Of a stretch of DNA of 64,000 nucleotides, positions 1 to 64,000 are shown piece after piece. The number at the start of each line of letters is the position of its first letter. The stretch's first letter is position 1. The notes under the pieces are model-generated. The model saw only the letters and a program-made list of their open reading frames with translations. It made no database searches and was not told the DNA's origin. This DNA comes from Elmis aenea (lineage: Eukaryota; Arthropoda; Insecta; Coleoptera; Elmidae). The DNA is taken from NCBI GenBank assembly GCA_947652605.1, contig CANTFG010000301.1, forward strand, positions 124,001 to 188,000, in the 5' to 3' direction. The position numbers and the translations under genes are program-made.

Positions 1-1030
1 AGCGACTATTTCGAAACAATTTTAATTATTGATTTGTATATCACAGGAACAGTTTATCCATCGCCTCTTTACATGAATACAATTGTGTTGCATATGTCTT
101 TCAATGAGCTGGTTTTAATTTTTAATAATTTCCTAAAAATACCGTGCTTTAGTTAATACATATGTTCCTTGAGCGACTATTTCTGAACAATTATAATTAT
201 TGATTTGTATGTCACAGAAACAGTTTATCCATCGCCTCTTTAGATGAATACAATTGTTTTGCATATGTCTTTCAATGAGCTGGTATTAATTTTTAATAAT
301 TTCCTAAAAATACCGTGCTTTAGTTAATACATATGTTCCTTGAGCGACTATTTCTAAACAATTTTAATTATTGATTTGTATATCACAGGAACAGTTTATC
401 CATCGCCTCTTTACAGGAATACAATTTTTTTGCATATGTCTTTCAATGAGCTGGTTTTAATTTTTAATAATTTCCTAAAAATACCGTGCTTTAGTTAATA
501 CATATGTTCCTTGAGCGACTATTTCGAAACAATTTTAATTATTGATTTGTATATCACAGGAACAGTTTATCCATCGCCTCTTTACAGGAATACAATTGTT
601 TTGCATATGTCTTTCAATGAGCTGGTTTTAATTTTTAATAATTTCCTAAAAATACCGTGCATTAGTTAATACATATGTTCTTTGAGCGACTATTTCTGAA
701 CAAATTTAATTATTGATTTGTATGTATATCACAGGAACAGTTTATCCATCGCCTCTTTACATGAATACAATTGTTTTGCATATGTCTTTCAATGAGCTGG
801 TTTTAATTTTTAATAATTTCCTAAAAATACCGTGCTTTAGTTAATACATATGTTCCTTGTGCGACTATTTCGAAACAATTTCAATTATTGATTTGTATAT
901 GACAGGAACAGTTTATCCATCGCCTCTTTACATGAATACAATTGTTTTGCATATGTCTTTCAATGAGCTGGTTTTAATTTTTAATAATTTCCTAAAAATA
1001 CCGTGCATTAGTTAATACATATGTTCCTTG
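1..1030. repeat. Types 1-6, left-edge start of a long unit
   Basis: Six monomers start at 1, 172, 343, 514, 685 and 860. In order they carry the marks of types 1 (GTGTTG), 2 (GTCACAGA and GGTATT, with ATTATAATT), 3 (acagg plus a T run), 4 (acagg, cattag), 5 (175 bp) and 6 (TGCGAC, TTTCAATT, TGACAGG, cattag). The same order recurs at 20883-21912, including the rare GTGTTG and ATTATAATT variants. Together with 1031-4792 it gives types 1 to 28 in unbroken order, one of the two fullest units in the window. One difference from the later copy is TAGATG at 241, where the others have TACATG. Confidence 0.88.
685..859. repeat. Type 5 monomer, 175 bp with a GTAT duplication
   Basis: The motif TTTGTATATCAC reads TTTGTATGTATATCAC, a 4-bp tandem duplication of GTAT at monomer position 36-39. 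Twelve monomers share it, starting at 685, 11291, 15570, 15916, 18656, 21567, 32346, 46030, 49455, 53738, 55623 and 60586. All have TTTCTGAAC, nearly all follow a copy ending in GTTCTTTG, and almost all are followed by a type 6 or type 21 copy. They thus descend from one event and mark one position per higher-order unit. The copies at 685 and 21567 also share ACAAATTTAATT. The copy at 53738 is a hybrid, with the acagg mark of types 21/22 in its right part. Confidence 0.93.
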
Positions 1031-4000
1031 TGCGACTATTTCGAAACAATTTCAATTATTGATTTGTATATCACAGGAACAGTTTATCTATCGCCTCTTT
1101 ACATGAATACAATTGTTTTGCATATGTCTTTCAATGAGCTGGTTTTAATTTTTAATAATTTCCTAAAAATACCGTGCTTTAGTTAATACATATGTTCCTT
1201 GAGCGACTATTTCTGAACAATTTTAATTATTGATTTGTATATCACAGAAACAGTTTATCCATCGCCTCTTTACGGGAATACAATTGTTTTGCATATGTCT
1301 TTCAATGAGCTGGTTTCAATTTTTAATAATTTCCTAAAAATACCGTGCTTTAGTTAATACATATGTTCCTTGAGCGACTATTTCTGAACAATTTTAATTA
1401 TTGATTTGTATATCACAGAAACAGTTTATCCATCGCCTCTTTACATGAATACAATTGTTTTGCATATGTCTTTCAAAGAGCTGGTTTTAATTTTTACTAA
1501 TTTCCTAAAAATACCGTGCTTTAGTTAATACATATGTTCTTTGTGCGACTATTTCGAAACAATTTGAATTATTGATTTGTATATGACAGGAACAGTTTAT
1601 CCATCGCCTTTTTACATGAATAAAATTGTTTTGCATATGTCTTTCAATGAGCTGGTTTTAATTTTTAATAATTTCCTAAAAATACCGTGCTTTAGTTAAT
1701 ACATATGTTCCTTGTGCGACTATTTTGAAACAATTTCAATTATTGATTTGTATATGACAGGAACAGTTTATCCATCGCTTCTTTACATGAATACAATTGT
1801 TTTGCATATGTCTTTCAATGAGCTGGTTTTATTTTTTAATAATTTCCTAAAAATACCGTGCTTTAGTTAATACATATGTTCCTTGAGCGACTATTTCTAA
1901 ACAATTTTAATTATTGATTTGTATATCACAGAAACAGTTTATCCATCGCCTCTTTACATGAATACAATTGTTTTGCATATGTCTTTCAATGAGCTGGTAT
2001 TAATTTTTAATAATTTCCTAAAAATACCGTGCTTTAGTTAATACATATGTTCCTTGTGCGACTATTTCGAAACAATTTCAATTATTGATTTGTATATCAC
2101 AGGAACAGTTTATCCATCGCCTCTTTACATGAATACAATTGTTTTGCATATGTCTTTCAATGAGCTGGTTTTAATTTTTAATAATTTCCTAAAAATACCG
2201 TGCTTTAGTTAATACATATGTTCCTTGTGCGACTATTTCTAAACAATTTTAATTATTGATTTGTATATCACAGGAACAGTTTATCCATCGCCTCTTTACA
2301 GGAATACATTTGTTTTTCATATGTCTTTCAATGAGCTGGTTTTAATTTTTAATAATTTCCTAAAAATACCGTGCATTAGTTAATACACATGTTCCTTGAG
2401 CGACTATTTCTGAACAATTTTAATTATTGATATGTATATCACAGGAACAGTTTATCCATCGCCTCTTTACATGAATACAATTGTTTTGCATATGTCTTTC
2501 AATGAGCTGGTTTTAATTTTTAATAATTTCCTAAAAATACCGTGCTTTAGTTAATACATATGTTCCTTGGGCGACTATTTCTAAACGATTTTAATTATTG
2601 ATTTGTATATCACAGGAACAGTTTATCCATCGCCTCTTTACATGAATACAATTGTTTTGCATATGTCTTTCAATGAGCTGGTTTTAATTTTTAATAATTT
2701 CCTAAAAATACCGTGCTTTAGTTAATACATATGTTCCTTGAGCGACTATTTCTAAACAATTTTAATTATTGATTTGTATATCACAGGAACAGTTTATCCA
2801 TCGCCTCTTTACATGAATACAATTGTTTTGCATATGTCTTTCAATGAGCTGGCATTATTTTTTAATAATTTCCTAAAAATACCGTGCTTTAGTTAATACA
2901 TATGTTCCTTGTGCGACTATTTCGAAACTATTTCAATTATTGATTTGTATATGACAGGAACAGTTTATCCATCGCCTCTTTACATGAATACAATTGTTTT
3001 GCATATGTCTTTCAATGAGCTGGTTTTAATTTTTAATAATTTCCTAAAAATACCGTGCTTTAGTTAATACATATGTTCCTTGAGCGACTGTTTCTAAACA
3101 ATTTTAATTATTGATTTGTATATCACAGGAACAGTTTATCCATCGCCTCTTTACAGGAATACAATTTTTTTGCATATGTCTTTCAATGAGCTGGTTTTAA
3201 TTTTTAATAATTTCCTAAAAATACCGTGCATTAGTTAATACATATGTTCCTTGAGCGACTATTTCTGAACAATTTTAATTATTGATTTGTATATCACAGG
3301 AACAGTTTATCCATCGCCTCTTTACATGAATACAATGGTTTTGCATATGTCTTTCAATGAGCTGGTTTTAATTTTTAATAATTTCCTAAAAATACCGTGC
3401 TTTAGTTAATACATATGTTCCTTGAGCGACTATTTCTAAACAATTTTATTTATTGATTTGTATATCACAGGAACAGTTTATCCATCGCCTCTTTACAGGA
3501 ATACAATTGTTTTGCATATGTCTTTCAATGAGCTGGTTTTAATTTTTAATAATTTCCTAAAAATACCGTGCTTTAGTTAATACATATGTTCCTTGAGCGA
3601 CTATTTCTAAACAATTTTAATTATTGATTTGTATATCACAGGAACAGTTTATCCATCGCCTCTTTACAGGAATACAATTGTTTTGCATATGTCTTTCAAT
3701 GAGCTGGTTTTAATTTTTAATAATTTCCTAAAAATACCGTGCATTAGTTAATACATATGTTCCTTGTGCGACTATTTCGAAACAATTTCAATTATTGATT
3801 TGTATATCACAGGAACAGTTTATCTATCGCCTCTTTACATGAATACAATTGTTTTGCATATGTCTTTCAATGAGCTGGTTTTAATTTTTAATAATTTCCT
3901 AAAAATACCGTGCATTAGTTAATACATATGTTCCTTGAGCGACTATTTCGAAACAATTTTAATTATTGATTTGTATATCACAGGAACAGTTTATCCATCG

Positions 4001-4963
4001 CCTCTTTACATGAATACAATTGTTTTGCATATGTCTTTCAATGAGCTGGTTTTAATTTTTAATAATTTCCTAAAAATACCGTGCTTTAGTTAATACATAT
4101 GTTCCTTGAGCGACTATTTCTAAACAATTTTAATTATTGATTTGTATATGACAGGAACAGTATATCCATCGCCTCTTTACATGAATACAATTGTTTTGCA
4201 TATGTCTTTCAATGAGCTGGTTTTAATTTTTAATAATTTCCTAAAAATACCGTGCTTTAGTTAATACATATGTTCCTTGAGCGACTATTTCGAAACAATT
4301 TTAATTATTGATTTGTATATCACAGGAACAGTTTATTTATCGCCTCTTTACATGAATACAATTGTTTTGCATATGTCTTTCAATGAGCTGGTTTTAATTT
4401 TTAATAATTTCCTAAAAATACCGTGCTTTAGTTAATACATATGTTCCTTGAGCGACTATTTCGAAACAATTTTAATTATTGATTTGTATATCACAGAAAC
4501 AGTTTATCCATCGCCTCTTTACATGAATACAATTGTTTTGCATATGTCTTTCAATGAGCTGGTTTTAATTTTTAATAATTTCCTAAAAATACCGTGCTTT
4601 AGTTAATACATATGTTCCTTGAGCGACTATTTCTAAACAATTTTAATTATTGATTTGTATATGACAGGAACAGTTTATCCATTGCCTCTTTACATGAATA
4701 CAATTGTTTTGCATATGTCTTTCAATGAGCTGGTTTTAATTTTTAATAATTTCCTAAAAATACCGTGCTTTAGTTAATACATATGTTCCTTGAGCGACTG
4801 TTTCTAAACAATTTTAATTATTGATTTGTATATCACAGGAACAGTTTATCCATCGCCTCTTTACAGGAATACAATTTTTTTGCATATGTCTTTCAATGAG
4901 CTGGTTTTAATTTTTAATAATTTCCTAAAAATACCGTGCATTAGTTAATACATATGTTCCTTG
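1031..4963. repeat. 23-mer higher-order repeat, copy 1 (3933 bp)
   Basis: Twenty-three monomers in order: types 7 to 28, then a type 19. Copy 2 follows directly at 4964 with the same order. Shared rare marks include CAAAGAG with TTACTAA (type 9), AATAAAATT (type 10), TTTTGAAAC with CGCTTC (type 11), AAACGATT (type 16), AAACTATT (type 18), ACTGTTTC (type 19), ACAATGG (type 20), GTATATCC (type 25) and CCATTGCC (type 28). Copy 1 has private changes, for example ACGGGAAT near 1273 and TTTGAATT near 1563. The end is abnormal: type 28 is followed by type 19 rather than 29, and type 19 by type 7 rather than 20. Confidence 0.9.
4793..4963. repeat. Junction monomer: type 19 displaced between 28 and 7
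   Basis: This copy has the full type 19 signature (ACTGTTTCTAAAC, acagg, T run, cattag). It sits after type 28 (4622) and before type 7 (4964), whereas the usual neighbours of type 19 are 18 or 17 on the left and 20 on the right. Types 6 and 19 both end in GCATTAG. An exchange in the right part of a 19 and a 6 would therefore leave exactly this 19-to-7 step. Another type 19 after a 28 is at 8726, where the step to type 20 is normal. Confidence 0.75.
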
Positions 4964-7900
4964 TGCGACTATTTCGAAACAATTTCAATTATTGATTTGT
5001 ATATCACAGGAACAGTTTATCTATCGCCTCTTTACATGAATACAATTGTTTTGCATATGTCTTTCAATGAGCTGGTTTTAATTTTTAATAATTTCCTAAA
5101 AATACCGTGCTTTAGTTAATACATATGTTCCTTGAGCGACTATTTCTGAACAATTTTAATTATTGATTTGTATATCACAGAAACAGTTTATCCATCGCCT
5201 CTTTACAGGAATACAATTGTTTTGCATATGTCTTTCAATGAGCTGGTTTTAATTTTTAATAATTTCCTAAAAATACCGTGCTTTAGTTAATACATATGTT
5301 CCTTGAGCGACTATTTCTGAACAATTTTAATTATTGATTTGTATATCACAGAAACAGTTTATCCATCGCCTCTTTACATGAATACAATTGTTTTGCATAT
5401 GTCTTTCAAAGAGCTGGTTTTAATTTTTACTAATTTCCTAAAAATACCGTGCTTTAGTTAATACATATGTTCCTTGTGCGACTATTTCGAAACAATTTCA
5501 ATTATTGATTTGTATATGACAGGAACAGTTTATCCATCGCCTTTTTACATGAATAAAATTGTTTTGCATATGTCTTTCAATGAGCTGGTTTTAATTTTTA
5601 ATAATTTCCTAAAAATACCGTGCTTTAGTTAATACATATGTTCCTTGTGCGACTATTTTGAAACAATTTCAATTATTGATTTGTATATGACAGGAACAGT
5701 TTATCCATCGCTTCTTTACATGAATACAATTGTTTTGCATATGTCTTTCAATGAGCTGGTTTTATTTTTTAATAATTTCCTAAAAATACCGTGCTTTAGT
5801 TAATACATATGTTCCTTGAGCGACTATTTCTAAACAATTTTAATTATTGATTTGTATATCACAGAAACAGTTTATCCATCGCCTCTTTACATGAATACAA
5901 TTGTTTTGCATATGTCTTTCAATGAGCTGGTATTAATTTTTAATAATTTCCTAAAAATACCGTGCTTTAGTTAATACATATGTTCCTTGTGCGACTATTT
6001 CGAAACAATTTCAATTATTGATTTGTATATGACAGGAACAGTTTATCCATCGCCTCTTTACATGAATACAATTGTTTTGCATATGTCTTTCAATGAGCTG
6101 GTTTTAATTTTTAATAATTTCCTAAAAATACCGTGCTTTAGTTAATACATATGTTCCTTGAGCGACTATTTCTAAACAATTTTAATTATTGATTTGTATA
6201 TCACAGGAACAGTTTATCCATCGCCTCTTTACAGGAATACATTTGTTTTTCATATGTCTTTCAATGAGCTGGTTTTAATTTTTAATAATTTCCTAAAAAT
6301 ACCGTGCATTAGTTAATACATATGTTCCTTGAGCGACTATTTCTGAACAATTTTAATTATTGATTTGTATATCACAGGAACAGTTTATCCATCGCCTCTT
6401 TACATGAATACAATTGTTTTGCATATGTCTTTCAATGAGCTGGTTTTAATTTTTAATAATTTCCTAAAAATACCGTGCTTTAGTTAATACATATGTTCCT
6501 TGGGCGACTATTTCTAAACGATTTTAATTATTGATTTGTATATCACAGGAACAGTTTATCCATCGCCTCTTTACATGAATACAATTGTTTTGCATATGTC
6601 TTTCAATGAGCTGGTTTTAATTTTTAATAATTTCCTAAAAATACCGTGCTTTAGTTAATACATATGTTCCTTGAGCGACTATTTCTAAACAATTTTAATT
6701 ATTGATTTGTATATCACAGGAACAGTTTATCCATCGCCTCTTTACATGAATACAATTGTTTTGCATATGTCTTTCAATGAGCTGGCATTAATTTTTAATA
6801 ATTTCCTAAAAATACCGTGCTTTAGTTAATACATATGTTCCTTGTGCGACTATTTCGAAACTATTTCAATTATTGATTTGTATATGACAGGAACAGTTTA
6901 TCCATCGCCTCTTTACATGAATACAATTGTTTTGCATATGTCTTTCAATGAGCTGGTTTTAATTTTTAATAATTTCCTAAAAATACCGTGCTTTAGTTAA
7001 TACATATGTTCCTTGAGCGACTGTTTCTAAACAATTTTAATTATTGATTTGTATATCACAGGAACAGTTTATCCATCGCCTCTTTACAGGAATACAATTT
7101 TTTTGCATATGTCTTTCAATGAGCTGGTTTTAATTTTTAATAATTTCCTAAAAATACCGTGCATTAGTTAATACATATGTTCCTTGAGCGACTATTTCTG
7201 AACAATTTTAATTATTGATTTGTATATCACAGGAACAGTTTATCCATCGCCTCTTTACATGAATACAATGGTTTTGCATATGTCTTTCAATGAGCTGGTT
7301 TTAATTTTTAATAATTTCCTAAAAATACCGTGCTTTAGTTAATACATATGTTCCTTGAGCGACTATTTCTAAACAATTTTAATTATTGATTTGTATATCA
7401 CAGGAACAGTTTATCCATCGCCTCTTTACAGGAATACAATTGTTTTGCATATGTCTTTCAATGAGCTGGTTTTAATTTTTAATAATTTCCTAAAAATACC
7501 GTGCTTTAGTTAATACATATGTTCCTTGAGCGACTATTTCTAAACAATTTTAATTATTGATTTGTATATCACAGGAACAGTTTATCCATCGCCTCTTTAC
7601 AGGAATACAATTGTTTTGCATATGTCTTTCAATGAGCTGGTTTTAATTTTTAATAATTTCCTAAAAATACCGTGCATTAGTTAATACATATGTTCCTTGT
7701 GCGACTATTTCGAAACAATTTCAATTATTGATTTGTATATCACAGGAACAGTTTATCTATCGCCTCTTTACATGAATACAATTGTTTTGCATATGTCTTT
7801 CAATGAGCTGGTTTTAATTTTTAATAATTTCCTAAAAATACCGTGCATTAGTTAATACATATGTTCCTTGAGCGACTATTTCGAAACAATTTTAATTATT

Positions 7901-8896
7901 GATTTGTATATCACAGGAACAGTTTATCCATCGCCTCTTTACATGAATACAATTGTTTTGCATATGTCTTTCAATGAGCTGGTTTTAATTTTTAATAATT
8001 TCCTAAAAATACCGTGCTTTAGTTAATACATATGTTCCTTGAGCGACTATTTCTAAACAATTTTAATTATTGATTTGTATATGACAGGAACAGTATATCC
8101 ATCGCCTCTTTACATGAATACAATTGTTTTGCATATGTCTTTCAATGAGCTGGTTTTAATTTTTAATAATTTCCTAAAAATACCGTGCTTTAGTTAATAC
8201 ATATGTTCCTTGAGCGACTATTTCGAAACAATTTTAATTATTGATTTGTATATCACAGGAACAGTTTATTTATCGCCTCTTTACATGAATACAATTGTTT
8301 TGCATATGTCTTTCAATGAGCTGGTTTTAATTTTTAATAATTTCCTAAAAATACCGTGCTTTAGTTAATACATATGTTCCTTGAGCGACTATTTCGAAAC
8401 AATTTTAATTATTGATTTGTATATCACAGAAACAGTTTATCCATCGCCTCTTTACATGAATACAATTGTTTTGCATATGTCTTTCAATGAGCTGGTTTTA
8501 ATTTTTAATAATTTCCTAAAAATACCGTGCTTTAGTTAATACATATGTTCCTTGAGCGACTATTTCTAAACAATTTTAATTATTGATTTGTATATGACAG
8601 GAACAGTTTATCCATTGCCTCTTTACATGAATACAATTGTTTTGCATATGTCTTTCAATGAGCTGGTTTTAATTTTTAATAATTTTCTAAAAATACCGTG
8701 CTTTAGTTAATACATATGTTCCTTGAGCGACTGTTTCTAAACAATTTTAATTATTGAATTGTATATTACAGGAACAGTTTATCCATCGCCTCTTTACAGG
8801 AATACAATTTTTTTGCATATGTCTTTCAATGAGCTGGTTTTAATTTTTAATAATTTCCTAAAAATACCGTGCATTAGTTAATACATATGTTCCTTG
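4964..8896. repeat. 23-mer higher-order repeat, copy 2 (3933 bp)
   Basis: Monomers of types 7 to 28 start at 4964 and run every 171 bp to 8555, followed by a type 19 at 8726. The order is that of copy 1. Examples of differences: type 13 here has TGACAGG where copy 1 has TCACAGG, and type 17 has GGCATTAATTTTT where copy 1 has GGCATTATTTTTT. The right end is not a clean block boundary, because the last type 19 also begins the second copy of the nested 10-mer. Confidence 0.9.
7016..8725. repeat. Nested 10-mer (types 19-28), copy 1 (1710 bp)
   Basis: Ten monomers, types 19 to 28, start at 7016. The identical order follows directly at 8726. The same segment is also at 3083-4792 in single copy, so the tandem doubling happened after, or only in, the second 23-mer. 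The step from type 28 to 19 at 8725/8726 matches the one at 4792/4793, suggesting one original exchange made both. Confidence 0.88.
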
Positions 8897-10435
8897 AGCG
8901 ACTATTTCTGAACAATTTTAATTATTGATTTGTATATCACAGGAACAGTTTATCCATCGCCTCTTTACATGAATACAATGGTTTTGCATATGTCTTTCAA
9001 TGAGCTGGTTTTAATTTTTAATAATTTCCTAAAAATACCGTGCTTTAGTTAATACATATGTTCCTTGAGCGACTATTTCTAAACAATTTTAATTATTGAT
9101 TTGTATATCACAGGAACAGTTTATCCATCGCCTCTTTACAGGAATACAATTGTTTTGCATATGTCTTTCAATGAGCTGGTTTTAATTTTTAATAATTTCC
9201 TAAAAATACCGTGCTTTAGTTAATACATATGTTCCTTGAGCGACTATTTCTAAACAATTTTAATTATTGATTTGTATATCACAGGAACAGTTTATCCATC
9301 GCCTCTTTACAGGAATACAATTGTTTTGCATATGTCTTTCAATGAGCTGGTTTTAATTTTTAATAATTTCCTAAAAATACCGTGCATTAGTTAATACATA
9401 TGTTCCTTGTGCGACTATTTCGAAACAATTTCAATTATTGATTTGTATATCACAGGAACAGTTTATCTATCGCCTCTTTACATGAATACAATTGTTTTGC
9501 ATATGTCTTTCAATGAGCTGGTTTTAATTTTTAATAATTTCCTAAAAATACCGTGCATTAGTTAATACATATGTTCCTTGAGCGACTATTTCGAAACAAT
9601 TTTAATTATTGATTTGTATATCACAGGAACAGTTTATCCATCGCCTCTTTACATGAATACAATTGTTTTGCATATGTCTTTCAATGAGCTGGTTTTAATT
9701 TTTAATAATTTCCTAAAAATACCGTGCTTTAGTTAATACATATGTTCCTTGAGCGACTATTTCTAAACAATTTTAATTATTGATTTGTATATGACAGGAA
9801 CAGTATATCCATCGCCTCTTTACATGAATACAATTGTTTTGCATATGTCTTTCAATGAGCTGGTTTTAATTTTTAATAATTTCATAAAAATACCGTGCTT
9901 TAGTTAATACATATGTTCCTTGAGCGACTATTTCGAAACAATTTTAATTATTGATTTGTATATCACAGGAACAGTTTATTTATCGCCTCTTTACATGAAT
10001 ACAATTGTTTTGCATATGTCTTTCAATGAGCTGGTTTTAATTTTTAATAATTTCCTAAAAATACCGTGCTTTAGTTAATACATATGTTCCTTGAGCGACT
10101 ATTTCGAAACAATTTTAATTATTGATTTGTATATCACAGAAACAGTTTATCCATCGCCTCTTTACATGAATACAATTGTTTTGCATATGTCTTTCAATGA
10201 GCTGGTTTTAATTTTTAATAATTTCCTAAAAATACCGTGCTTTAGTTAATACATATGTTCCTTGAGCGACTATTTCTAAACAATTTTAATTATTGATTTG
10301 TATATGACAGGAACAGTTTATCCATTGCCTCTTTACATGAATACAATTGTTTTGCATATGTCTTTCAATGAGCTGGTTTTAATTTTTAATAATTTCCTAA
10401 AAATACCGTGCTTTAGTTTATACATATGTTCCTTG
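8726..10435. repeat. Nested 10-mer (types 19-28), copy 2 (1710 bp)
   Basis: Types 19 to 28 again, starting at 8726. Private changes against copy 1 include ATTGAATTGTATATTAC near 8753 and TTTCATAAAA near 9891. Its type 28 ends in AGTTTATAC near 10417, as at 14693, 25493, 41905 and 45154, and it leads correctly into type 29 at 10436. This copy therefore keeps the ancestral exit from the unit. Confidence 0.88.
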
Positions 10436-13175
10436 AGCGACTATTTCTAAACAATTTTAATTATTGATTTGTATATCACAGGAACAGTTTATCCATCGCC
10501 TCTTTACATGAATAAAATTGTTTTGCATATGTCTTTCAATAAGCTGGTTTTAATTTTTAATAATTTCCTAAAAATACCGTGCTTTAGTTAATACATATGT
10601 TCCTTGTGCGACTATTTCGAAACAATTTTAATTATTGATTTGTATATCACAGGAACAGTTTATCCATCGCCTCTTTACATGAATACAATTGTTTTGCATA
10701 TGTCTTTCAATGAGCTGGTTTTAATTTTTAATAATTTCCTAAAAATACCGTGCTTTAGTTAATACATATGTTCCTTGAGCGACTATTTCTGAACAATTTT
10801 AATTATTGATTTGTATGTCACAGAAACAGTTTATCCATCGCCTCTTTACATGAATACAATTGTTTTGCATATGTCTTTCAATGAGCTGGTATTAATTTTT
10901 AATAATTTAATAAAAATACCGTGCTTTAGTTAATACATATGTTCCTTGAGCGACTATTTCTAAACAATTTTAATTATTGATTTGTATATCACAGGAACAG
11001 TTTATCCATCGCCTCTTTACAGGAATACAATTGTTTTGCATATGTCTTTCAATGAGCTGGTTTTAATTTTTAATAATTTCCTAAAAATACCGTGCTTTAG
11101 TTAATACATATGTTCCTTGAGCGACTATTTCTAAACAATTTTAATTATTGATTTGTATATCACAGGAACAGTTTATCCATCGCCTCTTTACAGGAATACA
11201 ATTGTTTTGCATATGTCTTTCAATGAGCTGGTTTTAATTTTTAATAATTTCCTAAAAATACCGTGCATTAGTTAATACATATGTTCTTTGAGCGACTATT
11301 TCTGAACAATTTTAATTATTGATTTGTATGTATATCACAGGAACAGTTTATCCATCGCCTCTTTACATGAATACAATTGTTTTGCATATGTCTTTCAATG
11401 AGCTGGTTTTAATTTTTAATAATTTCCTAAAAATACCGTGCTTTAGTTAATACATATGTTCCTTGTGCGACTATTTCGAAACAATTTCAATTATTGATTT
11501 GTATATGACAGGAACAGTTTATCCATCGCCTCTTTACATGAATACAATTGTTTTGCATATGTCTTTCAATGAGCTGGTTTTAATTTTTAATAATTTCCTA
11601 AAAATACCGTGCATTAGTTAATACATATGTTCCTTGTGCGACTATTTCGAAACAATTTCAATTATTGATTTGTATATCACAGGAACAGTTTATCTATCGC
11701 CTCTTTACATAAATACAATTGTTTTGCATATGTCTTTCAATGAGCTGGTTTTAATTTTTAATAATTTCCTAAAAATACCGTGCTTTAGTTAATACATATG
11801 TTCCTTGAGCGACTATTTCTGAACAATTTTAATTATTGATTTGTATATCACAGAAACAGTTTATCCATCGCCTCTTTACAGGAATACAATTGTTTTGCAT
11901 ATGTCTTTCAATGAGCTGGTTTTAATTTTTAATAATTTCCTAAAAATACCGTGCTTTAGTTAATACATATGTTCCTTGAGCGACTATTTCTGAACAATTT
12001 TAATTATTGATTTGTATATCACAGAAACAGTTTATCCATCGCCTCTTTACATGAATACAATTGTTTTGCATATGTCTTTCAAAGAGCTGGTTTTAATTTT
12101 TACTAATTTCCTAAAAATACCGTGCTTTAGTTAATACATATGTTCCTTGTGCGACTATTTCGAAACAATTTCAATTATTGATTTGTATATGACAGGAACA
12201 GTTTATCCATCGCCTTTTTACATGAATAAAATTGTTTTGCATATGTCTTTCAATGAGCTGGTTTTAATTTTTAATAATTTCCTAAAAATACCGTGCTTTA
12301 GTTAATACATATGTTCCTTGTGCGACTATTTTGAAACAATTTCAATTATTGATTTGTATATGACAGGAACAGTTTATCCATCGCTTCTTTACATGAATAC
12401 AATTGTTTTGCATATGTCTTTCAATGAGCTGGTTTTATTTTTTAATAATTTCCTAAAAATACCGTGCTTTAGTTAATACATATGTTCCTTGTGCGACTAT
12501 TTCGAAACAATTTCAATTATTGATTTGTATATCACAGGAACAGTTTATCTATCGCCTCTTTACATGAATACAATTGTTTTGCATATGTCTTTCAATGAGC
12601 TGGTTTTAATTTTTAATAATTTCCTAAAAATACCGTGCATTAGTTAATACATATGTTCCTTGAGCGACTATTTCGAAACAATTTTAATTATTGATTTGTA
12701 TATCACAGGAACAGTTTATCCATCGCCTCTTTACATGAATACAATTGTTTTGCATATGTCTTTCAATGAGCTGGTTTTAATTTTTAATAATTTCCTAAAA
12801 ATACCGTGCATTAGTTAATACATATGTTCCTTGTGCGACTATTTCGAAACAATTTCAATTATTGATTTGTATATCACAGGAACAGTTTATCTATCGCCTC
12901 TTTACATGAATACAATTGTTTTGCATATGTCTTTCAATGAGCTGGTTTTAATTTTTAATAATTTCCTAAAAATACCGTGCATTAGTTAATACATATGTTC
13001 CTTGAGCGACTATTTCGAAACAATTTTAATTATTGATTTGTATATCACAGGAACAGTTTATCCATCGCCTCTTTACATGAATACAATTGTTTTGCATATG
13101 TCTTTCAATGAGCTGGTTTTAATTTTTAATAATTTCCTAAAAATACCGTGCATTAGTTAATACATATGTTCCTTG
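8897..13175. repeat. 25-mer higher-order repeat, copy 1 (4279 bp)
   Basis: Order: 20-28, 29, 1-like (10607), 2-like (10778), 21, 22, 5 (175 bp), 6-11, then 23, 24, 23, 24. The period of 25 x 171 + 4 bases reflects one type 5 copy. It bridges the end of one ancestral unit (20-29) into the start of the next (1, 2, 21/22, 5-11), then jumps from 11 to 23, losing 12-22. The four last monomers (12492-13175) are a doubled 23-24 dimer. Private marks: TTTAATAAAAA near 10907 and TACATAAATAC near 11707. Confidence 0.87.
12492..13175. repeat. Doubled dimer of types 23 and 24 (2 x 342 bp)
   Basis: Monomers at 12492 and 12834 are type 23 (TGCGAC, TTTCAATT, TTTATCTATCG, cattag). Those at 12663 and 13005 are type 24 (AGCGAC, TTTCGAAAC) but end in GCATTAG instead of the usual GCTTTAG. 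The same 11-23-24-23-24 string recurs at 16946-17629 and 19686-20369. The dimer doubling therefore predates the larger duplications that carry it. Confidence 0.85.
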
Positions 13176-15915
13176 AGCGACTATTTCTGAACAATTTTAA
13201 TTATTGATTTGTATATCACAGGAACAGTTTATCCATCGCCTCTTTACATGAATACAATGGTTTTGCATATGTCTTTCAATGAGCTGGTTTTAATTTTTAA
13301 TAATTTCCTAAAAATACCGTGCTTTAGTTATTACATATGTTCCTTGAGCGACTATTTCTAAACAATTTTAATTATTGATTTGTATATCACAGGAACAGTT
13401 TATCCATCGCCTCTTTACAGGAATACAATTGTTTTGCATATGTCTTTCAATGAGCTGGTTTTAATTTTTAATAATTTCCTAAAAATACCGTGCTTTAGTT
13501 AATACATATGTTCCTTGAGCGACTATTTCTAAACAATTTTAATTATTGATTTGTATATCACAGGAACAGTTTATCCATCGCCTCTTTACAGGAATACAAT
13601 TGTTTTGCATATGTCTTTCAATGAGCTGGTTTTAATTTTTAATAATTTCCTAAAAATACCGTGCATTAGTTAATACATATGTTCCTTGTGCGACTATTTC
13701 GAAACAATTTCAATTATTGATTTGTATATCACAGGAACAGTTTATCTATCGCCTCTTTACATGAATACAATTGTTTTGCATATGTCTTTCAATGAGCTGG
13801 TTTTAATTTTTAATAATTTCCTAAAAATACCGTGCATTAGTTAATACATATGTTCCTTGAGCGACTATTTCGAAACAATTTTAATTATTGATTTGTATAT
13901 CACAGGAACAGTTTATCCATCGCCTCTTTACATGAATACAATTGTTTTGCATATGTCTTTCAATGAGCTGGTTTTAATTTTTAATAATTTCCTAAAAATA
14001 CCGTGCTTTAGTTAATACATATGTTCCTTGAGCGACTATTTCTAAACAATTTTAATTATTGATTTGTATATGACAGGAACAGTATATCCATCGCCTCTTT
14101 ACATGAATACAATTGTTTTGCATATGTCTTTCAATGAGCTGGTTTTAATTTTTAATAATTTCCTAAAAATACCGTGCTTTAGTTAATACATATGTTCCTT
14201 GAGCGACTATTTCGAAACAATTTTAATTATTGATTTGTATATCACAGGAACAGTTTATTTATCGCCTCTTTACATGAATACAATTGTTTTGCATATGTCT
14301 TTCAATGAGCTGGTTTTAATTTTTAATAATTTCCTAAAAATACCGTGCTTTAGTTAATACATATGTTCCTTGAGCGACTATTTCGAAACAATTTTAATTA
14401 TTGATTTGTATATCACAGAAACAGTTTATCCATCGCCTCTTTACATGAATACAATTGTTTTGCATATGTCTTTCAATGAGCTGGTTTTAATTTTTAATAA
14501 TTTCCTAAAAATACCGTGCTTTAGTTAATACATATGTTCCTTGAGCGACTATTTCTAAACAATTTTAATTATTGATTTGTATATGACAGGAACAGTTTAT
14601 CCATTGCCTCTTTACATGAATACAATTGTTTTGCATATGTCTTTCAATGAGCTGGTTTTAATTTTTAATAATTTCCTAAAAATACCGTGCTTTAGTTTAT
14701 ACATATGTTCCTTGAGCGACTATTTCTAAACAATTTTAATTATTGATTTGTATATCACAGGAACAGTTTATCCATCGCCTCTTTACATGAATAAAATTGT
14801 TTTGCATATGTCTTTCAATGAGCTGGTTTTAATTTTTAATAATTTCCTAAAAATACCGTGCTTTAGTTAATACATATGTTCCTTGTGCGACTATTTCGAA
14901 ACAATTTTAATTATTGATTTGTATATCACAGGAACAGTTTATCCATCGCCTCTTTACATGAATACAATTGTTTTGCATATGTCTTTCAATGAGCTGGTTT
15001 TAATTTTTAATAATTTCCTAAAAATACCGTGCTTTAGTTAATACATATGTTCCTTGAGCGACTATTTCTGAACAATTTTAATTATTGATTTGTATGTCAC
15101 AGAAACAGTTTATCCATCGCCTCTTTACATGAATACAATTGTTTTGCATATGTCTTTCAATGAGCTGGTATTAATTTTTAATAATTTCCTAAAAATACCG
15201 TGCTTTAGTTAATACATATGTTCCTTGAGCGACTATTTCTAAACAATTTTAATTATTGATTTGTATATCACAGGAACAGTTTATCCATCGCCTCTTTACA
15301 GGAATACAATTGTTTTGCATATGTCTTTCAATGAGCTGGTTTTAATTTTTAATAATTTCCTAAAAATACCGTGCTTTAGTTAATACATATGTTCCTTGAG
15401 CGACTATTTCTAAACAATTTTAATTATTGATTTGTATATCACAGGAACAGTTTATCCATCGCCTCTTTACAGGAATACAATTGTTTTGCATATGTCTTTC
15501 AATGAGCTGGTTTTAATTTTTAATAATTTCCTAAAAATACCGTGCATTAGTTAATACATATGTTCTTTGAGCGACTATTTCTGAACAATTTTAATTATTG
15601 ATTTGTATGTATATCACAGGAACAGTTTATCCATCGCCTCTTTACATGAATACAATTGTTTTGCATATGTCTTTCAATGAGCTGGTTTTAATTTTTAATA
15701 ATTTCCTAAAAATACCGTGCTTTAGTTAATACATATGTTCCTTGTGCGACTATTTCGAAACAATTTCAATTATTGATTTGTATATGACAGGAACAGTTTA
15801 TCCATCGCCTCTTTACATGAATACAATTGTTTTGCATATGTCTTTCAATGAGCTGGTTTTAATTTTTAATAAATTCCTAAAAATACCGTGCATTAGTTAA
15901 TACATATGTTCTTTG
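13176..15915. repeat. 25-mer higher-order repeat, partial copy 2 (16 monomers)
   Basis: Types 20-28, 29, 1-like, 2-like, 21, 22, 5 and 6 follow at 13176-15915, offset 4279 bases from 8897-11636. They share marks such as the AGTTTATAC end of type 28 and the GTTCTTTG entry to type 5. After type 6 at 15745 the series leaves the 25-mer order: another type 5 follows at 15916 instead of type 7. Private changes include AGTTATTACAT near 13326 and AATAAATTCC near 15868. Confidence 0.87.
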
Positions 15916-18484
15916 AGCGACTATTTCTGAACAATTTTAATTATTGATTTGTATGTATATCACAGGAACAGTTTATCCATCGCCTCTTTACATGAATACA
16001 ATTGTTTTGCATATGTCTTTCAATGAGCTGGTTTTAATTTTTAATAATTTCCTAAAAATACCGTGCTTTAGTTAATACATATGTTCCTTGAGCGACTATT
16101 TCTAAACAATTTTAATTATTGATTTGTATATCACAGGAACAGTTTATCCATCGCCTCTTTACAGGAATACAATTGTTTTGCATATGTCTTTCAATGAGCT
16201 GGTTTTAATTTTTAATAATTTCCTAAAAATACCGTGCTTTAGTTAATACATATGTTCCTTGAGCGACTATTTCTGAACAATTTTAATTATTGATTTGTAT
16301 ATCACAGAAACAGTTTATCCATCGCCTCTTTACAGGAATACAATTGTTTTGCATATGTCTTTCAATGAGCTGGTTTTAATTTTTAATAATTTCCTAAAAA
16401 TACCGTGCTTTAGTTAATACATATGTTCCTTGAGCGACTATTTCTGAACAATTTTAATTATTGATTTGTATATCACAGAAACAGTTTATCCATCGCCTCT
16501 TTACATGAATACAATTGTTTTGCATATGTCTTTCAAAGAGCTGGTTTTAATTTTTACTAATTTCCTAAAAATACCGTGCTTTAGTTAATACATATGTTCC
16601 TTGTGCGACTATTTCGAAACAATTTCAATTATTGATTTGTATATGACAGGAACAGTTTATCCATCGCCTTTTTACATGAATAAAATTGTTTTGCATATGT
16701 CTTTCAATGAGCTGGTTTTAATTTTTAATAATTTCCTAAAAATACCGTGCTTTAGTTAATACATATGTTCCTTGTGCGACTATTTTGAAACAATTTCAAT
16801 TATTGATTTGTATATGACAGGAACAGTTTATCCATCGCTTCTTTACATGAATACAATTGTTTTGCATATGTCTTTCAATGAGCTGGTTTTATTTTTTAAT
16901 AATTTCCTAAAAATACCGTGCTTTAGTTAATACATATGTTCCTTGTGCGACTATTTCGAAACAATTTCAATTATTGATTTGTATATCACAGGAACAGTTT
17001 ATCTATCGCCTCTTTACATGAATACAATTGTTTTGCATATGTCTTTCAATGAGCTGGTTTTAATTTTTAATAATTTCCTAAAAATACCGTGCATTAGTTA
17101 ATACATATGTTCCTTGAGCGACTATTTCGAAACAATTTTAATTATTGATTTGTATATCACAGGAACAGTTTATCCATCGCCTCTTTACATGAATACAATT
17201 GTTTTGCATATGTCTTTCAATGAGCTGGTTTTAATTTTTAATAATTTCCTAAAAATACCGTGCATTAGTTAATACATATGTTCCTTGTGCGACTATTTCG
17301 AAACAATTTCAATTATTGATTTGTATATCACAGGAACAGTTTATCTATCGCCTCTTTACATGAATACAATTGTTTTGCATATGTCTTTCAATGAGCTGGT
17401 TTTAATTTTTAATAATTTCCTAAAAATACCGTGCATTAGTTAATACATATGTTCCTTGAGCGACTATTTCGAAACAATTTTAATTATTGATTTGTATATC
17501 ACAGGAACAGTTTATCCATCGCCTCTTTACATGAATACAATTGTTTTGCATATGTCTTTCAATGAGCTGGTTTTAATTTTTAATAATTTCCTAAAAATAC
17601 CGTGCTTTAGTTAATACATATGTTCCTTGAGCGACTATTTCGAAACAATTTTAATTATTGATTTGTATATGACAGGAACAGTTTATCCATCGCCTCTTTA
17701 CATGAATACAATTGTTTTGCATATGTCTTTCAATAAGCTGGTTTTAATTTTTAATAATTTCCTAAAAATACCGTGCTTTAGTTATTACATATGTTCCTTG
17801 AGCGACTATTTCTAAACAATTTTAAATATTGATTTGTATATGACAGGAACAGTTTATCCATTGCCTCTTTACATGAATACAATTGTTTTGCATATGTCTT
17901 TCAATGAGCTGGTTTTAATTTTTAATAATTTCCTAAAAATACCGTGCTTTAGTTAATACATATGTTCCTTGAGCGACTATTTCTAAACAATTTTAATTAT
18001 TGATTTGTATATCACAGGAACAGTTTATCAATCGCCTCTTTACATGAATAAAATTGTTTTGCATATGTCTTTCAATAAGCTGGTATTAATTTTTAATAAT
18101 TTCCTAAAAATACCGTGCTTTAGTTAATACATATGTTCCTTGAGCGACTATTTCGAAACAATTTTAATTATTGATTTGTATATCACAGGAACAGTTTATC
18201 CATCGCCTCTTTACATGAATACAATTGTGTTGCATATGTCTTTCAATGAGCTGGTTTTAATTTTTAATAATTTCCTAAATATACCGTGCTTTAGTTAATA
18301 CATATGTTCCTTGTGCGACTATTTCGAAACAATTTCAATTATTGATTTGTATATGACAGGAACAGTTTATCCATCGCCTCTTTACATGAATACAATTGTT
18401 TTGCATATGTCTTTCAATGAGCTGGTTTTAATTTTTAATAATTTCCTAAAAATACCGTGCTTTAGTTAATACATATGTTCCTTG
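15745..18484. repeat. 16-mer higher-order repeat, copy 1 (2740 bp)
   Basis: Order: 6, 5 (175 bp), 21, 8, 9, 10, 11, 23, 24, 23, 24, a special 24-like monomer at 17630, 28, 29, 1 and a 6-like copy. The special monomer carries TGACAGG, CAATAAG and AGTTATTAC, which removes the stop triplet normally met there and creates a chance 62-codon open frame at 17627-17815. Types 6 and 7 are replaced by a single 21 between 5 and 8. The second copy starts at 18485. Confidence 0.88.
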
Positions 18485-21053
18485 TGCGACTATTTCGAAA
18501 CAATTTCAATTATTGATTTGTATATGACAGGAACAGTTTATCCATCGCCTCTTTACATGAATACAATTGTTTTGCATATGTCTTTCAATGAGCTGGTTTT
18601 AATTTTTAATAATTTCCTAAAAATACCGTGCATTAGTTAATACATATGTTCTTTGAGCAACTATTTCTGAACAATTTTAATTATTGATTTGTATGTATAT
18701 CACAGGAACAGTTTATCCATCGCCTCTTTACATGAATACAATTGTTTTGCATATGTCTTTTAATGAGCTGGTTTTAATTTTTAATAATTTCCTAAAAATA
18801 CCGTGCTTTAGTTAATACATATGTTCCTTGAGCGACTATTTCTAAACAATTTTAATTATTGATTTGTATATCACAGGAACAGTTTATCCATCGCCTCTTT
18901 ACAGGAATACAATTGTTTTGCATATGTCTTTCAATGAGCTGGTTTTAATTTTTAATAATTTCCTAAAAATACCGTGCTTTAGTTAATACATATGTTCCTT
19001 GAGCGACTATTTCTGAACAATTTTAATTATTGATTTGTATATCACAGAAACAGTTTATCCATCGCCTCTTTACAGGAATACAATTGTTTTGCATATGTCT
19101 TTCAATGAGCTGGTTTTAATTTTTAATAATTTCCTAAAAATACCGTGCTTTAGTTAATACATATGTTCCTTGAGCGACTATTTCTGAACAATTTTAATTA
19201 TTGATTTGTATATCACAGAAACAGTTTATCCATCGCCTCTTTACATGAATACAATTGTTTTGCATATGTCTTTCAAAGAGCTGGTTTTAATTTTTACTAA
19301 TTTCCTAAAAATACCGTGCTTTAGTTAATACATATGTTCCTTGTGCGACTATTTCGAAACAATTTCAATTATTGATTTGTATATGACAGGAACAGTTTAT
19401 CCATCGCCTTTTTACATGAATAAAATTGTTTTGCATATGTCTTTCAATGAGCTGGTTTTAATTTTTAATAATTTCCTAAAAATACCGTGCTTTAGTTAAT
19501 ACATATGTTCCTTGTGCGACTATTTTGAAACAATTTCAATTATTGATTTGTATATGACAGGAACAGTTTATCCATCGCTTCTTTACATGAATACAATTGT
19601 TTTGCATATGTCTTTCAATGAGCTGGTTTTATTTTTTAATAATTTCCTAAAAATACCGTGCTTTAGTTAATACATATGTTCCTTGTGCGACTATTTCGAA
19701 ACAATTTCAATTATTGATTTGTATATCACAGGAACAGTTTATCTATCGCCTCTTTACATGAATACAATTGTTTTGCATATGTCTTTCAATGAGCTGGTTT
19801 TAATTTTTAATAATTTCCTAAAAATACCGTGCATTAGTTAATACATATGTTCCTTGAGCGACTATTTCGAAACAATTTTAATTATTGATTTGTATATCAC
19901 AGGAACAGTTTATCCATCGCCTCTTTACATGAATACAATTGTTTTGCATATGTCTTTCAATGAGCTGGTTTTAATTTTTAATAATTTCCTAAAAATACCG
20001 TGCATTAGTTAATACATATGTTCCTTGTGCGACTATTTCGAAACAATTTCAATTATTGATTTGTATATCACAGGAACAGTTTATCTATCGCCTCTTTACA
20101 TGAATACAATTGTTTTGCATATGTCTTTCAATGAGCTGGTTTTAATTTTTAATAATTTCCTAAAAATACCGTGCATTAGTTAATACATATGTTCCTTGAG
20201 CGACTATTTCGAAACAATTTTAATTATTGATTTGTATATCACAGGAACAGTTTATCCATCGCCTCTTTACATGAATACAATTGTTTTGCATATGTCTTTC
20301 AATGAGCTGGTTTTAATTTTTAATAATTTCCTAAAAATACCGTGCTTTAGTTAATACATATGTTCCTTGAGCGACTATTTCGAAACAATTTTAATTATTG
20401 ATTTGTATATGACAGGAACAGTTTATCCATCGCCTCTTTACATGAATACAATTGTTTTGCATATGTCTTTCAATAAGCTGGTTTTAATTTTTAATAATTT
20501 CCTAAAAATACCGTGCTTTAGTTATTACATATGTTCCTTGAGCGACTATTTCTAAACAATTTTAAATATTGATTTGTATATGACAGGAACAGTTTATCCA
20601 TTGCCTCTTTACATGAATACAATTGTTTTGCATATGTCTTTCAATGAGCTGGTTTTAATTTTTAATAATTTCCTAAAAATACCGTGCTTTAGTTAATACA
20701 TATGTTCCTTGAGCGACTATTTCTAAACAATTTTAATTATTGATTTGTATATCACAGGAACAGTTTATCAATCGCCTCTTTACATGAATAAAATTGTTTT
20801 GCATATGTCTTTCAATAAGCTGGTATTAATTTTTAATAATTTCCTAAAAATACCGTGCTTTAGTTAATACATATGTTCCTTGAGCGACTATTTCGAAACA
20901 ATTTTAATTATTGATTTGTATATCACAGGAACAGTTTATCCATCGCCTCTTTACATGAATACAATTGTGTTGCATATGTCTTTCAATGAGCTGGTTTTAA
21001 TTTTTAATAATTTCCTAAAAATACCGTGCTTTAGTTAATACATATGTTCCTTG
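18485..21053. repeat. 16-mer higher-order repeat, copy 2 (15 monomers matched)
   Basis: The series 6, 5, 21, 8, 9, 10, 11, 23, 24, 23, 24, special, 28, 29, 1 repeats at an offset of 2740 bases. By eye I found at least four base differences between the copies: near 15871/18611, 15918/18658, 16021/18761 and 18280/21020. That points to a recent duplication. The 16th position differs: copy 1 has a 6-like monomer at 18314, while here the ancestral type 2 follows at 21054. The right edge thus re-enters the full unit. Confidence 0.88.
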
Positions 21054-23451
21054 AGCGACTATTTCTGAACAATTATAATTATTGATTTGTATGTCACAGA
21101 AACAGTTTATCCATCGCCTCTTTACATGAATACAATTGTTTTGCATATGTCTTTCAATGAGCTGGTATTAATTTTTAATAATTTCCTAAAAATACCGTGC
21201 TTTAGTTAATACATATGTTCCTTGAGCGACTATTTCTAAACAATTTTAATTATTGATTTGTATATCACAGGAACAGTTTATCCATCGCCTCTTTACAGGA
21301 ATACAATTTTTTTGCATATGTCTTTCAATGAGCTGGTTTTAATTTTTAATAATTTCCTAAAAATACCGTGCTTTAGTTAATACATATGTTCCTTGAGCGA
21401 CTATTTCGAAACAATTTTAATTATTGATTTGTATATCACAGGAACAGTTTATCCATCGCCTCTTTACAGGAATACAATTGTTTTGCATATGTCTTTCAAT
21501 GAGCTGGTTTTAATTTTTAATAATTTCCTAAAAATACCGTGCATTAGTTAATACATATGTTCTTTGAGCGACTATTTCTGAACAAATTTAATTATTGATT
21601 TGTATGTATATCACAGGAACAGTTTATCCATCGCCTCTTTACATGAATACAATTGTTTTGCATATGTCTTTCAATGAGCTGGTTTTAATTTTTAATAATT
21701 TCCTAAAAATACCGTGCTTTAGTTAATACATATGTTCCTTGTGCGACTATTTCGAAACAATTTCAATTATTGATTTGTATATGACAGGAACAGTTTATCC
21801 ATCGCCTCTTTACATGAATACAATTGTTTTGCATATGTCTTTCAATGAGCTGGTTTTAATTTTTAATAATTTCCTAAAAATACCGTGCATTAGTTAATAC
21901 ATATGTTCCTTGTGCGACTATTTCGAAACAATTTCAATTATTGATTTGTATATCACAGGAACAGTTTATCTATCGCCTCTTTACATGAATACAATTGTTT
22001 TGCATATGTCTTTCAATGAGCTGGTTTTAATTTTTAATAATTTCCTAAAAATACCGTGCTTTAGTTAATACATATGTTCCTTGAGCGACTATTTCTGAAC
22101 AATTTTAATTATTGATTTGTATATCACAGAAACAGTTTATCCATCGCCTCTTTACAGGAATACAATTGTTTTGCATATGTCTTTCAATGAGCTGGTTTTA
22201 ATTTTTAATAATTTCCTAAAAATACCGTGCTTTAGTTAATACATATGTTCCTTGAGCGACTATTTCTGAACAATTTTAATTATTGATTTGTATATCACAG
22301 AAACAGTTTATCCATCGCCTCTTTACATGAATACAATTGTTTTGCATATGTCTTTCAAAGAGCTGGTTTTAATTTTTACTAATTTCCTAAAAATACCGTG
22401 CTTTAGTTAATACATATGTTCCTTGTGCGACTATTTCGAAACAATTTCAATTATTGATTTGTATATGACAGGAACAGTTTATCCATCGCCTTTTTACATG
22501 AATAAAATTGTTTTGCATATGTCTTTCAATGAGCTGGTTTTAATTTTTAATAATTTCCTAAAAATACCGTGCTTTAGTTAATACATATGTTTCTTGTGCG
22601 ACTATTTTGAAACAATTTCAATTATTGATTTGTATATGACAGGAACAGTTTATCCATCGCTTCTTTACATGAATACAATTGTTTTGCATATGTCTTTCAA
22701 TGAGCTGGTTTTATTTTTTAATAATTTCCTAAAAATACCGTGCTTTAGTTAATACATATGTTCCTTGAGCGACTATTTCTAAACAATTTTAATTATTGAT
22801 TTGTATATCACAGAAACAGTTTATCCATCGCCTCTTTACATGAATACAATTGTTTTGCATATGTCTTTCAATGAGCTGGTATTAATTTTTAATAATTTCC
22901 TAAAAATACCGTGCTTTAGTTAATACATATGTTCCTTGTGCGACTATTTCGAAACAATTTCAATTATTGATTTGTATATGACAGGAACAGTTTATCCATC
23001 GCCTCTTTACATGAATACAATTGTTTTGCATATGTCTTTCAATGAGCTGGTTTTAATTTTTAATAATTTCCTAAAAATACCGTGCTTTAGTTAATACATA
23101 TGTTCCTTGAGCGACTATTTCGAAACAATTTTAATTATTGATTTGTATATTACAGGAACAGTTTATCCATCGCCTCTTTACAGGAATACATTTGTTTTTC
23201 ATATGTCTTTCAATGAGCTGGTTTTAATTTTTAATAATTTCCTAAAAATACCGTGCATTAGTTAATACATATGTTCCTTGAGCGACTATTTCTGAACAAT
23301 TTTAATTATTGATTTGTATATCACAGGAACAGTTTATCCATCGCCTCTTTACATGAATACAATTGTTTTGCATATGTCTTTCAATGAGCTGGTTTTAATT
23401 TTTAATAATTTCCTAAAAATACCGTGCTTTAGTTAATACATATGTTCCTTG

Positions 23452-23621
23452 GCGACTATTTCTAAACGATTTTAATTATTGATTTGTATATCACAGGAAC
23501 AGTTTATCCATCGCCTCTTTACATGAATACAATTGTTTTGCATATGTCTTTCAATGAGCTGGTTTTAATTTTTAATAATTTCCTAAAAATACCGTGCTTT
23601 AGTTAATACATATGTTCCTTG
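23452..23621. repeat. Type 16 monomer of 170 bp (1-bp deletion)
   Basis: The junction that reads CCTTGGGCGAC in other type 16 copies reads CCTTGGCGAC here, losing one G from a run of three. The rest is a normal type 16 copy with AAACGATT. It is a private single-base slippage and shifts every chance reading frame downstream by one. Confidence 0.9.
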
Positions 23622-24647
23622 AGCGACTATTTCTAAACAATTTTAATTATTGATTTGTATATCACAGGAACAGTTTATCCATCGCCTCTTTACATGAATA
23701 CAATTGTTTTGCATATGTCTTTCAATGAGCTGGCATTAATTTTTAATAATTTCCTAAAAATACCGTGCTTTAGTTAATACATATGTTCCTTGAGCGACTG
23801 TTTCTAAACAATTTTAATTATTGATTTGTATATCACAGGAACAGTTTATCCATCGCCTCTTTACAGGAATACAATTTTTTTGCATATGTCTTTCAATGAG
23901 CTGGTTTTAATTTTTAATAATTTCCTAAAAATACCATGCATTAGTTAATACATATGTTCCTTGAGCGACTATTTCTGAACAATTTTAATTATTGATTTGT
24001 ATATCACAGGAACAGTTTATCCATCGCCTCTTTACATGAATACAATGGTTTTGCATATGTCTTTCAATGAGCTGGTTTTAATTTTTAATAATTTCCTAAA
24101 AATACCGTGCTTTAGTTAATACATATGTTCCTTGAGCGACTATTTCTAAACAATTTTAATTATTGATTTGTATATCACAGGAACAGTTTATCCATCGCCT
24201 CTTTACAGGAATACAATTGTTTTGCATATGTCTTTCAATGAGCTGGTTTTAATTTTTAATAATTTCCTAAAAATACCGTGCTTTAGTTAATACATATGTT
24301 CCTTGAGCGACTATTTCTAAACAATTTTAATTATTGATTTGTATATCACAGGAACAGTTTATCCATCGCCTCTTTACAGGAATACAATTGTTTTGCATAT
24401 GTCTTTCAATGAGCTGGTTTTAATTTTTAATAATTTCCTAAAAATACCGTGCATTAGTTAATACATATGTTCCTTGTGCGACTATTTCGAAACAATTTCA
24501 ATTATTGATTTGTATATCACAGGAACAGTTTATCTATCGCCTCTTTACATGAATACAATTGTTTTGCATATGTCTTTCAATGAGCTGGTTTTAATTTTTA
24601 ATAATTTCCTAAAAATACCGTGCATTAGTTAATACATATGTTCCTTG

Positions 24648-24818
24648 AGCGACTATTTCGAAACAATTTTAATTATTGATTTGTATATCACAGGAACAGT
24701 TTATCCATCGCCTCTTTACATGAATACAATTGTTTTGCATATGTCTTTCAATGAGCTGGTTTTAATTTTTAATAATTTCCTAAAAATACCGTGCTTTAGT
24801 TAATACATATGTTCCTTG
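24648..24818. repeat. Reference monomer (type 24, equals the consensus)
   Basis: This 171-bp copy carries the commonest base at nearly every variable site. Landmarks in monomer coordinates: AGCGAC at 1-6; TTTCGAAAC at 9-17, the main variable patch, also seen as TTTCTAAAC and TTTCTGAAC; AATTATTGA at 24-32; CACAGGAACAG at 42-52; CATCGCC at 59-65; the palindrome ACAATTGT at 79-86; CATATG at 91-96; a T/A-rich tract at 113-140; ACCGTGC at 141-147; and the palindrome ACATATGT at 158-165. The four CpGs are at 3-4, 12-13, 62-63 and 143-144. Other main variable sites are 1, 23, 42, 47, 54, 58-59, 74, 80, 105, 113-114 and 148. The unit is exactly 57 codons long, which makes chance reading frames persist. 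Confidence 0.9.
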
Positions 24819-25673
24819 AGCGACTATTTCTAAACAATTTTAATTATTGATTTGTATATGACAGGAACAGTATATCCATCGCCTCTTTACATGAATACAA
24901 TTGTTTTGCATATGTCTTTCAATGAGCTGGTTTTAATTTTTAATAATTTCCTAAAAATACCGTGCTTTAGTTAATACATATGTTCCTTGAGCGACTATTT
25001 CGAAACAATTTTAATTATTGATTTGTATATCACAGGAACAGTTTATTTATCGCCTCTTTACATGAATACAATTGTTTTGCATATGTCTTTCAATGAGCTG
25101 GTTTTAATTTTTAATAATTTCCTAAAAATACCGTGCTTTAGTTAATACATATGTTCCTTGAGCGACTATTTCGAAACAATTTTAATTATTGATTTGTATA
25201 TCACAGAAACAGTTTATCCATCGCCTCTTTACATGAATACAATTGTTTTGCATATGTCTTTCAATGAGCTGGTTTTAATTTTTAATAATTTCCTAAAAAT
25301 ACCGTGCTTTAGTTAATACATATGTTCCTTGATTGACTATTTCTAAACAATTTTAATTATTGATTTGTATATGACAGGAACAGTTTATCCATTGCCTCTT
25401 TACATGAATACAATTGTTTTGCATATGTCTTTCAATGAGCTGGTTTTAATTTTTAATAATTTCCTAAAAATACCGTGCTTTAGTTTATACATATGTTCCT
25501 TGAGCGACTATTTCTAAACAATTTTAATTATTGATTTGTATATCACAGGAACAGTTTATCCATCGCCTCTTTACATGAATAAAATTGTTTTGCATATGTC
25601 TTTCAATGAGCTGGTTTTAATTTTTAATAATTTCCTAAAAATACCGTGCTTTAGTTAATACATATGTTCCTTG

Positions 25674-26531
25674 TGCGACTATTTCGAAACAATTTTAATT
25701 ATTGATTTGTATATCACAGGAACAGTTTATCCATCGCCTCTTTACATGAATACAATTGTTTTGCATATGTCTTTCAATGAGCTGGTTTTAATTTTTAATA
25801 ATTTCCTAAAAATACCGTGCTTTAGTTAATACATATGTTCCTTGAGCGACTATTTCTGAACAATTTTAATTATTGATTTGTATGTCACAGAAACAGTTTA
25901 TCCATCGCCTCTTTACATGAATACAATTGTTTTGCATATTATGTCTTTCAATGAGCTGGTTTTAATTTTTAATAATTTCCTAAAAATACCGTGCTTTAGT
26001 TAATACATATGTTCCTTGTGCGACTATTTCGAAACAATTTCAATTATTGATTTGTATATGACAGGAACAGTTTATCCATCGCCTCTTTACATGAATACAA
26101 TTGTTTTGCATATGTCTTTCAATGAGCTGGTTTTAATTTTTAATAATTTCCTAAAAATACCGTGCATTAGTTAATACATATGTTCCTTGTGCGACTATTT
26201 CGAAACAATTTCAATTATTGATTTGTATATCACAGGAACAGTTTATCTATCGCCTCTTTACATGAATACAATTGTTTTGCATATGTCTTTCAATGAGCTG
26301 GTTTTAATTTTTAATAATTTCCTAAAAATACCGTGCTTTAGTTAATACATATGTTCCTTGAGCGACTATTTCTGAACAATTTTAATTATTGATTTGTATA
26401 TCACAGAAACAGTTTATCCATCGCCTCTTTACAGGAATACAATTGTTTTGCATATGTCTTTCAATGAGCTGGTTTTAATTTTTAATAATTTCCTAAAAAT
26501 ACCGTGCTTTAGTTAATACATATGTTCCTTG
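25674..26531. repeat. Link segment: 1-like, 2-like, 6, 7, 8
   Basis: Five monomers join the fullest unit to the 17-mer block. They are a 1-like copy at 25674 (TGCGAC, TTTCGAAAC, TTTTAATT), a 2-like copy at 25845 with an insertion, then types 6, 7 and 8 at 26019, 26190 and 26361. Types 3 to 5 are skipped, so no 175-bp copy with GTAT occurs between 21567 and 32346. Confidence 0.82.
25845..26018. repeat. 174-bp monomer with a 3-bp insertion at the first CATATG
   Basis: The motif GCATATGTC reads GCATATTATGTC near 25937, a 3-bp gain within the first CATATG of the monomer. The left part is type 2-like (TTTCTGAAC, GTCACAGA), but the right part has GGTTTTAA instead of the GGTATTAA of type 2. It is therefore probably a hybrid as well, and it sits exactly where the series jumps to type 6. 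Confidence 0.82.
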
Positions 26532-29438
26532 AGCGACTATTTCTGAACAATTTTAATTATTGATTTGTATATCACAGAAACAGTTTATCCATCGCCTCTT
26601 TACATGAATACAATTGTTTTGCATATGTCTTTCAAAGAGCTGGTTTTAATTTTTACTAATTTCCTAAAAATACCGTGCTTTAGTTAATACATATGTTCCT
26701 TGTGCGACTATTTCGAAACAATTTCAATTATTGATTTGTATATGACAGGAACAGTTTATCCATCGCCTTTTTACATGAATAAAATTGTTTTGCATATGTC
26801 TTTCAATGAGCTGGTTTTAATTTTTAATAATTTCCTAAAAATACCGTGCTTTAGTTAATACATATGTTCCTTGTGCGACTATTTTGAAACAATTTCAATT
26901 ATTGATTTGTATATGACAGGAACAGTTTATCCATCGCTTCTTTACATGAATACAATTGTTTTGCATATGTCTTTCAATGAGCTGGTTTTATTTTTTAATA
27001 ATTTCCTAAAAATACCGTGCTTTAGTTAATACATATGTTCCTTGAGCGACTATTTCTAAACAATTTTAATTATTGATTTGTATATCACAGAAACAGTTTA
27101 TCCATCGCCTCTTTACATGAATACAATTGTTTTGCATATGTCTTTCAATGAGCTGGTATTAATTTTTAATAATTTCCTAAAAATACCGTGCTTTAGTTAA
27201 TACATATGTTCCTTGAGCGACTATTTCTGAACAATTTTAATTATTGATTTGTATATGACAGGAACAGTTTATCCATCGCCTCTTTACATGAATACAATTG
27301 TTTTGCATATGTCTTTCAATGAGCTGGTTTTAATTTTTAATAATTTCCTAAAAATACCGTGCTTTAGTTAATACATATGTTCCTTGAGCGACTATTTCTA
27401 AACAATTTTAATTATTGATTTGTATATCACAGGAACAGTTTATCCATCGCCTCTTTACAGGAATACATTTGTTTTGCATATGTCTTTCAATGAGCTGGTT
27501 TTAATTTTTAATAATTTCCTAAAAATACCGTGCATTAGTTAATACATATGTTCCTTGAGCGACTATTTCTGAACAATTTTAATTATTGATCTGTATATCA
27601 CAGGAACAGTTTATCCATCGCCTCTTTACATGAATACAATTGTTTTGCATATGTCTTTCAATGAGCTGGTTTTAATTTTTAATAATTTCCTAAAAATACC
27701 GTGCTTTAGTTAATACATATGTTCCTTGGGCGACTATTTCTAAACGATTTTAATTATTGATTTGTATATCACAGGAACAGTTTATCCATCGCCTCTTTAC
27801 ATGAATACAATTGTTTTGCATATGTCTTTCAATGAGCTGGTTTTAATTTTTAATAATTTCCTAAAAATACCGTGCTTTAGTTAATACATATGTTCCTTGA
27901 GCGACTATTTCTAAACAATTTTAATTATTGATTTGTATATCACAGGAACAGTTTATCCATCGCCTCTTTACATGAATACAATTGTTTTGCATATGTCTTT
28001 CAATGAGCTGGCATTAATTTTTAATAATTTCCTAAAAATACCGTGCTTTAGTTAATACATATGTTCCTTGTGCGACTATTTCGAAACTATTTTAATTATT
28101 GATTTGTATATGACAGGAACAGTTTATCCATCGCCTCTTTACATGAATACAATTGTTTTGCATATGTCTTTCAATGAGCTGGTTTTAATTTTTAATAATT
28201 TCCTAAAAATACCGTGCTTTAGTTAATACATATGTTCCTTGAGCGACTATTTCGAAACAATTTTAATTATTGATTTGTATATCACAGGAACAGTTTATCC
28301 ATCGCCTCTTTACATGAATACAATTGTTTTGCATATGTCTTTCAATGAGCTGGTTTTAATTTTTAATAATTTCCTAAAAATACCGTGCTTTAGTTAATAC
28401 ATATGTTCCTTGAGCGACTATTTCTAAACAATTTTAATTATTGATTTGTATATGACAGGAACAGTTTATCCATTGCCTCTTTACATGAATACAATTGTTT
28501 TGCATATGTCTTTCAATGAGCTGGTTTTAATTTTTAATAATTTCCTAAAAATACCGTGCTTTAGTTAATACATATGTTCCTTGAGCGACTATTTCTAAAC
28601 AATTTTAATTATTGATTTGTATATCACAGGAACAGTTTATCCATCGCCTCTTTACATGAATACAATTGTTTTGCATATGTCTTTCAATGAGCTGGTTTTA
28701 ATTTTTAATAATTTCCTAAAAATACCGTGCTTTAGTTAATACATATGTTCCTTGAGCGACTATTTCGAAACAATTTTAATTATTGATTTGTATATCACAG
28801 GAACAGTTTATCCATCGCCTCTTTACATGAATACAATTGTGTTGCATATGTCTTTCAATGAGCTGGTTTTAATTTTTAATAATTTCCTAAAAATACCGTG
28901 CTTTAGTTAATACATATGTTCCTTGAGCGACTATTTCTGAACAATTATAATTATTGATTTGTATGTCACAGAAACAGTTTATCCATCGCCTCTTTACATG
29001 AATACAATTGTTTTGCATATGTCTTTCAATGAGCTGGTATTAATTTTTAATAATTTCCTAAAAATACCGTGCTTTAGTTAATACATATGTTCCTTGAGCG
29101 ACTATTTCTAAACAATTTTAATTATTGATTTGTATATCACAGGAACAGTTTATCCATCGCCTCTTTACATGAATACAATTGTGTTGCATATGTCTTTCAA
29201 TGAGCTGGTTTTAATTTTTAATAATTTCCTAAAAATACCGTGCTTTAGTTAATACATATGTTCCTTGAGCGACTATTTCGAAACAATTTTAATTATTGAT
29301 TTGTATATCACAGGAACAGTTTATCCATCGCCTCTTTACAGGAATACAATTGTTTTGCATATGTCTTTCAATGAGCTGGTTTTAATTTTTAATAATTTCC
29401 TAAAAATACCGTGCATTAGTTAATACATATGTTCCTTG
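26532..29438. repeat. 17-mer higher-order repeat, copy 1 (2907 bp)
   Basis: Order: 9, 10, 11, 12, 13-like (with TTTCTGAAC), 14, 15, 16, 17, 18, 24, 28, 29-like, 1, 2, 1-like (TTTCTAAAC with GTGTTG), 4. It skips 19-23 and 25-27 and joins 4 back to 9. Shared rare marks with copy 2 include GATCTGTAT (type 15), AAACTATTTTAATT (type 18), ATTATAATT (type 2) and two GTGTTG monomers. The exact 17 x 171 period shows no indel between copies. Confidence 0.9.
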
Positions 29439-32345
29439 AGCGACTATTTCTGAACAATTTTAATTATTGATTTGTATATCACAGAAACAGTTTATCCATC
29501 GCCTCTTTACATGAATACAATTGTTTTGCATATGTCTTTCAAAGAGCTGGTTTTAATTTTTACTAATTTCCTAAAAATACCGTGCTTTAGTTAATACATA
29601 TGTTCCTTGTGCGACTATTTCGAAACAATTTCAATTATTGATTTGTATATGACAGGAACAGTTTATCCATCGCCTTTTTACATGAATAAAATTGTTTTGC
29701 ATATGTCTTTCAATGAGCTGGTTTTAATTTTTAATAATTTCCTAAAAATACCGTGCTTTAGTTAATACATATGTTCCTTGTGCGACTATTTTGAAACAAT
29801 TTCAATTATTGATTTGTATATGACAGGAACAGTTTATCCATCGCTTCTTTACATGAATACAATTGTTTTGCATATGTCTTTCAATGAGCTGGTTTTATTT
29901 TTTAATAATTTCCTAAAAATACCGTGCTTTAGTTAATACATATGTTCCTTGAGCGACTATTTCTAAACAATTTTAATTATTGATTTGTATATCACAGAAA
30001 CAGTTTATCCATCGCCTCTTTACATGAATACAATTGTTTTGCATATGTCTTTCAATGAGCTGGTATTAATTTTTAATAATTTCCTAAAAATACCGTGCTT
30101 TAGTTAATACATATGTTCCTTGAGCGACTATTTCTGAACAATTTTAATTATTGATTTGTATATGACAGGAACAGTTTATCCATCGCCTCTTTACATGAAT
30201 ACAATTGTTTTGCATATGTCTTTCAATGAGCTGGTTTTAATTTTTAATAATTTCCTAAAAATACCGTGCTTTAGTTAATACATATGTTCCTTGAGCGACT
30301 ATTTCTAAACAATTTTAATTATTGATTTGTATATCACAGGAACAGTTTATCCATCGCCTCTTTACAGGAATACATTTGTTTTGCATATGTCTTTCAATGA
30401 GCTGGTTTTAATTTTTAATAATTTCCTAAAAATACCGTGCATTAGTTAATACATATGTTCCTTGAGCGACTATTTCTGAACAATTTTAATTATTGATCTG
30501 TATATCACAGGAACAGTTTATCCATCGCCTCTTTACATGAATACAATTGTTTTGCATATGTCTTTCAATGAGCTGGTTTTAATTTTTAATAATTTCCTAA
30601 AAATACCGTGCTTTAGTTAATACATATGTTCCTTGGGCGACTATTTCTAAACGATTTTAATTATTGATTTGTATATCACAGGAACAGTTTATCCATCGCC
30701 TCTTTACATGAATACAATTGTTTTGCATATGTCTTTCAATGAGCTGGTTTTAATTTTTAATAATTTCCTAAAAATACCGTGCTTTAGTTAATACATATGT
30801 TCCTTGAGCGACTATTTCTAAACAATTTTAATTATTGATTTGTATATCACAGGAACAGTTTATCCATCGCCTCTTTACATGAATACAATTGTTTTGCATA
30901 TGTCTTTCAATGAGCTGGCATTAATTTTTAATAATTTCCTAAAAATACCGTGCTTTAGTTAATACATATGTTCCTTGTGCGACTATTTCGAAACTATTTT
31001 AATTATTGATTTGTATATGACAGGAACAGTTTATCCATCGCCTCTTTACATGAATACAATTGTTTTGCATATGTCTTTCAATGAGCTGGTTTTAATTTTT
31101 AATAATTTCCTAAAAATACCGTGCTTTAGTTAATACATATGTTCCTTGAGCGACTATTTCGAAACAATTTTAATTATTGATTTGTATATCACAGGAACAG
31201 TTTATCCATCGCCTCTTTACATGAATACAATTGTTTTGCATATGTCTTTCAATGAGCTGGTTTTAATTTTTAATAATTTCCTAAAAATACCGTGCTTTAG
31301 TTAATACATATGTTCCTTGAGCGACTATTTCTAAACAATTTTAATTATTGATTTGTATATGACAGGAACAGTTTATCCATTGCCTCTTTACATGAATACA
31401 ATTGTTTTGCATATGTCTTTCAATGAGCTGGTTTTAATTTTTAATAATTTCCTAAAAATACCGTGCTTTAGTTAATACATATGTTCCTTGAGCGACTATT
31501 TCTAAACAATTTTAATTATTGATTTGTATATCACAGGAACAGTTTATCCATCGCCTCTTTACATGAATACAATTGTTTTGCATATGTCTTTCAATGAGCT
31601 GGTTTTAATTTTTAATAATTTCCTAAAAATACCGTGCTTTAGTTAATACATATGTTCCTTGAGCGACTATTTCGAAACAATTTTAATTATTGATTTGTAT
31701 ATCACAGGAACAGTTTATCCATCGCCTCTTTACATGAATACAATTGTGTTGCATATGTCTTTCAATGAGCTGGTTTTAATTTTTAATAATTTCCTAAAAA
31801 TACCGTGCTTTAGTTAATACATATGTTCCTTGAGCGACTATTTCTGAACAATTATAATTATTGATTTGTATGTCACAGAAACAGTTTATCCATCGCCTCT
31901 TTACATGAATACAATTGTTTTGCATATGTCTTTCAATGAGCTGGTATTAATTTTTAATAATTTCCTAAAAATACCGTGCTTTAGTTAATACATATGTTCC
32001 TTGAGCGACTATTTCTAAACAATTTTAATTATTGATTTGTATATCACAGGAACAGTTTATCCATCGCCTCTTTACATGAATACAATTGTGTTGCATATGT
32101 CTTTCAATGAGCTGGTTTTAATTTTTAATAATTTCCTAAAAATACCGTGCTTTAGTTAATACATATGTTCCTTGAGCGACTATTTCGAAACAATTTTAAT
32201 TATTGATTTGTATATCACAGGAACAGTTTATCCATCGCCTCTTTACAGGAATACAATTGTTTTGCATATGTCTTTCAATGAGCTGGTTTTAATTTTTAAT
32301 AATTTCCTAAAAATACCGTGCATTAGTTAATACATATGTTCTTTG
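29439..32345. repeat. 17-mer higher-order repeat, copy 2 (2907 bp)
   Basis: The same 17 types follow in the same order at an offset of 2907 bases. At every diagnostic site I compared, including the rare GATCTGTAT at 30495, the two copies agree; I found no difference by eye. This looks like one of the youngest duplications in the window. It ends where type 4 is followed by type 5 at 32346, the normal ancestral step, so the right flank rejoins the full unit. Confidence 0.9.
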
Positions 32346-33888
32346 AGCGACTATTTCTGAACAATTTTAATTATTGATTTGTATGTATATCACAGGAACA
32401 GTTTATCCATCGCCTCTTTACATGAATACAATTGTTTTGCATATGTCTTTCAATGAGCTGGTTTTAATTTTTAATAATTTCCTAAAAATACCGTGCTTTA
32501 GTTAATACATATGTTCCTTGTGCGACTATTTCGAAACAATTTCAATTATTGATTTGTATATGACAGGAACAGTTTATCCATCGCCTTTTTACATGAATAC
32601 AATTGTTTTGCATATGTCTTTCAATGAGCTGGTTTTAATTTTTAATAATTTCCTAAAAATACCGTGCATTAGTTAATACATATGTTCCTTGTGCGACTAT
32701 TTCGAAACAATTTCAATTATTGATTTGTATATCACAGGAACAGTTTATCTATCGCCTCTTTACATGAATACAATTGTTTTGCATATGTCTTTCAATGAGC
32801 TGGTTTTAATTTTTAATAATTTCCTAAAAATACCGTGCTTTAGTTAATACATATGTTCCTTGAGCGACTATTTCTGAACAATTTTAATTATTGATTTGTA
32901 TATCACAGAAACAGTTTATCCATCGCCTCTTTACAGGAATACAATTGTTTTGCATATGTCTTTCAATGAGCTGGTTTTAATTTTTAATAATTTCCTAAAA
33001 ATACCGTGCTTTAGTTAATACATATGTTCCTTGAGCGACTATTTCTGAACAATTTTAATTATTGATTTGTATATCACAGAAACAGTTTATCCATCGCCTC
33101 TTTACATGAATACAATTGTTTTGCATATGTCTTTCAAAGAGCTGGTTTTAATTTTTAATAATTTCCTAAAAATACCGTGCATTAGTTAATACATATGTTC
33201 CTTGAGCGACTATTTCTGAACAATTTTAATTATTGATTTGTATATCACAGGAACAGTTTATCCATCGCCTCTTTACATGAATACAATTGTTTTGCATATG
33301 TCTTTCAAAGAGCTGGTTTTAATTTTTAATAATTTCCTAAAAATACCGTGCTTTAGTTAATACATATGTTCCTTGGGCGACTATTTCTAAACGATTTTAA
33401 TTATTGATTTGTATATCACAGGAACAGTTTATCCATCGCCTCTTTACATGAATACAATTGTTTTGCATATGTCTTTCAATGAGCTGGTTTTAATTTTTAA
33501 TAATTTCCTAAAAATACCGTGCTTTAGTTAATACATATGTTCCTTGAGCGACTATTTCTAAACAATTTTAATTATTGATTTGTATATCACAGGAACAGTT
33601 TATCTATCGCCTCTTTACATGAATACAATTGTTTTGCATATGTCTTTCAATGAGCTGGCATTAATTTTTAATAATTTCCTAAAAATACCGTGCTTTAGTT
33701 AATACATATGTTCCTTGTGCGACTATTTCGAAACTATTTCAATTATTGATTTGTATATGACAGGAACAGTTTATCCATCGCCTCTTTACATGAATACAAT
33801 TATTTTGCATATGTCTTTCAATGAGCTGGTTTTAATTTTTAATAATTTCCTAAAAATACCGTGCTTTAGTTAATACATATGTTCCTTG
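32346..33888. repeat. Link segment: 5, 6, 7, 8, 9/14 hybrid, 15, 16, 17, 18
   Basis: Nine monomers start at 32346 (175 bp), 32521, 32692, 32863, 33034, 33205, 33376, 33547 and 33718. The jump from 9 to 15 happens inside the hybrid at 33034. Type 6 here has the CTTTTTAC mark of type 10, and type 18 has a private AATTATTTTGC near 33798. Type 17 has TTTATCT, as does the copy at 38848. Confidence 0.82.
33034..33204. repeat. Hybrid monomer, type 9 left / type 14 right
   Basis: The left part is type 9 (TTTCTGAAC, CACAGAAAC, CAAAGAG). The right part lacks the TTACTAA of type 9 and ends in GCATTAG as type 14 does. The next monomer is type 15, the normal follower of 14. An exchange between a 9 and a 14, to the right of the CAAAGAG site, explains all of this and removes types 10-13. 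Confidence 0.78.
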
Positions 33889-36111
33889 AGCGACTATTTC
33901 TAAACAATTTCAATTATTGATTTGTATATCACAGGAACAGTTTATCCATCGCCTCTTTACAGGAATACATTTGTTTTGCATATGTCTTTCAATGAGCTGG
34001 TTTTAATTTTTAATAATTTCCTAAAAATACCGTGCATTAGTTAATACATATGTTCCTTGAGCGACTATTTCTGAACAATTTTAATTATTGATTTGTATAT
34101 CACAGGAACAGTTTATCCATCGCCTCTTTACATGAATACAATTGTTTTGCATATGTCTTTCAAAGAGCTGGTTTTAATTTTTAATAATTTCCTAAAAATA
34201 CTGTGCTTTAGTTAATACATATGTTCCTTGGGCGACTATTTCTAAACGATTTTAATTATTGATTTGTATATCACAGGAACAGTTTATCCATCGCCTCTTT
34301 ACATGAATACAATTGTTTTGCATATGTCTTTCAATGAGCTGGTTTTAATTTTTAATAATTTCCTAAAAATACCGTGCTTTAGTTAATACATATGTTCCTT
34401 GAGCGACTATTTCTAAACAATTTTAATTATTGATTTGTATATCACAGGAACAGTTTATCCATCGCCTCTTTACATGAATACAATTGTTTTGCATATGTCT
34501 TTCAATGAGCTGGCATTAATTTTTAATAATTTCCTAAAAATACCGTGCTTTAGTTAATACATATGTTCCTTGTGCGACTATTTCGAAACTATTTCAATTA
34601 TTGATTTGTATATGACAGGAACAGTTTATCCATCGCCTCTTTACATGAATACAATTGTTTTGCATATGTCTTTCAATGAGCTGGTTTTAATTTTTAATAA
34701 TTTCCTAAAAATACCGTGCTTTAGTTAATACATATGTTTCTTGAGCGACTGTTTCTAAACAATTTTAATTATTGATTTGTATATCACAGGAACAGTTTAT
34801 CCATCGCCTCTTTACAGGAATACAATTTTTTTGCATATGTCTTTCAATGAGCTGGTTTTAATTTTTAATAATTTCCTAAAAATACCGTGCATTAGTTAAT
34901 ACATATGTTCCTTGAGCGACTATTTCTGAACAATTTTAATTATTGATTTTTATATCACAGGAACAGTTTATCCATCGCCTCTTTACATGAATACAATGGT
35001 TTTGCACATGTCTTTCAATGAGCTGGTTTTAATTTTTAATAATTTCCTAAAAATACCGTGCTTTAGTTAATACATATGTTCCTTGAGCGACTATTTCTAA
35101 ACAATTTTAATTATTGATTTGTATATCACAGGAACAGTTTATCCATCGCCTCTTTACAGGAATACAATTGTTTTGCATATGTCTTTCAATGAGCTGGTTT
35201 TAATTTTTAATAATTTCCTAAAAATACCGTGCTTTAGTTAATACATATGTTCCTTGAGCGACTATTTCTAAACAATTTTAATTATTGAATTGTATATCAC
35301 AGGAACAGTTTATCCATCGCCTCTTTACAGGAATACAATTGTTTTGCATATGTCTTTCAATGAGCTGGTTTTAATTTTTAATAATTTCCTAAAAATACCG
35401 TGCATTAGTTAATACATATGTTCCTTGTGCGACTATTTCGAAACAATTTCAATTATTGATTTGTATATCACAGGAACAGTTTATCTATCGCCTCTTTACA
35501 TGAATACAATTGTTTTGCATATGTCTTTCAATGAGCTGGTTTTAATTTTTAATAATTTCCTAAAAATACCGTGCATTAGTTAATACATATGTTCCTTGAG
35601 CGACTATTTCGAAACAATTTTAATTATTGATTTGTATATCACAGGAACAGTTTATCCATCGCCTCTTTACATGAATACAATTGTTTTGCATATGTCTTTC
35701 AATGAGCTGGTTTTAATTTTTAATAATTTCCTAAAAATACCGTGCTTTAGTTAATACATATGTTCCTTGAGCGACTATTTCTAAACAATTTTAATTATTG
35801 ATTTGTATATGACAGGAACAGTATATCCATCGCCTCTTTACATGAATACAATTGTTTTGCATATGTCTTTCAATGAGCTGGTTTTAATTTTTAATAATTT
35901 CCTAAAAATACCGTGCTTTAGTTAATACATATGTTCCTTGAGCGACTATTTCGAAACAATTTTAATTATTGATTTGTATATCACAGGAACAGTTTATCCA
36001 TCGCCTCTTTACATGAATACAATTGTTTTGCATATGTCTTTCAATGAGCTGGTTTTAATTTTTAATAATTTCCTAAAAATACCGTGCTTTAGTTAATACA
36101 TATGTTCCTTG
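33889..36111. repeat. 13-mer higher-order repeat, copy 1 (2223 bp)
   Basis: Order: 14, 15, 16, 17, 18, 19, 20, 21, 22, 23, 24, 25, 26-like. Type 15 carries CAAAGAG, absent from type 15 elsewhere and otherwise a type 9 mark. Type 20 has GCACATGTC instead of GCATATGTC near 35004. The last monomer has TTTATCC rather than the TTTATTT of type 26. Private changes: ACTGTGC near 34200, GATTTTTATATC near 34946, GAATTGTAT near 35287. Confidence 0.88.
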
Positions 36112-38334
36112 AGCGACTATTTCTAAACAATTTTAATTATTGATTTGTATATCTCAGGAACAGTTTATCCATCGCCTCTTTACAGGAATACATTTGTTTT
36201 GCATATGTCTTTCAATGAGCTGGTTTTAATTTTTAATAATTTTCTAAAAATACCGTGCATTAGTTAATACATATGTTCCTTGAGCGACTATTTCTGAACA
36301 ATTTTAATTATTGATTTGTATATTACAGGAACAGTTTATCTATCGCCTCTTTACATGAATACAATTGTTTTGCATATGTCTTTCAAAGAGCTGGTTTTAA
36401 TTTTTAATAATTTCCTAAAAATACCGTGCTTTAGTTAATACATATGTTCCTTGGGCGACTATTTCTAAACGATTTTAATTATTGATTTGTATATCACAGG
36501 AACAGTTTATCCATCGCCTCTTTACATGAATACAATTGTTTTGCATATGTCTTTCAATGAGCTGGTTTTAATTTTTAATAATTTCCTAAAAATACCGTGC
36601 TTTAGTTAATACATATGTTCCTTGAGCGACTATTTCTAAACAATTTTAATTATTGATTTGTATATCACAGGAACAGTTTATCCATCGCCTCTTTACAGGA
36701 ATACATTTGTTTTGCATATGTCTTTCAATGAGCTGGTTTTAATTTTTAATAATTTCCTAAAAATACCGTGCATTAGTTAATACATATGTTCCTTGAGCGA
36801 CTATTTCTGAACAATTTTAATTATTGATTTGTATATCACAGGAACAGTTTATCCATCGCCTCTTTACATGAATACAATTGTTTTGCATATGTCTTTCAAT
36901 GAGCTGGTTTTAATTTTTAATAATTTCCTAAAAATACCGTGCTTTAGTTAATACATATGTTTCTTGAGCGACTGTTTCTAAACAATTTTAATTATTGATT
37001 TGTATATCACAGGAACAGTTTATCCATCGCCTCTTTACAGGAATACAATTTTTTTGCATATGTCTTTCAATGAGCTGGTTTTAATTTTTAATAATTTCCT
37101 AAAAATACCGTGCATTAGTTAATACATATGTTCCTTGAGCGACTATTTCTGAACAATTTTAATTATTGATTTGTATATCACAGGAACAGTTTATCCATCG
37201 CCTCTTTACATGAATACAATGGTTTTGCACATGTCTTTCAATGAGCTGGTTTTAATTTTTAATAATTTCCTAAAAATACCGTGCTTTAGTTAATACATAT
37301 GTTCCTTGAGCGACTATTTCTAAACAATTTTAATTATTGATTTGTATATCACAGGAACAGTTTATCCATCGCCTCTTTACAGGAATACAATTGTTTTGCA
37401 TATGTCTTTCAATGAGCTGGTTTTAATTTTTAATAATTTCCTAAAAATACCGTGCTTTAGTTAATACATATGTTCCTTGAGCGACTATTTCTAAACAATT
37501 TTAATTATTGATTTGTATATCACAGGAACAGTTTATCCATCGCCTCTTTACAGGAATACAATTGTTTTGCATATGTCTTTCAATGAGCTGGTTTTAATTT
37601 TTAATAATTTCCTAAAAATACCGTGCATTAGTTAATACATATGTTCCTTGTGCGACTATTTCGAAACAATTTTAATTATTGATTTGTATATCACAGGAAC
37701 AGTTTATCTATCGCCTCTTTACATGAATACAATTGTTTTGCATATGTCTTTCAATGAGCTGGTTTTAATTTTTAATAATTTCCTAAAAATACCGTGCATT
37801 AGTTAATACATATGTTCCTTGAGCGACTATTTCGAAACAATTTTAATTATTGATTTGTATATCACAGGAACAGTTTATTTATCGCCTCTTTACATGAATA
37901 CAATTGTTTTGCATATGTCTTTCAATGAGCTGGTTTTAATTTTTAATAATTTCCTAAAAATACCGTGCTTTAGTTAATACATATGTTCCTTGAGCGACTA
38001 TTTCTAAACAATTTTAATTATTGATTTGTATATGACAGGAACAGTATATCCATCGCCTCTTTACATGAATACAATTGTTTTGCATATGTCTTTCAATGAG
38101 CTGGTTTTAATTTTTAATAATTTCCTAAAAATACCGTGCTTTAGTTAATACATATGTTCCTTGAGCGACTATTTCGAAACAATTTTAATTATTGATTTGT
38201 ATATCACAGGAACAGTTTATCCATCGCCTCTTTACATGAATACAATTGTTTTGCATATGTCTTTCAATGAGCTGGTTTTAATTTTTAATAATTTCCTAAA
38301 AATACCGTGCTTTAGTTAATACATATGTTCCTTG
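36112..38334. repeat. 13-mer higher-order repeat, copy 2 with an internal swap (2223 bp)
   Basis: Order: 14, 15, 16, 14, 15, 19, 20, 21, 22, 23, 24, 25, 26-like. The length and period are kept, but types 17 and 18 are replaced by a second 14-15 pair (36625, 36796). This second type 15 has CAATGAG, unlike the CAAAGAG of the first. The GTTTCTTG entry to type 19 (36960) and the GCACATGTC of type 20 match copy 1. The type 24 copy at 37822 has TTTATTT, so it is a 24/26 mixture. TATCTCAGG near 36150 is private within the block. Confidence 0.87.
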
Positions 38335-40557
38335 AGCGACTATTTCTAAACAATTTTAATTATTGATTTGTATATCACAGGAACAGTTTATCCATCGCCT
38401 CTTTACAGGAATACATTTGTTTTGCATATGTCTTTCAATGAGCTGGTTTTAATTTTTAATAATTTCCTAAAAATACCGTGCATTAGTTAATACATATGTT
38501 CCTTGAGCGACTATTTCTGAACAATTTTAATTATTGATTTGTATATCACAGGAACAGTTTATCCATCGCCTCTTTACATGAATACAATTGTTTTGCATAT
38601 GTCTTTCAAAGAGCTGGTTTTAATTTTTAATAATTTCCTAAAAATACCGTGCTTTAGTTAATACATATGTTCCTTGGGCGACTATTTCTAAACGATTTTA
38701 ATTATTGATTTGTATATCACAGGAACAGTTTATCCATCGCCTCTTTACATGAATACAATTGTTTTGCATATGTCTTTCAATGAGCTGGTTTTAATTTTTA
38801 ATAATTTCCTAAAAATACCGTGCTTTAGTTAATACATATGTTCCTTGAGCGACTATTTCTAAACAATTTTAATTATTGATTTGTATATCACAGGAACAGT
38901 TTATCTATCGCCTCTTTACATGAATACAATTGTTTTGCATATGTCTTTCAATGAGCTGGCATTAATTTTTAATAATTTCCTAAAAATACCGTGCTTTAGT
39001 TAATACATATGTTCCTTGTGCGACTATTTCGAAACTATTTCAATTATTGATTTGTATATGACAGGAACAGTTTATCCATCGCCTCTTTACATGAATACAA
39101 TTGTTTTGCATATGTCTTTCAATGAGCTGGTTTTAATTTTTAATAATTTCCTAAAAATACCGTGCTTTAGTTAATACATATGTTCCTTGAGCGACTGTTT
39201 CTAAACAATTTTAATTATTGATTTGTATATCACAGGAACAGTTTATCCATCGCCTCTTTATAGGAATACAATTTTTTTGCATATGTCTTTCAATGAGCTG
39301 GTTTTAATTTTTAATAATTTCCTAAAAATACCGTGCATTAGTTAATACATATGTTCCTTGAGCGACTATTTCTGAACAATTTTAATTATTGATTTGTATA
39401 TCACAGGAACAGTTTATCCATCGCCTCTTTACATGAATACAATGGTTTTGCATATGTCTTTCAATGAGCTGGTTTTAATTTTTAATAATTTCCTAAAAAT
39501 ACCGTGCTTTAGTTAATACATATGTTCCTTGAGCGACTATTTCTAAACAATTTTAATTATTGATTTGTATATCACAGGAACAGTTTATCCATCGCCTCTT
39601 TACAGGAATACAATTGTTTTGCATATGTCTTTCAATGAGCTGGTTTTAATTTTTAATAATTTCCTAAAAATACCGTGCTTTAGTTAATACATATGTTCAT
39701 TGAGCGACTATTTCTAAACAATTTTAATTATTGATTTGTATATCACAGGAACAGTTTATCCATCGCCTCTTTACAGGAATACAATTGTTTTGCATATGTC
39801 TTTCAATGAGCTGGTTTTAATTTTTAATAATTTCCTAAAAATACCGTGCATTAGTTAATACATATGTTCCTTGTGCGACTATTTCGAAACAATTTCAAAT
39901 ATTGATTTGTATATCACAGGAACAGTTTATCTATCGCCTCTTTACATGAATACAATTGTTTTGCATATGTCTTTCAATGAGCTGGTTTTAATTTTTAATA
40001 ATTTCCTAAAAATACCGTGCATTAGTTAATACATATGTTCCTTGAGCGACTATTTCGAAACAATTTTAATTATTGATTTGTATATCACAGGAACAGTTTA
40101 TCCATCGCCTCTTTACATGAATACAATTGTTTTGCATATGTCTTTCAATGAGCTGGTTTTAATTTTTAATAATTTCCTAAAAATACCGTGCTTTAGTTAA
40201 TACATATGTTCCTTGAGCGACTATTTCTAAACAATTTTAATTATTGATTTGTATATGACAGGAACAGTATATCCATCGCCTCTTTACATGAATACAATTG
40301 TTTTGCATATGTCTTTCAATGAGCTGGTTTTAATTTTTAATAATTTCCTAAAAATACCGTGCTTTAGTTAATACATATGTTCCTTGAGCGACTATTTCGA
40401 AACAATTTTAATTATTGATTTGTATATCACAGGAACAGTTTATCCATCGCCTCTTTACATGAATACAATTGTTTTGCATATGTCTTTCAATGAGCTGGTT
40501 TTAATTTTTAATAATGTCCTAAAAATACCGTGCTTTAGTTAATACATATGTTCCTTG
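38335..40557. repeat. 13-mer higher-order repeat, copy 3 (2223 bp)
   Basis: Order as in copy 1: 14 to 25 and a 26-like copy (40387). CAAAGAG is again present in type 15. Type 20 has the normal GCATATGTC here, unlike copies 1 and 2. Private marks that are carried into the next block: GTTCATTG (39695), TTTCAAATATTG (39894) and AATAATGTCC (40511). The last seven monomers (from 39361) also form the left part of the 19-mer block. Confidence 0.87.
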
Positions 40558-42609
40558 AGCGACTATTTCTAAACAATTTTAATTATTGAGTTGTATATCA
40601 CAGGAACAGTTTATCCATCGCCTCTTTACAGGAATACAATTGTTTTGCATATGTCTTTCAATGAGCTGGTTTTAATTTTTAATAATTTCCTAAAAATACC
40701 GTGCTTTAGTTAATACATATGTTCCTTGAGCGACTATTTCTAAACAATTTTAATTATTGATTTGTATATCACAGGAACAGTTTATCCATCGCCTCTTTAC
40801 AGGAATACAATTGTTTTGCATATGTCTTTCAATGAGCTGGTTTTAATTTTTAATAATTTCCTAAAAATACCGTGCTTTAGTTAATACATATGTTCCTTGA
40901 GCGACTATTTCGAAACAATTTTAATTATTGATTTGTATATCACAGGAACAGTTTATCCATCGCCTCTTTACATGAATACAATTGTTTTGCATATGTCTTT
41001 CAATGAGCTGGTTTTAATTTTTAATAATTTCCTAAAAATACCGTGCTTTAGTTGATACATATGTTCCTTGAGCGACTATTTCTAAACAATTTTAATTATT
41101 GATTTGTATATGACAGGAACAGTATATCCATCGCCTCTTTACATGAATACAATTGTTTTGCATATGTCTTTCAATGAGCTGGTTTTAATTTTTAATAATT
41201 TCCTAAAAATACCGTGCTTTAGTTAATACATATGTTCCTTGAGCGACTATTTCGAAACAATTTTAATTATTGATTTGTATATCACAGGAACAGTTTATTT
41301 ATCGCCTCTTTACATGAATACAATTGTTTTGCATATGTCTTTCAATGAGCTGGTTTTAATTTTTAATAATTTCCTAAAAATACCGTGCTTTAGTTAATAC
41401 ATATGTTCCTTAAGCGACTATTTCAAAACAATTTTAATTATTGATTTGTATATCACAGGAACAGTTTATCCATCGCCTCTTTACATGAATACAATTGTTT
41501 TGCATATGTCTTTCAATGAGCTGGTTTTAATTTTTAATAATTTCCTAAAAATACCGTGCTTTAGTTAATACATATGTTCCTTGAGCGACTATTTCGAAAC
41601 AATTTTAATTATTGATTTGTATATCACAGGAACAGTTTATCCATCGCCTCTTTACATGAATACAATTGTTTTGCATATGTCTTTCAATGAGCTGGTTTTA
41701 ATTTTTAATAATTTCCTAAAAATACCGTGCTTTAGTTAATACATATGTTCCTTGAGCGACTATTTCTAAACAATTTTAATTATTGATTTGTATATGACAG
41801 GAACAGTTTATCCATTGCCTCTTTACATGAATACAATTGTTTTGCATATGTCTTTCAATGAGCTGGTTTTAATTTTTAATAATTTCCTAAAAATACCGTG
41901 CTTTAGTTTATACATATGTTCCTTGAGCGACTATTTCTAAACAATTTTAATTATTGATTTGTATATCACAGGAACAGTTTATCCATCGCCTCTTTACATG
42001 AATAAAATTGTTTTGCATATGTCTTTCAATGAGCTGGTTTTAATTTTTAATAATTTCCTAAAAATACCGTGCTTTAGTTAATACATATGTTCCTTGAGCG
42101 ACTATTTCGAAACAATTTTAATTATTGATTTGTATATCACAGGAACAGTTTATCCATCGCCTCTTTACATGAATACAATTGTTTTGCATATGTCTTTCAA
42201 TGAGCTGGTTTTAATTTTTAATAATTTCCTAAAAATACCGTGCTTTAGTTAATACATATGTTCCTTGAGCGACTATTTCTGAACAATTTTAATTATTGAT
42301 TTGTATGTCACAGAAACAGTTTATCCATCGCCTCTTTACATGAATACAATTGTTTTGCATATGTCTTTCAATGAGCTGGTATTAATTTTTAATAATTTCC
42401 TAAAAATACCGTGCTTTAGTTAATACATATGTTCCTTGAGCGACTATTTCTAAACAATTTTAATTATTGATTTGTATATCACAGGAACAGTTTATCCATC
42501 GCCTCTTTACAGGAATACAATTGTTTTGCATATGTCTTTCAATGAGCTGGTTTTAATTTTTAATAATTTCCTAAAAATACCGTGCATTAGTTAATACATA
42601 TGTTCCTTG
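39361..42609. repeat. 19-mer higher-order repeat, copy 1 (3249 bp)
   Basis: Order: 20, 21, 22, 23, 24, 25, 26-like, 21-like, 21, 24, 25, 26, 27-like, 24, 28, 29, 1-like, 2-like, then a hybrid at 42439. Rare marks make the pairing with copy 2 certain: GTTCATTG, CAAATATTG, AATGTCC, GAGTTGTAT (40588), AGTTGATAC (41051), TTAAGCGAC with TTTCAAAAC (41411) and AGTTTATAC (41905). Each recurs 3249 bases further on. The inner 24-25-26 string occurs twice, so an older nested duplication lies inside. Confidence 0.9.
42439..42609. repeat. Hybrid junction monomer joining the two 19-mers
   Basis: It starts like type 21 (TTTCTAAAC, acagg, CAATTGTTTTGC) and ends with the GCATTAG of types 19 and 22. It sits between 2-like (42268) and type 20 (42610), where a type 21 would be followed by 22 and a type 19 by 20. 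The equivalent place in copy 2 (45688) holds a plain type 21 ending in GCTTTAG. An unequal exchange between a 21 and a 19 in their right parts accounts for the 19-mer duplication. Confidence 0.78.
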
Positions 42610-45600
42610 AGCGACTATTTCTGAACAATTTTAATTATTGATTTGTATATCACAGGAACAGTTTATCCATCGCCTCTTTACATGAATACAATGGTTTTGC
42701 ATATGTCTTTCAATGAGCTGGTTTTAATTTTTAATAATTTCCTAAAAATACCGTGCTTTAGTTAATACATATGTTCCTTGAGCGACTATTTCTAAACAAT
42801 TTTAATTATTGATTTGTATATCACAGGAACAGTTTATCCATCGCCTCTTTACAGGAATACAATTGTTTTGCATATGTCTTTCAATGAGCTGGTTTTAATT
42901 TTTAATAATTTCCTAAAAATACCGTGCTTTAGTTAATACATATGTTCATTGAGCGACTATTTCTAAACAATTTTAATTATTGATTTGTATATCACAGGAA
43001 CAGTTTATCCATCGCCTCTTTACAGGAATACAATTGTTTTGCATATGTCTTTCAATGAGCTGGTTTTAATTTTTAATAATTTCCTAAAAATACCGTGCAT
43101 TAGTTAATACATATGTTCCTTGTGCGACTATTTCGAAACAATTTCAAATATTGATTTGTATATCACAGGAACAGTTTATCTATCGCCTCTTTACATGAAT
43201 ACAATTGTTTTGCATATGTCTTTCAATGAGCTGGTTTTAATTTTTAATAATTTCCTAAAAATACCGTGCATTAGTTAATACATATGTTCCTTGAGCGACT
43301 ATTTCGAAACAATTTTAATTATTGATTTGTATATCACAGGAACAGTTTATCCATCGCCTCTTTACATGAATACAATTGTTTTGCATATGTCTTTCAATGA
43401 GCTGGTTTTAATTTTTAATAATTTCCTAAAAATACCGTGCTTTAGTTAATACATATGTTCCTTGAGCGACTATTTCTAAACAATTTTAATTATTGATTTG
43501 TATATGACAGGAACAGTATATCCATCGCCTCTTTACATGAATACAATTGTTTTGCATATGTCTTTCAATGAGCTGGTTTTAATTTTTAATAATTTCCTAA
43601 AAATACCGTGCTTTAGTTAATACATATGTTCCTTGAGCGACTATTTCGAAACAATTTTAATTATTGATTTGTATATCACAGGAACAGTTTATCCATCGCC
43701 TCTTTACATGAATACAATTGTTTTGCATATGTCTTTCAATGAGCTGGTTTTAATTTTTAATAATGTCCTAAAAATACCGTGCTTTAGTTAATACATATGT
43801 TCCTTGAGCGACTATTTCTAAACAATTTTAATTATTGAGTTGTATATCACAGGAACAGTTTATCCATCGCCTCTTTACAGGAATACAATTGTTTTGCATA
43901 TGTCTTTCAATGAGCTGGTTTTAATTTTTAATAATTTCCTAAAAATACCGTGCTTTAGTTAATACATATGTTCCTTGAGCGACTATTTCTAAACAATTTT
44001 AATTATTGATTTGTATATCACAGGAACAGTTTATCCATCGCCTCTTTACAGGAATACAATTGTTTTGCATATGTCTTTCAATGAGCTGGTTTTAATTTTT
44101 AATAATTTCCTAAAAATACCGTGCTTTAGTTAATACATATGTTCCTTGAGCGACTATTTCGAAACAATTTTAATTATTGATTTGTATATCACAGGAACAG
44201 TTTATCCATCGCCTCTTTACATGAATACAATTGTTTTGCATATGTCTTTCAATGAGCTGGTTTTAATTTTTAATAATTTCCTAAAAATACCGTGCTTTAG
44301 TTGATACATATGTTCCTTGAGCGACTATTTCTAAACAATTTTAATTATTGATTTGTATATGACAGGAACAGTATATCCATCGCCTCTTTACATGAATACA
44401 ATTGTTTTGCATATGTCTTTCAATGAGCTGGTTTTAATTTTTAATAATTTCCTAAAAATACCGTGCTTTAGTTAATACATATGTTCCTTGAGCGACTATT
44501 TCGAAACAATTTTAATTATTGATTTGTATATCACAGGAACAGTTTATTTATCGCCTCTTTACATGAATACAATTGTTTTGCATATGTCTTTCAATGAGCT
44601 GGTTTTAATTTTTAATAATTTCCTAAAAATACCGTGCTTTAGTTAATACATATGTTCCTTAAGCGACTATTTCAAAACAATTTTAATTATTGATTTGTAT
44701 ATCACAGGAACAGTTTATCCATCGCCTCTTTACATGAATACAATTGTTTTGCATATGTCTTTCAATGAGCTGGTTTTAATTTTTAATAATTTCCTAAAAA
44801 TACCGTGCTTTAGTTAATACATATGTTCCTTGAGCGACTATTTCGAAACAATTTTAATTATTGATTTGTATATCACAGGAACAGTTTATCCATCGCCTCT
44901 TTACATGAATACAATTGTTTTGCATATGTCTTTCAATGAGCTGGTTTTAATTTTTAATAATTTCCTAAAAATACCGTGCTTTAGTTAATACATATGTTCC
45001 TTGAGCGACTATTTCTAAACAATTTTAATTATTGATTTGTATATGACAGGAACAGTTTATCCATTGCCTCTTTACATGAATACAATTGTTTTGCATATGT
45101 CTTTCAATGAGCTGGTTTTAATTTTTAATAATTTCCTAAAAATACCGTGCTTTAGTTTATACATATGTTCCTTGAGCGACTATTTCTAAACAATTTTAAT
45201 TATTGATTTGTATATCACAGGAACAGTTTATCCATCGCCTCTTTACATGAATAAAATTGTTTTGCATATGTCTTTCAATGAGCTGGTTTTAATTTTTAAT
45301 AATTTCCTAAAAATACCGTGCTTTAGTTAATACATATGTTCCTTGAGCGACTATTTCGAAACAATTTTAATTATTGATTTGTATATCACAGGAACAGTTT
45401 ATCCATCGCCTCTTTACATGAATACAATTGTTTTGCATATGTCTTTCAATGAGCTGGTTTTAATTTTTAATAATTTCCTAAAAATACCGTGCTTTAGTTA
45501 ATACATATGTTCCTTGAGCGACTATTTCTGAACAATTTTAATTATTGATTTGTATGTCACAGAAACAGTTTATCCATCGCCTCTTTACATGAATACAATT

Positions 45601-45858
45601 GTTTTGCATATGTCTTTCAATGAGCTGGTATTAATTTTTAATAATTTCCTAAAAATACCGTGCTTTAGTTAATACATATGTTCCTTGAGCGACTATTTCT
45701 AAACAATTTTAATTATTGATTTGTATATCACAGGAACAGTTTATCCATCGCCTCTTTACAGGAATACAATTGTTTTGCATATGTCTTTCAATGAGCTGGT
45801 TTTAATTTTTAATAATTTCCTAAAAATACCGTGCTTTAGTTAATACATATGTTCCTTG
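42610..45858. repeat. 19-mer higher-order repeat, copy 2 (3249 bp)
   Basis: Eighteen monomers repeat 39361-42438 with all the rare marks listed for copy 1. I found no difference between the copies by eye at those marks, so the event is recent. The last monomer (45688) is a plain type 21. It leads into 22, 5, 6 and 7, the order also seen after 21 at 10949 and 15228, so this copy keeps the older right flank. Confidence 0.9.
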
Positions 45859-46546
45859 AGCGACTATTTCTAAACAATTTTAATTATTGATTTGTATATC
45901 ACAGGAACAGTTTATCCATCGCCTCTTTACAGGAATACAATTGTTTTGCATATGTCTTTCAATGATCTGGCTTTAATTTTTAATAATTTCCTAAAAATAC
46001 CGTGCATTAGTTAATACATATGTTCTTTGAGCGACTATTTCTGAACAATTTTAATTATTGATTTGTATGTATATCACAGGAACAGTTTATCCATCGCCTC
46101 TTTACATGAATACAATTGTTTTGCATATGTCTTTCAATGAGCTGGTTTTAATTTTTAATAATTTCCTAAAAATACCGTGCTTTAGTTAATACATATGTTC
46201 CTTGTGCGACTATTTCGAAACAATTTCAATTATTGATTTGTATATGACAGGAACAGTTTATCCATCGCCTCTTTACATGAATACAATTGTTTTGCATATG
46301 TCTTTCAATGAGCTGGTTTTAATTTTTAATAATTTCCTAAAAATACCGTGCATTAGTTAATACATATGTTCCTTGTGCGACTATTTCGAAACAATTTCAA
46401 TTATTGATTTGTATATCACAGAAACAGTTTATCTATCGCCTCTTTACATGAATACAATTGTTTTGCATATGTCTTTCAATGAGCTGGTTTTAATTTTTAA
46501 TAATTTCCTAAAAATACCGTGCTTTAGTTAATACATATGTTCCTTG
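45859..46546. repeat. Types 22, 5, 6, 7
   Basis: Four monomers start at 45859, 46030 (175 bp), 46205 and 46376. The type 22 copy has private AATGATCTGGCTTT near 45961. The type 7 copy has CACAGAAAC instead of CACAGGAAC, a mark of types 8, 9, 12 and 27. The same four-type string leads into another rearranged segment at 60415-61102. Confidence 0.85.
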
Positions 46547-46717
46547 AGCGACTATTTCTAAACAATTTTAATTATTGATTTGTATATGACAGGAACAGTA
46601 TATCCATCGCCTCTTTACATGAATACAATTGTTTTGCATATGTCTTTTAATGAGCTGGTTTTAATTTTTAATAATTTCCTAAAAATACCGTGCTTTAGTT
46701 AATACATATGTTCCTTG

Positions 46718-46892
46718 AGCGACTATTTCTAAACAATTTTAATTATTGATTTGTATATGACAGGAACAGGAACAGTTTATCCATCGCCTCTTTACATGAA
46801 TACAATTGTTTCATATGTCTTTCAATGAGCTGGTTTTAATTTTTAATAATTTCCTAAAAATACCGTGCATTAGTTAATACATATGTTCCTTG
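46718..46892. repeat. 175-bp monomer with a 6-bp gain and a 2-bp loss
   Basis: GACAGGAACAG is extended to GACAGGAACAGGAACAG by a 6-bp tandem duplication near 46763. GTTTTGCATATG is shortened to GTTTCATATG near 46808 by a 2-bp loss. The net gain is 4 bp. The length therefore matches type 5 but the cause is different. The copy begins like type 25 (TTTCTAAAC, TGACAGG) and ends in GCATTAG like type 6, and it is followed by a type 7. It is probably a hybrid. Confidence 0.85.
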
Positions 46893-48089
46893 TGCGACTA
46901 TTTCGAAACAATTTCAATTATTGATTTGTATATCACAGGAACAGTTTATCTATCGCCTCTTTACATGAATACAATTGTTTTGCATATGTCTTTCAATGAG
47001 CTGGTTTTAATTTTTAATAATTTCCTAAAAATACCGTGCTTTAGTTAATACATATGTTCCTTGAGCGACTATTTCTAAACAATTTTAATTATTGATTTGT
47101 ATATGACAGGAACAGTATATCCATCGCCTCTTTACATGAATACAATTGTTTTGCATATGTCTTTCAATGAGCTGGTTTTAATTTTTAATAATTTCCTAAA
47201 AATACCGTGCTTTAGTTAATACATATGTTCCTTGAGCGACTATTTCTAAACAATTTTAATTATTGATTTGTATATGACAGGAACAGTATATCCATCGCCT
47301 CTTTACATGAATACAATTGTTTTGCATATGTCTTTCAATGAGCTGGTTTTAATTTTTAATAATTTCCTAAAAATACCGTGCTTTAGTTAATACATATGTT
47401 CCTTGAGCGACTATTTCTAAACAATTTTAATTATTGATTTGTATATCACAGGAACAGTTTATTTATCGCCTCTTTACATGAATACAATTGTTTTGCATAT
47501 GTCTTTCAATGAGCTGGTTTTAATTTTTAATAATTTCCTAAAAATACCGTGCTTTAGTTAATACATATGTTCCTTGAGCGACTATTTCGAAACAATTTTA
47601 ATTATTGATTTGTATATCACAGGAACAGTTTATCCATTGCCTCTCTACATGAATACAATTGTTTTGCATATGTCTTTCAATGAGCTGGTTTTAATTTTTA
47701 ATAATTTCCTAAAAATACCGTGCATTAGTTAATACATATGTTCCTTGTGCGACTATTTCGAAACAATTTCAATTATTGATTTGTATATCACAGGAACAGT
47801 TTATCTATCGCCTCTTTACATGAATACAATTGTTTTGCATATGTCTTTCAATGAGCTGGTTTTAATTTTTAATAATTTCCTAAAAATACCGTGCATTAGT
47901 TAATACATATGTTCCTTGAGCGACTATTTCGAAACAATTTTAATTATTGATTTGTATATCACAGGAACAGTTTATCCATCGCCTCTTTACATGAATACAA
48001 TTGTTTTGCATATGTCTTTCAATGAGCTGGTTTTAATTTTTAATAATTTCCTAAAAATACCGTGCTTTAGTTAATACATATGTTCCTTG

Positions 48090-48257
48090 GACTATTTCGA
48101 AACAATTTTAATTATTGATTTGTATATCACAGAAACAGTTTATTTATCGCCTCTTTACATGAATACAATTGTTTTGCATATGTCTTTCAATGAGCTGGTT
48201 TTAATTTTTAATAATTTCCTAAAAATACCGTGCTTTAGTTAATACATATGTTCCTTG
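48090..48257. repeat. 168-bp monomer with a 3-bp loss at the start motif
   Basis: CCTTGAGCGACTATT is shortened to CCTTGGACTATT at 48086, so the start motif and its CpG are lost. The body combines CACAGAAAC (type 27) with TTTATTTATCG (type 26), which makes it a 26/27 mixture. This is the only full-length monomer in which I see the AGCGAC start destroyed by a deletion of more than one base. Confidence 0.87.
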
Positions 48258-48428
48258 AGCGACTATTTCGAAACAATTTTAATTATTGATTTGTATATCA
48301 CAGGAACAGTTTATCCATCGCCTCTTTACATGAATACAATTGTTTTGCATATGTCTTTCAATGAGCTGGTTTTAATTTTTAATAATTTCCTAAAAATACC
48401 GTGCTTTAGTTAATACATATGTTCCTTG

Positions 48429-51400
48429 AGCGACTATTTCTAAACAATTTTAATTATTGATTTGTATATGACAGGAACAGTTTATCCATTGCCTCTTTAC
48501 ATGAATACAATTGTTTTGCATATGTCTTTCAATGAGCTGGTTTTAATTTTTAATAATTTCCTAAAAATACCGTGCTTTAGTTAATACATATGTTCCTTGA
48601 GCGACTATTTCTAAACAATTTTAATTATTGATTTGTATATCACAGGAACAGTTTATACATCGCCTCTTTACATGAATAAAATTGTTTTGCATATGTCTTT
48701 CAATGAGCTGGTTTTAATTTTTAATAGTTTCCTAAAAATACCGTGCTTTAGTTAATACATATGTTCCTTGAGCGACTATTTCGAAACAATTTTAATTATT
48801 GATTTGTATATCACAGGAACAGTTTATCCATCGCCTCTTTACATGAATACAATTGTTTTGCATATGTCTTTCAATGAGCTGGTTTTAATTTTTAATAATT
48901 TCCTAAAAATACCGTGCTTTAGTTAATACATATGTTCCTTGAGCGACTATTTCTGAACAATTATAATTATTGATTTGTATGTCACAGAAACAGTTTATCC
49001 ATCGCCTCTTTACATGAATACAATTGTTTTGCATATGTCTTTCAATGAGCTGGTATTAATTTTTAATAATTTCCTAAAAATACCGTGCTTTAGTTAATAC
49101 ATATGTTCCTTGAGCGACTATTTCGAAACAATTTTAATTATTGATTTGTATATCACAGGAACAGTTTATCCATCGCCTCTTTACAGGAATACAATTTTTT
49201 TGCATATGTCTTTCAATGAGCTGGTTTTAATTTTTAATAATTTCCTAAAAATACCGTGCTTTAGTTAATACATATGTTCCTTGAGCGACTATTTCTAAAC
49301 AATTTTAATTATTGATTTGTATATCACAGGAACAGTTTATCCATCGCCTCTTTACAGGAATACAATTGTTTTGCATATGTCTTTCAATGAGCTGGTTTTA
49401 ATTTTTAATAATTTCCTAAAAATACCGTGCATTAGTTAATACATATGTTCTTTGAGCGACTATTTCTGAACAATTTTAATTATTGATTTGTATGTATATC
49501 ACAGGAACAGTTTATCCATCGCCTCTTTACATGAATACAATTGTTTTGCATATGTCTTTCAATGAGCTGGTTTTAATTTTTAATAATTTCCTAAAAATAC
49601 CGTGCTTTAGTTAATACATATGTTCCTTGTGCGACTATTTCGAAACAATTTCAATTATTGATTTGTATATGACAGGAACAGTTTATCCATCGCCTCTTTA
49701 CATGAATACAATTGTTTTGCATATGTCTTTCAAGGAGCTGGTTTTAATTTTTAATAATTTCCTAAAAATACCGTGCATTAGTTAATACATATGTTCCTTG
49801 TGCGACTATTTCGAAACAATTTCAATTATTGATTTGTATATCACAGGAACAGTTTATCTATCGCCTCTTTACATGAATACAATTGTTTTGCATATGTCTT
49901 TCAATGAGCTGGTTTTAATTTTTAATAATTTCCTAAAAATACCGTGCTTTAGTTAATACATATGTTCCTTGAGCGACTATTTCTGAACAATTTTAATTAT
50001 TGATTTGTATATCACAGAAACAGTTTATCCATCGCCTCTTTACAGGAATACAATTGTTTTGCATATGTCTTTCAATGAGCTGGTTTTAATTTTTAATAAT
50101 TTCCTAAAAATACCGTGCTTTAGTTAATACATATGTTCCTTGAGCGACTATTTCTGAACAATTTTAATTATTGATTTGTATATCACAGAAACAGTTTATC
50201 CATCGCCTCTTTACATGAATACAATTGTTTTGCATATGTCTTTCAAAGAGCTGGTTTTAATTTTTACTAATTTCCTAAAAATACCGTGCTTTAGTTAATA
50301 CATATGTTCCTTGTGCGACTATTTCGAAACAATTTCAATTATTGATTTGTATATGACAGGAACAGTTTATGCATCGCCTTTTTACATGAATAAAATTGTT
50401 TTGCATATGTCTTTCAATGAGCTGGTTTTAATTTTTAATAATTTCCTAAAAATACCGTGCTTTAGTTAATACATATGTTCCTTGTGCGACTATTTTGAAA
50501 CAATTTCAATTATTGATTTGTATATGACAGGAACAGTTTATCCATCGCTTCTTTACATGAATACAATTGTTTTGCATATGTCTTTCAATGAGCTGGTTTT
50601 ATTTTTTAATAATTTCCTAAAAATACCGTGCTTTAGTTAATACATATGTTCCTTGAGCGACTATTTCTAAACAATTTTAATTATTGATTTGTATATCACA
50701 GAAACAGTTTATCCATCGCCTCTTTACATGAATACAATTGTTTTGCATATGTCTTTCAATGAGCTGGTATTAATTTTTAATAATTTCCTAAAAATACCGT
50801 GCTTTAGTTAATTCATATGTTCCTTGTGCGACTATTTCGAAACAATTTCAATTATTGATTTGTATATGACAGGAACAGTTTATCCATCGCCTCTTTACAT
50901 GAATACAATTGTTTTGCGTATGTCTTTCAATGAGCTGGTTTTAATTTTTAATAATTTCCTAAAAATACCGTGCTTTAGTTAATACATATGTTCCTTGAGC
51001 GACTATTTCTAAACAATTTTAATTATTGATTTGTATATCACAGGAACAGTTTATCCATCGCCTCTTTACAGGAATACATTTGTTTTGCATATGTCTTTCA
51101 ATGAGCTGGTTTTAATTTTTAATAATTTCCTAAAAATACCGTGCATTAGTTAATACATATGTTCCTTGAGCGACTATTTCTGAACAATTTTAATTATTGA
51201 TTTGTATATCACAGGAACAGTTTATCCATCGCCTCTTTACATGAATACAATTGTTTTGCATATGTCTTTCAATGAGCTGGTTTTAATTTTTAATAATTTC
51301 CTAAAAATACCGTGCTTTAGTTAATACATATGTTCCTTGGGCGACTATTTCTAAACGATTTTAATTATTGATTTGTATATCACAGGAACAGTTTATCCAT

Positions 51401-53220
51401 CGCCTCTTTACATGAATACAATTGTTTTGCATATGTCTTTCAATGAGCTGGTTTTAATTTTTAATAATTTCCTAAAAATACCGTGCTTTAGTTAATACAT
51501 ATGTTCCTTGAGCGACTATTTCTAAACAATTTTAATTATTGATTTGTATATGACAGGAACAGTATATCCATCGCCTCTTTACATGAATACAATTGTTTTG
51601 CATATGTCTTTCAATGAGCTGGCATTATATTTTAATAATTTCCTAAAAATACCGTGCTTTAGTTAATACATATGTTCCTTGTGCGACTATTTCGAAACTA
51701 TTTCAATTATTGATTTGTATATGACAGGAACAGTTTATCCATCGCCTCTTTACATGAATACAATTGTTTTGCATATGTCTTTCAATGAGCTGGCATTAAT
51801 TTTTAATAATTTCCTAAAAATACCGTGCTTTAGTTAATACATATGTTCCTTGTGCGACTATTTCGAAACTATTTCAATTATTGATTTGTATATGACAGGA
51901 ACAGTTTATCCATCGCCTCTTTACATGAATACAATTGTTTTGCATATGTCTTTCAATGAGCTGGTTTTAATTTTTAATAATTTCCTAAAAATACCGTGCA
52001 TTAGTTAATACATATGTTCCTTGAGCGACTATTTCTGAACAATTTTAATTATTGATTTGTATATCACAGGAACAGTTTATCCATCGCCTCTTTACATGAA
52101 TACAATGGTTTTGCATATGTCTTTCAATGAGCTGGTTTTAATTTTTAATAATTTCCTAAAAATACCGTGCTTTAGTTAATACATATGTTCCTTGAGCGAC
52201 TATTTCTAAACAATTTTAATTATTGATTTGTATATCACAGGAACACTTTATCCATCGCCTCTTTACAGGAATACAATTGTTTTGCATATGTCTTTCAATG
52301 AGCTGGTTTTAATTTTTAATAATTTCCTAAAAATACCGTGCTTTAGTTAATACATATGTTCCTTGAGCGACTATTTCTAAACAATTTTAATTATTGATTT
52401 GTATATCACAGGAACAGTTTATCCATCGCCTCTTTACAGGAATACAATTGTTTTGCATATGTCTTTCAATGAGCTGGTTTTAATTTTTAATAATTTCCTA
52501 AAAATACCGTGCATTAGTTAATACATATGTTCCTTGTGCGACTATTTCGAAACAATTTCAATTATTGATTTGTATATCACAGGAACAGTTTATCTATCGC
52601 CTCTTTACATGAATACAATTGTTTTGCATATGTCTTTCAATGAGCTGGTTTTAATTTTTAATAATTTCCTAAAAATACCGTGCATTAGTTAATACATATG
52701 TTCCTTGAGCGACTATTTCGAAACAATTTTAATTATTGATTTGTATATCACAGGAACAGTTTATCCATCGCCTCTTTACATGAATACAATTGTTTTGCAT
52801 ATGTCTTTCAATGAGCTGGTTTTAATTTTTAATAATTTCCTAAAAATACCGTGCTTTAGTTAATACATATGTTCCTTGAGCGACTATTTCTAAACAATTT
52901 TTATTATTGATTTGTATATGACAGGAACAGTATATTCATCGCCTCTTTACATGAATACAATTGTTTTGCATATGTCTTTCAATGAGCTGGTTTTAATTTT
53001 TAATAATTTCCTAAAAATACCGTGCTTTAGTTAATACATATGTTCCTTGAGCGACTATTTCGAAACAATTTTAATTATTGATTTGTATATCACAGGAACA
53101 GTTTATTTATCGCCTCTTTACATGAATACAATTGTTTTGCATATGTCTTTCAATGAGCTGGTTTTAATTTTTAATAATTTCCTAAAAATACCGTGCTTTA
53201 GTTAATACATATGTTCCTTG
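48429..53220. repeat. Dispersed 28-mer unit, copy 1 (4792 bp)
   Basis: Order: 28, 29, 1-like, 2, 3-like, 22, 5 (175 bp), 6-16, 25/17 hybrid, 18/17 hybrid, 18/19 hybrid, 20-26. This runs round nearly the whole ancestral cycle. Rare marks shared with copy 2 are TTTATACATCG in type 29, ATTATAATT in type 2, CAAGGAG in type 6 (49731) and GGCATTATATTTT (51631). Private marks: TATGCATCG near 50369, TTAATTCATATG near 50808, GCGTATGTC near 50918 and GAACACTTT near 52242. Confidence 0.88.
51511..52023. repeat. Three successive hybrid monomers: 25/17, 18/17, 18/19
   Basis: Where the ancestral order is 17, 18, 19, three chimeras stand. 51511 begins as type 25 (TTTCTAAAC, TGACAGG, GTATATCC) and ends as type 17 (GGCATTA). 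51682 begins as type 18 (TGCGAC, AAACTATT, TGACAGG) and also has GGCATTAA from type 17. 51853 begins as type 18 and ends with the GCATTAG of type 19, followed by a normal type 20. Each is a within-monomer exchange, and the total of three monomers is preserved. The same three are at 57679-58191. Confidence 0.85.
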
Positions 53221-53395
53221 AGCGACTATTTCTGAACAATTTTAATTATTGATTTGTATGTCACAGAAACAGTTTATCCATCGCCTCTTTACATGAATAC
53301 AATTGTTTTGCATATGTCTTTCAATGAGCTGGTATTAATTTTTAATAATTTCCTAAAAATACCGTGCTTTAGTTAATACATAATTATGTTCCTTG
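53221..53395. repeat. 175-bp monomer with a 4-bp insertion at the second CATATG
   Basis: ACATATGTT reads ACATAATTATGTT at 53378, a 4-bp gain in the second CATATG. The body is type 2-like (TTTCTGAAC, GTCACAGA, GGTATTAA). It is the mirror case of 25845, where the insertion hit the first CATATG of a 2-like monomer. Both insertions add A/T bases at the TA step of the palindrome. Confidence 0.87.
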
Positions 53396-54767
53396 AGCGA
53401 CTATTTCTAAACAATTTTAATTATTGATTTGTATATCACAGGAACAGTTTATCCATCGCCTCTTTACAGGAATACAATTGTTTTGCATATGTCTTTCAAT
53501 GAGCTGGTTTTAATTTTTAATAATTTCCTAAAAATACCGAGCTTTAGTTAATACATATGTTCCTTGAGCGACTATTTCTAAACAATTTTAATTATTGATT
53601 TGTATATCACAGGAACAGTTTATCCATCGCCTCTTTACAGGAATACAATTGTTTTGCATATGTCTTTCAATGAGCTGGTTTTAATTTTTAATAATTTCCT
53701 AAAAATACCGTGCATTAGTTAATACATATGTTCTTTGAGCGACTATTTCTGAACAATTTTAATTATTGATTTGTATGTATATCACAGGAACAGTTTATCC
53801 ATCGCCTCTTTACAGGAATACAATTGTTTTGCATATGTCTTTCAATGAGCTGGTTTTAATTTTTAATAATTTCCTAAAAATACCGTGCTTTAGTTAATAC
53901 ATATGTTCCTTGAGCGACTATTTCTAAACAATTTTAATTATTGATTTGTATATCACAGGAACAGTTTATCCATCGCCTCTTTACAGGAATACAATTGTTT
54001 TGCATATGTCTTTCAATGAGCTGGTTTTAATTTTTAATAATTTCCTAAAAATACCGTGCATTAGTTAATACATATGTTCCTTGAGCGACTATTTCGAAAC
54101 AATTTTAATTATTGATTTGTATATCACAGGAACAGTTTATCCATCGCCTCTTTACATGAATACAATTGTTTTGCATATGTCTTTCAATGAGCTGGTTTTA
54201 ATTTTTAATAATTTCCTAAAAATACCGTGCTTTAGTTAATACATATGTTCCTTGAGCGACTATTTCTAAACAATTTTAATTATTGATTTGTATATGACAG
54301 GAACAGTATATCCATCGCCTCTTTACATGAATACAATTGTTTTGCATATGTCTTTCAATGAGCTGGTTTTAATTTTTAATAATTTCCTAAAAATACCGTG
54401 CTTTAGTTAATACATATGTTCCTTGAGCGACTATTTCGAAACAATTTTAATTATTGATTTTTATATCACAGGAACAGTTTATCCATCGCCTCTTTACATG
54501 AATACAATTGTTTTGCATATGTCTTTCAATAAGCTGGCATTAATTTTTAATAATTTCCTAAAAATACCGTGCTTTAGTTAATACATATGTTCCTTGTGCG
54601 ACTATTTCGAAACAATTTCAATTATTGATTTGTATATGACAGGAACAGTTTATCCATCGCCTCTTTACATGAATACAATTGTTTTGCATATGTCTTTCAA
54701 TGAGCTGGTTTTAATTTTTAATAATTTCCTAAAAATACCGTGCTTTAGTTAATACATATGTTCCTTG
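53221..54767. repeat. Spacer segment of nine monomers between the dispersed copies
   Basis: Monomers start at 53221 (2-like, 175 bp), 53396 (21), 53567 (22), 53738 (5 with acagg, 175 bp), 53913 (22), 54084 (24), 54255 (25), 54426 (24-like with CAATAAG and GGCATTAA) and 54597 (13). The pair 5-22 instead of 5-6, and the acagg mark inside the type 5 copy, indicate an exchange between a type 5 and a type 21 monomer. ACCGAGC near 53537 and GATTTTTATATC near 54457 are private. Confidence 0.82.
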
Positions 54768-55451
54768 AGCGACTATTTCTAAACAATTTTAATTATTGAT
54801 TTGTATATGACAGGAACAGTTTATCCATTGCCTCTTTACATGAATACAATTGTTTTGCATATGTCTTTCAATGAGCTGGTTTTAATTTTTAATAATTTCC
54901 TAAAAATACCGTGCTTTAGTTAATACATATGTTCCTTGAGCGACTATTTCTAAACAATTTTAATTATTGATTTGTATATCACAGGAACAGTTTATACATC
55001 GCCTCTTTACATGAATAAAATTGTTTTGCATATGTCTTTCAATGAGCTGGTTTTAATTTTTAATAATTTCCTAAAAATACCGTGCTTTAGTTAATACATA
55101 TGTTCCTTGAGCGACTATTTCGAAACAATTTTAATTATTGATTTGTATATCACAGGAACAGTTTATCCATCGCCTCTTTACATGAATACAATTGTTTTGC
55201 ATATGTCTTTCAATGAGCTGGTTTTAATTTTTAATAATTTCCTAAAAATACCGTGCTTTAGTTAATACATATGTTCCTTGAGCGACTATTTCTGAACAAT
55301 TATAATTATTGATTTGTATGTCACAGAAACAGTTTATCCATCGCCTCTTTACATGAATACAATTGTTTTGCATATGTCTTTCAATGAGCTGGTATTAATT
55401 TTTAATAATTTCCTAAAAATACCGTGCTTTAGTTAATACATATGTTCCTTG

Positions 55452-55622
55452 AGCGACTATTTCGAAACAATTTTAATTATTGATTTGTATATCACAGGAA
55501 CAGTTTATCCATCGCCTCTTTACAGGAATACAATTGTTTTGTATATGTCTTTCAATGAGCTGGTTTTAATTTTTAATAGTTTCCTAAAAATACCGTGCAT
55601 TAGTTAATACATATGTTTTTTG
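55452..55622. repeat. Fusion monomer replacing a 3-22 pair
   Basis: It starts with TTTCGAAAC as the 3-like copy at 49113 does and ends with GCATTAG as the type 22 copy at 49284 does. It lacks the T run of type 3 in the middle. It therefore equals the left part of one and the right part of the next, the expected product of a one-monomer deletion by unequal exchange. It also matches type 4 (514, 21396), so the alternative is that this copy is ancestral and 49113-49454 is an expansion. GTATATGTC and AATAGTTTCC are private. Confidence 0.75.
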
Positions 55623-57678
55623 AGCGACTATTTCTGAACAATTTTAATTATTGATTTGTATGTATATCACAGGAACAGTTTATCCATCGCCTCTTTACAT
55701 GAATACAATTGTTTTGCATATGTCTTTCAATGAGCTGGTTTTAATTTTTAATAATTTCCTAAAAATACCGTGCTTTAGTTAATACATATGTTCCTTGTGC
55801 GACTATTTCGAAACAATTTCAATTATTGATTTGTATATGACAGGAACAGTTTATCCATCGCCTCTTTACATGAATACAATTGTTTTGCATATGTCTTTCA
55901 AGGAGCTGGTTTTAATTTTTAATAATTTCCTAAAAATACCGTGCATTAGTTAATACATATGTTCCTTGTGCGACTATTTCGAAACAATTTCAATTATTGA
56001 TTTGTATATCACAGGAACAGTTTATCTATCGCCTCTTTACATGAATACAATTGTTTTGCATATGTCTTTCAATGAGCTGGTTTTAATTTTTAATAATTTC
56101 CTAAAAATACCGTGCTTTAGTTAATACATATGTTCCTTGAGCGACTATTTCTGAACAATTTTAATTATTGATTTGTATATCACAGAAACAGTTTATCCAT
56201 CGCCTCTTTACATGAATACAATTGTTTTGCATATGTCTTTCAATGAGCTGGTTTTAATTTTTAATAATTTCCTAAAAATACCGTGCTTTAGTTAATACAT
56301 ATGTTCCTTGAGCGACTATTTCTGAACAATTTTAATTATTAATTTGTATATCACAGAAACAGTTTATCCATCGCCTCTTTACATGAATACAATTGTTTTG
56401 CATATGTCTTTCAAAGAGCTGGTTTTAATTTTTAATAATTTCCTAAAAATACCGTGCTTTAGTTAATACATATGTTCCTTGAGCGACTATTTCGAAACAA
56501 TTTCAATTATTGATTTGTATATGACAGGAACAGTTTATCCATCGCCTTTTTACATGAATAAAATTGTTTTGCATATGTCTTTCAATGAGCTGGTTTTAAT
56601 TTTTAATAATTTCCTAAAAATACCGTGCTTTAGTTAATACATATGTTCCTTGTGCGACTATTTTGAAACAATTTCAATTATTGATTTGTATATGACAGGA
56701 ACAGTTTATCCATCGCTTCTTTACATGAATACAATTGTTTTGCATATGTCTTTCAATGAGCTGGTTTTATTTTTTAATAATTTCCTAAAAATACCGTGCT
56801 TTAGTTAATACATATGTTCCTTGAGCGACTATTTCTAAACAATTTTAATTATTGATTTGTATATCACAGAAACAGTTTATCCATCGCCTCTTTACATGAA
56901 TACAATTGTTTTGCATATGTCTTTCAATGAGCTGGTATTAATTTTTAATAATTTCCTAAAAATACCGTGCTTTAGTTAATACATATGTTCCTTGTGCGAC
57001 TATTTCGAAACAATTTTAATTATTGATTTGTATATGACAGGAACAGTTTATCCATCGCCTCTTTACATGAATACAATTGTTTTGCATATGTCTTTCAATG
57101 AGCTGGTTTTAATTTTTAATAATTTCCTAAAAATACCGTGCTTTAGTTAATACATATGTTCCTTGAGCGACTATTTCTAAACAATTTTAATTATTGATTT
57201 GTATATCACAGGAACAGTTTATCCATCGCCTCTTTACAGGAATACATTTGTTTTGCATATGTCTTTCAATGAGCTGGTTTTAATTTTTAATAATTTCCTA
57301 AAAATACCGTGCATTAGTTAATACATATGTTCCTTGAGCGACTATTTCTGAACAATTTTAATTATTGATTTGTATATCACAGGAACAGTTTATCCATCGC
57401 CTCTTTACATGAATACAATTGTTTTGCATATGTCTTTCAATGAGCTGGTTTTAATTTTTAATAATTTCCTAAAAATACCGTGCTTTAGTTAATACATATG
57501 TTCCTTGGGCGACTATTTCTAAACGATTTTAATTATTGATTTGTATATCACAGGAACAGTTTATCCATCGCCTCTTTACATGAATACAATTGTTTTGCAT
57601 ATGTCTTTCAATGAGCTGGTTTTAATTTTTAATAATTTCCTAAAAATACCGTGCTTTAGTTAATACATATGTTCCTTG

Positions 57679-58191
57679 AGCGACTATTTCTAAACAATTT
57701 TAATTATTGATTTGTATATGACAGGAACAGTATATCCATCGCCTCTTTACATGAATACAATTGTTTTGCATATGTCTTTCAATGAGCTGGCATTATATTT
57801 TAATAATTTCCTAAAAATACCGTGCTTTAGTTAATACATATGTTCCTTGTGCGACTATTTCGAAACTATTTCAATTATTGATTTGTATATGACAGGAACA
57901 GTTTATCCATCGCCTCTTTACATGAATACAATTGTTTTGCATATGTCTTTCAATGAGCTGGCATTAATTTTTAATAATTTCCTAAAAATACCGTGCTTTA
58001 GTTAATACATATGTTCCTTGTGCGACTATTTCGAAACTATTTCAATTATTGATTTGTATATGACAGGAACAGTTTATCCATCGCCTCTTTACATGAATAC
58101 AATTGTTTTGCATATGTCTTTCAATGAGCTGGTTTTAATTTTTAATAATTTCCTAAAAATACCGTGCATTAGTTAATACATATGTTCCTTG
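57679..58191. repeat. Second copy of the three hybrid monomers 25/17, 18/17, 18/19
   Basis: Monomers at 57679, 57850 and 58021 repeat the chimeras of 51511-52023 at an offset of 6168 bases, including the rare GGCATTATATTTT at 57789. The hybrids therefore formed before the ~6.2-kb spaced duplication, which gives a relative order of events. Confidence 0.85.
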
Positions 58192-59388
58192 AGCGACTAT
58201 TTCTGAACAATTTTAATTATTGATTTGTATATCACAGGAACAGTTTATCCATCGCCTCTTTACATGAATACAATGGTTTTGCATATGTCTTTCAATGAGC
58301 TGGTTTTAATTTTTAATAATTTCCTAAAAATACCGTGCTTTAGTTAATACATATGTTCCTTGAGCGACTATTTCTAAACAATTTTAATTATTGATTTGTA
58401 TATCACAGGAACAGTTTATCCATCGCCTCTTTACAGGAATACAATTGTTTTGCATATGTCTTTCAATGAGCTGGTTTTAATTTTTAATAATTTCCTAAAA
58501 ATTCCGTGCTTTAGTTAATACATATGTTCCTTGAGCGACTATTTCTAAACAATTTTAATTATTGATTTGTATATCACAGGAACAGTTTATCCATCGCCTC
58601 TTTACAGGAATACAATTGTTTTGCATATGTCTTTCAATGAGCTGGTTTTAGTTTTTAATAATTTCCTAAAAATACCGTGCATTAGTTAATACATATGTTC
58701 CTTGTGCGACTATTTCGAAACAATTTCAATTATTGATTTGTATATCACAGGAACAGTTTATCTATCGCCTCTTTACATGAATACAATTGTTTTGCATATG
58801 TCTTTCAATGAGCTGGTTTTAATTTTTAATAATTTCCTAAAAATACCGTGCATTAGTTAATACATATGTTCCTTGAGCGACTATTTCGAAACAATTTTAA
58901 TTATTGATTTGTATATCACAGGAACAGTTTATCCATCGCCTCTTTACATGAATACAATTGTTTTGCATATGTCTTTCAATGAGCTGGTTTTAATTTTTAA
59001 TAATTTCCTAAAAATACCGTGCTTTAGTTAATACATATGTTCCTTGAGCGACTATTTCTAAACAATTTTAATTATTGATTTGTATATGACAGGAACAGTA
59101 TATCCATCGCCTCTTTACATGAATACAATTGTTTTGCATATGTCTTTCAATGAGCTGGTTTTAATTTTTAATAATTTCCTAAAAATACCGTGCTTTAGTT
59201 AATACATATGTTCCTTGAGCGACTATTTCGAAACAATTTTAATTATTGATTTGTATATCACAGGAACAGTTTATTTATCGCCTCTTTACATGAATACAAT
59301 TGTTTTGCATATGTCTTTCAATGAGCTGGTTTTAATTTTTAATAATTTCCTAAAAATACCGTGCTTTAGTTAATACATATGTTCCTTG

Positions 59389-62299
59389 AGCGACTATTTC
59401 TAAACAATTTTAATTATTGATTTGTATATCACAGGAACAGTTTATCCATCGCCTCTTTACATGAATAAAATTGTTTTGCATATGTCTTTCAATGAGCTGG
59501 TTTTAATTTTTAATAATTTCCTAAAAATACCGTGCTTTAGTTAATACATATGTTCCTTGAGCGACTATTTCGAAACAAATTTAATTATTGATTTGTATAT
59601 CACAGGAACAGTTTATCCATCGCCTCTTTACATGAATACAATTGTTTTGCATATGTCTTTCAATGAGCTGGTATTAATTTTTAATAATTTCCTAAAAATA
59701 CCGTGCTTTAGTTAATACATATGTTCCTTGAGCGACTGTTTCTGAACAATTTTAATTATTGATTTGTATATCACAGAAACAGTTTATCCATCGCCTCTTT
59801 ACATGAATACAATTGTTTTGCATATGTCTTTCAATGAGCTGGTTTTAATTTTTAATAATTTCCTAAAAATACCGTGCTTTAGTTAATACATATGTTCCTT
59901 GAGCGACTATTTCGAAACAATTTTAATTATTGATTTGTATATCACAGGAACAGTTTATCCATCGCCTCTTTACATGAATACAATTGTTTTGCATATGTCT
60001 TTCAATGAGCTGGTTTTAATTTTTAATAATTTCCTAAAAATACCGTGCTTTAGTTAATACATATGTTCCTTGAGCGACTATTTCTGAACAATTTTAATTA
60101 TTGATTTGTATGTCACAGAAACAGTTTATCCATCGCCTCTTTACATGAATACAATTGTTTTGCATATGTCTTTCAATGAGCTGGTATTAATTTTTAATAA
60201 TTTCCTAAAAATACCGTGCTTTAGTTAATACATATGTTCCTTGAGCGACTATTTCGAAACAATTTTAATTATTGATTTGTATATCACAGGAACAGTTTAT
60301 CCATCGCCTCTTTACAGGAATACAATTGTTTTGCATATGTCTTTCAATGAGCTGGTTTTAATTTTTAATAATTTCCTAAAAATACCGTGCTTTAGTTAAT
60401 ACATATGTTCCTTGAGCGACTATTTCTAAACAATTTTAATTATTGATTTGTATATCACAGGAACAGTTTATCCATCGCCTCTTTACAGGAATACAATTGT
60501 TTTGCATATGTCTTTCAATGAGCTGGTTTTAATTTTTAATAATTTCCTAAAAATACCGTGCATTAGTTAATACATATGTTCTTTGAGCGACTATTTCTGA
60601 ACAATTTTAATTATTGATTTGTATGTATATCACAGGAACAGTTTATCCATCGCCTCTTTACATGAATACAATTGTTTTGCATATGTCTTTCAATGAGCTG
60701 GTTTTAATTTTTAATAATTTCCTAAAAGTACCGTGCTTTAGTTAATACATATGTTCCTTGTGCGACTATTTCGAAACAATTTCAATTATTGATTTGTATA
60801 TGACAGGAACAGTTTATCCATCGCCTCTTTACATGAATACAATTGTTTTGCATATGTCTTTCAATGAGCTGGTTTTAATTTTTAATAATTTCCTAAAAAT
60901 ACCGTGCATTAGTTAATACATATGTTCCTTGTGCGACTATTTCGAAACAATTTCAATTATTGATTTGTATATCTCAGGAACAGTTTATCTATCGCCTCTT
61001 TACATGAATACAATTGTTTTGCATTTGTCTTTCAATGAGCTGGTTTTAATTTTTAATAATTTCCTAAAAATACCGTGCTTTAGTTAATACATATGTTCCT
61101 TGAGCGACTATTTCTAAACAATTTTAATTATTGATTTGTATATGACAGGAACAGTATATCCATCGCCTCTTTACATGAATACAATTGTTTTGCATATGTC
61201 TTTCACTGAGCTGGTTTTAATTTTTAATAATCTCCTAAAAATACCGTGCTTTAGTTAATACATATGTTCCTTGAGCGACTATTTCTAAACAATTTTAATT
61301 ATTGATTTGTATATGACAGGAACAGTATATCCATCGCCTCTTTACATGAATACAATTGTTTTGCATATGTCTTTCAATGAGCTGGTTTTAATTTTTAATA
61401 ATTTCCTAAAAATACCGTGCTTTAGTTAATACATATGTTCCTTGAGCGACTATTTCGAAACAATTTTAATTATTGATTTGTATATCACAGGAACAGTTTA
61501 TCAATCGCCTCTTTACATGAATACAATTGTTTTGCATATGTCTTTCAATGAGCTGGTTTTAATTTTTAATAATTTCCTAAAAATACCGTGCATTAGTTAA
61601 TACATATGTTCCTTGTGCGACTATTTCGAAACAATTTCAATTATTGATTTGTATATCACAGGAACAGTTTATCTATCGCCTCTTTACATGAATACAATTG
61701 TTTTGCATATGTCTTTCAATGAGCTGGTTTTAATTTTTAATAATTTCCTAAAAATACCGTGCATTAGTTAATACATATGTTCCTTGAGCGACTATTTCGA
61801 AACAATTTTAATTATTGATTTGTATATCACAGGAACAGTTTATCCATCGCCTCTTTACATGAATACAATTGTTTTGCATATGTCTTTCAATGAGCTGGTT
61901 TTAATTTTTAATAATTTCCTAAAAATACCGTGCTTTAGTTAATACATATGTTCCTTGAGCGACTATTTCTAAACAATTTTAATTATTGATTTGTATATGA
62001 CAGGAACAGTATATCCATCGCCTCTTTACATGAATACAATTGTTTTGCATATGTCTTTCAATGAGCTGGTTTTAATTTTTAATAATTTCCTAAAAATACC
62101 GTGCTTTAGTTAATACATATGTTCCTTGAGCGACTATTTCGAAACAATTTTAATTATTGATTTGTATATCACAGGAACAGTTTATTTATCGCCTCTTTAC
62201 ATGAATACAATTGTTTTGCATATGTCTTTCAATGAGCTGGTTTTAATTTTTAATAATTTCCTAAAAATACCGTGCTTTAGTTAATACATATGTTCCTTG
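59389..62299. repeat. Rearranged segment of 17 monomers
   Basis: Order: 29, 1-like, 8-like (59731, with ACTGTTTC), 24, 2-like, 21-like with TTTCGAAAC, 22, 5 (175 bp), 6, 7, 25, 25, 24-like ending in cattag, 23, 24, 25, 26. From 60932 it parallels 46893-48089. It carries more private single changes than most other regions: AAAAGTACC near 60725, TATCTCAGG near 60970, GCATTTGTC near 61021, CACTGAG near 61204, AATCTCC near 61229 and TATCAATCG near 61500. Confidence 0.82.
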
Positions 62300-63154
62300 A
62301 GCGACTATTTCTAAACAATTTTAATTATTGATTTGTATATGACAGGAACAGTTTATCGATCGCCTCTTTACATGGATACAATTGTTTTGCATATGTCTTT
62401 CAATAAGCTGGTTTTAATTTTTAATAATTTCCTAAAAATACCGTGCTTTAGTTAATACATATGTTCCTTGAGCGACTATTTCTAAACAATTTTAATTATT
62501 GATTTGTATATCACAGGAACAGTTTATCCATCGCCTCTTTACATGAATAAAATTGTTTTGCATATGTCTTTCAATGAGCTGGTATTAATTTTTAATAATT
62601 TCCTAAAAATACCGTGCTTTAGTTAATACATATGTTCCTTGAGCGACTATTTCTAAACAATTTTAATTATTGATTTGTATATCACAGGAACAGTTTATCC
62701 ATCGCCTCTTTACATGAATACAATTGTTTTGCATATGTCTTTCAATGAGCTGGTATTAATTTTTAATAATTTCCTAAAAATACCGTGCTTTAGTTAATAC
62801 ATATGTTCCTTGAGCGACTATTTCTGAACAATTTCAATTATTGATTTGTATATCACAGGAACAGTTTATCTATCGCCTCTTTACATGAATACAATTGTTT
62901 TGCATATGTCTTTCAATGAGCTGGTTTTAATTTTTAATAATTTCCTAAAAATACCGTGCTTTAGTTAATACATATGTTCCTTGAGCGACAATTTCGAAAC
63001 AATTTTAATTATTGATTTGTATATCACAGGAACAGTTTATCCATCGCCTCTTTACATGAATACAATTGTTTTGCATATGTCTTTCAATAAGCTGGTATTA
63101 ATTTTTAATAATTTCCTAAAAATACCGTGCTTTAGTTAATACATATGTTCCTTG
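62300..63154. repeat. Five atypical monomers
   Basis: Monomers at 62300, 62471, 62642, 62813 and 62984 mix marks not combined elsewhere. 62300 has TGACAGG, TTTATCGATCG, ACATGGATAC and CAATAAG. 62471 has AATAAAATT with GGTATTAA. 62642 has TCACAGGAAC with GGTATTAA. 62813 has AGCGAC and TTTCTGAAC with TTTCAATT and TTTATCTATCG, otherwise linked to TGCGAC. 62984 has GCGACAATTTCG, CAATAAG and GGTATTAA. No ancestral order is visible. Confidence 0.8.
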
Positions 63155-63230
63155 AGCGACTATTTCTGAACAATTTAAATTATTGATTTGTATATGACAG
63201 GAACAGTTTATCCATCGCATATGTTCCTTG
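63155..63230. repeat. Truncated 76-bp monomer (95-bp internal deletion)
   Basis: The sequence runs normally to TATCCATCGC (monomer position 64) and then continues with ATATGTTCCTTG (from position 160). This removes 95 bp, including ACAATTGT, the first CATATG and the T/A-rich tract. The joint shares a single C, so there is almost no microhomology, although both sides lie next to CATATG-like sequence. Left and right neighbours both have CAATTTAAATT and TGACAGG, so they are close relatives. This is the only large deletion in the window. Confidence 0.95.
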
Positions 63231-64000
63231 AGCGACTATTTCTAAACAATTTAAATTATTGATTTGTATATGACAGGAACAGTTTATCCATTGCCTCTTT
63301 ACATGAATACAATTGTTTTGCATATGTCTTTCAATGAGCTGGTTTTAATTTTTAATAATTTCCTAAAAATACCGTGCTTTAGTTAATACATATGTTCCTT
63401 GAGCGACTATTTCTAAACAATTTTAATTATTGATTTGTATATCACAGAAACAGTTTATCCATCGCCTCTTTACAGGAATACAATTGTTTTGCATATGTCT
63501 TTCAATGAGCTGGTTTTAATTTTTAATAATTTCCTAAAAATACCGTGCTTTAGTTAATACATATGTTCCTTGAGCGACTATTTCTGAACAATTTTAATTA
63601 TTGATTTGTATATCACAGAAACAGTTTATCCATCGCCTCTTTACAGGAATACAATTGTTTTGCATATGTCTTTCAATGAGCTGGTTTTAATTTTTAATAA
63701 TTTCCTAAAAATACCGTGCTTTAGTTAATACATATGTTCCTTGTGCGACTATTTCGAAACAATTTCAATTATTGATTTGTATATGACAGGAACAGTTTAT
63801 CCATCGCCTCTTTACATGAATACAATTGTTTTGCATATGTCTTTCAATGAGCTGGTTTTAATTTTTAATAATTTCCTAAAAATACCGTGCATTAGTTAAT
63901 ACATATGTTCCTTGTGCGACTATTTCGAAACAATTTCAATTATTGATTTGTATATCACAGGAACAGTTTATCTATCGCCTCTTTACATGAATACAATTGT
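63231..64000. repeat. Right-edge monomers: 28-like, 8-like, 8, 6, 7 (partial)
   Basis: Monomers start at 63231 (28-like, CCATTGCC and CAATTTAAATT), 63402 (8-like with TTTCTAAAC), 63573 (8), 63744 (6) and 63915 (7, cut by the window edge after 86 bases). The 6-7 step is ancestral, so the array evidently continues to the right with recognisable types. Confidence 0.88.

Follow-up and report, generated by a model that had tools for sequence, protein, structure and literature searches.

How does a satellite array come to hold many higher-order units of different lengths side by side, and are those units competing with one another? The question is raised by a window of 64,000 bp (positions 1..64000, + strand; all features below lie on the same strand), in which a first-pass annotation had seen an order of monomer types cut down into rival units. 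The analysis described here indicates that an array of a 29-monomer higher-order repeat (HOR) has very likely been reshaped as blocks of whole monomers were duplicated and deleted in succession.

The satellite and its monomers

The window is a wall-to-wall tandem satellite with a 171-bp unit, AT-rich (28% GC) and in a single orientation throughout, with no inverted unit starts. No open reading frame of at least 80 amino acids occurs across the 64,000 bp, and the array is thus non-coding. Cutting at a start motif yielded the 374 pieces that had originally been counted, which became 375 units once one piece of 339 bp was split. Most of these units (356) are 171 bp long and another 14 are 175 bp; the odd lengths comprise one unit each of 170, 174, 168 and 76 bp, together with an 86-bp piece at the edge. 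In the 168-bp monomer (48090..48257), 3 bp are missing from the start. The truncated 76-bp monomer (63155..63230) is one of nine on the contig, eight of them identical and one with a single change, and these stubs are probably a marker of single origin that was carried around by block copying.

Identity between monomers is about 97%, with 140 distinct sequences among the 374 pieces, and the monomers carry shared variant sites in combinations that define types. A conserved box within the monomer was considered and rejected, as the longest invariant stretch is only 7 bp (P 0.69), and the DNA fold of the monomer is ordinary (z -0.57). Bases 1-3000, the portion submitted to Rfam, matched no known RNA. 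An exact 25-mer of the satellite had no matches in viral and prokaryote contig collections, and bases 1-2000 matched nothing among phages or plasmids at the sensitivity used; records close to the satellite's own genome may be excluded from both of these comparisons. None of six satellite oligonucleotides was found in the main text of published papers.

A 29-step order of monomer types

Cyclic orders of K = 8-44 positions (37 lengths) were fitted to 373 of the 375 units, excluding the 76-bp stub and the 86-bp edge piece. With a penalty of 4 per position, which is an arbitrary choice, K = 29 came out on top at -608, followed by K = 30 at -625. A cycle of 29 also gave the fewest order breaks (41) among lengths 9-44; K = 8 had 37 breaks, yet 949 mismatches. 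On the raw, unpenalized score, K = 34 tied with 29 and longer cycles were slightly ahead, as would be expected from their greater number of free positions. When the penalty on breaks was changed to 3, 6 or 8 (nine lengths tried), 29 stood clearly above 28 and 30, and the raw score for K = 36 was equal to, or slightly above, that for 29.

The fit is lost when the order of monomers is shuffled. The best 29-cycle scored -492, whereas every one of 15 shuffled orders fell between -1026 and -1066, these having been fitted from fewer starting points than the real data. A cycle trained on the left half of the window scored -325 on the right half, where the best of 200 order shuffles reached -606, and the reverse arrangement gave -244 versus -567 for the best of 200. 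The mean difference between monomers that share a cycle position is 1.70 bases (about 1%), versus 5.62 bases (3.3%) for monomers at other positions. The 29-cycle optimum, the shuffles and both held-out halves are all in agreement with the original observation that an order of about 29 monomer types recurs, and the cutting and typing of monomers that had been proposed as a check did return types that recur in order.

Unbroken runs of 28, 30 and 33 monomers occur in the window, with single monomers carrying up to 8 mismatches, and the two longest are full turns of the cycle (30 monomers at 48090..53220; 33 monomers at 55452..61102). The longest match at a lag of 29 spans 4 monomers, and intact 29-mers are not tandem neighbours. 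It is conceivable, then, that a homogeneous 29-mer array never existed, and that the order arose secondarily, as parts of a longer ordered stretch were duplicated locally and piecemeal. The non-adjacent lag-29 copies would fit with such an origin, as would the raw-score ties at longer cycles, including a K of 36 that is as good in the window. We nevertheless regard it as unlikely, in view of the full turns of 30 and 33 monomers and of a penalized optimum at 29 that remained above its neighbours at three further penalties.

Duplicated blocks within the window

Superimposed on the 29-step order are repeats with periods of 10, 13, 16, 17, 19, 23 and 25 monomers, and also of 36. The first seven had been reported previously and all of them exist; the period of 36 is an addition, and the blocks of 25 and 13 turned out not to be clean tandem units. 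In essence, the blocks are two-copy structures, and no unit extends beyond two clean copies.

The closest pairs are formed by the 17-monomer unit, with two tandem copies at 26532..32345 and 1 difference in 2,907 bp (0.03%), and by the 19-monomer unit, with two tandem copies at 39361..45858 and 1 difference in 3,249 bp (0.03%). The two tandem copies of the 10-monomer unit (7016..10435) are near-identical over 8 of 10 monomers (1 difference in 1,368 bp; 0.07%), while each of the two end monomers has 2 differences. Fifteen of 16 monomers match between the two tandem copies of the 16-monomer unit at 15745..21224 (4 differences in 2,569 bp; 0.16%), and the 16th pair differs by 9. At 8897..15744, a lag of 25 monomers is seen, but the repetition stops after the first 15 monomers (5 differences in 2,569 bp; 0.20%), and beyond them the second copy departs. 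More divergent still are the two tandem copies of the 23-monomer unit at 1031..8896 (13 differences in 3,933 bp; 0.33%) and the lag-36 repeat of 22 monomers at 49455..59388 (13 differences in 3,766 bp; 0.35%). Finally, three consecutive 13-monomer segments, each covering cycle positions 13-25, lie at 33889..40557; the outer pair shows 11 differences in 2,223 bp (0.50%), and the middle segment is internally rearranged.

The staggered divergences of these pairs show that the duplications are of different ages. We read this as a set of nested time layers, with monomer types arising first, then the 29-mer and then the local blocks. The earlier description of an array in flux, whose blocks use parts of the 29-step order, is upheld.

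The blocks are known from assembled sequence, and false duplications or collapses in a repeat so hard to assemble might conceivably have created them. Two of the blocks are indeed near-identical pairs, of 2.9 and 3.2 kb. Several other pairs differ at many bases, however, some junctions are hybrid and phase-preserving (see below), and a second array in the genome likewise shows lags of 18 and 25 monomers, all of which makes an origin by misassembly very improbable.

Junctions between blocks

The best path through the window contains 43 order breaks of 30 distinct kinds. Ten of these kinds recur two or three times, which is to be expected if later duplications copied earlier junctions. Judging from diagnostic bases, the exchange point fits better inside a monomer than at a monomer border in 10 of the 30 kinds, a placement that depends mostly on one base (two bases for 8->14 and 25->13). 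The other 20 kinds are compatible with a monomer border or nearby positions, and some breaks, with up to 8 mismatches even at the best placement, are poorly resolved. Junctions maintain the 171-bp phase in all but a few units. A single recombination hotspot was considered and rejected, since the placed intervals (e.g., 43-58, 106-125 and 149-168) do not overlap.

Nesting of the junctions provides a relative order of events. For example, both copies of the 23-mer block contain the 27->18 junction that belongs to the 10-mer duplication, and this junction also closes the first copy of the 23-mer block. Similarly, the 10->22 and 22-23-22-23 changes turn up in the 25 block and again in the 16 block, which carries them as nested rearrangements.

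The contig and the genome

The window corresponds to positions 124001-188000 of a 206,187-bp contig (C280) in a genome of 516 Mb and 302 contigs. Apart from three inserts, the whole contig consists of the 171-bp satellite, with unit starts on the + strand only. One of the inserts is a retroelement with reverse transcriptase, integrase and a Baculo_F-like envelope gene, and errantivirus-like elements of such gene content are known from insects, so that an insect host is probable.

An extension to the flanking sequence, as had been recommended, showed that no one unit dominates the contig. A search at lags <80, with thresholds of 1.5 copies and a score of 10, found 23 tandem-like blocks. Counted strictly, by runs of near-identical monomers, none of them exceeds 2.0 copies, although this run measure overlooks additional copies that have degraded, like the middle segment of the 13-mer block. 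Their lags are 7, 10, 12, 13, 14, 16, 17, 18, 19, 21, 23, 25, 26, 30, 36 and 66 monomers, and the 23 blocks are not all independent, as the rows for 13 and 26 overlap. A preferred duplication size was not accepted: with the lag of 66 dropped, 10 of 22 lags fall at 16-19, which gives P 0.006 under a uniform null and 0.13 under a gamma null. The idea that blocks of equal lag represent one inherited event was also rejected, as the members of 9 of 11 equal-lag pairs are plainly distinct units. The other two pairs, at 2.44 and 2.84 differences per monomer, lie close to the 5% point for random pairs, and their members may have some kinship.

The 29-mer is regional within this contig. On the other 778 monomers, the window's order scored above any of 100 order shuffles, but its regional nature is evident from a fit cost per monomer that is about twice as high (-2.50 vs. 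-1.26 in the window), from 161 order breaks where the best order shuffle had 147, and from longer cycles that keep improving the fit. These features tell against the favoured reading of a reworked 29-mer array, and the excess of breaks and the improvement at longer cycles would also suit the view that no homogeneous 29-mer array ever existed, while unbroken runs of 31 monomers across and outside the window's left edge argue against it.

Genome-wide, a pattern search found 85,749 occurrences of the satellite 25-mer, equivalent to ~14.7 Mb or more of satellite. A second array of 42 monomers, located on a 73-Mb contig (C1), has an identical consensus and its own lags of 18 and 25 monomers. The 29-mer order was tried on this array and discarded as weak, with 3 of 1000 order shuffles as good and 2.9 differences per monomer.

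Neutral turnover or competition

The starting state would have been a homogeneous HOR array with a ~5-kb unit (29 x 171 bp), in which blocks of whole monomers could have been duplicated or deleted in succession with the 171-bp phase kept. Such exchanges would presumably be homologous, by unequal sister-chromatid exchange or break-induced replication, and selectively neutral, and the locus is a candidate for centromeric or pericentromeric heterochromatin. Structures of this kind are attributed in the literature both to unequal exchange and to break-induced replication (PMC8997354), and the present data cannot separate the two.

A neutral process was simulated by random in-register duplications and deletions, starting from a perfect 29-mer array, with no advantage to any unit; each simulation was stopped at 30 distinct junctions, with 100 runs per mean event size. 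At mean event sizes of 10, 15 and 25 monomers, 12, 19 and 23% of runs, respectively, produced at least 8 periods (8 were observed), and 89, 88 and 96% had a copy number at or below that observed. Over mean sizes of 10-25, the number of periods lay at 3-9 in the 5-95% range of runs and the median copy number was 2, the observed values being 8 and 2.0. Two outcomes of the simulation weigh against the scheme: at a mean event size of 5, as many as 8 periods arose in 1% of runs only, and the observed lag-29 match of 4 monomers is short by comparison with the simulated arrays, towards the lower end of their range (median 10-13; 5th percentile 1-5). Since a neutral model yields similar patterns at event sizes of 10-25, neither selection nor competition is required.

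The first-pass annotation had gone further, proposing several competing units with no winner yet, that is, new higher-order units that contend by drive or selection without any having become dominant. Several periods do coexist within 64 kb, and the hypomethylated, CENP-A-marked region of human D8Z2 is described as holding some of the greatest unit admixture of that array (PMC8099727). Yet two clean copies are the most that any unit reaches in the window's 64 kb, as are two copies by the run measure in the contig's 206 kb, so nothing here shows expansion or competition. Taken with the staggered pair divergences and the sufficiency of the neutral simulation at event sizes of 10-25, this leaves competition quite improbable.

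Under the favoured reading of a reworked 29-mer array, a tentative extension, and one more doubtful than probable, is that turnover of the satellite proceeds through single block duplications and deletions which hardly ever repeat themselves, with the 29-mer dissolving into many short-lived pairs. If so, this would be an HOR array in pure birth and death, where no unit is amplifying and the order of events can be read from nested junctions.

In any case, monomers that are ~97% alike yet can still be typed, together with nested junctions and divergences of 0.03-0.5%, amount to a readable record of the birth and decay of HOR units. The array alone does not establish a new kind of array, but it offers a test case, probably outside vertebrates, for neutral versus driven models of satellite turnover.

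Comparison with known satellites

As in HOR arrays, distinct monomer types occur here in a fixed order, and copies of the unit diverge less (~1%) than do different monomers within it (3.3%). One unit in many tandem copies was not found, the maximum being two clean copies in the window and on the contig, and the array therefore works like, or derives from, an HOR array but is not itself a standing one. The regime most like it is that of Arabidopsis CEN178, where near-identical monomers form many short, local, low-copy higher-order duplications, and whose monomer length and sequence differ from those of this satellite. The likeness to alpha satellite is one of unit length. The CENP-B core motif had no matches in the window, and the best partial match of the CENP-B box to the consensus monomer (9 of 17) was no better than in shuffled monomers.

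Other likenesses are found among invertebrates. The satellites of the root-knot nematode Meloidogyne, compared by description, are also AT-rich, with 170-190 bp among two common unit sizes, and form both simple and higher-order arrays with long and short unit variants one monomer apart; their units join divergent satellites (down to 32% identity), whereas a single family of ~97% identity is seen here (PMC3694981, PMC9673304, as excerpted). In the beetle Tribolium madens, the genome is likewise described as populated via higher-order repeats of one basic unit, although that unit is ~110 bp with dyad symmetries (PMC13081366, as excerpted), versus 171 bp, one orientation and no unusual fold in the present case. 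A 169-bp satellite is also mentioned in the literature for the aphid Myzus persicae, but an aphid source was not adopted.

The closest documented parallels come from human centromeres, and they show that the contrast originally drawn with known arrays was too strong. D8Z2 of chromosome 8 mixes 4-, 7-, 8- and 11-monomer units, all from an 11-mer; as in this array, the monomer is ~171 bp and the units are subsets of an ancestral unit, and the 4- and 7-monomer units begin with a hybrid monomer, just as hybrid junction monomers occur here. According to the same partial account, however, the D8Z2 units are each abundant (19-36%) and some zones are homogeneous (PMC8099727), in contrast to the present limit of two clean copies. 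Similarly, the four- and six-monomer units of D5Z2 on chromosome 5 are thought to derive from an ancestral ten-monomer unit by repeated monomer deletion, and those variants form a new evolutionary layer (PMC11062924, as excerpted), whereas each derived block here has about two copies. Monomers within a human unit may be only 50-70% identical (PMC8997354, as excerpted), compared with ~97% here. The derivation of subset units from one ancestral unit is thus already established, on these accounts, in D8Z2 and D5Z2 (PMC8099727, PMC11062924). The present array works as they do, and it differs in having no amplified unit in the sequence read, in the shallow divergence of its monomers and in the length of its unit.

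Dispersed Markers and a Change in the Monomer Population

A truncated monomer of 76 bp occurs at positions 63155–63230 of the window and at eight further sites on the same contig (CANTFG010000301.1). At all nine sites, which are spread across 145 kb, it is followed by a near-identical unit. The truncated monomer is probably a marker of single origin that was dispersed through block copying, the duplication of runs of whole monomers. Another kind of marker is a 4-bp insertion near base 41, which is carried by 13 of the 373 typed units in the window and distinguishes position 4 of the recurring 29-monomer cycle.

The monomer population changes at the right end of the window and in the 18 kb of contig that follow. 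Among the last 16 typed monomers (window 61103–63914), many match the 29-monomer cycle poorly, with up to 6 differences, and the fit is also weaker in the adjoining 18 kb, at about 2 differences per monomer.

CpG is not depleted across the window (1–64000), the observed/expected ratio being 0.98, which fits either low CpG methylation in the genome or a young array.

Interrupting Elements and a Second Array

Outside the window, the satellite on the contig is interrupted by several inserts. A 6.9-kb LTR element lies within the array at contig positions 33604–40526; its start sequence is found again at the opposite end. It codes for reverse transcriptase, RNase H and integrase, as well as for an envelope protein of Baculo_F-like type, and its presence points to an insect as the likely host. 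The other interruptions are a 598-bp element bearing inverted repeats at its termini (10591–11188) and a 140-bp palindrome-like element (3668–3807), both the repeats and the palindrome having been judged by eye.

The same satellite also forms an array on the 73-Mb contig C1 (1709362–1718028). This array runs up against 200 N, which may represent an assembly gap, and therefore its observed span need not equal its full length; more satellite matches occur on C1 from position 2271530 onward.
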